A stretch of DNA of 64,000 bases from Ceratodon purpureus (Eukaryota > Streptophyta > Bryopsida > Pseudoditrichales > Ditrichaceae), in the NCBI GenBank assembly GCA_014871385.1, contig CM026426.1, positions 29,563,452-29,627,451 on the forward strand, in the 5' to 3' direction. Positions 1-64,000 of this stretch are shown here, one piece after another. Numbering within the stretch: the stretch's first letter is position 1; each line of letters begins with the position of its first letter. The notes beneath the pieces were generated by a model that saw only the letters and a list, made by a program, of their open reading frames with translations, did no database searches and was not told the DNA's origin. The translations under genes were made by a program, and so were the position numbers.

Positions 1-480
1 CGGAATGTGGTAACTCCGCAATCGGACATGGACGAGGTACCCCGACGGATTAGAGGCTCGGACATGGTCCGCCGATCGAAACGTGCGCGTTCCGGAATCG
101 GTCGGACGCGACCTCGGGGCAGTAATGCGGCGAAGGCGGACATAGTTGATTACAGGAACGATTAAACAATATCGCGTCGTTCTTCTAGAGCATAGGTCAG
201 GGGTCGGAACTTTGCGAAGCGGAATCCGACTTTGGAAAGGCGGATTGTGTCTGGACAGTGAAAACGGCGCCGGATTATACGAACCTCGCACATCCGCCCT
301 TTGGCAGGAGATTGTGCCGGTCCGGTATAGCGCGGATGGTGATCCGGTACGGTCGGATAGGGGCAGCAGGCAACGGACGTTCGGATTCAATCCGAGGCAG
401 CGTCGTCCGGCAAAGGGCGAATGGCGGACTATAGTGCGCGAGGTATGCCATGATATATAAACGGGAAGTGCGATAACACA
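1..480. repeat. TCGGA/TCCGA-rich stretch of element D
   Basis: The sequence is dense in CGGA, TCGGAC and TCCGAC words, like 3260-3911 at the other visible part of the element. No convincing gene is seen; the reading frames here look like by-products of the repeated GC-rich words. Subterminal clusters of short words of this kind are typical of transposase binding regions, but that role is inferred. Confidence 0.4.
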
Positions 481-540
481 GGTCCCTTTTGATGCAGTTA
501 GCCCGCAAGTTATTGTGGACGAGTCCTCTCCAGTTACAAG

Positions 541-999
541 ATGGATCCTTGTGACATAACTAGTCTAGAGGATGAGGTATTAGAGTTCTTGCTCTCTTGG
601 AATCCCGAGATGAACGAAGTCGTTGGGGACAGTGATAAGGAAACTGCCCCAGGAGCGGGCAGTGGAGACAAGGACATCGGCGTAGACAAGGTACAAGTAT
701 TGGGGGGAGGTCTATGCATTCCAGGTAACGAGGGATGCAAGTGGAAGGACAACAACGAGTACGGGAAGCCCGGAGGAAGTAGTAATGGGAGGTCATCCCC
801 AGCACTGGGAAGGAAGCATTCCACCGCTGCTACGACCGCGATAGGTCCGATACGAAGAAACTCGCGGGGGAGACCAGCCGCATCCGTAGAGACCGAAACT
901 TCAAAGCCTAAGACTTACGTCGAGGAACTGGAGGCGATTTGGCCATCCAAGTACCAGAAACTTAAGAATGACATCGAACAAGCTAGGAAATCTAGGTAG
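541..999 (+). CDS. Unknown 152-aa protein of element D
   Basis: An ATG-started open frame of 152 codons. The N-terminal third is acidic. The middle is rich in Gly and Ser. Around residues 100-112 is a short basic Arg-Gly-Arg-Pro stretch resembling an AT-hook, and the C-terminal end is charged. I do not recognise the family. The right arm of D retains only the last few codons, because element C is inserted there: the 9 bp at 974-982 (TCGAACAAG) are the uninterrupted version of C's target site. The gene is transcribed towards the 1376-2215 gene. It could be one exon of a longer gene. Confidence 0.4.
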   Translation: MDPCDITSLEDEVLEFLLSWNPEMNEVVGDSDKETAPGAGSGDKDIGVDKVQVLGGGLCIPGNEGCKWKDNNEYGKPGGSSNGRSSPALGRKHSTAATTAIGPIRRNSRGRPAASVETETSKPKTYVEELEAIWPSKYQKLKNDIEQARKSR

Positions 1000-1375
1000 T
1001 TACGAAGTAAATAGTGTCCGGTTAAATACGGAGAATCTCCGTTATCGACGCAATGCATTAGCAATTAGACAAGAGGTTGGAAGATGCATGTCTGCTTAGA
1101 AACTGCACTGGATGGATATTTCCGAAACAGAAAGGAGATATCAAACTACGGGGGACGTTCGGAATAGCTCCATCATTATAAAACATAAATATACTCTGAT
1201 CATCGGAAGATCAGCATAATAATAAACGGGGAATAAATATTATAGTAAGGCCGAAAATTTACGAAAATTCTCGTCCCATATACAAAATAGTCAGAGAAAG
1301 AGAAGGCCAGAGTTAAGCATTCCAAGATTGGTAGTGAGCAGAATCATTAACAGCTGCAACACTCGTCTATTAAAA

Positions 1376-2215
1376 TCAAGCGTTTTCCCAAAAACTCTGC
1401 TGAAAACCCTCCAGTTTGTTCACAATATCCGACATCTCACCGAGATAAGGCATCGTTCTCCAGCAATACCGTTGGAACTCGTAGTCCGTCATTTCGCGGG
1501 TCTCGTCACTTTCATGCTCGGAGTGGTCTTCCTCCTCGTCCACCTTACGCTTCTTAGCATCACCGGAGGATCCGCGTGTCGCATTAGGAGATTCTGCATC
1601 CGCCCTTATGGATCTACGAGATTCCAGCGCTGCGCCTCCCACTTCCATATGCAATGAAACCTGGCCAAGTCCCCTGATTCTATCCCGGCGGAGTGGCGTC
1701 GTCCTCGTCCGACTTCCAGCCCTCCACCATCGGGCATGCGCGCATGCACACCCCTCACGCACTCGATCGCTCGATGGACCCCCAGTCCGTGTCCGCACGA
1801 TCTTCCGACCCTCCTCGTCCCCCCGGACCCCACTTTGCACCACCCGTTCCGCTGGAATGCGCACGCGCATCGGATGCATGATGCCTGTGCAATTCGCCAC
1901 GGATTGGAACTGCAACACTGCGACTGGGTCCCAGTTCGACGCCCACAGACGGGTCTCCATGAGGGGCACGGCGGAGAAGTCGGGACACAAGAGGCCATAC
2001 TCTTCCTGAAACGCGTCGACGGATTCGAGCCAAGTCCGTAGACATTCCTTGGATCTCGGCACATCTTTCGCATGTTCAAACTCCCCTCCCCTTCTCCTCG
2101 CTGCATCAACCCACACTGGCAAATCCTTGGATTCGTAGTCCGATCGGAGAAACTCGCTTAGGCACCGGCTACTCCCTTCCATACAAGATGGAGGGCACTC
2201 GCGCGAGCAAGCCAT
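1376..2215 (-). CDS. Unknown 279-aa acidic-tailed protein of element D
   Basis: A continuous 279-codon frame starting with ATG. The right arm of D (51474-52268) encodes the same protein with an interrupted frame, and the similarity runs through the whole length, so this was a real gene when D moved. Residues about 210-245 form a lysine patch (KKRK) followed by an acidic Glu/Asp/Ser run, which suggests a nuclear protein. The tail has several aromatic residues. No known domain is recognised. It lies downstream of the F-box-like gene on the same strand and might be a later exon of the same transcription unit. Confidence 0.45.
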   Translation of the reverse strand: MACSRECPPSCMEGSSRCLSEFLRSDYESKDLPVWVDAARRRGGEFEHAKDVPRSKECLRTWLESVDAFQEEYGLLCPDFSAVPLMETRLWASNWDPVAVLQFQSVANCTGIMHPMRVRIPAERVVQSGVRGDEEGRKIVRTRTGGPSSDRVREGCACAHARWWRAGSRTRTTPLRRDRIRGLGQVSLHMEVGGAALESRRSIRADAESPNATRGSSGDAKKRKVDEEEDHSEHESDETREMTDYEFQRYCWRTMPYLGEMSDIVNKLEGFQQSFWENA

Positions 2216-2907
2216 CGGGGACGGCTCGAAAGTAGACAGAGGTTGGTGCAGGTCAGCGCGCGGAGAATAGACAACGCTACACCACGGAGGAAGAACGTTT
2301 TCCGCAATGGTGCTGCATTACCAACGGCGCTCAACACATAGAAGAAGGGAGGCGATGATCATCATAGTTCCAAATGGGCATTTAATTTTCCCTCTCAGTT
2401 GCAATAAAACTTATAATCCACCTAGATTTGGGATTATGAAATCAATCCCAAGTTGCGAACAGACGTACACGCAGTTATAACAGGGCCGACGGTATAATCA
2501 TAAAACGTAACACGCTCGATATGTCTAGGGAGTATGATATCATTCATAATACACCCTATCACACGAGTATCACTCGAGAACAGAATTGATAGACGGCCCC
2601 GGACATGTAATGCCATCATGAACTTATTAGTGACCACGCATGTACAAGTATGATTACAGTATCATCAATGATTTAACAATTAAAGTTTCATGATTCCAAT
2701 ACTTACGGATTCAATATCATGATAAACCAGCCTTATTCGGCTGCAATGCAGTGTCCGACCCGTTGTCCGACAGGCGCCGGACAATGGTCGACACCAATCC
2801 GACCATCGCAGACCTGCAACTACGCTAAACCCTAAGCATTGCAGATCTTGATGTACTAAACTGCGATGTTTGGTACCCTACACCTTAGTGTTTCAACGAA
2901 CAATATC

Positions 2908-3255
2908 CTAGGATTCGTCTTCAGAATCCATAAAAGGCCGCAGGTTGAATGCAAATCGGCTCTGGTACCAACGTGGCTGAATATCCACAAAGTTCCTCCA
3001 CCCCCTGCAAACACAACGGAGGAGTGTGCATGTTCTGTAGTTCTCGATGTCGTCGTCCTCGACCATCAACATCTTCCAGATGATGCCCTCCGAGACGTCT
3101 CCCGGGATGGCAGGTAAGAAACTCGGCCTGACTCTCGTCCCCATCTCCACGATCGCCAAATACTCTTCATCGTCGCTAAAGTCAGAATCGTTCCTAAACT
3201 GGGCTGGCCCGAACAAGGCGATAGGACTCCCTGGAATCCCAGCACTGTGAGCCAT
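2908..3255 (-). CDS. F-box-like protein of element D
   Basis: A 115-aa frame starting with ATG. Residues about 47-95 resemble an F-box: LPAIPGDVSE, then IIWKML, an acidic spacer, and LRCVCRGWRNFVD, which fits the L-P-x-D-v ... L-x-r-V-C-R-x-W pattern of the family. F-box proteins recruit substrates to SCF ubiquitin ligases through Skp1; that role is known for the family and inferred here. The N-terminal 45 residues are unrelated to known domains. It sits next to the D terminus and reads inward. The right-arm copy near 50154-50500 is shifted out of frame within the F-box. Confidence 0.5.
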   Translation of the reverse strand: MAHSAGIPGSPIALFGPAQFRNDSDFSDDEEYLAIVEMGTRVRPSFLPAIPGDVSEGIIWKMLMVEDDDIENYRTCTLLRCVCRGWRNFVDIQPRWYQSRFAFNLRPFMDSEDES

Positions 3256-3259
3256 CGCT

Positions 3260-3911
3260 GAAATGCAGTCAAAGTGTCACGTTTCAACGAGCCGTTACCG
3301 AAGTGGAAAATAATGCACCGATTCCTAGAACGACCATGAAGATAAAGCAGGCGTAGCATAGAACGCCAGTCCATTTGATGGGAGTCCACCGGGATATGTT
3401 GCCGGACATCCGAATTCGATATGCGTCGGACCCGAACTCAGGTCGGAACTTGGCCGTCGAAGGTACAATATCGGGATAGTGGCCGAACCAGGGTCCGACC
3501 ACGAGGAGGACAGTAGAATGTGGCGGACTTCGTCGGAGCCGACAGCAATCGGATGGCGGATAAGCGCCTTGAGGGATGCCGGAATGCGGACGAGATCACG
3601 AAGACCCGTCGGACGACGGGGCATCGATCCGGCGGAAAGCGGATGTCGGATCGGACATCGGACTGGGTATCGGATCGTACAGGGTGGCGCGGACGAAGCG
3701 GACTGGTACTGGGGCCTACCAGTATCAGACCACCTTTATCGCAGACGTGGACATCGGCTGTCCGAGGTGTCCCCGGGGCGGAAATGTAAAAGTGAAAATG
3801 TTGCCGTAAATATTTGGGCCGTCGCGATAAAGACCGAATGGGACGTCCGGTCGTGACTGTACACCGTCGTGACGTCCCGACATTGTGACGCGAGAGGGGC
3901 ACGTCGCGACG
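3260..3911. repeat. Subterminal TCGGA-rich region and terminus of element D
   Basis: Dozens of CGGA, TCGGA and TCCGAC words occur on both strands. The region ends in a terminus with repeated GTCGCGACG, CGTCGTGACG and TCGGGACGTC words. The same region is found inverted at 49497-50150. The several overlapping open frames on both strands are by-products of the word repetition. No gene is called. Confidence 0.5.
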
Positions 3912-4484
3912 GAATAGAAAACTCCACTGGCAGAAGTAGAGATTTACAATGAAACAATGACCGGATTTAAATATAATGATAATAAAATGTTTGAAAGGCC
4001 ATGAACGTAACGAGGGGGATGAATATCACCTTAAAAAAAACTTAAACCAAGATAGGAGAGTAGTGGAATGAGTAAAGGGAGGAAAAACAAACCAGTAAAA
4101 ACAAGCTCAAATGATGGAGGAGCATGTGAAAGAATCAAATATAAATACATATTCAAGATCTAAGGAATTTCAGTACATGGAGAACGGGTATGGTGGAAGA
4201 GTGCTGGAATTAGTAATATATATTTAACATGGGTCATGGAGGAAATGAATTGAAAGACGAACGTTCGAAATGAAAGAAAAGAAAGGAATTCAACATTAAC
4301 ATTTCAGAAACTTCAAGGGTTACAATGGTAGAGTAGTAGAATTACACGTATAAAAAAAAAACATAAAATAGAGGAGAAAAAACATGGAAGAATATAAAGA
4401 ATAACTAAATGAAAAACGGGTTCGAGAGTGGAAAGTGTATAGATAGAGGAACGTTAAATATACAGAAAAAGAAGGTAACCCGAA
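3912..4484. other. AT- and purine-rich spacer, no gene seen
   Basis: Outside element D the composition changes abruptly to AT-rich DNA with many GGAA and GAAA runs on this strand. I see no coding frame, RNA gene or repeat unit. It may be the 5' leader of the broken gene that follows. Confidence 0.4.
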
Positions 4485-6899
4485 TTGCTTTATGATACAA
4501 AGGGCAAGGCAGCCGTGGATGAGGTGGAAGTTGAGGTGGACAATGACTGTTCAACACATCTTACGGCTGCGGCAGCTAGATGCTCCAACCCTTGTTCAGT
4601 GGACGATGGTCCGAGTTCCTTGGGAATAGTACAAGTGCCTACCAAAGATGATAGCTCAAGGGATGCAGTTCATTCCATTTCAGACATTATGGAGATGGTG
4701 AAGTCGATGCCGAACAACGAATCATTGAAGGAGTTACTAGGTTTTAGCATCAAATGGACGGAGGTGTGCTCTGATGAACGGCGTGGGGGCTTAGAGAATA
4801 CCACGGAGGGAGGCGATGCACGAAAAACCACGGAGGAAGTGCAACAAATTCATAATGTGTTGACGATTGCACAAACCCTGAAAGAAGGGGCTTCCGTATT
4901 AGGCGCTACGGCACCAAATCTTCTAAACATGGCTCATGCATTTGGAAGTATGACTCCATGCATGATACACGGTGCCCTCGGCTTCGAGACTTTGGTATCT
5001 TCTATTAAGCCTCTTCTGGAAGACCGTGTGCAATTAGGCGAAGAGAACGTGGCGCTGAGTAAGGAATTAATGGAGGCAACGCAGATAATCAAGAAACTGA
5101 CAGAAAGGTTGGACAAGGTGAAAAAGAGTTGGAGAGCACAATTGGAAGAGTGCGAGAAGTACCACCCGAAAGATAAGGAGAAAAGCAAAATAGAAGAAGT
5201 GAGGCCTAGGGTGAAGAAGGAAGCGGTGAAGGTGGAAGAAAAGGATTGTGTCATTGAAGTACTGAGCGATTATGAGGATTCCGATGACCTCGGCCTTTCT
5301 AAATTCTCAAATAAAAGTGGAGATGGGGCCACGCAGGGGATGGCGTCTCAAAAGTCTAAAAGGACATGTGGTCCAGTTCCATTGGACATTGGCTAAAGCC
5401 AAGCAACGCCAAGACATGAGGATAGAGGAAAGGGGCCAATGGATGATTAAAAAGAAGTAGACATTCTTTTACGGGATTTGGGGGTCGCTAGAAGGGAAAG
5501 AGACAAGGCCCGTACAGAACTGGAGAAGTTGAAGACCACTATACAGATGGTAGACGATACACCATGTTCCACAAAGGCATTATCGTGGCTTGCTTGGGTC
5601 CACAAACTGCGAGATAAGGAGACAATAGTCTCTAAAGCACAACATGATATGAAGAAATGTGCAATTACTTCCATGGATGTCGAAGAAGGTATCCAATCAT
5701 CTTAACAGAAGTATAAAGAGGCAGCAGCCAAGGGCGGCGAGGATGCAACAAAAATCACGATATGGCGCGATGTAGGAGAAATGATGGAGCGCACATTACA
5801 TAGTTCAAAAAATAGGGGAGGGGTCATTGACTGGGCGCTAGAGGTTGAGGAGGGGCGGATGCCTTACGATGTACTATCATCTCATTTGGATGAATCAAAA
5901 CGAGTGGTTATCCATACTCGCAAACCGTCGGAGGAATATTCGAAGGAAACGTGTCCCATTTGTCAACAATATTTTGGGCCGGAAGGGGCCTTCAAGATGG
6001 GACATTGTACTCACAAGTTCCACATAACCTGCATCGCCAAGGCTGCTTTAAACAACAAATAGTGTGTTATGTGCCGCTCCCCAATTAGTTCACGCTTTTA
6101 CGAGATGCTGGGACTACAACACGTAATGCCGCTTGGGCATGAGTTTGATTGGTGGAATTTACCACTAGACCAACTACCTAAGAAAGAGGTGAATTATTTT
6201 GATTGGGGCAAATCACTTGCTTGGAACCCGGAGACAATGACTCACCAACTATCTACGGCGGGCAATGCCGAATTAGACGATCTTTCATGGATGACACAGG
6301 ACTATTAGGTGGAGATGAGGGCACGTGAAATTCCGGATGCTAAGGAGCAAGATTTGTTTTGTAGAAACTTTGGTGGACATTGGAGTGTACATGGCAATCG
6401 CTTCTTCTGGTTTCCAAAACCGGAAGTTGTGGAAAATGCCGACGATACAAGAAGAGAAGTAGAACGGGAGTATGGGCAACTTGATGAGTACAAGATGTAT
6501 GACAGAACCCCGGTCAGGAGGGTACTTGTATTGAGGAAACTGGAAGAAGCTATTCGCCATCGTCGCACTTTTATAGAAGAATCCTTCAAATATTCGGACC
6601 TAGACTACTGGCTGATCCATATGAAGTCTGACGATACTCTTCGGAAAATAGTTTCCAACTGGAGAAGGGCACTTCCTGATGAGGGTAATTCGTCTCATTG
6701 GTCACGCGCTAGTATTGAGAAGATCGTGCAAGAAACAGTAGCCAAGATTGAGAAGGCAAAGGAGTTGTGGGACGGGAAGAATTCCAAGAAGCGCAATCGG
6801 GATGGCCCTTATGAAGATGATCCTGAACGGGGGGAAGATAATCATCGAGAAGTGGTAGCAGTGAAGGAAGAATATCGATCGGGGGGTACGATTACATGA
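4485..6899 (+). pseudogene. Broken RING-H2 finger gene with coiled coil
   Basis: A series of adjoining frames reads as one decayed gene. The first about 300 codons contain a Lys/Glu-rich coiled coil (around 5030-5200) and an acidic patch. A further coiled coil follows at 5478-5705. At about 5957-6090 there is a RING-H2 finger: CPIC, about 14 residues, then CTHKFHITC and CVMC, matching C-x2-C ... C-x-H-x2-H-x2-C ... C-x2-C. RING-H2 proteins are usually E3 ubiquitin ligases. The C-terminal about 270 codons are unrecognised and end in a basic/acidic stretch. In-frame TAG codons (6060, 6306) and at least two further interruptions upstream show it is not functional as it stands. It could be a host gene or cargo of a transposon; no ends were found. 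Confidence 0.5.
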
Positions 6900-7404
6900 C
6901 CAAGCCAACGACGCGTTACTCGGAGGTCAAATGCAAACAATGAACGTTGAGTAGGATATTTACGTTGGACATGGTACCCGCATTACTTTGGTTAATGTGA
7001 TAATACATTGGGTGATAGTCGTATTTGGAGCAGTTTATATATTGGTTGCGTAGCCGGATGTATGGACTTTACTCTACCTCTCAATGTATTTGCAAAAAAT
7101 CCTTCTGGTTTTAATACAATTTCATTTATGTTTTTGAGTTGCATTTGTGTTGAAAGAATTGTTAGTACTTAGATGCATCGAACTTCATATGTAGATTTTG
7201 TACATTCATTATGAGAAAGAAATTGCGTGAAGTACAATCAAAGTAAAAAAAAGTACACAACGTGGAGGACAATATTGAAGAGGCAAGCACCACCGCTTAA
7301 ATGAGATATAATTATGATCATGGTTTCTAGAAATGGACATTCATAAAAGAGTGGCATTCTAGGGTGGTGCACTGGAAATGCTGCTTTATAATTATCGTGC
7401 GCAA
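6900..7404. other. AT-rich spacer between convergent genes
   Basis: No gene is seen. The sequence is AT-rich with several AATAAA-like words. It lies between the 3' ends of two convergent reading frames and probably holds their transcript ends. Confidence 0.3.
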
Positions 7405-8514
7405 TCATGCCACATAATCGCTGTCGTCCTTCACTTTGGCCCCACTAGGATCGGAAGAATCGTCATCGTCATCGCCATCGCTCTCGCGTACCTTCTTCAC
7501 CCTCCCCTTAGTCTTCTTCTTTGACTCAAATGGGTTCATGAATTTCTTTGGGCCATTCGCAACATCCAAAGGAGTTTTTGGCTTCCCATGATTGAAAGGC
7601 AACACCTTCTGAGCCTTATCTTCTGCCTTCCGCTTGGCCTTGGTACTAGCAAGGGGCTTTTCGGGAAACATGTCCGGTTTTTCCAAAGCCAACTTCGGCC
7701 CAAAGAACTGCTCAATTGGAAGTCCTTCATCAGTAGAGAGAATGTCTAACTCAGCTTGTCGGGTTCGGGCCAATCTCTTCCTACATTTCTCCGCTACTTC
7801 AGCAGCCTTAGCATCTTCCTTCATTTTTTTAGACAAGGCAACCAACCTCGCGGACGATTCAAAGCCACCAACTTGGACCCTAGTCTTTGCGGTTCCAAAC
7901 AATGTCCGAGACGCACCGGGTACGGGTACGGGCACCTCTTCCTTTGTAGAGGGTGGAATCATTTCCTCTTTTATGCGATTGAAGTCTAGAGAAACAACCT
8001 TAGAAGTATCAAGGGTGGGGTCTTCCTCTTTCTTTGGTACGACCAAACCCACTGTAGTATGAGATGATCCTCCCCGCAATATCTTATCACTGTTTAGTAA
8101 ACCGTCTCCATTCGGAAGAGAAGCAAAAGGAATCGTATCCTCCTCGTTGGTACCTTCTTGTTCGACATCATCATACTCAAAGACACGCTCCATCGGCGCA
8201 CGAGAACAACGGGATTTCCCTTTCGGTGAAACCTCAAGGTCGATAACTGGGTTGTCAATAGGGGGATCAATAGATAGAACGTCGAAGGGTACATCAACAT
8301 CAGACTCACTAGAGTAGTCAACGTCAATGGTCTCCACGGCCTTTGGGTCCTCCTTCCCCTCCAACTCCCAATAGAACCTCCCTAAACCACTCAACTTCGA
8401 CTGGGAAATCATCTTCGAATTCGTATACACATGTCGGAACAAAATCAAGGAAGCATACACGCATGCACCAATATTGATTGCACCAGATTGAACCAAGCCG
8501 TTCCATGTCCACAC
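7405..8514 (-). CDS. Unknown acidic 369-aa protein, possibly gag-like (truncated at its N end)
   Basis: The frame is open further upstream than its first GTG and stops at the junction with the Gypsy fossil near 8540, so the true N terminus is missing. The first about 50 residues are hydrophobic and aromatic, and resemble the helical region of plant gag-like or 'putative plant transposon' proteins. The rest is acidic and low in complexity, with Lys-rich patches near the C end (KKKTKGRVKKV) and a poly-Asp run, consistent with a nuclear or nucleic-acid-binding protein. No enzyme motif is visible. A host protein fragment is an alternative. Confidence 0.35.
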   Translation of the reverse strand: MWTWNGLVQSGAINIGACVYASLILFRHVYTNSKMISQSKLSGLGRFYWELEGKEDPKAVETIDVDYSSESDVDVPFDVLSIDPPIDNPVIDLEVSPKGKSRCSRAPMERVFEYDDVEQEGTNEEDTIPFASLPNGDGLLNSDKILRGGSSHTTVGLVVPKKEEDPTLDTSKVVSLDFNRIKEEMIPPSTKEEVPVPVPGASRTLFGTAKTRVQVGGFESSARLVALSKKMKEDAKAAEVAEKCRKRLARTRQAELDILSTDEGLPIEQFFGPKLALEKPDMFPEKPLASTKAKRKAEDKAQKVLPFNHGKPKTPLDVANGPKKFMNPFESKKKTKGRVKKVRESDGDDDDDSSDPSGAKVKDDSDYVA

Positions 8515-8541
8515 AAACGCTTCTAATCTCGCCGTGGGGTC

Positions 8542-8983
8542 ATGCTAGCACAAAACATCAACGGCAAACATGACCAGCTTGTCGCCCAGGCAAGTAGATT
8601 ATTAAATCAGGCCAAGAGAAACTACTCCACAGGAGAATGGGAAGCCTTAGCTATGATCTATGTTGTGAAAAAATTTTGCCACTATCTGGTAGGAATTAAA
8701 TTCCGTTTCATGGTAGATCACCATAGCTTATTATACCTAGTCAATCAACCCCTGGTGACAGGACATGTAGCTCAATGGATTATGATACTATTAGAGTATG
8801 ATTTTGAAGTAGTATACATACTCCGGAAGAGGCACATAGTAACAGGCTACTTGTCTCGAGACACCAACACCACCGAGAAAGAAATCGTCGACTCATTTAA
8901 TGAGCTTTACATCCAGGCCATCACCGTGGTTATCCAGGACGACCAAGATTGGACTACCAACATTATACAGTATCTAACCACCG
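8542..8983 (+). mobile_element. Gypsy-type LTR retrotransposon fossil, pol RNase H part
   Basis: The translation matches the RNase H region of plant Gypsy (Metaviridae-type) polymerases: YASRLLN-like and NYSTGEWEALA stretches, then a VDHHSLLYL motif. The piece stops at the 9-bp site TAACCACCG (8975-8983), where giant element A is inserted. The integrase part of the same fossil continues beyond A at 44935. No reverse transcriptase part is seen on the left, so it is truncated as well as split. It is an old, broken copy. Confidence 0.75.
8975..8983. repeat. Target-site duplication of element A, left copy
   Basis: TAACCACCG here is repeated exactly at 44935-44943, immediately outside the other terminus. 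A 9-bp duplication is the signature size of Mutator-like elements. The two flanks are consecutive parts of one Gypsy pol region, which independently supports an insertion. Confidence 0.85.
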
Positions 8984-9436
8984 GGGGAAAGTTAGCGTGT
9001 GAGCGGAGAGCGGAGAGCGGAGATCAGAGAGTAGAAAATGGAGAGCAGAGATTTGACATTTAGCCAAATTTCCGAAGGTAAAGTAAACCCTATAACCGTG
9101 GGAAAACACTAAAAAAAGGCATCATTTTGTTACTTTTTTTAGTATAGGAGTATAATTCCGTGGAATTCAGGGTTATCACAGGTAAAAGTTTTTTACCTTT
9201 TTTTGCTGAGGTACAAATTAGGGCTGATGTCATCATGTCGTCATGCATACAATCCTTTATATTTGGTCCCTTACTGGATCTAGATATGAGAGTTCCAGCA
9301 TCAAGTTTTTAGATCAGAATACTAAGTATTGCATAACTAATAAAGATAATTGTAGAAAAAACAAAATTCAATAAAGCACAAATTAGAGGTCTAAAAACTT
9401 CGTGAAATATATCAAAGTTCGTGTACTGTCGGAACA
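8984..9436. repeat. Left terminus and subterminal region of element A
   Basis: The terminal GAGCGGAGAGCGG repeats are followed by ACCCTATAACCGTGG (about 9090) and a second CCGTGG word (about 9160). The order matches 52672-52940 in element C, and 9259-9436 matches the later stretch 53833-53970 of C. The roughly 0.9 kb lying between these in C, which holds the MPKVRN gene, is absent here. Homology stops abruptly at about 9436, where another element begins. Confidence 0.65.
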
Positions 9437-10360
9437 CGGAAACACAACTAACATCCGGATAGCACTCTAATTGAGCGTAAACTTCCGTATTGTCACTAGG
9501 TCCCGAGTATCGTCCAGGGATTCAATAGTGTTTCACCAAGTAGTTACTTATAATCGTTCCGAGCCTTGCCACTGCTCGAATAGTGTATCCGGAACGTAAC
9601 TCCTCGACTATCTCTCACTCTCTTTCTCGTTCTCGTCAGGTGTTTCGTCCACAAACCCCAACGTCTCGGAACAGCTACCGTTTCACAACTATCCTAGAGT
9701 ACTCTGGCCAGCAGGTCACACAGACGACCTCTTCCGATCCGTGAGACTACAACCACAAACCAATCTGGATCTGGGAGAACCAGGATCCGATTATCCTTAA
9801 GCGACCCGTACCACGTTCCGAATCCCCCTCTCACAGTGTACGGAACCTCTTCAGAAGTTCAGGGAGCCCGATCAAGTACTCCTCGATCCGCTTCGACCCT
9901 AGCGACGGCTATTCCGCGTGAGGTTGGGTTGGGGACGGAACAGTGAGGCTTCACTCCTACGACAATCCACTAAATCTTTCCGCTCAATTCCATTACCTTT
10001 CCGGTTCGGGTCTTGTCACAACTTCCATCACCTTCCTATCCGAGCTACAGCGGAACTCTCATATCCTTCACGGATCATTCACACTTAAATGGAAACCATG
10101 CACAGTACTTGCAAAACACGAATACTTTACTGATAAGGAATATAGGGAGAAAACATGCAAAACAAAGACCCGGACTGCATCGCCTTCCCCGTTTAAGTAA
10201 GCAGGGGCTTTCACAAAAGCGGCGGCGCCGGCAGTCCAATCAAAAACCCTAATCCCTAGTTATCTACCTAGAATCCTACTTTACGACTAAACCGGATCTC
10301 TCGATCCAAAATCTACTCCTATAAATCCGGAAAGTGACGGCCAGTTGCAGCGAGAGGAAT
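9437..10360. other. Non-coding part of the gag-like element
   Basis: No gene is seen. The sequence differs from both A and C in composition and starts at the exact point where homology to C ends. It lies downstream of the gag-like frame on the minus strand, so it is probably the 3' part of that inserted element. I could not show matching long terminal repeats. Confidence 0.35.
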
Positions 10361-12526
10361 CTACCCCATCTTCGTCTTCTTGTGGCTCTCCTGCTCGCGG
10401 TCCTTCTCCTTTGACCTGGTCACCCGTGGCTCGGATCCTCCTGCCCTCGCTGCCCGCTCCGCTTGACGCCTAGCACTCCGTTCCGCTTTTGACTCCTTCG
10501 TCTGGGCCTCCAAGGACAGCCGGGTAACGATTCGGTTCTTGGGAGTCTTGGGAGACTTCGGCAACATATGCCCGAGAGGGGTTTCGGTCGTAGGGGACCG
10601 AGTCCCAGTTCCGGCTGTCCCAACCGGGGAGCTCGCATAGGTTTCCGAGTCGGACCCGGAAATCGTAATGGGTCCCTTCTCCGCCGGATCCTTCCTCTTC
10701 CTCAAAACTCTCCGAGCACCGGAACTGTCAGCAGGGGAGTCCACCACTGGCGTTCCGGTGGGTGTAGGAGTCACCGTTCCGGTCTTGGTTGTGGGTGAAG
10801 GGGTAAGTGCCCCCTCCTGAGTCACTCGGGTCCGTCCGGTTGGTGAAATGGCCCGTCTCCATTCCGCTCCTGCTACCTCCCCTTGATAAGCCGGCATGAT
10901 CACCGACGATCCGAGTGTTGGGAGAACAGCCGGCTGCACGGGCCGGGTCACCTCTTCCGTAATCGTCCGCTCTTTGGATCGCCTAACGGTGACTGTAGTC
11001 CCTGTCACCTCCGCCTGACCGGTGGGGATCGCGCAGCCTTGCTGAACCGTGCTGGCTCCGGGTGACGCCACCTGTCCTTGGTGTTCCCGGATCATATCTA
11101 CGATCGTCCGAGCCGGCTTGAAGATATCCGCGTCGACCGCCATCTGCTCCTCAAGCTGGAGGTTGCGCTCTATTGGGGTCCGGAACGCTACCCCACGAGA
11201 TTCCCCTACAACGGTCCGAGAGGGAGATCCATGAAACGGGTGGTTCCGACAAACGGTTCCGATGCTGGGACTTCCGACTCCCGGATTGAGCAACTGCTGA
11301 ACCTTCTTCAGAATCTGGTTCATCGAGTGCTCGCATTTGGAGAGGATCGTGATGATCTTCTGCTTGTTCTCCAAATCTGCAAGCTGCAATACATTCTCGT
11401 CGAACAACCGGGCCTTGTTGACTACAGCACCCGAATTCCCCACCAACTTCCAAAGCTCCCCCAAGGTCTCCTCGTGCTCGGCATGGAACTTCCGGATCTC
11501 CTCGCTCTTCGTCGCCAGTTCCCTCGTAAGCTCCTGCACCTGAAGCTCCAACTGCTTCTTCTCACTCCGAAATTTCGGGGCGTCCTTCAAAAGCTCCACC
11601 TCTCGGATCACCTCCTCCGGTAAACAGCCCCCGAGAGACGTACAGACCCTCCTGAACAGTGTCTCGATCCGATCGTAAGAGGCCTGCGCCCGATGAGTTT
11701 CCTCTCGAATCCCCCGGAATAGTGTAATCGGAAATCCCCGCTCGGAACTGACCTCCTTCCGTTCCGTATCTCCCCGGGCCGTGGAGGGCTCCGCGTGCTG
11801 CGATGCAGCGCGGTATGACCGTGACTTGGAGTGGGTCTTCGTAGCGCCGGGATTCGGAATGATCGCGGTATTATCATCCCGTTCCGTGGACGCTTTATCC
11901 GAGGTTTCGCCGTGCTGTTCGACATCCATCCTTGGCGGAATCTCAGCAAAGGTGAGGAAGTTCTTCGCCGTCGTATAATCCTCCTCCTCCTTCTCCCTAA
12001 GCAAACCATACAAGTGGTAAAGGTGGTAGAGAAAAGGGCTGATCGGGGTCCGCTTCTTTCCGATCGATGGCACCATCTTCTGCACGGTTTCCGCTATGAG
12101 CGCGGCCCAATTCACCGGACGTTCCCCCGTGTACACTCCGAAGATGGTGTACCCGACCGTAATGGTGACCTGTTCCGGTTTCAGCGGATACAAGATCGGA
12201 ACGAGGAAGGCTAAGACCTGCCTCTGTCTCCTATCCTTGCAGGCGTCTATCTCGTATCCGTTATTCTTATGGATCTTCCCGTGAAACCTATCCTGTACGT
12301 ACTTATCCGTCCGGGTTGCCCAAAGGAGTCCGTTTTGCTCGAAGTCGTAAGTTTCCGCTCACTGTTCCGCACTCCACTGCGTGGGCTTGCCCCGGATCGT
12401 GTTGTCCCACCTATTGTCCGGTCCGTCTAGGACCTCCCTCACCATCGCCTCATTCTTCAGCAACCACGGCCGTGATAGCAAACCCTGGCACCTCATCCGG
12501 GTGAGATCGTCAATCAACTCTTCCAT
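10361..12526 (-). mobile_element. Gag-like gene of a probable LTR retroelement (fossil)
   Basis: A long minus-strand coding region begins at an ATG only a few bases from the target site of element B and ends near 10361. The N-terminal part contains a helical region (VNWAALIAETVQ, then a PISPFLYHLYHLYGLL stretch) of the type found in plant gag-like or 'putative plant transposon' proteins. A central coiled coil and a long Ser/Thr/Pro-rich tail with a Lys/Arg-rich end follow. Its 5' leader appears to lie on the far side of B (34702 to about 35.2 kb). It is nearly whole, with about one break, and is split from its leader by B. The family assignment is tentative. Confidence 0.45.
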
Positions 12527-12528
12527 AT

Positions 12529-12537
12529 CCGACTCTC
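12529..12537. repeat. Target-site duplication of element B, left copy
   Basis: CCGACTCTC at 12529-12537 is repeated exactly at 34693-34701, directly outside the two inverted termini. The 9-bp length is that expected of Mutator-like elements. Confidence 0.85.
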
Positions 12538-12780
12538 GGACGTCGCTAAAGTGCGAGCGGTGAGCGGTGAGCGGAGAGCGGAGAGCGGTAACTATTCAGA
12601 TATTTTGATGAAAATGTGAATTAGAGCGGTAAGATTACGGTATTTTATGGAATAACATTATTTTGCTTTTTGAAAATTCTAAATATAGTTCGGAATGTGA
12701 CCTATGGCCGTGGACAATTTCAGTGAAATGACTAGAGGACGTAGATCTATGACCGTGGAAATCTTGGTGTTAGGGTCAGT
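12538..12780. repeat. Left terminal inverted repeat and subterminal region of B
   Basis: GGACGTCGCTAAAGT leads into GCGAGCGG, GTGAGCGG and GAGAGCGG units, then TAACTATTCAG and ATTTTGATG, matching the reverse complement of 34620-34692. Inside lie CCTATGGCCGTGG (about 12701) and CTATGACCGTGG (about 12747), a word shared with the ends of A and C. Confidence 0.75.
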
Positions 12781-13181
12781 GGATCGTACGGGCCAATACT
12801 CGTGGAATGCTGTCATAAGAACTGTTCGGTGAGTACTTATTTTGCAAACATTGGTCCGAAGTGCAGAATGTATCACTCTTCTATGACAGTTGGGAATTTG
12901 TGCCTTTCTAAACATGCTAAAGTGACCTTTCATATGTCAAGAACCTTTCAACCGGTCACCTCCTCAAATGCATCTGACGATTCAAAACATCGAACTTCAT
13001 TTATTGATCACTTCTTACCTAGATTCAACCGAGTGAATGGCTGCTTGAATTTGAGTTGAATACAGTGTAATCCTTTTTGAACACAATATCTGTGTGCCAG
13101 TAATTCCACTGTTACAATTTCCAGGCAGAATCAAAAAATAACATTGTTGCACATAGTAATAGTTCTCGCCCATTTGTAGAT
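12781..13181. other. Non-coding left interior of B
   Basis: No supported gene. AT-rich sequence upstream of the S1-like gene; it may hold its promoter. An 85-codon frame at 12802-13059 has no recognisable features and is not called. Confidence 0.3.
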
Positions 13182-14246
13182 ATGCGAAACCAGGTCTCTA
13201 AGAATCAACTTTGTTCTCTGATTTTTTTAATGTTCTTAGATTTTTATTGCGTACATGCTTCGCGACCGAATATACATAGTCCCCTTCAGATTCAAAACGC
13301 ATCTCCTCATCCGGTTATAGTGAATTGTGCCGAAAAGAAAGACGCCGATGGACTAGTTAGAATGGAATACAGTTTCTCTAAAAATCTTAGTCCGAATTCG
13401 GTAGCTCTTCTTGGATCTCCGCTTCAACAACGTATGAATTTGGAAATGTTCACAAACAATCTGTTTTGCAGATTTACATACAAAACCAGGAGTTGGAATT
13501 GCGTGGAATCCTATATTGTTGAACCTGTCTGCGTTTATGAAAATCCAAAAGTGCTGAGCAAGCGAAACAAAATGGCAGGATACTCGGACGATGATTGTCC
13601 AATATGTGATGAATGGCCGCATACTGAGGAACCTCAATGTCGTTGGAGAATTCAGGCCGATGGAGTATATGTCTCTCAATTCAGTCCTCCTCGAGGTAGT
13701 AAGCACTTCCTGAAGAAGGGCCAGTTCGGGAGAAATCCATACACCTGGGGATTGATTGATAGACTTGGCGACTACTTTGTTTCAATACTGAATGACCTCG
13801 ACCACGAATTGATGCTGGTTTACGGGCCAGTAAATGGTGCAACGACAGTCAGAACACTGCCATCCCGTCTTCAGAGAGAATCTGAGAATGAACGTACCAC
13901 AGGAGTTATCTTAAGAAGAGCTACACATCCACATTTTATTACAAAATGGATATGCAACTTCATTCTAATAGCAACGAGGAAATCCCGCAATGACGTGTTC
14001 CTATGGATACCACCTGATGACCCCGATCAGCCCATGTTGTGTATTGATTGCGCTTGGAAAGCAAATGACAGTGGTATTTTCCTGGATACCAGAACCTGTC
14101 ACCAGAACGTCCCTAAGTGGGTGAAACAATTTGATTGGATTGGACGTCGTGAGGCAGTAGCTGATGTCAAGGACCGTCACTCAACAGCCGATGTGGACGA
14201 TGAAAATCCAAGCAAGCGCCCAAAACTGGAACATAACGAATTATGA
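13182..14246 (+). CDS. Secreted S1/SPH-like protein with C-terminal extension
   Basis: A 354-codon ATG frame. Residues 1-27 form a signal peptide: a basic start, a hydrophobic core LCSLIFLMFLDFYCV, and a cleavage site near HAS. Residues about 42-165 follow the plant self-incompatibility S1 (SPH) pattern: PVIVNC, a short spacer, LFCRFTY, a W-x-SYIV strand, cysteines, then CRWRIQADGVYVS. SPH proteins are small secreted plant proteins; in poppy one acts as the pollen-recognition determinant. Here the domain is followed by about 180 extra residues with aromatic and Cys residues and a basic tail. The frame is intact. It lies inside transposon B near its left end, reading inward, so it is probably captured cargo. 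The domain call rests on pattern, not on an alignment. Confidence 0.5.
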   Translation: MRNQVSKNQLCSLIFLMFLDFYCVHASRPNIHSPLQIQNASPHPVIVNCAEKKDADGLVRMEYSFSKNLSPNSVALLGSPLQQRMNLEMFTNNLFCRFTYKTRSWNCVESYIVEPVCVYENPKVLSKRNKMAGYSDDDCPICDEWPHTEEPQCRWRIQADGVYVSQFSPPRGSKHFLKKGQFGRNPYTWGLIDRLGDYFVSILNDLDHELMLVYGPVNGATTVRTLPSRLQRESENERTTGVILRRATHPHFITKWICNFILIATRKSRNDVFLWIPPDDPDQPMLCIDCAWKANDSGIFLDTRTCHQNVPKWVKQFDWIGRREAVADVKDRHSTADVDDENPSKRPKLEHNEL

Positions 14247-14549
14247 CTACAGTGTGCATGTGAGAGGTGATTGAAACATAGATATGCAACATAACATACA
14301 CACATACGCACGTACAACAATCAACGACAGAAAGAGCGGTTCTCAGGAGGATATAAATTACTGTAGAGGACCTTGATTTCAAAACGGTGTACAGTCTCAA
14401 TGGTCATGCATAAATCTAGTGGTGGGGTTAATACGGTCAGAAGCTTCTACCTTACTCAATATATTCTGACAAAGCTGGGCCGCTGGTATATCGCTCTTTG
14501 AAACAAAGTTCGCCGTGTTCTAGGAGTCTGAGAAGGGATTGGGAATGCC
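14247..14549. other. Spacer downstream of the S1-like gene
   Basis: No gene is seen. It contains the presumed 3' end of the S1-like transcript and leads into the 53-bp tandem array. Confidence 0.3.
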
Positions 14550-15045
14550 CAAGCACTTATGTGACCCACTCCTAAACCCTGGAAAACGTTTGCTCAGTCC
14601 TGAACACACTTACGTGACCCACTCCTAAACCCTGGAAAACGTTTGCTCAGTCCCGAACACACTTACGTGACCCACTCCTAAACCCTAGAAAATGTTTGCT
14701 CGGTCCCGAACACACTTACGTGACCCCCTCCTAAACCATGAAAAAGGTTTGCACGGTCCCGAGGACACTTACGTGATCCCCTCCTTAACCCTGGAGAACG
14801 TTTGCTCAGTCCCGAGCACACTTACGTGACCCCCTCCTAAACCCTGAAAAACGTTTGCTCGGTCCCGAGCACACTTACATGACCCCCTCCTAAACCCTGA
14901 AAAATGTTTGCTCGGTCCCGAGCACACTTACGTGACCCCTTCCTAAACCCTGAAAAAAGTTTGCTCGGTCACGAACACACTTACATGACCCCCTCCTAAA
15001 CACTGAAAAAGGTTTGCTCGGTCCCGAGCACACTTACGTGACTCC
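14550..15045. repeat. 53-bp tandem array, about nine copies
   Basis: The unit repeats at 53-bp spacing (for example CCTAAACCCT at 14571, 14624 and 14677). Each unit carries a telomere-like CTAAACCCT and, in most copies, a core GGTCCCGAGCACACT followed by TTACGTGACC. The core closely resembles the GGGCCCGAGCAGACT core of the 65-bp arrays in the same element. The array lies between the convergent 3' ends of the S1-like and transposase genes. Confidence 0.85.
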
Positions 15046-15255
15046 ATTCTATTGGGGATTACACAGTTCCTTACATTGCTTAGTAGTAAATACTTCTTTA
15101 CAGAGCCTATGTATATTCAGAGCGTGACTCACACGAATTTGAGGAAATGGAATCCAGTGCTACTGTAAATTTTTGGTAGTGGCCCTTTTAGTCTCACTAC
15201 TTCACCATTAAAATAAATACAGGCTACACATGTGCGAACACCAACTCAGATATCA

Positions 15256-18200
15256 CTAGGTCTCCAAGAATTTCAGAAGGCCACTCTCCAGGACTCGCTT
15301 CACTTCGTTGAAGCTAAAACTAGCTGCATGAATGAAAGTATCCGACTCTGATTCAAGACCGCAGACTACACTGAATAGGTAATACAAATGCTTACAATTA
15401 GCCCATTGACCCCGCTTCCCAAGTGCCGTAATTGCCATCTCCTTGAAATTCGGGCAAGTGCAGGCAGGGTGTTGCGATATGGTCAGGTAATATTGCTGTA
15501 CCTTTGGAGGCTTCCCAGAATCCAATGTGACGATGCATCCGAGGGCTGGGGCAGGCAGCATGCACAACTTGCTCACTTTTGCTTGCAACGATAAGGCGGA
15601 GGCACAATTATTGCTGTGCTTGGTCGACGGAGCCTTTTTGTTCCGTCGGATGAGCTTTCCTGATCGCCGGGTAGGAAACTCGTCCGGGTATGCCGGCGTA
15701 GGGTAGGCCGAGAAGTCCACTGCCGCTGCCCGGTCTTGAAAGAGTCTTCTCGGTGACATCTCCTTCTGCTGCGGGAGTCTGAACCCGGCATTTTCTAGAG
15801 AAAGTATCTCTTTCTTCGTCAACTTTGTCCCAAGTTTCACGGGCCACACCTCAGGTACCTTTGGCACCGACAGGACCCACTTCCATTTGCTACCCTTGAC
15901 GCACCTGTCAATGTCGTCATTGCAGAAAAAGAACTGATGAGTCTCTATTCTGTCTTTCCTGTAGTTCTTCATGGGGCCCGTGTATGTCGGCGCCGCAGTG
16001 CTCTTCCTGTGCTGCACGATCCGTGCCACGCATTTCTTCTTAGTCACAGCATGTTGGGCGAAGCACGCCTTGGCGGATGTCTTAGGAAGTCGTGCAATGT
16101 GCCACTCAGAAGGGTTGCAGGCGGTCTCCTCAACTGAAGTGACGTGATGGTAGTCCACTCGAGGAAGAGACTAGTCAGGTTGAAGGTCGGCTTGGTCCTC
16201 TTCGCTGCTTGTAGGAGAGTCCGTTATTACCACCGTCGGAGGATAGTCGCTCTCCCGGCGTGCAGCTCTAGTTTGGACACGAGGTCTTGACACGCTGATC
16301 TTGTCTGGCCTATGAGACTCCCGTTCATCTCCAAAGGCAACATCAGGTTTTTGTTTTAGAGAGACACAGACCTCTTCCCCTTCAAGATGCGGGTCCCTGG
16401 TGCACCATTCGTCCGCTCTTGGCATGTTCATAATCGCTTCGTGAAGGACTTTCGGGTTTCCTGTCCTTGCTGCAGATCTTTGTGCACGTCGGAGCTTCAG
16501 CTCCTCTTTGGACGGACCTTTCCCGGGACGCTCCCCCTTCAAGAACAGGAAGTAGGCAACGCATTGCATGAAGGCCCTTACAAAGTCGTCCACAGCTGCA
16601 ACATACAAGTCGCTACCACGATCTCCGGACTGCTGCTTCGACCAGTTGTGGATTGATTCAGCAAGGTTGCAGGACGGCATCTCTGCGAGCTCATCTTCGC
16701 TGTGATTCTGCACACAGTGGAGGTTAGGTTAGATATCTGAGTGTCCAATACCTAACTGTAGGGCACCAAACTTCAGATGCGTCAAATTTAAAGGATAGGG
16801 TTTAATTACCAATTCCATGAAACCTCCCCATTGGCGATACCGGTAGTGGCAGAACGAAAGCCACGTTTCCAGATCTGAGAGCCCTTTCTCTGTTGCAGCG
16901 CCGGATGACATCCACCATGCTCGGATTGCCAAGAACATTGTTTCAGCTTCCGCCATAGTCGTGGCGTTCTTGTACTGCTGGCAGAGTTTGATGTGCTGCG
17001 CTCGGAAGTCCGGACGAATGTGAGCCTTTGTATGTTGCTCTAGAGACTGCCTCCAATGGAATAGGCATGTCCTCTCCCTATCAATCATCATCTCGGAGGC
17101 GTTACCGCTTCCATAGATAATGCGAACTGCATTGAAGTTCGCTTGGGCACCATCCGCCATGAAGCCCTTAAAGTTAACTCTCTCGACCCCGTGAGTCTGC
17201 ATGATAGCATTCAGATTCTTCCAGAGGACGGACTGGGCAGCCGTGTCCTCCGACTGCATATCGCACGCTGCGATTGTCATTATCCGACAATAGGTGGGGT
17301 CATAGACGTGGCAAGCCATCGTAACTCAATCCCTGACTCGCCTCACGTGGTCAAACATGATCCACGCATTCTCCAAGTCACCGCCAGTCTGCATACGCTT
17401 AACTAAATCGACTCCACTACCCGGCCCTACCTCAGACATCTTGAAGACATACACCTTCGCCGCATCATCGCCTTGCCCCGGGAACATGTTATTCTGGATA
17501 AACTTCCAGTTGCTGAAGCCTCGCAGCATTCTGATGCTGTCCATGGTCCCAAAGCGTCTAACAGCCTTGAACGAGGTAATGCAATTTCTGATGTTTGGGG
17601 AAGAAAGGTGCTTACAGCGGTCGAAGATTGGTTCGAGCTCCTCCAATTCCAGAATCTTCTGCGGTTCACCTTCCTTGGCCAGAAGTAATGGGCCCAGCAG
17701 CTCCTTCGCAGTTTCGAGGACGATGGCGGAATTGGTGGCGGATGGAGTACGCTCCACTTGCTCCCTGATCAAGTTCTCCGTGTGTTCGACAAAATCGCGG
17801 TTCTTGCCGGACTTCACTGGATGGTCATGAGTTTCCAAATGAACGCATGCTCTCGTCATGTGAGGTCCAGCACTGACGTAGTATATCCTTGCAGGGCAAA
17901 GTGCAACGCAGGTCGGTGGTGTATTGCAAGACTTACAGACCACACTAGAACTCTGCGGCGGGTTAGATCCGACTTCAAACAGTCTCTCAGATATCCCATC
18001 TCATTCAGTCTCGTTCACTACCGAAGTCCTGTTTCCACGTGTCAGATACTCACATTTGACATTGTCACAACGGAGATGGCCAAGGCACGACGAAGAACGG
18101 AAGACCAACTTCAGGTCGTTCTGAATATTTGAAGTCACTGTGCGAGCCCAAGGGTGTCCATCGTATTTTCTATCCATTCCCCGTAGCTGCTTTGCAGCGG

Positions 18201-18963
18201 AATGATGACCGTGAGCACTTAGGGGTGGGAACTCGAAAATGACATCGCCGTTGTACTGAGGTGGAAGGTACTGAACTTCCTGCATTCTAATTGCATTAAA
18301 ATTGATGCGCGACAGAACACTCTTTGACCTCTTACGAGCGCTAAGCTTCATGAGGCATTGAACAACACTTTCTGAAGGGGAGTCTGCAACAGTAGATGGA
18401 ACCGAGGACTTCGCAGGGACAACCACCTCCTCACAATTATCATCTGCAACACTAGAAGGAACCGAGGACTCCACAGGGACAACCACCTCCTCACAATTAT
18501 CATCTGCAACTGGCAGTGTCTTCTCCTTGCTCTCATGGGTCACCGGAATGTCGTCTGCGTTTTCACCATCGGAGCCATCACTGAGCTCATAGATGGTCTG
18601 AAGACCTGGCTCGGTCTTGACCTTCCTCAACAACGGCTCAGACTCAAGGCACACTGTTGTGGACGATCGGGGAGTAAGCAATTCAGTAGAGGCAGCTAGT
18701 AGAGACTCGGTAACTCCGTAAACTCTATACTTTCCAGGTTTGAGAATCCAGAACGTTCCAATCTCATTCTGAGTTGACAACTGACCAACGGCATGCGAGA
18801 GAGCACCGGTGATATCGTCAAAGAACTCCTCTTCTACATGCAGTGATTCCTCACGAAACCGAAATCGAAGACTCAGAGTGGTGGAACTGATCATAGCGCG
18901 GCCATCTACACCTAGAGGAAAGGTAATAGGAACGGAATGCGAATCCGCACAAAGATAGGCCAT
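15256..18963 (-). pseudogene. MULE transposase of B (WRKY/GCM1-like finger, DDE region, SWIM finger)
   Basis: The start is taken as the ATG at 18963, where the protein becomes similar to the A and C copies. Order: an N-terminal region of about 300 residues with a 24-residue duplication (VADDNCEEVVVP repeated), then a zinc-binding WRKY/GCM1-like domain ending in the HDHPV motif. The MULE catalytic region follows (MACHVYD, then FKGFMADGAQAN and RTCLFHW). After one intron (about 16715-16810) comes a C-terminal region with a SWIM finger, CTCPNF ... CKHLYYLF. It is interrupted by in-frame TGA codons near 18000 and 17325 (TGG in A at the second site) and a TAG near 16169. MULE transposases cut and paste DNA with 9-bp target duplications, as seen for B. 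Confidence 0.75.
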
Positions 18964-19392
18964 CGTGTTCAGATTAAGGGGCACCTGCAACAATGAGAAC
19001 TCTAAAGAGGAATAAAAAACAAAGAGGTGAAGACGCATAAGAATTCTCCAATGGTTAAGTATGACGCCAAATTCAATCATCGAGTGCATATCTACGAGTG
19101 CTGGAATAGGAAGGAACCCGAATTTGCATGCTTTAGCATTGTAATCTTAATGAGACGCTTTGTACGTACTTAGTTTGGCAACTGTAATTTATTACATAGG
19201 GATTAGTACACGTACCCGCCCTAATCAGCAGAATTAATCCAGAGGCTGGGATACGACTGTCATGACTTAATCACAGCAACTTCCTAAAATATTATCCTGA
19301 AAAATCGACGGAAATAGTTCAGTGTTACATTGGAACCACTCAATTCATAATGGGCTAGATGTAACCAATAAACGCGACTCCTGGGACCTATT
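18964..19392. other. 5' side of the transposase gene
   Basis: The minus-strand frame remains open upstream of 18963 but lacks similarity to the other copies. A splice-acceptor-like pyrimidine tract ending in CAG lies just before the ATG, so a 5' leader intron is likely. Nothing else is supported. Confidence 0.35.
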
Positions 19393-19902
19393 TCAAATTT
19401 GACGACTGCGTTTCATAGATCTCTGAGCGGCAACGGAATCATTATTACTATCTTCTTCTCGTTCTTCTGTGCTATGAACTGCTCGGCATCCTCTACTCTG
19501 TAGCTTACGCCCTTTGGGCCGAGGGATACTTCTTAAAAGAAGTCTGGAATATGTTCCAGGCTTGATGACCCCGACATTTGCGTAGGCATGGGAAGCATTA
19601 CTAGAATTGCCCTTGGACTCATGAACTTCAGCAGTGGCTGCTGGCAACGACCGATCACACGACTTTGCGTCCAAAGTCATCACATCCGTCTGTATGATGG
19701 GTGCCTTGCTCTGGCTGCAATCAAGCAAAGTCTTGGACTCCTGAATTGGTTCAAAAGGCCCGTCAAAATTTACTAAGGACAAGCTATCCTCTCTCTCCTG
19801 CTGTGTAACCGGAACTGAAGGAGTACGGGACAGATGCGAGTCCATTACGTCAGGAGTGAAAAAATCATGTGAGAAGTCCGATACTGAATGTGGCGTTCGC
19901 AT
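19393..19902 (-). CDS. Small basic-tailed protein of B (PGTYS family)
   Basis: A 169-codon ATG frame, intact. The N-terminal two thirds are acidic and polar. Near residue 105 is HAYANVGVIKPGTYS, matching HAYSKVGKIPPGTYS in the small protein of element A (44028-44480). The C-terminal end is rich in Arg and Ser with RSMKRSRQI, like a nuclear localisation signal. Function unknown. It lies upstream of the transposase on the same strand and could be a 5' exon or a separate gene. Conservation of the PGTYS block between two elements supports a real protein. Confidence 0.5.
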   Translation of the reverse strand: MRTPHSVSDFSHDFFTPDVMDSHLSRTPSVPVTQQEREDSLSLVNFDGPFEPIQESKTLLDCSQSKAPIIQTDVMTLDAKSCDRSLPAATAEVHESKGNSSNASHAYANVGVIKPGTYSRLLLRSIPRPKGRKLQSRGCRAVHSTEEREEDSNNDSVAAQRSMKRSRQI

Positions 19903-20227
19903 GTCTTATATACAGATTGACACAACTTGACATTGGAATAAGCGGGTATAAATAAAGGGGTTATTGTAAATGCAAGCGGCATATCAAAGACGGCGGCCTT
20001 GATGATATTCTTCTTAACATGCAGTAAACAGCTGACAGTATGAAAGTTGAACTAACTTTTTCTGTACAACAGTAATTAAGACTTGGTTACCGGATCTTAA
20101 CCATGATATGCGTCGAAGTGTTATCAAGCAGTCGAGTACATATGAACATTTAGTCTGTTCATAGATTGTTCAAGCACAGCAATGTCATGGATAAAAGAGC
20201 AAGTCTTTTTTTAGCATACAAGCAGAG

Positions 20228-21101
20228 ATGATAACCAGATCGGGTGCAAAAGCTAAGCTAGAATCTAGAAGAGAGCGACGTCTAGAGAGGTTACAGAAGT
20301 TAGCGCTTAGAGACGGCATAACTACTCCATACAATTTGCGTTCAACCATGGGGAGGAAGGGAGGAAACTCTAGTAAGGTTGTAACTACTCGGGGAGAAGG
20401 GGGTGACGGGGATGCGTTTGATGAAGCCGAGGTCCAGCCAAAGAAACTTCAGTTTCTTGCCGACGGCGGTTGTTCAACTTTAATAGAGACTACGAAGGTA
20501 AGTTATGTTGATATGTAGTTCACGTTCCAGTCACGTAGTTGATTTCATACATTATTCATTGATTACTAGTTCACGTTAAAAAGAGATCTCTTAGCTAGAA
20601 TGATTACCGCTGCCCATATTCCAGTCACTACATGCATTTTATTCCGAGTAGACTCAAGAGTACTAAACCAGTACGTAGTACTTTAATAACATCATTTAGG
20701 GCAACCGGACCTTAGGCAGTCGGTACACAAGGCAGATGAGCCCATAGAGGCTGTCCTTTGAAACCCTGGTTCACTTGGTAATGCTTGGCCTCGAGGCATC
20801 CACCCCCTGCAAGATCTGCAAAGTGTTAGGTCTGAAAATGCAATCAGCAAACCTGTTCTAAGCTAGTGGAATTGTTTCGCAGGAAGGGGATTCGCAGGAA
20901 GTGGATTCGCAGGAAGGGGATTCGCAGGAAGGGGCTTCGCATGAAGAGGCTTTGCAAGTTCAACAGAGGCGCGGTCAACCCCAGCTTCAGAAGTCGATTT
21001 CGCATTCCTTCTTCCCTGAGCCATCTCAAAGGATGGTGGAATTAGGCGCCTCAAGCACTGGACGTGAAGAGATCGAAGTCGATGGAGACCAAGTAATGTG
21101 A
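20228..21101 (+). CDS. Two-exon accessory gene of B, divergent from the transposase
   Basis: Exon 1 (20228 to about 20496) encodes a basic protein start (ITRSGAKAKLESRRERRLER) ending at a strong donor, AAG|GTAAGT. A likely second exon starts after TTCGCAG at about 20880 and encodes three near-repeats of EGDSQ, then a Gln-rich stretch, ending at TGA near 21101. Its place, divergent from the transposase and upstream of the methyltransferase-like gene, is that of the accessory gene in A and C, although sequence similarity is weak. Probably nuclear. Function unknown. Confidence 0.45.
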
Positions 21102-21239
21102 CCAGCAGGGATTTATTTGCTGCTTTCTCTCCACGGGGCTCCTTGATCATGTATAGATAGAACCCATCATGCGATGGTTACAGGTGGTCGAGTGGGTATT
21201 CTTCACAAGCGCAGTACTAGAAAATGAGATAGGGATTCG

Positions 21240-22660
21240 GTGTATTTCGAATTCGGTAGTATTACCAGGGGGAAGGGCCCGAGCAGACTTGCAGCAGGCA
21301 CTTGAAGGCATGTGATCTCGGTAGTGTAACCAGCTGGAAGGGCCCGAGCAGACTCACAGCAAGCACTAGAAGGTATGTGATCTCGGTAGTGTAACCAGCT
21401 GGAAGGGCCCGAGCAGACTCGCAGTAGGCTCTAATTTAATTAGAATTCGGTAGTATTACCAGGGGGAAGGGCCCGAGCAGACTTGCAGCAGGCACTTGAA
21501 GGCATGTGATCTCGGTAGTGTAACCAGCTGGAAGGGCCCGAGCAGACTCACAGCAAGCACTAGAAGGTATGTGATCTCGGTAGTGTTACCAGGTGGAAGG
21601 GCCCGAGCAGACTCTCTGCAGGCACTAAAGAATCTAGTATTCAGTAGTGTTACCAGGAGGAAGGGCCCGAGCAAACTGGCAGCAGGCACTAGAAGGTATG
21701 TGATCTCGGTAGTGTAAGTAGGTGGAAGGGCCCGAGCAGACTCTCTGCAGGTACTTGAGGGTATGACATCTCCGTAGTGCAAACAGGGGGTAGGGCCCGA
21801 GCAGACTCTCTCCAGGCAGTAGAATGTATGTGATCTCGGTAGTGTAACCATGGGGTAGGGCCCGAGCAGACTCGCAGTAGTCAAACAAATGACAAAATCA
21901 AGTGTAAAAAATGAGAGAAGTAGATCTCCTAGACGAACAGATTCATTTTTATACTTCTTACTATCATGATTATGTAAATCCACAAATCATATGTTGGTTC
22001 AGAAGTCAACTCGGCCCGGATATGTTCATATATTGAGCTTATTCCTTGGTATTTCTCGAAAAACATATTGGAATGATGTAGTGTAACCAGGTAACAGGGC
22101 CCGAGCAGTCTCGCAGCAGGCACTTGGAGGTATGTGATCTCGGTAGTGTAACCAGCTGGATGGCCCCGAGCAGACTCACAGCAAGCACTTGAAGGTATGT
22201 GATCTCGGTAGTGTAACCAGCTGGAAGGGCCCGAGCAGACTCGCAGTAGGCTCTAATGAATTTCGAATTCGGTAGTATTACCAGGAAGGAGGGCCCGAGC
22301 AGACTTGCAGCAGGCATATGAAGGCATGTGATCTCGGTAGTGTAACCAGCTGGAAGGGCCCGAGCAGACTTACAGCAAGCACTAGAAGGTATGTGATCTC
22401 GGTAGTGTAACCAGCTGGAAGGGCCCGAGCAGACTCGCAGTAGGCTCTAATTTAATTAGAATTCGGTAGTATTACCTGGGGGAAGGGCCCGAGCAGACTT
22501 GCAGCAGGCACTTGAAGGCATGTGACCTCGGTAGTGTAACCAGCTGGAAGGGCCCGAGCAGACTCACAGCAAGCACTAGAAGGTATGTGATCTCGGTAGT
22601 GTAACCAGCTGGAAGGGCCCGAGCAGAGTCGCACCAGGCTCATCTTAGAACTAAATCGAT
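21240..22660. repeat. 65-bp tandem array with trimeric higher-order structure
   Basis: The unit is about 65 bp, as in GATCTCGGTAGTGTAACC, then GGAAGGGCCCGAGCAGACT, then a CAGCAGGCACT stretch. Variant units, marked by AATTCGGTAGTATTACC and GCAGTAGGCTCTAATT, recur about every three units, so there is a near-195-bp higher-order repeat (blocks near 21233, 21433, 22256, 22450). An unrelated stretch at about 21890-22075 interrupts the array. Minus-strand open frames across it are by-products of a unit whose length allows long open frames, not genes. Confidence 0.85.
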
Positions 22661-23250
22661 GTACTTTAACCAAGTGAGCAGACTCGCAGGAGGGTGGTCA
22701 ATCAATTGCATTGACTTGGTGGAGCAAGGTGCAAGGGCCGAGGCAGAGTCCTGGCAGGAAAGACACAAAGCTTAGAGACATGTGCTGATGGTCTGCTCGT
22801 CTCCTAGCTTGCTTGCAGCAGCGTTGTTTGGACTTATTTGATGTCGTTCAGGTGGTCGTTGACATTTGGTTTGGGCCGAGCAGGATAAATTTCTTTTTTA
22901 TTTACTTGAATTCGTCGACTCACAGAGGATAGTGAGGTGTGACATAGTGTACTTAATCTTCTGCTTCCTGTGATGGCTGCGAAGTTCTGTTGAGAATTAG
23001 GTACATTGTTTTTTAATTCAGGCCGTACAATGAGTTTAAATTGAAGCAAGGGCTATTGATCAATACTTATTCATATTGGATATTACTCTTTCTTCGTTTG
23101 GCAACTATTGTGCTCTGTCTTCAACCATGTATCGAAGAACTTTGATCATGCATAACTCTGATCAGAACTTTGTACCTGCTGGTCTGCGTTCTCTCGTAAA
23201 ATTCGAATTCAGCATTCGCCTTTCTAATGTGGTATTGCTTGAGATTACAG
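22661..23250. other. Upstream region of the methyltransferase-like gene in B
   Basis: Isolated, decayed copies of the array core occur near 22727 (AGGGCCGAGGCAGAGT) and 22865 (GGGCCGAGCAGG). It probably contains the promoter and first non-coding or short exon of the gene that follows. No separate gene is supported. Confidence 0.35.
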
Positions 23251-25269
23251 GAGCACCAACCTGAAGTAGGAGGCAATCTGGATGAGTCCCCACTGGCCCT
23301 GACCCAAAAATCTGACGGTCAAGATGGAGATTCTGATGGAGAAGCGGACTCAACTGGTGATACATTTGTGGGGAATGAGGACGAAATTCAAAACCGCCAG
23401 AAGCTAAATTCTGTTTCGACAATTGCTGAGCTCCGAATGCAGCCACATTATGCATCAAGATTTGAAGTTCCTCTTTGCCGTATGCTTGCAATGCCGATGG
23501 TGCGGCCTACGTTACAGAGTGACCTGTCCAGACTTGAGCAGGAATTTGTGCATGGCTATCGCGAGGGTGCCTCGGTATTCTACTTGTCAACCACTGACGA
23601 GGAGGGGAGAACCCGGGAGATTTCTGATACTGACAAGGCCAAGTGGGGACCAATTTGGGAGAAGAAAAATGATGAACTCAACAACTACCTTCTCTCCATT
23701 CCCGAGTTGGCTTCCCTTACCAATCTGATGTTTTTTGTTTGCGACGGTAACCATCGGTACTAGGCCTGGTGGAACCACATTGAGCGCCTGCACAAGACGG
23801 ATGAGTCATGGCACTACTCGGTTGATTCTATTCTCTTGGAAACTAAAGGTAGAATTGGCCTAGTTATGCAGGTGATGCACAACATCAACAATTGAGTTGC
23901 ACCCTTAAACTATAGCACCTTCAATACACTCAGCTGTTTTAGAAACCATTCTATAATTTGATTCCTGTGCTGATATTTTGCGTCACAGGAACACGGAGGA
24001 TGCTCATGTTAAGACCAATCCAGTTCACACCCTCTTCAGGGTATAGAAGTACGGCCTCATGCCACTGGAGCAATTCACTGATATTTTGTCAAGTATTGAT
24101 TTGAAAAGGTGCAAGAAAACAAAGCACAGCACTTGGCAAACCTTGCCCGTGAACGTGTTCACGAGTTTCATTTTCCAGGTACATTTTCATGATCCCCTTT
24201 CATTGTTATTTAATTTTTCTGCATGGTTGACTGGCTAATGATTTCAATAATCTCGAATGTCTCCAAAAACCACACGCAGGCTGTCCTAGTCCTTGTCGAA
24301 TGCCATGGGGCATCAGCAGTGGATGATCATCATGGTCTGCCCTGGTCTATGTAGCATTATTCTGCATCATCTATCTATGTCCATCGCAGACTATGCTAAA
24401 TCTCTATCGTAGCATCATTGGATCATTGGTAGCTTGACTTTAAAGAACCTTGTCTGACTAAGTTCGTATTTGACATTAAGTTGGTATTTGCCCCTCTGGG
24501 AATTGGATTGGTATTGCAGCATGAGATAAGCCGTGCCGCTGATGATGGTCTTCGAGGGTTCTTGGAACACAACGACGGCGATGTCACAGAAGCTGATAAG
24601 ATTAGGGCCATGAAGGCCGCGGTGAAGAGCAAAACACGAAAACTTCGCTCTAAAATGACTAAGTTTCTTGCCGTGGCGAACCCTGAACTAACACCAGCGT
24701 GGCTGCGTGAGGTAAGTATCCGTTGCTTATCCCTTAACACTATTATTTCCTTAATTCTAAACATTCATTTAAGCTTAAAAAAAACCAGTGATTCAGTCTC
24801 TTCGTATGTCGAAAGTTCACATCAATGTTGATAGTTAATTTCGAATGAGAGTTTTCAGATCAGTACCTCGCGTTTCCCTCTACCTCAGGTCAGTGCTCAT
24901 TCCGCAGTGTCTAGCAGTGCTGGAGCAAGTGTGCTCGGGGCCGAGCACACTTGGGCACTCCCATCACATGTTTGTTTTTCATCTCGAATCGATGAATGTT
25001 GGGAGAGACGAATTCTGTCCGCGATAGTCCCAATCCAACTGTGCTTGGCCCCGAGCAGTCTCATTACGAAGGTTCTCGGTGACTGGACTCTCCATATTTT
25101 TTAAGGACATAGACATTCTAGCTAAGGCATATGGACCAGCACATTCGGGCATGCAAAGATTCTAGGACTGTTCTAAATCACAACATATAGAAGGAAATCA
25201 TAGTCATTTTTAATGTCATTATTGCCTCTTCGTAGGTCATCATAGCCATATCGTTGGTCATCATAGGAA

Positions 25270-25975
25270 GTCCTAAGATTAGCAGACTCGCATTAGGCAC
25301 TTGTAGATATGTGACTTCGCTAGTGTAACCAGGGGGATGGGCCCGAGCAGACTCGCAGCAGGCACTTGAATGTATGTGACCTCGGTAGTGTAACCAAGGG
25401 GAAGGGCCCGAGCAGACTCGCAGCAGGCACTTGAAGGTATGTGATCTCGCTAGAGTAACCAAGGGGAAGGGCCCGAGCAGACTCGCAGCAGGCACTTGAA
25501 GGTATGTGATCTCTGTAGTGTAACCAGTTGGAAGGGCCCAAGAAAACTCGCAGCAGGCACTTGGAGGTATGTGATCTCGGTAGTGTAACCAGGTGGATGG
25601 GCCCTAGCAGACTCTCTGCAAGCTCTAATGAATCTAGAATTCAGTAGTGTTACCACGAGGAAGGGCCCGAGCAGACTGGCAGCAGGCACTAGAAGGTATG
25701 TGATCTCGGTAGTATTACGAGCGGGAAGGGCCCGAGCAGACTCGCAGCAGGCACTAGAAGGTATGTTATCTCGGTAGTGTAACTAGGTGGAAGGGCCCGA
25801 GTAGAGTCGCAGCAGGCAGCTGAAGGTATGTGATCTCGGTAGTGTAACCTGGTGGAAGGGCCTGAGCAGACTCCCAGCAGGCTCACCTGAATATTGAATT
25901 CAGTAGTGTTACCAGTGGGATGGGCCCGAGCAGACTCGCAGCAGGCACTTGAAAGTACTAGATTTCGGTAGTGTA
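25270..25975. repeat. 65-bp tandem array inside intron 3 of the methyltransferase-like gene
   Basis: About ten units of the same 65-bp family as 21240-22660, each with GGGCCCGAGCAGACT or a close variant. It lies between exons 3 and 4 and is the main reason this gene is longer in B than in C. Open frames across it are by-products. Confidence 0.8.
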
Positions 25976-27767
25976 ATAAATCTCATCATAGCATTCTCGA
26001 AGATCATCATAGCCATCAATTACAGAATGTCAAGCACTAACCACCTTTTATATTGCAGAGTTTTCTGTCGCTCTAACAATCTCCCTATTGGATTCTTACA
26101 ATCGAACTTTCCTGATCACTTGCAGGTGGAGCGGCATTATTCATCAAACACCACCAATACAGAGCTTACCATGGAAAAGTTGCAACTCATAGCCACGGCA
26201 AGGGCTACCCCCACGGCTAAGATCAGATGGCTTCAATTCTTCAACTCCTCCGCGGCAACCCGTGAGGCCCGGAAGATCCCACCGAAGCCCGTCAACGAAG
26301 AGAGGCTGACATCCTGGCTTGCGAGGGCAACTTTCTGGGCAGAGGTATGTTGCTATACATTTAGCACTTTAAATGTTTTGACTTGGATATATAATAACTA
26401 GATTCTAGCTAACTACTGTCTCTTTGAATTGCTCATATCAGCTATCAGAGCAGGCGTCCGCAAATTTTGAGGAGATTGTGCGACAGGACCAGGTCAGTAT
26501 TGACATGACACTCTCCACTGAGCCGATGACTCTGGTAGCTTACGTGGAGGACTGCCGAATGAAGCTCTGGGACCACGTTTTTAATTCATACTTCCGAGGA
26601 GCCGAAGGTTTCCAGAAACAACTCGAATTTTGGGAGTTCAAGGGAACAGATCTCGTTGTCAGACGAGTTCTATTCAGGTGTACCCTTATGTTCCAGTGGT
26701 TTGCACAATCGTGAGGTTCATAAGTCCCACTGGTTAGCGGTTTGTTATTGACAGTCCTTAAAATTGCGTGGATTCTATGGTAATCATTCGTGCCGCAACT
26801 CAAATATTTTCGAGTCTGCTTATTTGAATATGCTTGATACATTGAGACCAGAAAGGCTCCATTTGCTATGCAAATTGTCACCGTGCTAGGCTTTTAATCA
26901 CCTTGCCATGCCCACGATGTCTATGCTTACCATGCTTTCAATTACCCTTCTATGCTGCCCTTGTCTAATATGCTACGCATAACTTGCTGCAATGGAATCG
27001 GGTTACGGTGCTCATGAAACTGGTGATGGAATTCTTGCAGATATTTCAAGTACGAGCTCTTGGCCAAGCAATCAATCAGAAAAGAGAATCTCCCTGTTTT
27101 TCTTACCGCATGGGTCGACAGATCGAATGAAGCATGCATGTTCTCACCTTCACAGCAACGGACATGGACAACTTCTCATCTTACCGCTGGAGCATGGTAC
27201 TTGGACTGTGTGCCAAGTTTTACACCATCCTTTGAAATCGAGCTGCGGAAGTGGAGGGATGCCATCGGGGAGTCTGGTATTGAAATGGTCGATCTTCAAG
27301 GGATAGAGGATGAAACTGAGCGGGCCAAGGCTCTTAAAAGAAGGATTGAGGAGGACCGGAAGAAGGCCCAGAAAGTAAGAGAAGCCGAGGAGAGGGCGGA
27401 GCAGAAGGAGCTGGAGAAGGAGCTGAAAGCAAAGGAAAAGTCGGGCAGAAAGGGCAAGAAGAAACTCAACACCCCTGGTCAGGATGATAAGAATAGTCCA
27501 TCTGGCAATTCCGGCCATAAAGAGAAAACCAACTCCAGGGGTACAAAAAGAGGATCTTCATATGATCAGCTCAATCAACTCCTGGAATTCAACGATGCTG
27601 GGGAGTGTGGCCAGAATTCCGAGTTAATCTTGAACTCATCCCTCATAGATGTCCTCGCAGGCAGTGGTAATGAATTCACCCCCATGTACCTGGAGATCAA
27701 GCGTACCCCGCTTAAGGTAATCCAGATCACATGCATTTCGAACTTGTTATAATTTTTGGATGAATTT

Positions 27768-27850
27768 GCTCATGCCATGATGCCATGGGCATCCTATGAT
27801 GTGCCATGATGCCATGGGCATCCCATGATGTGCCATGATGCCATGGTCGT
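27768..27850. repeat. Short tandem repeat, unit about 30 bp
   Basis: Two to three copies of a CATGATGCCATGGGCATCC unit lie in intron 6 of the methyltransferase-like gene. A further isolated GGCCCGAGCAGACT core lies downstream near 27985. Confidence 0.6.
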
Positions 27851-30149
27851 GGCGGGTAAGGGCCTGTGCAGCAGCTTGCTATTTAATTGCCCACCAGCTT
27901 CCTCTTGACCAGCGATTTCAGATGATATTCGTTTGCTTTCTCTCCTAGTTTTTGCTCTTAATTTTGTCCCTGTAACCTGGTGGTCTGGCCCGAGCAGACT
28001 CTAGAGCATGACACCGCAGGCAGTCTGAGTTGGCCTTTTGAAGTGGTGCGGGTATTTGCAGCTCGATTTATTTAGAATCATGCTCGTAGTATTGACTTTT
28101 TACCATACCACTGACTTTCCTTGAAATCGAATACCTGTACAGGTCACCGATGGGAGAAGCCTCTTCATGAGTGGGAAACAGGTCAAACATCACTTTGTCG
28201 ACCTTATTATTGCAGATCTACCTGAGGGCCTTCCTGTCCCCGGCGTTTCAGACCCACCTACATCCATCCCTGCTTGGAACGAAGACTCTACTGATTTCTG
28301 GCAGAACACCTTCGACTTTGCCGAGAACCACCTGCACGATGACGGAGCCATGATTCTTTTTCATCCGTATCATGCAGCAACAAAATCAAATTTCCTAGGT
28401 TACTGCGATGCATTCAATTTCAGAGTTCGCAAGGAATGGTGGGCAATGAACCGACTCCACCTGACATCACCCTTCGATCCGTCAGTTACTGTAAGTTTCA
28501 ATGCAATATATTAATCCCCTCATTTTATTGGACTATCATCTGACCTCTTAGTGATTGTCACGAATTGCCTATAAAGTCTTTCTGATAATCATTGAAAATT
28601 AAGTCTCAATGTACCTCGAATCTGATGAGTTGGCCTTTGTTACCAGTACTTCAGTTCTTTAATCCCAATCCCCTTCTTGCCATAGCGAGAGTGTACGTCC
28701 CTGGCATGGTATGACCATGAATTAAAACTTGCATTCGTGGGGTGCCCACGGCCTAGGGATGAAATGGACTCTGAATTTGTTACTGCATTTTTCCTTGAGA
28801 TTATGGCCCATGCATTGCCTCTGCAACGACTTGGTATGGCCTGCAATTTGGAATTTGCATTTGTGGAATAGTCATGCCTGCTCTGGTCTGTCCCCACCCA
28901 GAGTTCTAACAGTGCAGCCTGGAACTCATGTGGTACTAACTTGCGTGCTGTTCGTTCCTGGATTATAGACACTTCGGTTTGGGATTACACTGCTGGTGAA
29001 GACCGGACCTCCTGCTTCAAAGTTTGCTTTTCGGCCTGTTCCTAAGCTGCTGAGCCGTCACGGTGTAGACGTGGGTCGTGATGATTGCTTGCAGAATATA
29101 GTTCTGCCAGAGAACCAGATGTGCAATGGTCCGAAGCCATGGAGAGGCCCTCGCGAGAAGTCCGTGGTTCTGATGGAAATGTTGATTGAAGCATGCTCCG
29201 ATCCCGGGAATGTTGTGTTTGACTGCACAGCAGCAACTGGTATGTTTTTGGTTTGCCTAAAATTAATGTTTTACCTTCTGTCTGAGAACTTTGCCTACTG
29301 TTTAATGTTTTTGAGTAGCACTAATAAAGTAAAGTGGATTGTAGTTCAGGTCCGTCAATCCACGCTTGCCGCAACGTTGACCGCCACATCGTGGCCTAGG
29401 AGGCTGATCCAGACATTTTCAAGGCTTTGTTGCAGCCGTTAATTCGGACTTCCACAGTTCCTCAAGCCACCAGTACTGAGCATGTCATTGTTGATGATCC
29501 CGAGGGTGAAGTTCCCGTTGCTAAGATCCTTAAGAGATCTCGATTCCAGAAGTGAGTTTAGATACTTTTTCCCTAGTGTTACGTTTTATGTACTCGCATT
29601 GAATGTGGAGTGGATTTATAAACAATGTGCCATTTACATTTGCAGATGCGATAATATGGGCTATCCTGTGCATCGTCCTTTCTTTTCTGATCCTAATTTC
29701 TACCCTAGCCCTCCACCATCATGGCATCTTCCATCTTATGCGAACAATGCTGCTATCGAACTCGCTCGTGGTTCTTATCGTTACTATAGGTCTGAAAATG
29801 CACCAAATAGATCATTGGAGTTTGTTGATATTGAAGCAGATGAGTCAGAGGAGGCAGAAGACGAAGAAGAGCCATCCACTATCACTTTATCGTCCTCTGA
29901 AGACGAAGAAGACTGCGAAGAAGAGCGCCGTATCGTACGCTCTTTGAGTACATTGGAGGATATTTTGGATATGTGAGTTAGAGGCGGTAGCGAGTAGATA
30001 GGGAACTTTTATGTACCTTTCTAATTTATTAACATCTCCTTCCGTTTTTGTTGTTCATTTTAGTCGGTTTAAAGTGTCTGAATTTCAACCCGTCATGCGC
30101 TTCAGAATGTGATACACCTCTCAGCGTTCGTCACGCTACTTTGTGAATG

Positions 30150-31320
30150 TTATGATAATGTCATCATTTTTTTTTTCCTTTTCCCATCTCCTTTTATATT
30201 TCCCATTTATCCCTTGAATAGGCACCATTCTTCTCTATTAACACCGCCTTCATTTTTATTTTTATTTTTTCTCCTTATTACCCATCTTATAATCTCATTT
30301 ATCCCTTCCACTCCCAAGCTCACCGTAGAACCCGTTATGATTTCGTTTTTGTACTCCACTTCCCCTTTTTATTTTCCATCTATCCCTTTCATTGGCACCT
30401 TTATTCCTTATTAACACCTCTATTGTTTTTTTTTGGTTTATTTTTCATTCCATCGTATATTCTCAATTATCTCTTCCACTCCCAAGTTCATCCTCACTCC
30501 CATCCTCGTTTTCATTTTGTTTTTCTTTTTCCCGTTTCCTTTTCATTTTTTCCATTCATCCCTTCCATCGGCACCTTTATTCTTTATTAACGCCTCTATT
30601 GTTTTTTTTGTTTTTATTTTTCATTCCATCTTATATTCTCATTCATCCCTTCCACTCCCAATTTTATCCTCACTCCCATCCTCGTTTTCATTTTGTTTTC
30701 CTTTTTTCCGTTTCCTTTTCCTTTTTTCCAATTATCCCTTCCATTGGCACCTTTCTTTTTTATTAACACTTCCATTTTTTTATTTATTTTTATTTTTTAC
30801 ATTCCATCTTATATTCTCAATTATCTCTTCCACTCCCAAGTACATCCTCACTCCCATCCTCGTTTTCATTTTGTTTTTGTTTTTCCCGTTTCCTTTTCCA
30901 TTTTTCCATTCATCCCTTCCGTCGGCACCTTTCTTCTTTATTAAGGCCTCCATTTTTTCAATTTATTTTTTTTCCTTTTTTATCCATCTTATATTCTCCT
31001 TTATCCCTTCCACACCCAAGCTCACCCTCATTCCCATCTCCGTTATGTTTTTGTTATTGTTTTCCACTTTCCTTTTTTATTTTCCATTTACCCCTTCTAT
31101 TGGCACCTTTCTTCTTTATTAACACCCCCTTTGTTTTTTTCTTTTTTTTTCATTCCATCTCATATTCTCATTTATCCCCTCCGCTCCCAAGCTCACCCTC
31201 TTTCCCATCCTCATATTCATTCTTTTTTTCTTTTCCCATTCCCTTTTTTTGATTCTGCATTCCATCGTATATTTTCACCTATCCTTCCATTGCCGCTTTC
31301 CACCCTCTTTATCCAATAGT
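30150..31320. repeat. 176-bp pyrimidine-rich satellite, about 6.5 copies
   Basis: GGCACC landmarks fall at 30221, 30394, 30570, 30746, 30924 and 31102, a period of 173-178 bp. The plus strand is almost all C and T with long T runs. The frames here (for example 30433-31122) encode only Phe, Ile, Ser and Pro repeats and are not genes. A further copy lies at 32930-33150 beyond the MPKVRN gene. It lies just downstream of the methyltransferase-like gene. Confidence 0.8.
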
Positions 31321-32078
31321 CCGATTAATACGAAGAAAGTAAAGCCAGTTTCCTAATGTCAGAGCAGTGATTTCCAGATTCCATGCTGCGCCTATAAAGT
31401 CTGCTCGGGGCCTTGCAATAAGTTCCAGGTCATGCTTATCCACTCTCATTCTATAAATTCGTGGCCTTCAGAGCATTGCTCCACACCGGATAGACTTGAA
31501 AGAGGCAGCTCATGAGAACACCCTCGACAAGAGTGGAACTATAAGCTCCAAAATAACATACTAAACTCCTTTGAGCGGATTATTACATCAAATTCCGCCC
31601 ATTTTTTCCCGTCTCTCTTTTAATGAAATAATAAGCACAAGAGGAAGACTTCTAAGTACATCGTTTTTAGTGTTAAGAAACTCAATTTACATGTTGCTCA
31701 AATCCGGACTCTCATATTCATAACTGAAGAGGAACCATATTACATTCAAGTGGATTAACAATCTTGATGTACAGTGGAAGGCCGCCACCCATTTACAGAG
31801 GCAACACTCATCTATGTGCCATCTTCTCAAACCCATAACAACAATGATTATCATCCCAAAAAACAAAACATATCTCCATATAAGTAGAGGTACTAATCTA
31901 CCGGTACTTATGACTGAAGCCTGCATTTAAAGTCAACATATGGATAAGCAGCTACCAGCTCCGCATGTCTATATATGGTGCGTGAAGCTCCTTATGGTAA
32001 AGGAAGCTAACTCTGCACTACGAGATACACTCTTTAGCGTCTTGGAGAACCCCACTAGTTTCCTATTTCTTAATGTAA
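31321..32078. other. Spacer with one half of a 330-bp duplication
   Basis: Its first part (to about 31440) is repeated at about 33150-33262, including AGTCTGCTCGGGGCC, an inverted copy of the array core. The rest is AT-rich with no supported gene. Confidence 0.5.
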
Positions 32079-32450
32079 TCAAGCCATCGGGGGACACTCC
32101 ATCCAACTCTTGTCTATATCAAACCAGCAAGTCTCGCCATCCGAAATGATCACTTCGGGCAGCTGAAGAACTGGATTCACAACGGCGGTGGAGGGCAACG
32201 GATACGGAATAAGGGATGCCTCCATGATTTGGACAAGCTCAATGGTACAGAGCACTGTCCAGTGCCATTCCCCAGCGCCAACATGGAGGCGTCCGATGTG
32301 CCTATACGGCGGCAGGTCCATGCCTCGAAGCCTGGCGCGCTCCACCTCCACCAGCCATGGCCGCAGCTCCTCATAACTCGCCGGTGCCTTTGGGGCTAGA
32401 CCCACAGCCGCTCTCGTCCTCTTCGACATCGCATTTCGGACCTTTGGCAT
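32079..32450 (-). CDS. MPKVRN-type small conserved protein of B
   Basis: An intact 123-codon ATG frame, about three quarters identical to the C copy at 53443-53829. The N terminus is basic (MPKVRNAMSKRTRAAVG). The middle has SYEELRPWL and GEWHWTVLC, and the C-terminal part has LPEVIISDGETCWFDIDKSW, the best-conserved stretch. No known domain recognised. In both B and C it is the gene nearest one terminus and reads inward from it. Two independent intact copies in otherwise decaying elements suggest it was kept by selection until recently. The function is unknown; a small nuclear or DNA-binding regulator is a guess. Confidence 0.65.
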   Translation of the reverse strand: MPKVRNAMSKRTRAAVGLAPKAPASYEELRPWLVEVERARLRGMDLPPYRHIGRLHVGAGEWHWTVLCTIELVQIMEASLIPYPLPSTAVVNPVLQLPEVIISDGETCWFDIDKSWMECPPMA

Positions 32451-32929
32451 CGCACCCCAGAAGGGTTTGTTGTTCCTAAACCTTTCAAGCTAGACTACAG
32501 ATTTCCTTCCCCACGTCGTTCTGCACCTCTACATGCAACAGAGAATGGCGGTACTTAACCCTAAACCCTAAAACGCCACCTTAAAGCGAGCTCAAAATCC
32601 TGGATTCGCCACTTCAAGAGGATGTCACCTGCTGCAGAGTGCTAGGAATCTCTTAGATGTATGATAGAGTTGAAGTGAATTAGGTACGTGGGAAGCACCG
32701 CCACTGCGATCTCGACGCTCGTGAGAAAAATTTCGTCCGCTCAGTTATTACATTCTAGGGATTCGCCATCCATATCCCATACTTGCAGTACACATGTAGG
32801 TTTAGGGTAGTAGTTGCTAGGTTCCAATCCTTATCTTATTCAGCACAGAATCCATTCTTTGTACACTGTTTTCAACTTATATAACCTTGCATTGGAATTT
32901 TACTCTATGCTTGTCATTTATTTCTTCCA
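32451..32929. other. Upstream region of the MPKVRN gene in B
   Basis: Probable promoter and leader. TTCAGCACAGAATCCATTC and about 80 following bases (32830-32915) recur at about 33278-33365, so this is part of a local segmental duplication. No gene is seen. Confidence 0.4.
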
Positions 32930-33262
32930 TGGCACCTTTCTTCTTCATTAACACCCCCTTTGTTTTTTTCTTTTTTTTTCATTCCATCTCATATTCTCAT
33001 TTATCCCCCCCTGCTCCCAAGCTCACCCTCTTTCCCATCCTCATATTCATTCTTTTTTTCTTTTCCCATTCCCTTTTTTTGATTCTGCATTCCATCGCAT
33101 ATTTTCATTTATCCTTCCATTGCCGCTTTCCACCCTCTTTATCCAATAGTCCGATTAATATAAAGAAAGTAAAGCCAGTTTCCTAGTGTCAGAGCACTGA
33201 TTCCCACATTCCATGGTGCGCCTGTAAAGTCTGCTCGGGGCCTTGCAATAAGTTCCAAGTCA
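32930..33262. repeat. Direct duplicate of 31107-31440
   Basis: Almost the same 330 bp occurs at 31107-31440: the pyrimidine-rich satellite unit, then TCCGATTAATA, the AGTCTGCTCGGGGCC core and GCAATAAGTTCCA. The two copies flank the MPKVRN gene, so a block including it was duplicated or rearranged. Confidence 0.75.
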
Positions 33263-33479
33263 TGCCTATTCACTCTCATTCAGCACAGAATCCATTCCTT
33301 TTACATTCTTTTCAACTTATACAACCTTGCATTGGAATTTTGCTCTATGCTTGTCATTCCTTTCTTTCATGCTAAGTCTTTTTTTCTACTTCTCTTTTCT
33401 TTTTTTCGTAAATGTCATAAAACTTATTTCATTGTTTTTTTAATAGTTTTTCTCCTTCACATACAGATCATATATTCTC

Positions 33480-33930
33480 TCATAATGCACATCACATTCA
33501 TATCACATACACACCACATTCAGATCACATACAAATCACATTCAGATCACATTCAGATCACATACACATCACATTCAGATCACATTCAGATCACATACAC
33601 ATCACATTCAAATCACATTCAGATCACATACACATCACATTCAGATCACATTCAGATCACATACACATCACATTCAAATCACATTCAGATCACATACACA
33701 TCACATTCAGATCACATTGAGATCACATTCAGATCGCATACACATCACATTCAGATCGCATACACATCACGTACACATCGCATACACATCCCATACACAT
33801 CACCCATACATCCCATATACATCACCCATACATTCCATATAAATCACCCATACATCCCATATACATCATCAATACATTCCATATACATCACCCATACATC
33901 CCATATACATCACCCATACATCCCATACTA
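33480..33930. repeat. CACATC minisatellite
   Basis: An 11-bp unit in alternating forms (ATCACATTCAG and ATCACATACAC), then a CATACATCCCATATA variant, over about 450 bp. The plus strand is nearly free of G. The open frame across it is a by-product. Confidence 0.85.
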
Positions 33931-34692
33931 ATCAAGGTCGATCAGATAAGCCGGTCAGCAATTCACGAGGTTTATCCTATAATCTTTGGTGGCATCGAAT
34001 TTAACTTGAATATTATCCTGTACATGTGAGCTAATTAACGTCAATTGGGCAGTGGCTTTGGTGTGTTATACTTCTCGAGAGAAAGCAATGGACGTCGTAC
34101 CTCGCAAAGGATAATCGCTGGGGCCATTCCCAAAATGACATAAAAAATTCAAAATGGATGAAAGAAAAATGTAATAAAAGAAAAAAGAAAAATGTAATAA
34201 AAGAAAAAATCTGCAGTTGCTCCGCAGTCTTTTTATACGCCAATTAATCCTTTATCTCTCTTACTTGGCTATACTTTATCTTGATAGTAGACTTAAGGAC
34301 TAAATAAAGTATAGCATTTTATTCTTAGAAAATTTCTATGAAATCTAGTAGTCTTCATTACCCTAAACCGTATCCACCCCAAGATAAACTAAATCCATTC
34401 ACTTCTCCTGAGCTTACTACGTGGAAAGATGAAAATTCAAAATACTAACACCCGTAGCCTTCAATGATGGCTGTAAATCACATCTAAAGACGGATATAGG
34501 TAAGCACGGAAATAGGCACGCACGGTCATAGGTGTTATTCAGTTCATACTTTTCAAAAAAAAATTAATGTGAAAACCAATATGCTGTAGTTGTAGACTGT
34601 GAGAAACTTCACCAAAAACATCAAAATTTCTGCAAAGTTACCGCTCACCGCTCTCCGCTCTCCGCTCACCGCTCGCAGAATAGCATTTCCCT
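33931..34692. repeat. Right subterminal region and terminal inverted repeat of B
   Basis: No gene. The subterminal word CACGGTCATAGGT (reverse of ACCTATGACCGTG) is at about 34522. The terminus at 34620-34692 carries CCGCTCACCGCTCTCCGC units and ends in CGCAGAATAGCATTTCCCT, the inverted partner of 12538-12610. Confidence 0.7.
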
Positions 34693-34701
34693 CCGACTCT
34701 C
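34693..34701. repeat. Target-site duplication of element B, right copy
   Basis: CCGACTCTC, identical to 12529-12537. Confidence 0.85.
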
Positions 34702-35263
34702 TCACCGGAGTGCCGGGACTAAGAACTCTACACTGAACGTGCGCCATTTCTACGTCTCACTTCTCTCCCTTTGCGATCCGACAGCAAGAAACCCGGCAAT
34801 CCAACTGCCAGTGAATCGGAAAAGACAAGACACCTCACTGCTCTTTCACTCTCTACTCCCAGTCCGCAAAAAGGAACTCCAAACCCTAACATCCACGCTT
34901 ATATACCCAGGGCATCATAAACGCTACGGCGGCCCGTAATTGCAGCCGCCACCGTACCGAACTAGACGCCTATCTGAGTCATGATGACTACCGCGTCGTT
35001 TCAGATCCTAGACGCGGTTACAGTAACGGTCAGTTCTCGGATCGTCAACCCTTTCCGTGTTTTCTCTTCCGAGTTTCGAGAATGAAGGTTCCGAGAATAC
35101 TTCCTGCGTTAACTGTTTTAAGGTTTCTGGAGTATCCGGTTTGCGTTAACTCCTAATGCAGCTAATGTCTAGCTAGTTTTTACCTAATTAACCAAAAATG
35201 AAAAATTAATGGAATACTAACTCCGGATGAGGCTCTTCCGGTTTGTTCTGAGTTTCTTGGATC
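34702..35263. other. Probable leader of the gag-like element, beyond B
   Basis: Without B, this sequence would adjoin the ATG of the gag-like gene on the minus strand, so it is most simply that element's 5' leader. A TTATATACC word lies near 34900. No gene is seen. The boundary with the hAT element is not resolved. Confidence 0.35.
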
Positions 35264-37549
35264 CTACAACACAAACACGAGGTCATTAGCCCTTTTCGGA
35301 AGTAAACAGTTTTGCTTCCTGTCGTGGACAAAGGAGTAGCTACTCCAATTCCGCATGCATGAAGAGGAAGAAGACGGCTGATTGAAAATCCTCTTTGCAA
35401 TTGGGGAAATGAATTTACGAGCAGATCCGTATATATCACACCAACCAAAAGGCGGCAATTGTGACTTAGATGAGTCACGGACATCATGAATCGGAGGATA
35501 TCCTTCACGAAATGCGAAGAACTCTTCAATGACCACTTCCTTCAATGTAGGAGGAGCCATCGACAACAAGACCTCCTTCGCCGATGCCATCGCATTAGTA
35601 TCATTGTGAAGGTCCTCATTGTCAATCAGATAAGGGTTTAGAAGCGTAGCAGCACACTGTAAGGGTGATGTGACCATGCCTTTACGCTCATAGAATGAGT
35701 CCTCGTACAAATTAGCATTGTCAGAGTCTAGTTTGAAGGGCTCATGGCGTAAAGAGCGAAAACGCTTCTCAAGATTGCGGAGAACGACGTACGCTTTACC
35801 CAATGCCAATTCCTTTGCATCAAACTCTCGTAGGGCGTATACAACGGGACTCGTCATCCATTTGAAGTTTGTACATTGCTCCCAGGAAACGTCATCCAAG
35901 ACGACCCTCTTAACATCGCATGAGATCTTCGCTTTGTCACGGGCAGATAAGGTCTTCTTCATTTCGTAGTTTCTCCAATCAGGATCCACAACGCTCTGCT
36001 CCAATGCTCCTCCAACCTTCAGTAGACGCGAAATCATAATGTAATGCGATGCAAACCTAGTTTGACCAGGCATCAGCAAGCTAAGTTTTGCCTCGTGCTT
36101 TCGAAATACCGAGAGTGGCATTTTCCTTATCTTTATGAACTTATCCAAGTTCTTAGCCCGATCTAGGAGCTCCTTGACCCACTTCATCTTACTCCAGTCC
36201 TCCAGCAAAAGGTCCATCGCATGGGCAGCACATCCTTGGACAAATATGGATGGATAGAGTGCTTGGACCAACTTTCCGGCATTAAGCATCACCGGAGCAT
36301 TATCGTAGCATACTTGAATGTTCTGTTCATTATGATGTTCTGTTCTCCAACTTGTTGGATAAACATCTCAATGACGGTCGCTACGTAGACGGCGTCCTTC
36401 TCTTTCCCACTCGTGTCAACAGCTCCCAAGAATAGCTCACCAGCGGGAGAGACCAGCATTGCATTTGTTAGAGGGCGACTGCTTACAGAAGTCCATCCAT
36501 CGAGGGCCAACGTTCCCCCGTACTTCCTAACACTGGAAAGAAACCTATCATTCAAGGAAGTCTCCAAATCAGACCTTGCTTGGGTTAGTAAATATGTTCG
36601 GAGATGGTGGAAAGATGGAGGTGTGTATGATCTCTTCATGTTGGACGTCTTCAACACCGCATCCTTGAAAGAGGCACTCCGAGCCACGTTAAACGGGATA
36701 CTATTCTCGTAAAAATACGTGGCCCAAGCTTTGTCGCATTCTCGCCTCTGAGTCTCTTCGAAGCCCTCTTGAAGGGTAGATTGCCTCTTTGCCTTCAATG
36801 GAGGAAACTGTCCACTACCTTCTCCCGGATGAGTGGAAATGGAAGGTACACCCTCACCCAACAAGACGGGTTCATTCTTTGGAGTTGAAACCCTAGATCC
36901 AGCGCATGAGTCCACATTTATGGGAGTGTTCACTCTCGGGGATATATTGCCATGAGTCACGGGGGAAGTACTCTGCTTCGACATGAATATTCGGGAGTCG
37001 CTGGGGAATTTGCCCCGGCAATTCTTGAACAAGGACTGTATAGCGGGTGACAAATTAGTGCAACGACCTACACCACTAGTCCGTACCCTTACAACTTTGT
37101 CATAGCCCAAATGACTGAGCATTCGCTCAATCCTCTTTGCAAAAGTGTTCTTGCATAGCATACACTGAACCTTATCAGTCTTCTTCTTCTCAGCAATGAT
37201 CACATGAACTTCGATATACCATGGTGAGTAACTTCGCCGCCGACGGCCCTCCCACGCGGTTGCAGCAAGCCTCCCCCTCCGCGGCGACGGCAAGGGGCCG
37301 TTGCCAGGGACGGCCCCCCCAACGCGGCAACGGCCCCTTCCCGTCGCGGCCGATGCCCCCCCCCCCTCCGCGGCGACGGCCGCTCCCTCCCCCGGAACCC
37401 CTCCCCCGCGTTCAAGATCTGGTTTCACCCCGGGGTGAAACTTGCTCGAGTGAATTTTTTTTTCTAAGTCACAGGACGTCCTAGGGCGCTGGCAGACGTT
37501 TGTGAACGTCCGGACGTCCCCAGCGTCCCGGACCTCCGTGACAACCCTG
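35264..37549 (-). pseudogene. hAT transposase, BED-finger type, and its 5' terminus
   Basis: On the minus strand the element begins near 37549 with CAGGGTTGTCACGGAGGTCC, a typical hAT end. A BED-like finger (VQCMLC ... MLSHLGY) follows, then the DUF659-type catalytic stretch LDGWTSVSS, then CAAHAMDLLL. Near the 3' end is the classic hAT dimerisation block (SSSSSCMRNWSSYSF, then NDLVFV). A 17-bp tandem duplication near 36310-36340 (GAACAGAACAT repeated) shifts the frame between the two halves. A GC-rich stretch at 37205-37440, including the perfect palindrome GTTTCACCCCGGGGTGAAAC, looks foreign. The other end of the element was not found. Confidence 0.7.
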
Positions 37550-39071
37550 CTCAACATCTTCTTTTGGCACCAAATGTGCCCCTCCCATATCCACTGCCCC
37601 CACGGCCATCTCCACTACAGCCCCCACTTCCGCATTTGCGCGGCCTCCCTCCATTTCTCTCGTGCTGCTCGCGGCGATGCCCTTCACCCGCATTGAATCC
37701 TCGTCTTAATCCACCTGTAGAGGCACCGCGTTGGTGGGTCTCCGCGTCGAACCCTTCATGGGGATCTCTCGTGCTGCTCGCGGCCATGCCCTTCACCCGC
37801 ATCGAATCCCCCACTGCTTCCTCCTTATCCCCTAACTTCTACATCCCCTTCCCTCCCAGATCCACAACCTCAACATTGATTGCACCCACATTCCCCATAA
37901 CCGATAACCCAACAACGCAAATCCTTACCTCTTCTGTTCCTGGGCCGCGGTTCGATCCGCCTCCTTCGCTCGCCATCTCCTCCTCCTCACACCCCTCTCC
38001 ACGCCCCTCCATCCTCGCGACAGTCGGCACCTCCTTCGTAGCCGCAGGTGCTTGTTTGAATGTGGCTTGTGTAGAAGCCCACCCACTCCCACCTTGTCCT
38101 TTACCCCTCCCTCGACCCCCTACTCCGCCCCCACGACCTCGCCCTTGGGCCGACCCCCCATCCATCTCATCTTCTCCGTTGTTTACCGAAATTCCAAGGG
38201 AATCAACATCCTCCCCACTTGTCTCAGTAGGACTTCCAGGGTCCCCTCTCCCCGCGCGCCTTGCATCGCCCCCCGAAGCAACCGCCTGCCCACCTTTGCC
38301 CGCCTCCATGATTTCTCGCCTTGCTCTACGAGCCACGGCTCTCAATGTCTCTGTTTCGGAATCCTCGCCTGTATTCACTAATGCTCTCCTTACACCTTTG
38401 ACCTCCTGCTCAACCCTAAACCAATCTTCTCTTTTTACATAGAGTAAAGAGGTTGTCAAGTATAAGTTCTCGAAGTCAATTCACCCTAAAATGAACTACG
38501 GCTAATGAGCCATTAAAAGCTTAATCAGTAAAAAATAGATCACGCAGCAAAGGCACTGTTCTAAATTTATAATGTTATTCCACACACAACATACATACAT
38601 TAACAAACTTAGAACAGTAAAGCAAGAAACTACCTCCAAATTAGAATGGCCTCCCAATTGTGAATCCGACTTTCCTGTTGACGAGTCCTTAAAACCGAAA
38701 GAAGGTTGTGGTGTCTCCAGAGTCAGACTTAAATTGAATCCTCCTGCTTCTGTCATCTCTTTTCGTTTCTCAGCGCTACTTATTAACTCCGGCTTCTAAG
38801 GCTCTACTAAAGTGTCCTCTAGAACCTCATCGTTTATCTCCACTATGGACTCTAGTATAAGTTTACAAATGCTACAAAATTTATGAGCCAAAGGCAACCC
38901 TGCTCCTCGAACCTTCAGTGGTGCACTCAGAAGGTTACGTTTTCTATCAACCTTTCTACTTGCTGCTCTCCTCTTCCTCGCTCTCTTGTCCGTATAATTA
39001 GTGGAATATCATTTCCTTCTTCGCTTCTGAGTGACATTGGTGGAGGGAGAAGACCCTTCACTCTCCTTCAT
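37550..39071 (-). pseudogene. Accessory gene of element A, interrupted by hAT
   Basis: Exon 1 (ATG near 39071 down to about 38822) encodes a basic protein (SPSTNVT, then RARKRRA) matching the C accessory gene, but with a TGA after QKRRRK. A second exon (about 38690-38633) has LETPQPSFGF and a STGKSDS motif, matching LESPQPS and STGEPDS in C. A GC-rich Gly/Arg/Glu-rich frame at 37839-38459 may be a further exon or captured DNA. The hAT terminus at 37549 cuts the gene off. It is divergent from the transposase gene at 39665. Function unknown; probably nuclear. Confidence 0.45.
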
Positions 39072-39085
39072 GTGTCTAAGTAACC

Positions 39086-39664
39086 TAATGACCCTCCTCA
39101 CAATAAAGGACTCAATAGAACTTCAACTTTGCTTATATAGTCCTGAATCAAACCATTCCTCAACAACTCTTCATGAATAGATAATAGTACCAACCTACAA
39201 GAATCATCCACTGGCTAAACTCGGTGAAACTAAAGATAAATGAATTTTGAATTAAAGTTGATGTGCAAATAAATATAATTAAAATTGATCTGGATATCAA
39301 GAAAATCTCCACTAAAATAGAATTGATGACAAAGAGTCACCCATCACTTAGGGCCTGTCCAATATTCCAGAATGAAAGGCGGCTAAAGCTAATCCTAGAC
39401 ATGCTCTCTTGAACAAAAATCAAACCACGATCTAAAGTGCTACTGACATGAGTTAATATAACAAGAGTTAAATTCTCATTACGGCGCAAGGAATAACTAA
39501 CTCTGTTACTTAGAGTCTAACTAACTTCCGTTACTCCTAATTCAGATTCATTTACTATGATGCAACCAGAACTGTATATAATCATTGTACTTGACTTCTT
39601 GAGTCTCTCATTCTTGTGCACCTTCACTCGATTAGTGTCATATCCCCGCACTCTACGTTTCACT
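39086..39664. other. Divergent promoter region of element A
   Basis: AT-rich sequence between the divergent accessory and transposase genes, with no coding frame. It corresponds in place to 61939-62553 in C and about 19900-20227 in B and is probably a shared bidirectional promoter. Confidence 0.4.
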
Positions 39665-42600
39665 ATGGCGTACGCAGCTCCTCAGGAAGTCCATGGCATT
39701 GTTGTCCTGTATGCTCACGCCTTTGGAATTCCTCTCTCTTTTCATACCACTGCCGATGGTATTGCTAGCGTGTCCTCCCAGCACCTTAGTATGAGCTTTA
39801 GTTTCAGAGGATACAATCAAGGTCGAGGAGGAGATTTTTGACGAGATAACAATTGAGGTTACTCACACACTAGATCAGATGTCCGAGAGGGGTGAAGATG
39901 GAATTTTGTACTGGCACTTGTATCCCGGTACTTATAGTGTTTATGGACTTACAGAATCTCAAATGCAGACCTCTACAGAGATTCTTATTCCCCGCCGCTC
40001 TTCTACTTGCACTGTTCAGACTCCGCTTCCTCGTGACGTGAAGGTCAAAGTAGAGTCTGACCTGGATACTCCTCTTCAAACTCTGGTCATCTCTCTCTCT
40101 TCAGATGAGGAAACTAGTCCTGCTATGTCGTCTCCTCCAATCACGCAGGACGCTGCAGAGTCTAGGCCCGCAGTCCCCCCTCGAGTAAAGTCTCCCAGTC
40201 CCTCTCAAATTTCAGAAGATAGTACTATCAGTATCGTCGATTTACTTTGCAAACTTGCCGAGAGACCTCGTAAGAAGAACGTTCTGGAAAAAATGGATTA
40301 CTCAAAAATTTGGCATGAGAGAGTAGGGTACTTGCCTGCCATTTTTGATGGACCAGTTCTCTTTGAATTGCCCCCTGCTGCACTAGGAGCATCACGGTCG
40401 CAAGCAAAGTCCATGCTAGGAATGGACAAACGATACGACGGCCACGTCTAGACCAAGACCATCACCACCAACATCACCAACGACTTGGGGCTATCTTTTC
40501 GGTCCTCCAGCTGCGTTGAATGGCTGCGCTGCAACAACAAAGACTGCCCATTTCTGGAACGCCGGCCCCGGATTCGTGATGTGAATGAGACCGAGTTCGA
40601 CGGCTGCACACTCCAAGCATTTAGTGATGACCTGCCACCACCAAATGATATGCAAGGTATGCAAAGAACCCCCCATCTGCATTGCTACATGTAGGGCGCG
40701 AATTTATTATGTATCTGGTATAGTCAACCAAACCAAGGCCTGTATCCATATTGGAACTCACGATCACCCTGTTAAGGTTGGCGACTACAGAGATACAAAG
40801 GTTGAGATCAATAGTTTGATCTCAGAACAGGTCGAAAACACACTTCGAGCAACAAAGAGCTCTGTGGTGCTAGAGGCGAGCAAGGGTCTTGTCGGAATTA
40901 CTTGCTACAGCCGGAGGATGCACCTCCCAAGAAACTCACTATGGAGGAGCTTGTTCGAGTCTTTGACAGGTGCAAGGACATGGCATCTCCAAACATTCGC
41001 AACAAGGTAATGTCATTCCGTATGTTGAGGAATTATGGAGTTATGGATGCCATAAAAAAGCTGCGTGAAATCAGTCTCTGGGCATATGTCCAAGAGAACA
41101 AGTTCCCTAGCCAAGGGGCCAATCTAGACAAGGTGTTTCTGTTCAAGATGTCGGAAGTGGGTTCCGGAAGCGGTGTCGACCTCGTGTCTAGAATGCAGCC
41201 CGGCGGTGATCTCGAGAACGCCTGGGTGATGTTTGACCACGTGAAGCGGGTTTGCGATTGGACCATGATGGCATGCCATGTGTACGACTCCACGTACTGC
41301 CGAGTCATGACGATTGCTACCTATGACATGATGCACGAGAATTGCGTCGCCCAGATCCTGTATTGGAGAAACCTAAATGCTGTCATGGAGAGGAATGGCG
41401 TTGCTGCGCCAAACTTCAAGGGCTTCATGGCAGACAGCGCACAAGCCAACTGGAATGGAGTATGGATCGTGTCCGGGACAGGGAAGAAGGAGGACCGTAT
41501 GGAGGATCGGGAGAGGACCTGCCTATTCCATTGGACGTAGTCAATGGTCAATAACACTGAGAGGAATATCCCTGAAGAACTGTGGGAGCAACAAAAGAAA
41601 ATGTGTTAGCAATACCGCACAGCGAAAAGAATGGAGGAAGCGGATACTTTGTACCTCGCAATTAAAGGTTGGTGGGTTTCTACTGGTGCTATATGAGAGA
41701 AGGCCCTAGTTAGATTGGAGCTCTGGCCCTGTTTCTGGCACTTCAGATATCGCCATTGGGGCGGCTTCATGGCGGGCGTACGTTTTATTTCCCTTACTCA
41801 TTCACTCCTATTTCTACTTCGCAGTTAACCCGACCGCACTACATGCCGAACCACATCTAACCACTACAGCGCTTTCATATGCAAAATTTTACCGAAGAAG
41901 AACTTCCAGAAATGCCTACGTGTAACCTTGCTAAAACCATTCACAGCAAATGGCTACAATCCTTCGGTAACAAATGCGGCGACCTCTACGTGGCTACAGT
42001 TGATGACTATGTTCGGGCATATCTTCAAGTTGTCAAATTCTACCAGTTTTTGAAAGGGGACGTTGGAGGGACAGGTCCATCCAAGAAGGAACTGAAGCTT
42101 AGAGCGGCAGAGCAGGACGAAGTTGACAAGGAGACCGCATGTGCTTGAAGACCCCATGTTAGCGATGCCCGAAGCAGACGAGTTTTGTACACGTCAGCCA
42201 CGCCTAACTGGAGAGGAAGTTTTTGGATCCATCAAGCGGAAGCCCGACCTACCCATGGAGCTGAGGAAGAATCTCACCGTCCGAACAAGGTAATCTATTC
42301 CTATCCAAAAGCACTTGTACGTAACGTCAAGGCTCGCACCTCCCAGATGCCCATCATTGTTGAGGATGACACCGAAGATGACACGCAGGTCGACCAAGGC
42401 CAGTCTCCTACAGAGGATGCCGTGACAATCCCGGAGACCCCACGAAACGAGATTGGAATCCGCCAGGTGAATGCAGTTCAGGAGACCAAGGTTGACATCA
42501 AGGAATGGCACATTGCAAGATTGTTAAGGACTTATGCAAAGTACTGCTAGGCCCAGAGAGCTGTCACTAAGAAGAAATGTATAGAAAAAATTGTGAGGAA

Positions 42601-43261
42601 CGTGAACGCTACTGCTGCACCAACCTATACTGGAGTTTGGACCAACATCCGTCGGAACACTTCAGAGAGGACGGAATTCTTCTTCTGTTCTGACGACATT
42701 GAGAGGTGCGTCAAGGGCTCAAGGCGCAAGTGGGTTGCTAAGTACTCTGCAACCCAAGAGATGCCTCCAATTCCAGCCGTCTGGCCTGTAAAGCTCGGGA
42801 CAAACCTGAACATTGTAGAAATTCGTGCACTAGAGGCGGCTGGATTCCAGCTCCCGCAGAAGAAGCTGGTCTCCCCACGACGCCTCTTCTCCTCCGCTCC
42901 GCCACCTGCAAATCTAAGTTCCTTGTCAGTTCCTGCAGATGCTGATCGCTACCCTGGCAAGAGAGACAAGAAGATGGTGAAGCGCACTGCCACTCGCCCT
43001 ACTCCGCCGCAGCGACTCTCCATGGGCTCCTCCGACACCCTCAGAGCTCGCCTTCGTTCTATGTTCATGATACCTCATCCAGGCCATGGTTGCGTCTAGG
43101 ATTGGATTTCGGCATTCTACTTAATGTTACGCACTACGAGATCACCATAAGCTCCAATCGCGGTTGCAGTTGCCTAGTATTTCGGAAGACCATGACTCAG
43201 TTTTGTGGGCGGGTCCAGTTCTCCTACAGTAAGCACGTCTATTTCATCCTATTGAAGGTTT

Positions 43262-43555
43262 CCACCCGGGGGGGCCACTGCGCGTCAACTTAGAAACTAC
43301 ATGAGTTCAAAGATATGGGGGTTTTAATTCTTTCTAGGTAAAGTTTATATTTTTTTTAAATGTAAGATAACATAAATTAATTGGAAGTTTACATCTTAGA
43401 TACCATTAAAAAATAATGGTAGCATATAGGCCATTTAGCCAGTTTACAAGTAAGATAAGGTCTCAAAAATGCTCTTTTTTTAGTCTTTTTTCTAAGCTAA
43501 ATACCCCCCCATAAAATACCCCATGAACGCACGTGGTACCCAATTTACACATGTA

Positions 43556-43605
<50 letters not shown>
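43262..43605. mobile_element. Small MITE-like insertion ending in a C47 run
   Basis: About 344 bp of AT-rich non-coding DNA interrupt the transposase C-terminal exon. The two ends are inverted: GGGGGGGCCACTGCG at the left and the reverse complement of GTAGTGCCCCCC at the right. The flanks GAAGGTTTCCA and GAGGGTTTGCA look like a diverged target duplication. It is too small to code for anything. The family is not identified. Confidence 0.5.
43559..43605. repeat. Run of 47 consecutive C
   Basis: An uninterrupted homopolymer of 47 C forms the right end of the small insertion. It may have grown from a short terminal C run by slippage. Its true length is uncertain because sequencing and assembly handle such runs poorly. 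Poly-Pro and poly-Gly open frames across it are artefacts. Confidence 0.9.
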
Positions 43606-43606
<1 letters not shown>

Positions 43607-43725
43607 AGGGTTTGCATCCACGATTCCGACGCCGACCTTTTCATCCACGCGACTACCTATAGCTTCAACGAGGTCAAGATACTTCTTGAAAGCGAAATCC
43701 TGACACACCCTTTAGCAAGAAACTA

Positions 43726-44027
43726 GGGGGCAAGCTACTTTAAGTCCATGTTCTTTCACATGGACGGTGGCAACTAGGTTGCACAATAGTTGCTATTTAA
43801 ATTATTCCCGATATCGAGTCAGCAATACATATTTGTATGGTTTTTTTTAATATATAGGGTCTTACTATTCACATTGATTGCCACGCCTAGTAATTGGTCC
43901 AACTAATAATACAATGCACGTCACATTACTACATTCGACCACTTGTACCCTTCACCCCGTTAAGCACGGAATTATTATAGTAAGTCATCACTTTAATTCA
44001 ACCAAGAAACTGCTGCAAATAGCTATT
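43726..44027. other. Spacer between two convergent genes of A
   Basis: AT-rich sequence with no gene seen. It holds the presumed 3' ends of the transposase and of the small gene on the other strand. Confidence 0.3.
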
Positions 44028-44480
44028 TCATTCTCTGTACTTAATGCGTTTAGTTTTGCCCTTCGCATTCTCAGCATATCTACCAACATCAGACTCTACT
44101 AGACAAGCTACATTTTTGTCCATTTTGGGTCCCACTCTAGGCAATCCTAAACCTAGGTAGGGACATTTCAACAATGGACTACTCCCACTTAACGTTTTAA
44201 GTGCTTCCTTCGAATAAGTCCCGGGTGGGATCTTTCCAACCTTAGAGTATGCATGAGCTGGCAAAGGCTTCTCCACCTCGTCGTCCACCACTATGATCTC
44301 CCTAGGATCTTGTAACATTGTACGGTCTCCTCCCAACTCCACTCCAACATCCACGACCTCCGGAAGTGAAAGTGCTTCACCACATCCAAACAGCTCGTCT
44401 TCCCCCTCAACCTCCACGTAAGGTTTAAACGGGCACACAACATCACCAAGGGAAACAGCAACCACTTCGATGTCCTCCAT
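44028..44480 (-). CDS. Small acidic/basic protein of A (PGTYS family)
   Basis: An intact frame; the ATG near 44480 (MEDIEVVAVS) is the likely start. The N-terminal two thirds are acidic. Then comes AHAYSKVGKIPPGTYS, which matches the small protein of B at 19393-19902. The C-terminal end is basic (GKTKRIKYRE). Function unknown. It lies between the right terminus of A and the transposase 3' end and reads inward from the terminus. That position differs from B, where the related gene lies upstream of the transposase. Confidence 0.45.
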   Translation of the reverse strand: MEDIEVVAVSLGDVVCPFKPYVEVEGEDELFGCGEALSLPEVVDVGVELGGDRTMLQDPREIIVVDDEVEKPLPAHAYSKVGKIPPGTYSKEALKTLSGSSPLLKCPYLGLGLPRVGPKMDKNVACLVESDVGRYAENAKGKTKRIKYRE

Positions 44481-44525
44481 AATCGAGGATCGGTACAAAA
44501 CAGAAGTGTCCCTTACACAAAACAA

Positions 44526-44934
44526 AAAGAAGGCGAAAATGAAGAAGACATTCCTCTCACCTTGAACTTAAATATCTTAAGGCATTGACTTGGTGCCCTT
44601 AGATCACGGACATTGCATCCGACGGAATGGGATCAATAACAAACACAAATTCACAGAAATGCGTCAATTATTTTTTCCCCACCAAAAATATTTAAAACAA
44701 TAAAACCGTTATGGGATCAAAATCTCAAATAGTTTCCTGAATATTTGAGAAAATTCCACGGTCATAGGTCATAAATTCAGCTTTTAATAGGTAACAATTG
44801 GAGAATATTCTCGGAATATTCTAATATTCTAATTTTTAGTGTCTAATTTTAATAAAAATATATTGTTTTTAGATTTCAGACCCCATTTTCTGCTCTCCGC
44901 TCTCTGCTCTCCGCTCGCATACAAGTCTCCCTCC
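44526..44934. repeat. Right subterminal region and terminus of element A
   Basis: Contains CCACGGTCATAGGTCAT near 44757, the subterminal word of the family, and ends in CTGCTCTCCGCTC units and CGCATACAAGTCTCCCTCC at 44934. A GAGCAGAAAATGG-like stretch on the minus strand also occurs in the left terminus of A. Confidence 0.65.
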
Positions 44935-46320
44935 TAACCACCGGTATCACCCCACCAAGCCTCACTAGCACTCGGAAAAACAGCTTTGGTAGAACCACAC
45001 TTCCATACACTATCATATATGGCCAATTTTACCGCCAAGTCCTCGACCACAAAATTAGACTATGTGTGCCTACATCAAGAATTGTCACGCATGTTAAATA
45101 TCCACTACAAATTTTGAGTACCAAGAAAAAGTCCCTTTAAAACCCACACCATTGTTGGGCCCATTCCAACAATGGGGGCTGGATTTCATGGGCCCAATCC
45201 GCCCTGTAACCCGCCAAGGTTACAAATATATTTTAGTCGCCACGGATTACACGACCAAGTGGATCGAGGCCAAGCCACTGCGCAATAACACCGCGGTAGT
45301 CACGGTGACATTCTTATATGATAATATCATTCCACAGTTTGGTTGCCCCATGGAGATTGTGTTGGACCACCGAACCTATTTTGTTAACTCCATTATCAAG
45401 GACCTCATGGAGAAACATATCATCAAGCACCGAACTCGTACTGTGTACTATCCTTAAGGAAACGACCAAGCCAAATACACTAACAAAGCTATCATCAACA
45501 TGCTTCACCGATTCATACATGCCAACCAAGTCGACTGGGACGACTGTCTCCCTGCTGCTCTCTGGGCCTATCGTGTAGCTACGAAAACCGCCACCCAACT
45601 TAGTCCATTTGAGATGGTCTATGGAATGCAACCCTTGCTTCTCACGGAGTATATCGCCCTGACCTTTCAATCCATGAATCCAAGAGAGTACTCACCTTAC
45701 AAAGTCCTCGCAGCCCGTATCCAAGACATTCACCACTTGGAAGGAATCCGAGCCCTGGCAATTAAGAACATCACAGACAAACAGGCTCTCAACGCCAAAT
45801 ATTTCCAAGCCTCCCAACCTGCCCGGCTTTTTTAGAAGGGGGGTCAAGTGTTCTGGTGCCCCTGCGATCCCAAATTGAAGAAAACAAAGTTTGAATCCAT
45901 CTGGCACGGCCCGTACCATGTTCAATTAGTGTTACCAAACAATATTGTTCTCTTGGTCAATTATGAATATTATGACAACCAAGCCACTATTGTTAATACG
46001 AATAAGCTTAAACATTATCATGTCACATTGGCCAATGTAGCACCTAAGTTTAGTCGGGGGGAAATCTACACTAACTTAGCAGCCGAAGCACAAACCGCAA
46101 TAGAACCAGCCAAAGGCACCACATTCACCAAAGATAATGTCCTCACCCAAGACTCCCAAGCACACGTCCACGTCGACCGTATCCAGATGGAGATGTACAA
46201 ACCGGCAAGTACCTACCCAGGGTATGAGGCATGTCCTAAGACCATGCCGCATGATATCCTCGCCACGAATCTCAGCTTTAGAATCTGCACTCCGGGTATC
46301 TACCCCGGGTAAAAGGCCTG
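44935..46320 (+). mobile_element. Gypsy-type LTR retrotransposon fossil, integrase part
   Basis: It continues the pol region interrupted by A: the zinc-binding approach of integrase, then its catalytic core (WGLDFMGPI, YILVATDYTTKW, FGCPMEIV and an ALWAYR motif) and the C-terminal part with WHGPYHV. The order RNase H then integrase across A is that of Gypsy pol. The first nine bases repeat the left target site. Broken at several points and old; no long terminal repeat was recognised. Confidence 0.75.
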
Positions 46321-48540
46321 TCCCAGAACAACCCTAGAACTCATCGTTTCCCAAGGATACTCACTACTCATGCCCCAAACTCACGAACCCTCAACCATCC
46401 CGTCCATCACCTTGGCCGCCATGGACACCCCAGACACGTCCCACCAAGCCAAGGCTACCCCTCTATTGAGCAAGCTCTTGCTCATGGACAACCAACACAC
46501 CACGGACATGGGCGCCTAAATCACCATGATTAACCCCGACTAGATAGGACTCTGCCGCCATCATCCGCAGACAACACGCCAAAGCGCATCCTCTCTGTCC
46601 AAATCTGCTCCCAACCATCAAATCACACCATGGAAAACCCATCAGTCTCTTTTACAACAACCCTAGGGCGTCTCCTTCTTCCCCCTCCTTCTTCCTCTCT
46701 CAGACTCCTGGACGCACATTCTCTTAGTCTTCCTACACTCCGCGCCACAGCCCACAGCATCCTATTTTTCTCTCTTGTCTACTTATCTCATAGCGCCTTC
46801 GCAGTTTTCTTCCGCATCATAGACATCAAGACCTCCAACGGACCAATCTACATCCCACGGATGGTGCGGGAATAGATGAGGAAGCCGGAGGGAGCTTGGT
46901 TGACAAATACCAACCTGATCAAGTATTGGACTCGATTGGACGGCATAGTAGATGTAGCCCGCTACCTAGAGTTCCTTAATTCAATGAAGGAGCACAGCGA
47001 GGAGGAGCAGTTCCCCGCGCGCGTCATGGACGTGATCCTTGTCCAATACTCTTCTCGGTATCTCCATGCCTTCTTTGGCTAGGATGGAACCGGGGTGACA
47101 GAGTGGACACCGGAGTGCAGAATTCTACAAACCAATGTCACCGAGGCCATCAACGGTATTCTTCCCGACAACAACGGCATGTATGATGTTATGCCCTAAG
47201 GAGTGCGTTACAAGAGCCATGGTTTGCTAGGATGCGGGGAGTGCTTAGCCAAATTTTCTTTAAATATTATATCAATCGTATACAGCCCGCGCACCTGAGT
47301 GTCTTGCTCCTCGCCGACAAGGGGGAGAAGATAAACAGGGGACTGATTATGGATGTTCAGTTCCGAGTCCATCTCCGTGGGTACCTTAGGAGTGAGGATT
47401 ATTCCATCCTGATAGGCCCATTCTTCACCCCATACATCACCAAGTTCCTTGCGTATTACAGGACATGCCGCCGCCGCTGATGGGTACGTTCCTCGATTTG
47501 CAAAGGAAAATGGCCATGGCTGCCAACAAAGACCTCGCCGCACCATTGACCAGCAAACGCCCAAGGATATTAGAACCTACAACACCCAAGGGATGCAATG
47601 TGAAGACAGACCTCGGACCCCAAGCCATGGAATTTCAAGAGCAGGGCAAGGAATTAGCTACCTGAGTTGAGCGCCTCCTTCAGTTTGTGCACACCGTGGA
47701 GTAAGAGCAGATGGTGATGACCACAAAGCGGGGAGAGATCAAGGAGCGCCACAAACGCAAAGCCATACAGACCATCCAAGCTGCCTAGATTTGAGCCAAG
47801 CAAACCATCACCGACGCTAGGGAGGAGTGTCGATCACAGCTCTCTGAAGCACATTAGACCATCGGCAATTTCCGAAACCATGTGGATACTCAAGAGCTAG
47901 AGCTACGAGCTTCACGCAAACAGGTTCATGCCATTGGAAAAGCCAAGAATTCAGCCGAGCAGCGAGCCCTGCTCCTGGAGTAGCGGAACATAGAGACCTC
48001 GGCCCGGTGCAAAGTCTCCAACAAGGCCTGAGCTCGAAGTGCAGGTACATCAGCCATGGAACCAAGGAATACCGAGGAAATGACTCGCCTGCAGCAGGCA
48101 CTCATTGAAACCAAGAATGCCAGGACAAATTTTGAGGCAAACAAGGCAATGTGTAGAATGCCGCAAGACTCATCGCCACTCATGCACATTGCATGTTGTG
48201 GGAGAAAGCACCGGCCTCAGCAGTCCCGACAGAAGAATTCGTGAATTCATGTATTGATGATGCGCTGGTGGACTTGTATCTGGAGCAGTCTGAGCCGGCT
48301 TGGGACTTGGACTTGGAAGTCATGTCCATCGACGTCACGGCACCCTTGGAGCAGCAGATAGATGACCCTGTGGATCCCGTCATCACACACCACACAAACC
48401 AGGAGCAAGAGATGTACGTACCTATACCTACGGTCTTCCTAGAGCTCAATGAGCAACCAGACCGCGTCCATATCCCTGTTGTCGCCACCAACACCGGGGA
48501 CACGCCTCAGGCCTAGCCTTGACTGTTGGCACCTGCTACA
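46321..48540 (+). mobile_element. Decayed gag-like or retroelement-associated region
   Basis: A patchwork of frames on the plus strand includes a helical stretch (around 46876-47082), a hydrophobic segment of the gag-like type (around 47232-47480), a Glu/Arg-rich coiled coil (around 47640-48150) and an acidic end near 48510. The general design resembles the gag-like gene at 10361-12526. It is much broken. It may belong to the Gypsy fossil or to a separate element; the assignment is weak. Confidence 0.35.
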
Positions 48541-48708
48541 GCCCGACCACTGCTGCCTGCATCCGCAATCCATGCCATGCCAAGTCAGTCTAACAAATGG
48601 TACCCGCTAAACCCAAGTCTTTCCGCGAGCATAAAATAGCATTGCAAAAATTGGAAGAAGAGTATGACATGGAGGGAGAGGGTGGTGATGATAGCCTCTA
48701 ACCAAAGA

Positions 48709-48927
48709 CCCTCAGGGTTTGAGAGCTTGTGGAATCAAAGCAGTTGAAAGTAAATTCTCAGCAAATCCAACCTCTTTCAAATGCAGCGCGACCTCTCTTG
48801 CACTCCTCCTCAAAATCTCATCACGCAACTCCTCATAGAGAGACAGAACAGCCGCCGCCTTCAAATTTGCACAGATTTTAATGATGTCCTCGAATTCCTT
48901 GTCATAAGTGAAGTGGAGTAGGCGACC
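48709..48927 (-). CDS. Possible terminal exon of an unknown gene
   Basis: On the minus strand an acceptor-like CACCTATAG near 48928 is followed by about 70 open codons (for example FEDIIKICANLKAAAV, then LSLYEELRDEILRRSA) that end at a TGA. The protein looks helical and natural in composition. No family is recognised, and no upstream exon was found in the remaining 570 bp before element D, so the gene would be truncated. Confidence 0.3.
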
Positions 48928-49496
48928 CTATAGGTGTTCTGAAGTTAAATCAGCCGGCGGTGACCAAGTACGTCTAGCCTAAATCCGCGGAAATCTATTA
49001 CCGTGACTACACTACTATATTTAGAGAATTCTGCATGCATGTTCATAGGTTTCTGAATGTCAAAAGATTTTTATCAACGTCATTACATGTTGTTGTTAAC
49101 GGTTATGTTAACGATAACGCTGAGGGCACACGTTTATACATGTCAAAGGATGTTCAAGTAAACATCATAGTATGTTACATGTAACGTATATACACGTAAG
49201 TTGATGCTTCTAAACGTTAATTCATGTTTATGAACGGTGAAATAAAGTTGGCCGATGGCTGCTTCTACAGAATGGAATCTTATTTATGTTTGTTGCCTTC
49301 TTTGCACAGTAGTCTGTCATCAGTATCGTTGCACAATGTCCGTTGTTGCTGGGCTCTTTACAAGCAGTGAGCATGTGTCAGAGTTGATTCAACAGTACTT
49401 ACCTTTTCAGCCGGATAATGTTCAGTTTAGTGTGCTTCCACCTTGGGGAACAGAAAACCACAAAAAAACTGCCTTGTAGTCACGGTTTTTTCTTCG
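48928..49496. other. Spacer between the gag-like region and element D
   Basis: Mostly AT-rich, with no clear gene. A 74-codon frame at 49255-49479 (ending PPWGTENHKKTAL) could be an exon remnant but has no recognisable domain. Confidence 0.3.
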
Positions 49497-50153
49497 GTCC
49501 CGACGTGACTCTCTCGCGTCATAATGTCGGGACGTCACGACGATTTACAATCACGACCGGACGTCCCATTCGGTCTTTATCGCGACCGCCCGAATATTTA
49601 CGGTACCATTTTCACTTTTACATTTCCGCCTAGGCGACACCTCGGACAGCCGATGTCCACGTCTGCGATAAAGGTAGTCTGATACTGGTGGGCCCTAGTA
49701 CCAGTCCGCTTCGTCCGCGCCACCCTGTACGATCCGATACCCAGTCCGATGTCCAATCCGACATCCGCCGGATCTATGCCTCGTCGTCCGACGAGCCTTC
49801 GTGATCTCGTCCGCATTCCGACATCCCTCAATGCGCTTATCCGCCATCCGATTGCTGTCGGCTCCGATAGAGTCCGCCACATTCTCCTGCACTCCTCGTT
49901 GTCGGACCCTAGTTCGGCCACTATCCCGACATCGTACCTTCGACTGCCAAGTTCCGACCTGAGTTCGGGTCCGACGCATATCGAATTCCGATGTCTGGCA
50001 ACATATCCCAGTTCGCCTCCCATCAAATGGACTGGCGTACTATGCTACGCCGCCTTTATCTTCATGGTCGTTCTAGGAATGGGTGCATTATCTTCCACTT
50101 TGCATAGCGGCAACGGCTCGTTGAAACGTGACACTTTGACTGCATTTCAGCGA

Positions 50154-50500
50154 TGGCTCACAGTGCTGGGATTCCAGGGAGTCCTATCGCCTTGTTCGGG
50201 CCAGCCCAGTTTAGGAACGGTTCTGACTTTAGCGACGATGAAGGGTATTTGGCGATCGTGGAGATGGGGACGAGAGTCAGGCCGAGTTTCTTACCTGCCA
50301 TCCCGGGAGACGTCTTTGAGGGCTCATCGGGAAGATGTTGATGGTCGAGGATGACGACATCGAGAACTACAGAACATGCACTGTCCTCCGTTGTGTTTGC
50401 AGGGGGTGGAGGAACTTTGTGGATATTCAGCCACGTTGGTACCAGAGCCGACTTGCATTCAACCTGCGGACTTATATGGATTCTGAAGACGAGTCCTAGG
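50154..50500 (+). pseudogene. F-box-like gene copy in the right arm of D
   Basis: The protein matches the left-arm gene from its ATG (MAHSAGIPGSPIALFG) to PAIPGDVFEG. There a small deletion relative to the left arm (near 50320) shifts the frame within the F-box. The remaining coding sequence (VCRGW-type region and acidic tail) follows in another frame to about 50500. Confidence 0.55.
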
Positions 50501-50565
50501 ATATTGTTCGTTGAAACGCTAAGGTGTAGGGTAACGAACATCGCAGTTTAGTACATCAAGATTTG

Positions 50566-50805
50566 TACGGTCGGTTCTATCAATCGGTTCATATTGTGGA
50601 ACAAGTGCTACAATACGCAGGCGGATTATGGTTGCAGTCGCCATTTATGCTTGTGATCCTCGACTCTGAATCCGCATTTATTGTCTATCTTTACACGTTT
50701 CCTCCAAACGATGAAGTCATCTGTGTATGTTGAATGGTTTTGTACGTGGTCTTATCTCCCAATTTCTGCATGTCCTTCCTCCAAGATACACTTTGAAGCA
50801 CTGTT
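50566..50805. repeat. 240-bp segment present only in the right arm of D
   Basis: It separates CATCAAGATTT from TTAGGGTTTAGCG, which are nearly adjacent in the left arm (around 2840). No repeat ends or gene seen. It is either an insertion here or a deletion there. Confidence 0.55.
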
Positions 50806-51473
50806 TAGGCTTAGGGTTTAGCGTAGTTGCAGGTCTGCGATGGTCGGATTGGTGTCGACCATTGTCCGGCACCTATCGGACAACGGGTCGGATACTGCAT
50901 TGCAGCCGAATAAGGCTGGTTTATCATGATATCGAATCCTTAAGTATTGGCATCATGAAACTTTAATTGTTAAAGCATTAATGATACTGCAATCATACTT
51001 GCACATGCGTGGTCATTAATAAGTTCATGATGCCAATACATGTCCGGGGGCGACTATCAATTCTGCTCTCGAGTGATACTTGTGTCATAGGGTATATTAT
51101 GAATGATATCATAATCCCTAGACGTATCGAGCGTGTTACGTTTAATGATTATACCGTCGGCCCTGTTATAACAGCGTGTACGTCTGTTTGCAACTTGGGA
51201 TTGATTTCATAATCCAAAATCTAGGTGGATTACTAGTTTTATTGTAATTGAGAGGGAAAATTTAATGCCCATTTGGAACTATGATGATCATTGCCTCCCT
51301 TCTTCTATGTATTGAGCGCCGTTGCTAATGCAGCACCATTGTGGAAAACGTTCTTCCTGGGTGGTCTAGCGTTGTCTATTCTCCGCACGCTGACTTGCAC
51401 CAACCTCAACTCATTTCGAGCCGTGCCCGATAGCTTGCTCACGCAAGTGCCCGCCATCAGGTATGGAAGGGAG

Positions 51474-52268
51474 TAGCCGGTGCTTAAGCGAGTTTCTCCG
51501 ATCGGATTACGAATCCGCGGATTTGCCAGTGTGGGCTGATGCAGCGAGGAGAAGAGGAGGGGAGTATCAACATGCGAGAGATGTGCCGTGATCCAAGGAA
51601 TGTCTACGGACTTGGCTCGAATCCGTCGACGCGTTTCAGGAAGAGTATCAACTCTTGTGTCCCGACTTCTCTGCCGTGCGCCTCATGGAGACTCGCCAGT
51701 GGGCGTCGAACTGGGACCGAGTCGCAGTGTTGCAGTTCCAATCCGTGGCGCACTGCACAGGCATCATGCATCCGATACACGTGCGCATTCCCCCGGAACA
51801 GGTGGTGCAAAGTGGGATCGAGGGGAACGATGAGGGTCGGACTATCGTGCGGACACGGACTGGAGGTCCACTAAACGGTCCAGTGCGGGAGGAGTGTGCA
51901 TGCACGCATGCCCGATGGTGGAGATCTGGAAGCCGGACGAGGACAACGCCACTCCGCCGGGATAGAATCAGAGGAGTTGGCCAGGTGTCATTGGAGATGG
52001 AAGTGGGAGACGCTGCGCTGGGATCTCGTAGATCCATAAGGACGAATGCCGAATCCCCTAATGCGACATGCGGATCTTCCAGTAATGTCAAGAAGCATAA
52101 GGTGGACGAGGAGGAAGACGACTCCGAGCACGAAAGTGATGAGACTTGCGAAATGACGGACTACGAGTTTCAACAGTATTGCTAGAGAACGATGCCTTAT
52201 CTCGGTGACAAATCCGATATTGTGAACAAACAGGAGGGTTTTTCGCAGGGTTTTTGGGAAAACGCTTG
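51474..52268 (+). pseudogene. Right-arm copy of the D 279-aa protein gene
   Basis: Similar throughout to the 1376-2215 gene, with the same acidic Glu/Asp run and the C-terminal GFWENA. A frameshift lies between the first about 60 codons and the frame beginning near 51655, and a TAG replaces a Trp codon near 52183. It is therefore broken, while the left-arm copy is open. Confidence 0.6.
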
Positions 52269-52662
52269 ATTTTAATAGACGAGTGTTGCCGCTCATAATA
52301 ATTCTCCTCACTACCAATCTTGGAATGGTTAACTCTGGCCTTCTCTTTCTCTGATTTTTTTATATATGGGACGAGAATTTTTGTAAATTTTCGGCCTTAC
52401 TATAATATTTATTCCCCGTTTATTATTATGCTGATCTTCCGATGATCAGAGTATATTTATGTTTTATAATGACGGAGCTATTCCGAACGTCCCCCATAGT
52501 TTGATATCTCCTTTCTGTTTCGGAAATATCCATCCAGTGCAGTTTCTAAGCACACATGCATCTTCCAACCTCTTATCTAATTGCCAATGCATTGCGTCGG
52601 TAACGGAGATTCTCCGTATTTAACCGGACACTACTTACTTCGTAACTACCTAGATTTCCTAG

Positions 52663-52671
52663 CTTGTTCGA
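52663..52671. repeat. Target site of element C, left copy
   Basis: CTTGTTCGA precedes GGGGAAAGTT. The uninterrupted site is present in the left D arm (974-982, other strand), where the sequence continues directly into coding DNA. The second copy should lie beyond the window. Confidence 0.65.
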
Positions 52672-52960
52672 GGGGAAAGTTCGTACGTGAGCGGAGAGCG
52701 TAGAGCGGAGAGCGGAGAGCACAGAATGGAGAGCACAGAAATGACAAGTAGCCAAATTTTCAAAAGCAAAGTAGACCCTATAACCGTGGAAAAATTACTA
52801 AGTTAAGGCTTGATTTTGACAGTTTTTTTAGGAAAAGAGTATATTACCGTGGAAATCAGGGTTATCTCTGGTAAGAATTTATTACGTTTGTTGTCTAAGA
52901 TACAAATTAGGGCTGATGTCATGATGACGTCATGCATATATTTTGTTAGATTTGTCATGG
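52672..52960. repeat. Left terminus and subterminal region of C
   Basis: GAGCGGAGAGCG-type units, then CCCTATAACCGTGG (about 52785), ACCGTGGAAATCAGG (about 52847) and a GATGTCATGATGACGTCATG palindrome-like stretch (about 52914). The palindrome-like stretch recurs in A near 9231. No gene. Confidence 0.65.
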
Positions 52961-53039
52961 GTTTAGGCAAGATACAACGATTAGGCGTTAAGTTTTAGAT
53001 CAAACAAATAATTCTTTCATTGAATTATGTAAATGCACA

Positions 53040-53130
53040 AGGAAAAAAACAAGCTTCACAGAACATAAAGGAGGCAAGGTTTGAAAACTTCCTGGAATAT
53101 TTCAAAATTCGTGTAAAATATCTTAACTGC
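53040..53130. promoter_or_regulatory. Promoter-like module 1 in C
   Basis: The stretch TTGAAAACTTCCTGGAATAT, TTCAAAATTCGTGTA lies about 0.3 kb upstream of the MPKVRN gene and recurs, slightly changed, upstream of the F-box-like gene (53935-53990) and in A at 9390-9436. It is repeated in front of two different genes, so it is probably a shared regulatory module. The role is inferred. Confidence 0.45.
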
Positions 53131-53442
53131 TAAAACCAAGATATACCTTGTTAGAGTCCTTGTCTTCATCGAAGATTACTCTCTCTTCCTAGGCAGCGAA
53201 GCATCTTCATTTAAGTGATACAAGTAGGAGATTTTCATCATGAAACAGCACTTGGTAAGCTGGGTTCCACAGAAGGAGGTCACTCTTGGTTTCTTGAGCT
53301 TGTTTCTAGGTGGCGTATTTGGATAATGACACAGTCCTTGGCATGCTGTGCTCTATGCGAAGGTAGCGTAGGAGTTCGGGGATGTCAATCTGCAAGCTTG
53401 AGTGTAACGTTTGAAGACTACAAGAATTCAGTGTGTTGCGCG

Positions 53443-53829
53443 ATGCCGAAGGTGCGTAATGCAAGTTCGAGGAGGACGAGAGCGGCTGTAGGTTTGCCCC
53501 GAAAGGCACCGGCGAATTATGAGGAGCTGCGGCCCTGGCTGCTGGAGGTGGAGCGCGCCAGGGAACGAGGCATGGACCTGCCACCGTTTAGGCACATCGG
53601 AAGCCTCCATGTTGGTGAAGGTGAATGGCGTTGGACAGTGCTTTGTACGAATGAGCTTCTCCGTATTATGGGGTTGTCCCTAATCCCGTATCCCTTGCCA
53701 TCCACCGTCGATGAGAATCCAGTTGTTCAGCTGCCCGAAGTGATCATATCGGATGGCGAAACTTGCTGGTTTGATATCGACAAGAGTTGGACTGTATATC
53801 CCCCAAAGGATTACTACTGTAAAGACTAG
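53443..53829 (+). CDS. MPKVRN-type small conserved protein of C
   Basis: An intact 128-codon frame from ATG 53443, about three quarters identical to the B copy (32079-32450). Conserved stretches include YEELRPWL, VERAR, RGMDLPP, LHVGEGEWRWTVLC and LPEVIISDGETCWFDIDKSW. The reading frame is open upstream of the ATG, but similarity to B begins at MPKVRN, which sets the start. No known domain. It is the first gene inward from the terminus, as in B. Confidence 0.65.
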   Translation: MPKVRNASSRRTRAAVGLPRKAPANYEELRPWLLEVERARERGMDLPPFRHIGSLHVGEGEWRWTVLCTNELLRIMGLSLIPYPLPSTVDENPVVQLPEVIISDGETCWFDIDKSWTVYPPKDYYCKD

Positions 53830-53929
53830 ATTATTCCTTTAGATTTGGTCCCTTATTATATCTAGATACGAGTATTCCAGCATGATGTTTTTAGATAATA
53901 TAGATAATTCTAGGAATAAGGAAACTCGA

Positions 53930-53990
53930 AACCACCAAAAAGAAATGGTCTTAAAAGTTCGTGGAATATTTCAGAGTTCGTGTACAATAA
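53930..53990. promoter_or_regulatory. Promoter-like module 2 in C
   Basis: AAAAGTTCGTGGAATATTTC, then AGAGTTCGTGTACAATAA: a second copy of module 1, about 0.2 kb upstream of the F-box-like gene. The sequence before it (TTTGGTCCCTTA, 53845) also matches A near 9277. Confidence 0.45.
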
Positions 53991-54195
53991 TGGAGTAGCA
54001 GAAACCAAGATGTACACCAAGTCTCACTGTTTGTCTTCGTCGAAGAAATCTCCGTCTTTAGATAAGAGCATTCCTAGCTTAAGTGTCAAGCAAGAATCAG
54101 ATTATATAAGCCTTAGCAGACGTCCTTGAAGTTGTATAAGCTCAATCATTTCTGTCGAACTTAAGCGTGTACTTGCTAGGGAGTTGTTTGAAGGT

Positions 54196-54708
54196 ATGGG
54201 AGAATCATTTGAGGTCGTTGCCTGTGAAACAATTTTACAGGATTTGCTTAAGCGGATGGCGGACGGGCCTAACCCCTGGGATCATATAGGTAGTAGTGCG
54301 ACGCAGGGTTGGACTCCTCCGACCGTTATCACGTTTGAAGACGTTGAGAACGCTCGTGCTGTGTCGAAGAGTTGGAAGCGTGAGATTGACAACAGTCCTG
54401 AATACGCATGCCTTTGGCTAGCGAGGTGGGATTACTTTTCGTACGAGGGTCGCCATTGGAGTCCGAAGGAGGAATACGAAGTTAATCGGTTCAACATCAA
54501 CTGGAGTGTTTTTAGGAGTTCTTGGAAACTTGCAACTCCAATTTACAACGAGAGGTTAGAGACAGCGTCCATTGGAGAACTTAGTTGCGTTGAGTTAATC
54601 CAGTTGAGGACATTGCTATGGGCCAATGGGAATGAGGTCTTGGATGTGCCGGAAGGAGAGAAAATTTCTCCGAGAGATGGTATCTGGATCTTTCCCAAGA
54701 ATAGGTAA
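54196..54708 (+). CDS. F-box-like protein of C
   Basis: An intact 170-codon frame from ATG 54196. Residues about 10-75 hold a divergent F-box: ILQDLLKRM, a spacer, then ARAVSKSWKREIDNSPEYA, resembling the L-x-R-x-V-S-K-x-W core of plant F-box proteins. About 90 aromatic-rich residues follow without a known repeat domain. A role in an SCF ubiquitin ligase is inferred. It is not clearly related to the D F-box-like protein beyond the motif. Element B has no copy at the equivalent place. Confidence 0.5.
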   Translation: MGESFEVVACETILQDLLKRMADGPNPWDHIGSSATQGWTPPTVITFEDVENARAVSKSWKREIDNSPEYACLWLARWDYFSYEGRHWSPKEEYEVNRFNINWSVFRSSWKLATPIYNERLETASIGELSCVELIQLRTLLWANGNEVLDVPEGEKISPRDGIWIFPKNR

Positions 54709-54984
54709 CATGGCTACGGTTTAGGGTGAGAGTTTGAATGATTAAGAAAGTATTTACAGCAATATATATATTTTGGAGCATATATATGTTTTAACATTTC
54801 ATTGTTCATGGTACATGTTGAGCATTACAGTTGTGACATTTCATCCTTTACATACACAGAGACAAATTGGAAATGAGAATCATAACAAGTTTAGGATGTT
54901 TGCAGTAGAGAAGACAAAGTAATATGCAATAAAACTCCAATTAAATCAAATGAAAACAACAGTTGACCGAAGCCTCCTTCCTAC

Positions 54985-57900
54985 TCACAACATGCTACAG
55001 TCGCTACTTTCACTCTCAGGACCCGATGACTCCAAATCTCCTTCTACAGGCTCGTCATCGACGAGTATAAGGGCCCTCGGATCAAAAGTCGTTGGCCGAC
55101 TAGGAACGTATGTAAGGGCTCCAGATTGAAACGCCTGTGCTAAGCCCTCTGCGTAGTCCGGAAGTATGAAAGGCTGAATCGGGCTGGAATGAAGACGCCA
55201 CGATGGAGTGGACACTGATGTTGGCCCACGTGGCGGTGTTGCTAAAACTACTCTGCAATAGAGAACCGATTGTGGTTAGATCGAGTACATAGGTTAGCAA
55301 AGAGAAGCAATGCTTGGATAATTTGAACAAAGAATAGAAGACTTACACCACTTGTCAGGTCTTACTCTCTTTGGAGGCGCTTCGCCTGCTGCTGCCGGCC
55401 TTGGATGTTTAGGAGGGCCCATGGCGGATGGTCTAGCCATGCACGGTTTGAGAAGGGCGTTGAATATGGCTTCGTCCTCCTCAAAAGCTAGAATGTGACG
55501 ACCAATAGCCTGGGAAGCCTTGATGGAGGCCCCTGAAACTCGGAGACAAACAAAGAAATGAGAAACTGTGGAAAAAATGAGAGGAATAATTAAGGAGAGA
55601 TATGTATGAAGAGTTACTTGTCCCAGCATTCCAATCAAGGACTATGTCGCCGGGCTTTGACAGCTCCTCAATTATGCCGTACATCATCTCAGGGGCTTTC
55701 TCCCTCGGGCCTCTGACGGCACCTCCCCATTCATGAGCTGCGATTCCTCATCGGTGAAGTTGAAAATGACATCACTCTCGGTAATGTTGAGGACCCCATG
55801 TATCAACTCGGAATTCTTTATCTGGAAGGAGAAAGTACTGCCACTACGAACGTAGACGCAAATCCAGAACCGCATAGTCTGCAGTCAAGCAAAACAAGTG
55901 AGTAAAATTAAGCAGAAGGATTATCAGTAAGTAAAGAGAAGGGTATTTTTAGGGAAATTACCAAGTTCTCGGGGTTCGTAGGAGAAGACAGGCTGAGTAC
56001 ATTGACGCCCCACCAGCCCTTGAAAAGCACAAAGTCACCACCCTCAGCTTCTTCCTCGATATCCTTAACCACATTCTGATCAGTGTTGTAGATGAGGCAG
56101 AGGGCACCATCTCTCTGCAGGTATGAATCTGCAAAACGGAAGATGTCGTACACATAATCCTTGGGGCGAGAGTTCCAAGGCCGAATACTCGTGGGGGGAA
56201 CGGAAACGAATGGGACAGGAAGATTCTCAGGGATGTCGGCAATGATCAAGTCGACTCCCAGATGGTCCTCTTGTTTGCACCGGTCCCCAACTCTGTTTTT
56301 GCGGCCTGCTCCAAACTTGAGGAAACAAGAAAGCAGAGTTAGAAACTACAAAGCGAGTAGAGGTGGCAGAATCCATTAAATGTCCAAATATCGGAACATA
56401 CCTTGCGAATGAAGTCTTGAGTCTTGATCCAATCCGGGTCGCCGCCACCTTTTCTCTCCTCTCTCTTATTTCGCCGTAACATGGAATCCACAGATGAGTT
56501 GAAGACGGAAACATGTGTGGAAATCGAAGCTCCAGCGGAAGAAGTTGTTTGAGGATATAGTTTGGCCTTCCTCTGCTCAATGAGACTTCGCGTGATCGCA
56601 GAAGCACCAATGGATGAAGGCGCATTCGTTGTGGTCGACGTTGGCATTGGGACATCTATAGTTGGAGAAGCGTTGCCTGTCTCCTTCCCTGGTGAGGAAG
56701 ACTCAGCCCCAGTATCTTGTGAGGTCTGTGACTTCGAACCCAGAGTTCGCAGTCGCCGAGCTCTCCCTTTCTTCGGTTGAGGTGCAGATGTTTGACTCTG
56801 ATGTTCTTCGTCTTCTTGAGAAGCTTCATTGGAGTCTTCAACGACCGGCGCTCGAAGATCAAGTAATGATTTGAAATCAACTATAAAACCACGGAGGCAA
56901 TCTAGATACCAACATCCTGCCTCCAAGTGAGGAGCTTTGTACCTCTTCAATTGCTGAGGAGAGTAGATACACTGGTCCGAGCTTCTCTGGATCCATAAAG
57001 GAAAGTACTTCGGGAGTCGTTGGACAGTGACGGCGCCTTTTGGAAGAAGCTCTCTCTTGAAGTACCTAGTGTAGGCCAATTTTAAAATACTTAGTATGTG
57101 GGAGAGACGAACTGCAGGATTCGAAATGCACACATGTTTGAGTAAAGATTCATACCGGTAAATGACTCGCTTGACAACATCTTCCGTTCAAGGGAATTTC
57201 GTGAAAATCGTCTTCTTATCAAAAGTCTTCTTCGCCTTGGATCCAAGGAATGCCGGGAATGCTCTGTCCCAAAGCAGAATACGCCAGCTCTCCACGTAAT
57301 CGCCTGGTCGCTGAACATCAGGGGAGGCATTCCAGTTGATGTCCAGCTCCTCGGCCTTACACATGTCCTCGAACTCTTGGATGACCGCTTCTTCCAACTA
57401 CAAGAGACAGTCAGCAGAATTAGACTACGACAATCAAAGTGATAGAATGACAAAGACATTATCAGTTCTGGAAATAAGGGAGCATACCCCTGCCCGGAAT
57501 GAAGCCCTGTTTAGCCAACGGTCGAGGTCAGCTTCCTTGAACTCCGGTGGTGGAAACCTATAAGACTGCCTTGAAGTCGGAGAGGAGTTCCACCACCTCA
57601 ACCAACGAGCTTTGTATTTCGGTTCAACTGCCGCCGGCACAATCTTCAGCAGCTTGTCCAATGTCATCTCAGGTTTGTTGAGATCGCTAACGTGGCGGTT
57701 AATCTGCAATTAGAACAGAGCTGTTAGCATTATGAAATCAAGATAACATAAGAGATAAGAACAAAATAGCTTAAGATGAAGTGATTAAGGATTCACCTCG
57801 GCAAGGAAGTCGTCACCATTTTTGGGATTCGCAATGGCCAAGTACTTGGTGAAGTCCTTCTTCTTAACGGCATCGATGAAGTTGTTTGATGCAGTTGTCA

Positions 57901-58986
57901 TCGCATCCCAAACTCCAGATCTAGATTGATCCTCTATTGGCATGTTCTCCTTGTAGGCTCTTGCGGCCAGATCCGAGGCGACTGCAATCTCTCTCTGTAC
58001 ATGGAAACGCAATATATTAAAATCAATGTACAAACTACTTGAAATGCATTAGTTAATGTAAGGATCAGAACGAATGTACTTGCTGAGTCATGGAATAAAT
58101 TCTTACTCGGTATAGGAACGCAATGAAAACCTTCGTTGTCAAGTTGAACCATCGGTCCTTTGCGTGTTTGTTCTGCACACAGATTTCAAACTCCTCTGGG
58201 CTTAGAAGATCTTTGAATTCTTCTAACTTCATGACACGGAAAGAGCGGATGCGGAATAACTTCGTTGGAAGATTACTCTTCACATGGTCATTCTCAGTAG
58301 ACCTGTGGACAAAAGAAACTGTTTAGAAAACACTTCTTTATAGAAGGATGACCCGAAATCAAATTTGAGGATTTGTACAACCAAAATTCTTACCAGTTGA
58401 TGTCATGCATGGCATGGAGAAGATTGCCCACTTGGCCGCGGGGGTCCAATATGATGCAATGCACGAAGATGTGCCAAGCTGGGTCCTCGACATGATGCTT
58501 GTTGATGTGTCGTAACCAAGCTGAAAGGCGATGGTTACCTTCCCATACAAAAAACATTTTGCCACTGAATTGATTGAGGTCATCGTCTCCTTGGAGGTCG
58601 GCTTCGAAGGCTTCGTTAGCCCTGCGCCAGCACGGGCTCCACTTTGCCTTCACTTCCTCCGTGACATCCATTGACAACTCTTCAGTGTTGAACATGGAAA
58701 TATACATCACGCGGTCCCTATCTCTGTAACCCTTCACGAACTCCCTCTCCAGATGTTGCACGCCCATTTCGCCAACCGGTCTGACTTTTGCCATTGCGAC
58801 CATTCTAGACAATGGGACAAGCAGGCGGGACTTCCTCAAGGGCTGAATACGAACGGCATTGATGACGTTGATCGAGTCAACTTTATGCTGTGTTCGATGA
58901 AGCAATTCACCTTCAACAGCGTCTTTCAAGTCCAGAGGCTTTGATGATGATGGCAACACGTCCTGTGTTTGCGTCAACTCGGGTAC
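54985..58986 (-). pseudogene. ParB-like / beta-class DNA-methyltransferase-like gene of C (10 exons)
   Basis: Exons near 58986-58394, 58302-58111, 57994-57797, 57703-57488, 57397-57162, 57065-56402, 56316-55963, 55877-55632, 55527-55349 and 55255-54985 pair with those of B. Exon 1 has the ParB-like KMFFVWEGNHRLSAW. Exon 7 has VDLIIADIPENLPVP at the DPPY position and RDGALCLIYN. Exons 8-9 have RGPREK, GDIVLDWNAGT and IGRHILAFEEDEAIF, the motif I and E-D block of beta-class N4/N6 methyltransferases. A TGA near 57189 and a frame change near 55740 interrupt it. The catalytic DPPY is replaced by ADIP, so binding without catalysis is possible. Confidence 0.65.
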
Positions 58987-59125
58987 CTGCCGTAAGCAAT
59001 AGAAATGAACAATCAAATTCAGCAATGTAGATACTGAAAAATGGAATTTACCAATCACTTAGAGATTTTCTCATAAATGAAAGAGTAAAAAGAAACATCT
59101 CAAATTTCATCTATGGCACCAAGCA

Positions 59126-59763
59126 TCAAGGCCGTGCCACTCTACGAGGAGCCCTTCCATAGTACTGTCTAGCCTCTCTACTATTCCAATGATGGCGCCT
59201 CCTCCAAAATCGCCTGGTCTGACGGCAAGCGCTGGGCAGTATTGCCGGAAGGGCAAACACTACATGGGCTGGCCTCCTCAAAACCAAAGGTGAAACTGGG
59301 GGATTAGGCGAAGACGGCAGTGTGCCAAGACGTGGCGAGGTGGGCATGTACACTGGAGAGGTGGGCATGTACACTGGAGAGGTGGGCTCATAAATAGGCG
59401 ATGTAGGCATGTACTGGGGTGACTGGACCTCGAAAGGTCCAGTGTCTACACCTAAAGGAATGGCTAAATCACAGGTACAAAGACGCTCATCCTCTGGGTC
59501 TGACAGGTCTGAAAGGTTGATCACAGAGATAGGAGAATTGACTGACATGTCGGGAGCATCAGAGCCTACCTGCAAGTACAAGGCACATGAGGAAGTTAGA
59601 GTTTTCAAATCATTTGAAAGAACTTTCAAATGCTCAACTTCAATTATTGAGGAGAATAAAAAGATGTAAATACAATAAATGAAAACATCTGTAACCATAC
59701 CTCTGTCTCCTCAGGTCCCTTGCTTTCACTCTCGGTCCCCGTGTTCTGCTGAGAAGTATCCTA
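59126..59763 (-). CDS. Exons encoding an RNA-polymerase-II-CTD-like heptad tail
   Basis: The last exon (59573-59126) follows a clean acceptor (TACTTGCAG). It encodes VGSDAPDMSVNS, an acidic Ser/Asp block, then YMPTSPIYEPTSPVYMPTSP and a further YMPTSPRL: four heptads of the form YxPTSPx. A Pro-rich stretch and a strongly Arg-rich tail (RRFWRRRHHW, then RRVARP) end at a stop. A short upstream exon (about 59760-59701) encodes DTSQQNTGTES. Probably the 3' part of the accessory gene that starts near 61926. The heptads imitate the YSPTSPS repeat of the largest RNA polymerase II subunit. Confidence 0.5.
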
Positions 59764-59934
59764 CAATTGATAAAAATTGCAGAAATGTCAATTATTAAAA
59801 TAATTTTCACCCCTATTGATAGGTTCTCATCTACATGCACGAATGATCACACAAATATACATCCAAGTTAAGTAGAATGAATCCAATAAATAAATTAAAT
59901 GCTTTAAAAAAAAAACTTAGTTAAGAGAGATGTA

Positions 59935-60195
59935 ATATTAAGAGAGGGATAGGGAGTGCGGGCGGGATAGGGAGAAAGATAGGGGGAGGGAACAGCGAAG
60001 GGATAGGGAGAACGAGAGGGACAGGAAGAGTGAGGCAGAGAGAGTGGAGCAGGGACAGGGAGTGATGGCGAGGGAGCAAGATAGACAGGGAGAAATTAAG
60101 GGATAGGGAGACAATGAGGGACAGGGAAAGAAAGAGAGTGAGCAAGGACGAGGGGGGAGAGACGAGCAGGGACAGGGAGAGTGAGGGAGAGTAAG
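59935..60195. repeat. GGGATAGGGAG-type purine-rich minisatellite
   Basis: Irregular tandem GGGATAGGGAG, GAGGGACAGGGAG and AGAGTGAG units over about 260 bp, almost only A and G on the plus strand. It lies in a presumed intron of the accessory gene. It could form G-quadruplex or triplex structures. Confidence 0.8.
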
Positions 60196-60289
60196 AGGAG
60201 TAGGGCTATGGAGTGACCTGGGGGGAGATTAAACTAAACACGAAAAGCAATTAAAGAAAGCAATTTAAAAAAGACAATTGAGAGGGCTC

Positions 60290-61370
60290 GAGGCACTGGT
60301 GTCTGCTCCGAAAGTAGGCACCAGGCTGCTTGCCACGAAATGAAATAAAAAAAAAAATGGGAGCCGCAAGCCTCATGGGAGGCTCATAGCCTCCTCAGCC
60401 GCGGCTCTCTATCAGTGAAGCTGGGCGGATTGGAAAGCCGAGTCTCTTGCACAGTCAATTTCTTCCTCGATTGACACTATGCGAGAATCTGCGAATCCGC
60501 ACAAGACCATCCTTGTTGTGAGTAGCAGCAGTTTGTTTAGAGCCGCAGCAGCATTCAAATGCCGCAACCCTCAAACAAAATCTCCAACAAGTAGAAACCC
60601 GCACACAAAAAACCCACTATCCGCAAACACGATTGACCCAAAACCCATCCAACCGAACCTCAACTCCTTGAATTCTCAATCCTCGCAATCCACAATCCCC
60701 CAACATTCAAATTCTCAATCCCCAGCACTCCCCGAGCTTCCAATGCGACATTCCAATCAACATCACGCAAATCTCCAACTTCCCGAAACACCCCAGCACT
60801 CGACAGCAGCAGATCCGCATCATCCTCAGCAACCCAGCAACCAGCGAATTCCCACGACGCCATCAACCCCATCAAACTGTACCCATCAAGCATACAATTC
60901 CAAATTACCGACTTGGAAAGAATCTGACCTCGTCGTCGTCGTCTTCGTTGTCGAGCTCGTCGTCGAGGTCGCCCTCGACCTGGTCCTTGTGCTGCACTCC
61001 GGGCTGCTGCTCGAGCTCTACGCCTCCATCGAACTCCACGACTCCACCAACCTGCTCAACATCCCCCTCGCCGCGGCCGCCCACACTCTGCTCTCCCTGC
61101 GCAGCCATTGCTCTCCCTCCCTCTCATGCGTCCAGAATACCTTGCCTCGCTCGTCTCGCTTCGAGTCGGAGGTGCTCAAACTCGGCGCATTCTCCAAGGG
61201 CCGACCCACGAGATTGATCCCCGACCCCTCTCATCCTCTTGATGCTCTGTATAAAAATAGCAGACATTTGAATCTATGATTCCCCTGTGTCAAGTGCCGC
61301 GGCCTTCTCCATGAGACTTATGATTCGAGTGTGTAAATTGCCGCGGCCCCTCTCAAATAGACTTAGAGCA
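60290..61370. other. GC-rich segment, possibly captured host DNA
   Basis: The base composition is markedly more GC-rich than the rest of C. Frames are open on both strands (for example 60479-61279 plus and 60905-61108 minus). The minus-strand reading has a Glu/Asp/Arg composition, ending DDELDNEDDDDEV, that looks protein-like and could be an exon of the accessory gene. MULEs often carry captured host gene pieces (Pack-MULE). A direct repeat of a GTGCCGCGGCC-type block lies at 61286-61366. The source gene was not recognised. Confidence 0.3.
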
Positions 61371-61488
61371 AACCTCACATTCTTTATTCAAACTACTCAA
61401 TTACTAACCTTTCACAAATATACTAGATTACACAAATAATTCCCATTACCGTGGTCCTAGAGAGATTATAAATACTTACCTTATCGGC

Positions 61489-61926
61489 GTTGAAATAAAG
61501 ATCTGATAGAGAATCAGGCTCCCCTGTCGAGAACTCATTGAATGTAATCGAAGGTTGCGGAGACTCTAGTTTCTAACTACAATTAAAGACTAATTCTTCC
61601 ATCATGGCCTCACGTTCTCCTCTACTTAAAAGTACCTCCTGTTCGTGCTCGTGATTCTCGATGTCCGTGTTCTCTAATAATTCGTCTTTCTCCTCTACTA
61701 TAGAGTCTAGAATGAGTTTGCGAAGGCTAGAAAACTTCAATGCTACAGGCAGACCATCTCCTCTCCCTTTCACGGGTGCACTCAAATGGCCAGTTTTAAA
61801 ATCTACCTGCTTACGTGATGCTCTCCTCTTTCTAGCTCTTCTATTTGTAAAATCAGTGCGGCCTGGTTTCCTTCTCTGTTTAGGAGTAACATAAGTGGAG
61901 GGAGATGGCCCTCCACCCTGCTTCAT
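61489..61926 (-). CDS. Accessory gene of C, 5' exons
   Basis: Exon 1 starts at the ATG 61926 (MKQGGGPSPSTYVTPKQRRK) and contains a basic RARKRRASRK stretch and an acidic end. A donor after EHEHEQE (GAG|GTACTT, near 61633) and an acceptor TTAG near 61566 define a 60-odd-bp intron. Exon 2 continues in frame with KLESPQPSITFNEFSTGEPD to a donor AAG|GTAAGT near 61477. Element A keeps the same exon pair. The gene is divergent from the transposase. The 3' exons may be the CTD-like ones at 59126-59763. Function unknown; the basic region suggests nuclear localisation. Confidence 0.5.
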
Positions 61927-61938
61927 GTGTCTAACCAC

Positions 61939-62553
61939 AGGAAGGATTCTCTCACAAAAAGACTTTCATGAGAACTTCCTGCCAGCTTAAATACCTCTCA
62001 CGTACAACTATTTTCCTAGAACCCTAAGTTGATATACAATCTCAACCACTGACACATTGTCTGCCCACTTTATATTAAGAGTATCATTAACAATTCTATA
62101 ATTGAAGCTAGGTTTAAAATATCAACCTCTAATTATAAGGAATATATCTAAGTGCACTATAAATTGAAAGATTTGAATCAAGCACTTCAATCATGCTCCT
62201 TTTTATATTCATTGTTTTAAATGTAGTTTTGAATTGACGGCTCATTCTTATCTTATAATACATCATGACAAATAGAATCCGCTCTACGATTCAAATATTA
62301 AAGTAGAGTTAAATATACCTTACCTCATATACTTAGACCTGCATAAAGTGGCACTGTAATATGTTAGCGCCGTCTCTCTTAAATCATACATTCGTTACCT
62401 AACAGACAGAATCATTCCCCAACTGTTCACATGGACATTCCTACCTGCATAAAATGATCAACAGCGATGCATCATGCCTCTCACTTTGCTCTCGCGTACA
62501 GTCAGTGCTCCCTTCTTTCCGCTCGTACGATTGACTTGCCTGCGAACATCGGG
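61939..62553. promoter_or_regulatory. Divergent intergenic region of C
   Basis: AT-rich, non-coding, between the divergent accessory and transposase genes. Probably holds both promoters. No specific boxes can be assigned with confidence. Confidence 0.35.
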
Positions 62554-64000
62554 ATGGTCTGTCTGTATGCCCAAGGCATGTGAATCCTTCTTAGGTTTCG
62601 CGTAGATGATGATGGTCTAGCTACAGTTAACTCTCTTCGCCTGAGCCTCAGATTCCATTTCCGTGAGGATTCCATCAGTGTAGAGGAGGAGATCTTCGAT
62701 GACGTTATTGCCGAGGTTACCCACACCCTCGGCCAACCTTCAGTGAGAGATGAAAACAATATGTTGCAGTGGAGACTCTTCCCTGGATCCTATAGGGTCT
62801 ATGGTCTTACCGATTCTCTGATGGCTGCATCCACTGAGATCCTCACCCCCCGTCGCTCTTCTACTTGCACAATTCAGACTCCCTTACCTCGTGATGTCAA
62901 AGTCAAAGTCGAGCCTGGTACCGAGACTTCAGATGTAGACAAACCTCCTCCTCCGTCCGTCATAACTCTCTCCTCTGATGACGAAGTCAGTCCCGTCAAG
63001 TTGGTGCCGAAGGTCCAGGCTGATGCTCCTCCTTCCAATGTGTCTCCTCCATTGTCCCATGTCACAGTTAGCATTGTTCCTCTCCTTCAACAGCTTGCAA
63101 AGGCGCGTGGGTCAAAAAACATTTTGAAGAAGATAGACTATTCTACTATTAGACACGAGAGAGTAGAGTACTTGCCTGCGAAGTTTGATGGTCCGGTTCT
63201 TTTTGAGTTGCCACCAGGTGCTGCAGGATCCTCTAAGCTCGCCGCCAAGTCAATGCAGGGAATGGACAAACGATACAACGGACACTTGTGGACCAAGACC
63301 ATCACAACAAACATCAAAAACGACTTCGGATTATCTTTTCAAAGTTCCACCTACGTTGGATGGCTGCGCTGCAGCAACAAGGAGTGTGACTTCGTGAAGC
63401 GTGTTCCCAAGATCTTCGAGGTTAACGAGACTGAGTTCGAAGGGTGTACCCTGCAAGCTTTTCTCATGGATCAGCCTCCTCCATCTGACTCCACGCTAGT
63501 GTGCAAGGTATGTAAAGAACCTCCATCATGTGTAGCTACATGCGAAGCTAAGATTTATTACGTTGTGGGCAAAGCGAATCAGACTAGAGCTTGTATTCAC
63601 ATAGGAACACATGATCATCCAGTGAAAGTTGGAGACTACAGAGACTCTAAAGCAGAAATTAGTAGCTTAATAGAAGAGCAGGTACAGATGAACAACAAAG
63701 CAACGAAGAGCGCCGTTGTCTTGGAGGCGAGCAAACTCCTCATCGGGAGCTACCTGCTACAGCCCGAGGATGCACCATCGAGGAAGTTGACGATGGAGGA
63801 GCTGGTTCCTGTTCTGGATCGATGCAAAGACATGGCGTCCCCAAACATCCGCAACAAAGTCGCGACCTTCAAAAAATACAGAAGGTACGGAGTCATGGAC
63901 GGTATCACCAAGCTCCGTGGAAACAGTCTCTCGGCGTATGTCCAAGAGAATAGGTTTCCTGGTCAGGGATCTATGCGTGACAAAGTCTTCGTCTTCAAGA
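62554..64000 (+). CDS. MULE transposase of C (partial, runs off the window)
   Basis: Similarity to A and B starts near the ATG at 62554 (MVCLYAQGM). A TGA at 62581 follows, after which the frame is open to the last base of the window. The true start or a 5' intron therefore needs another model, or the copy has one early break. Visible: GSYRVYGLTDSLMAASTEIL, YLPAKFDGPVLFELPPG, GMDKRYNGHLW, NETEFEGCTLQAF, then a WRKY/GCM1-like finger with CKVCKEPPSC and HIGTHDHPVKVGDY, and ASPNIRNKVATF. The DDE and SWIM parts lie beyond the edge. This is the best-preserved transposase of the three. Confidence 0.7.

Follow-up and report, generated by a model that had tools for sequence, protein, structure and literature searches.

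Plant Mutator-like elements (MULEs) have terminal inverted repeats (TIRs), target-site duplications of 8–11 bp, a transposase with a predicted DDE core with CxxH and a SWIM-like motif, and extra ORFs (PMC6446971). The extra ORFs and domains named in the available parts of that source are SET, Ovarian Tumour, PMD, and FAR1, with no methyltransferase among them (PMC6446971); ULP1 is a further cargo (PMC13317346). The VANDALs of Arabidopsis are non-TIR MULEs with an extra gene of their own and a short motif clustered in their non-coding DNA, which is read by the encoded VANC proteins (PMC13317346). A counter-silencing role has been assigned to VANC (PMC13317346, PMC5735166, PMC10398659). Outside the MULEs, retrotransposons carrying a DNMT in dinoflagellates and charophytes are mobile elements encoding their own DNA methyltransferase-type protein (PMC5890265). 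In size and in having multiple ORFs, giant elements are represented by Mavericks, Teratorn, and the enlarged CACTA of Chondrus (16–20 kb), while none of the Pack-MULEs in a 2004 study was above 7 kb (PMC6431247).

Here, we describe transposons of the moss Ceratodon purpureus that resemble plant MULEs in their TIRs, duplications, transposase motifs, and extra ORFs, and differ from them in having no Pfam transposase match, in a size of about 20 kb or more, and in a cargo protein with a methyltransferase domain. They share with VANDALs the extra gene and the clustered short motif, with a counter-silencing role that is here only predicted; unlike VANDALs, they have clear TIRs, and we know of no methyltransferase domain in VANC. 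The DNMTs of retrotransposons are C5-cytosine enzymes, whereas here a domain of the N6/N4 beta class is found in a DNA transposon. The bdelloid enzyme N4CMT is encoded by a host gene and is not transposon cargo. The likeness to it is that in both cases a eukaryote has an amino-methyltransferase domain of bacterial type (PMC8885841). Fungal Starships are likewise comparable in size and in their multiple ORFs, and all of these giant eukaryotic transposons use other transposition enzymes. No description of the present elements was found in the titles and abstract beginnings of the open-licence literature, and the words moss and ParB are absent from PMC12695648. The reading we favour, with moderate confidence, is that these are Mutator/IS256-like transposons with a DDE transposase, whose methyltransferase-like cargo acts as their own epigenetic, probably anti-silencing, factor.

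The window, that is, the whole stretch of 64,000 nucleotides analysed, is C6:29563452-29627451 of an assembly of 362,488,568 bases in 151 contigs, in which C6 comprises 110,524,308 bases. The genome of this species is 360 Mb, and its U and V chromosomes, each above 100 Mb, make up about 30% of it (PMC8000587); at 30.5% of the assembly, C6 would be a sex chromosome. The window holds element A, element B nested within it, and the left part of element C (Table 1).

Table 1. Features of the window (positions are those of the window)
Feature	Position	Strand	Remarks
Target-site duplication of A, left copy	8974..8983	+	CTAACCACCG
Element A	8984..44933		left end GGGGAAAG, right end ...CTCCCTC; 10-bp duplication; broken up by nested insertions, B among them
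Target-site duplication of B, left copy	12528..12537	+	TCCGACTCTC
Element B	12538..34691		22,154 bp; ends, 10-bp duplication; A copy at C6:29493436 has the empty site
Left TIR of B	12545..12610	+	with GAGCGG units; 66 bp, 88% complementary to 34619-34684
B ORF, weakly S1-like	13182..14246	+	354 aa; PF05938 below cut-off; B vs B2 dN/dS 0.28
53-bp tandem repeats	14554..15042	+	with CCCGAGCA
B transposase	15259..18963	-	homologues P0001-P0054; open in B2
B small ORF, weakly constrained	19393..19905	-	B vs B2 dN/dS 0.42, 162 codons
65-bp tandem repeats	21253..22639	+	with CCCGAGCA; upstream of cargo gene
B cargo gene, about 10 exons	23392..29976	+	collinear with C; PF01555 in B2; dN/dS 0.11
B cargo exons	GNHR-motif 23392-23889; motif-IV from 28191; motif-I 28969-29241; last to 29976	+	
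65-bp tandem repeats	25281..25976	+	within cargo-gene intron
B gene1	32088..32489	-	75% aa identity to C 53410-53805; absent from B2
Right TIR of B	34619..34684	-	
Target-site duplication of B, right copy	34692..34701	+	
A small gene	38583..39095	-	common to C 61429-61950; 51% aa identity in main block, 38% in second
A transposase, broken	39795..43702	+	aligned blocks 32-61% identical to B (aa)
A small gene	44028..44567	-	common to C 66514-66767 (extended sequence); 70% DNA identity, 260 columns
Target-site duplication of A, right copy	44934..44943	+	
Element C, from left end	52672..64000		extends past window; left end related to A
C gene1	53410..53829	+	
C cargo gene, main exons	55498..58986	-	one TGA and one apparent frameshift
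Probable upstream (first) exon of C cargo gene	59126..59710	-	MPTSPVY repeats; also in C2
C small gene	61429..61950	-	common to A
C transposase, 5' part	62482..64000	+	

An earlier note on this DNA had described exact 9-bp duplications around A and B. The duplications are real, and each is one base longer, 10 bp. Taken singly, word recurrence was weak evidence: the only window positions of TAACCACCG are 8975 and 44935, and those of CCGACTCTC are 12529 and 34693, while two or more matches were also obtained in 6 and 7 of 100 shuffles, respectively. The insertion site of B is a gag-like retroelement (9427-12527 and 34702-35273), itself an insertion within A. Upstream, at a distance of about 79 kb, lies a paralogous A copy that has the same outer flank and lacks B; its site is uninterrupted (CCATATCCGACTCTCTCACC), with the 10-mer present once. 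This copy matches 8439-12537 of the window at 98.8% and then 34692-35268 at 95.8%, with 10 bp common to both matches. The retroelement hosting B has another copy, of greater divergence, that is likewise uninterrupted. A hAT transposon with a broken frame is also nested in A (35264-37614; DUF659, 1.2e-12 and 4.3e-16; BED and dimerisation matches weaker and below cut-off). Neither the gag-like retroelement nor the hAT is cargo.

The host of A is a Ty3/gypsy-like retroelement, with an RNase H-like frame before A and an integrase-end-like frame after it (judged by eye); when the flanks were joined, the retroelement frame remained open for 64 codons beyond the junction. For C, an inverted copy of the host repeat at 950-1005 continues without the element and represents a paralogous uninterrupted site. 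The nest is flanked by inverted copies of a 3-kb repeat (974-3922 and 49485-52671), 90–96% identical in blocks, and the insertion point of C coincides exactly with the end of one of them. The right end of C was not found within about 60 kb beyond the window using the expected flank. In the extended sequence, the right part of C is seemingly interrupted at about 67,700-69,000 by a CACTA-like element (judged by eye).

Instead of the three families of termini first proposed, there are two, since A and C are members of a single family, with 83% and 79% identity between their left ends in two blocks. The proposed common wording of the ends held only in part: CCTATGACCGTGG occurs exactly once in the window, and the left ends of A and C have CCTATAACCGTGG in its place. 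GAGCGG units were found at both ends in both families. The gene order common to B and C was borne out.

Genome-wide, the B-type left end was found in at least 40 places at 92–100% identity, on each of C1-C13 (40 of 494 candidates scored), the B-type right end in at least 40 places plus one fragment (40 of 464 scored), and the A-type left end gave at least 41 matches (40 of 792 scored); all of these counts are lower bounds. B-type ends were paired by strand and distance, yielding 29 pairs: two of 1,558 bp, 11 of 18.8–23.9 kb, two of 24.0–24.2 kb, and 14 of 28.9–87.4 kb, the last presumably containing nested insertions. Flanks were read for 20 pairs. In 17 they were identical over 10 bp, in two they had one mismatch, and in one (C3:22887759) they were unlike; this pair, probably a mispairing of two neighbouring elements, was left out of the 10-bp count. 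In the stretch C3:22887759-22937662, one left end is followed by a pair of GNHR exons and a pair of B-type right ends; judging from the flanks, neighbouring elements are present, along with a duplicated segment common with C3:23673564. The 1,558-bp element is made up of the outermost bases of B, 746 on the left and 814 on the right. Its copies at C8:8143954-8145511 and C8:8446925-8448482, both among the 17 identical pairs, have the same target duplication, and therefore the segment of C8 holding them seems to have been duplicated, in opposite orientation.

Two further copies were used for comparison. B2 on C12 (20,522 bp, duplication TGGAACAGAC) has an open transposase and all recognised cargo exons open. 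C2, of the A/C type and about 16.1 kb long, has GAGCGG units at both ends and a 10-bp duplication, GGATCTCCCA. In conclusion, the elements are real, high-copy, and giant, and the near-identity of many ends indicates that they were recently mobile. The claim of a single lineage of large elements, about 20 kb or more, with a transposase and common cargo was supported.

The transposase contains a D-D-E pattern with CxxH, and GCM1/WRKY-like and SWIM-like motifs, all judged by eye. Its predicted fold, partly confident, was nearest to ISCth4, a relative of Mutator; no eukaryotic MULE chain is among the entries of the VIA list, an absence that argues against nothing. The Pfam MULE, SWIM, and Mutator models did not match the transposase pieces and relatives scanned: the B2 transposase had no Pfam match at E<=10, and the seven homologues scanned, out of 54, had no MULE, SWIM, or Mutator match at E<=1. 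The motifs and the ISCth4-like predicted fold agree with the MULE transposase proposed earlier, and the Pfam results do not support it. In the window copy of B, two TGA codons and one TAG interrupt the transposase frame; a further TAA lies within an intron according to the comparison with B2. An alternative genetic code was rejected as an explanation of in-frame stops, as the examined stops are copy-specific or intronic and B2 is open throughout the recognised exons. With regard to the features by which MULEs are known, the duplication is 10 bp and TIRs are present in B (Table 1), with GAGCGG units at both ends of C2, while a match to a curated MULE or SWIM profile, which is diagnostic and not defining, was lacking. 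Placement in the Mutator/IS256 superfamily is probable, and membership in another DDE superfamily (hAT-, P- or KDZ-like) is unlikely.

The cargo gene of B and C is collinear and multi-exonic, with 29–50% identity. Its parts run in the order GNHR-motif exon, exons of helical appearance, charged linker, motifs IV and I, the end of the methyltransferase domain, and an acidic tail. PF01555 (cut-off 26.7 bits) was matched by the C composite (32.3 bits, 1.3e-7) and by B2 (26.8 bits); a single exon of window B reached 16 bits, below the cut-off, and the L087 relative described below was not matched. Against the PDB, the methyltransferase domain matched DpnA (7.4e-8). Motif IV of beta-class N6/N4 methyltransferases is (D/N/S)PP(Y/F/W), the DPPY type; B2, C, C2, and L087 (4/4), as well as window B, have D[LIV]PE. 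Because D[LIV]PE replaces DPPY, the cargo was not classed as a working methyltransferase. In the GNHR motif, G, N, and H are invariant and R is present in at least 90% of 55 sequences; GxHR/GERR is the ParB/Srx-like signature. A profile search with the GNHR exon gave no match below E 0.03 (DUF1015 appeared weakly in 6 of 55 sequences, at best 0.061), a PDB search gave nothing below 0.09, and the confidence of the predicted fold of this domain was too low for a structure search. Judged from its motifs and profile matches, the cargo protein thus appears to combine a GNHR (ParB-like) motif with a beta-class N6/N4 methyltransferase-like domain. The MPTSPVY-type repeats of the probable first exon in C resemble the tail of RNA polymerase II (RNA_pol_Rpb1_R only at E 0.083), and C2 has more of them.

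The GNHR exon was found in at least 60 places in the genome (60 of 6,061 candidates scored), and the methyltransferase part had at least 177 matches (150 of 3,239 scored). GNHR exons lie in 25 of the 29 end pairs, on the same strand, 18 of these 25 at 8.4–11.0 kb from the right end, and within 35 kb of 9 of 11 unpaired B-type left ends. Among 40 listed methyltransferase places picked by B-type identity (39 for the motif-IV exon, one for the motif-I exon), a methyltransferase-domain exon fell in 27 of the 29 pairs, namely all 27 large ones, the exceptions being the two 1,558-bp copies. The search with the ends of B for copies sharing both termini and cargo, which the earlier note had proposed, therefore did not refute the lineage. 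In public data, the GNHR exon had 355 protein matches at E<=10; the 120 listed had 42–98% identity and no precomputed Pfam domain. The spliced C cargo composite found nothing at E<=10 among 5.8 billion proteins, probably since relatives there are single-exon pieces. No viral relative of the cargo exon was confirmed among 17 pattern matches, and in prokaryote genomes one of 30 was. This relative, L087 (CADCWO010000058.1, filed under uncultured cyanobacterium), has most of the cargo gene, with 36% identity in the GNHR exon; because the gene there apparently has introns, it is probably contaminating plant DNA in a metagenome-assembled genome.

If the cargo were a captured host or bacterial gene, a passenger from which the element gains nothing, it would resemble the gene fragments that MULEs often capture as Pack-MULEs (PMC13317346). 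The window copies are indeed broken: that of B has at least three in-frame TAGs (23761, 24044, and 29397), and that of C has one stop and an apparent frameshift. The copy in C2 has one stop. The cargo copies of B, C, and C2 are decaying, and that of B2 is open. However, dN/dS (NG86) between B and B2 was 0.11 over 982 codons, with equal lengths in all 10 exons compared, and the gene is thus under purifying selection. The cargo also occurs in two families and in nearly all pairs, and predicted splice sites of B and C coincide at two of five joints. At another joint only the donor agrees, a fourth is different, and for the remaining one C has no candidate splice site. The passenger reading is contradicted by the selection test, and we regard it as very improbable.

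For comparison, the B and B2 transposases gave a dN/dS of 0.14 over 1,198 codons. Between C and C2, eight cargo exon pieces gave 0.15 over 657 codons at a dS of 1.34, near saturation; one piece had no dS estimate, and two had higher ratios, 0.37 and 0.62. In the transposase part, dS was 0.065 and the ratio 0.25 over 451 codons. Near-identical backbones therefore carry old, different cargo alleles, a pattern from which we infer that cargo cassettes were exchanged between elements. Exchange or loss may also underlie gene1, with a dN/dS of 0.28 and a low dS of 0.36 between B and C. Pyrimidine-rich and other tandem repeats flank this optional block on the right side of B (30164-31451 and 32930-33927), and the block may have been lost or gained through recombination between them. 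As to the five or more accessory genes once proposed, one cargo gene is strongly supported and the S1-like ORF fairly; the others are weak or variable, and some ORFs inside A belong to the nested retroelement and hAT copies.

B contains 34 occurrences of the word CCCGAGCA, most of them within tandem repeats, and B2 contains 14, compared with about 0.4 expected; the word is absent from the window flanks, A, C (to 64000), and C2. One of the B2 sites lies inside the transposase gene. In C2, CCGAGCA occurs 11 times on one strand compared with 0.8 expected. The clustering of CCCGAGCA resembles that of VANDAL motifs and makes it a candidate target only. In some bacterial elements, Dam methylation governs when transposition takes place or which strand is chosen. 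Similarly, the cargo could be an accessory factor of transposition, unrelated to silencing, that acts on the GAGCGG terminal repeats by binding or methylation and controls timing or strand choice. The repeats at both ends of both families, their number in C2 (26 compared with 4.4 expected), and the constancy of the cargo in large pairs (27/27) are consistent with this. Against it, 9 of the 14 CCCGAGCA sites in B2 are internal (7.8–10.4 kb), away from the ends. The cargo-less 1,558-bp derivative says little, being known from a single, duplicated insertion site where it may have arisen in place. We consider the accessory role doubtful.

We favour a self-encoded epigenetic or anti-silencing factor, by analogy with VANC. 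Elements of about 19–24 kb, or up to 87 kb between ends with presumed nested insertions, carry transposase and cargo between inverted repeats; the predicted transposase would, by its fold and motifs, cut and rejoin them. The cargo protein would bind element DNA via its GNHR domain, at the repeated CCCGAGCA sites in non-coding repeats, or both. Its D[LIV]PE domain may have altered chemistry or serve in binding only, and the protein would allow transcription of family members to continue despite transposon silencing by the host. A more specific version is tentative: a bacterial-type ParB-methyltransferase may have turned into a sequence-specific epigenetic shield that has a remodelled active site (D[LIV]PE) and marks or covers the repeats, independently of VANC, as a cassette swapped between families.

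This MULE-type transposon looks autonomous, exceeds the usual size several-fold, and has a large gene under constraint as a permanent component, and it offers a direct entry to possible anti-silencing by plant transposons outside Arabidopsis. The many near-identical copies would make testing practical. An active domain would provide a land plant with adenine or N4-cytosine methylation; an inactive one would mean that a methyltransferase fold had been put to new use in sequence-specific binding.
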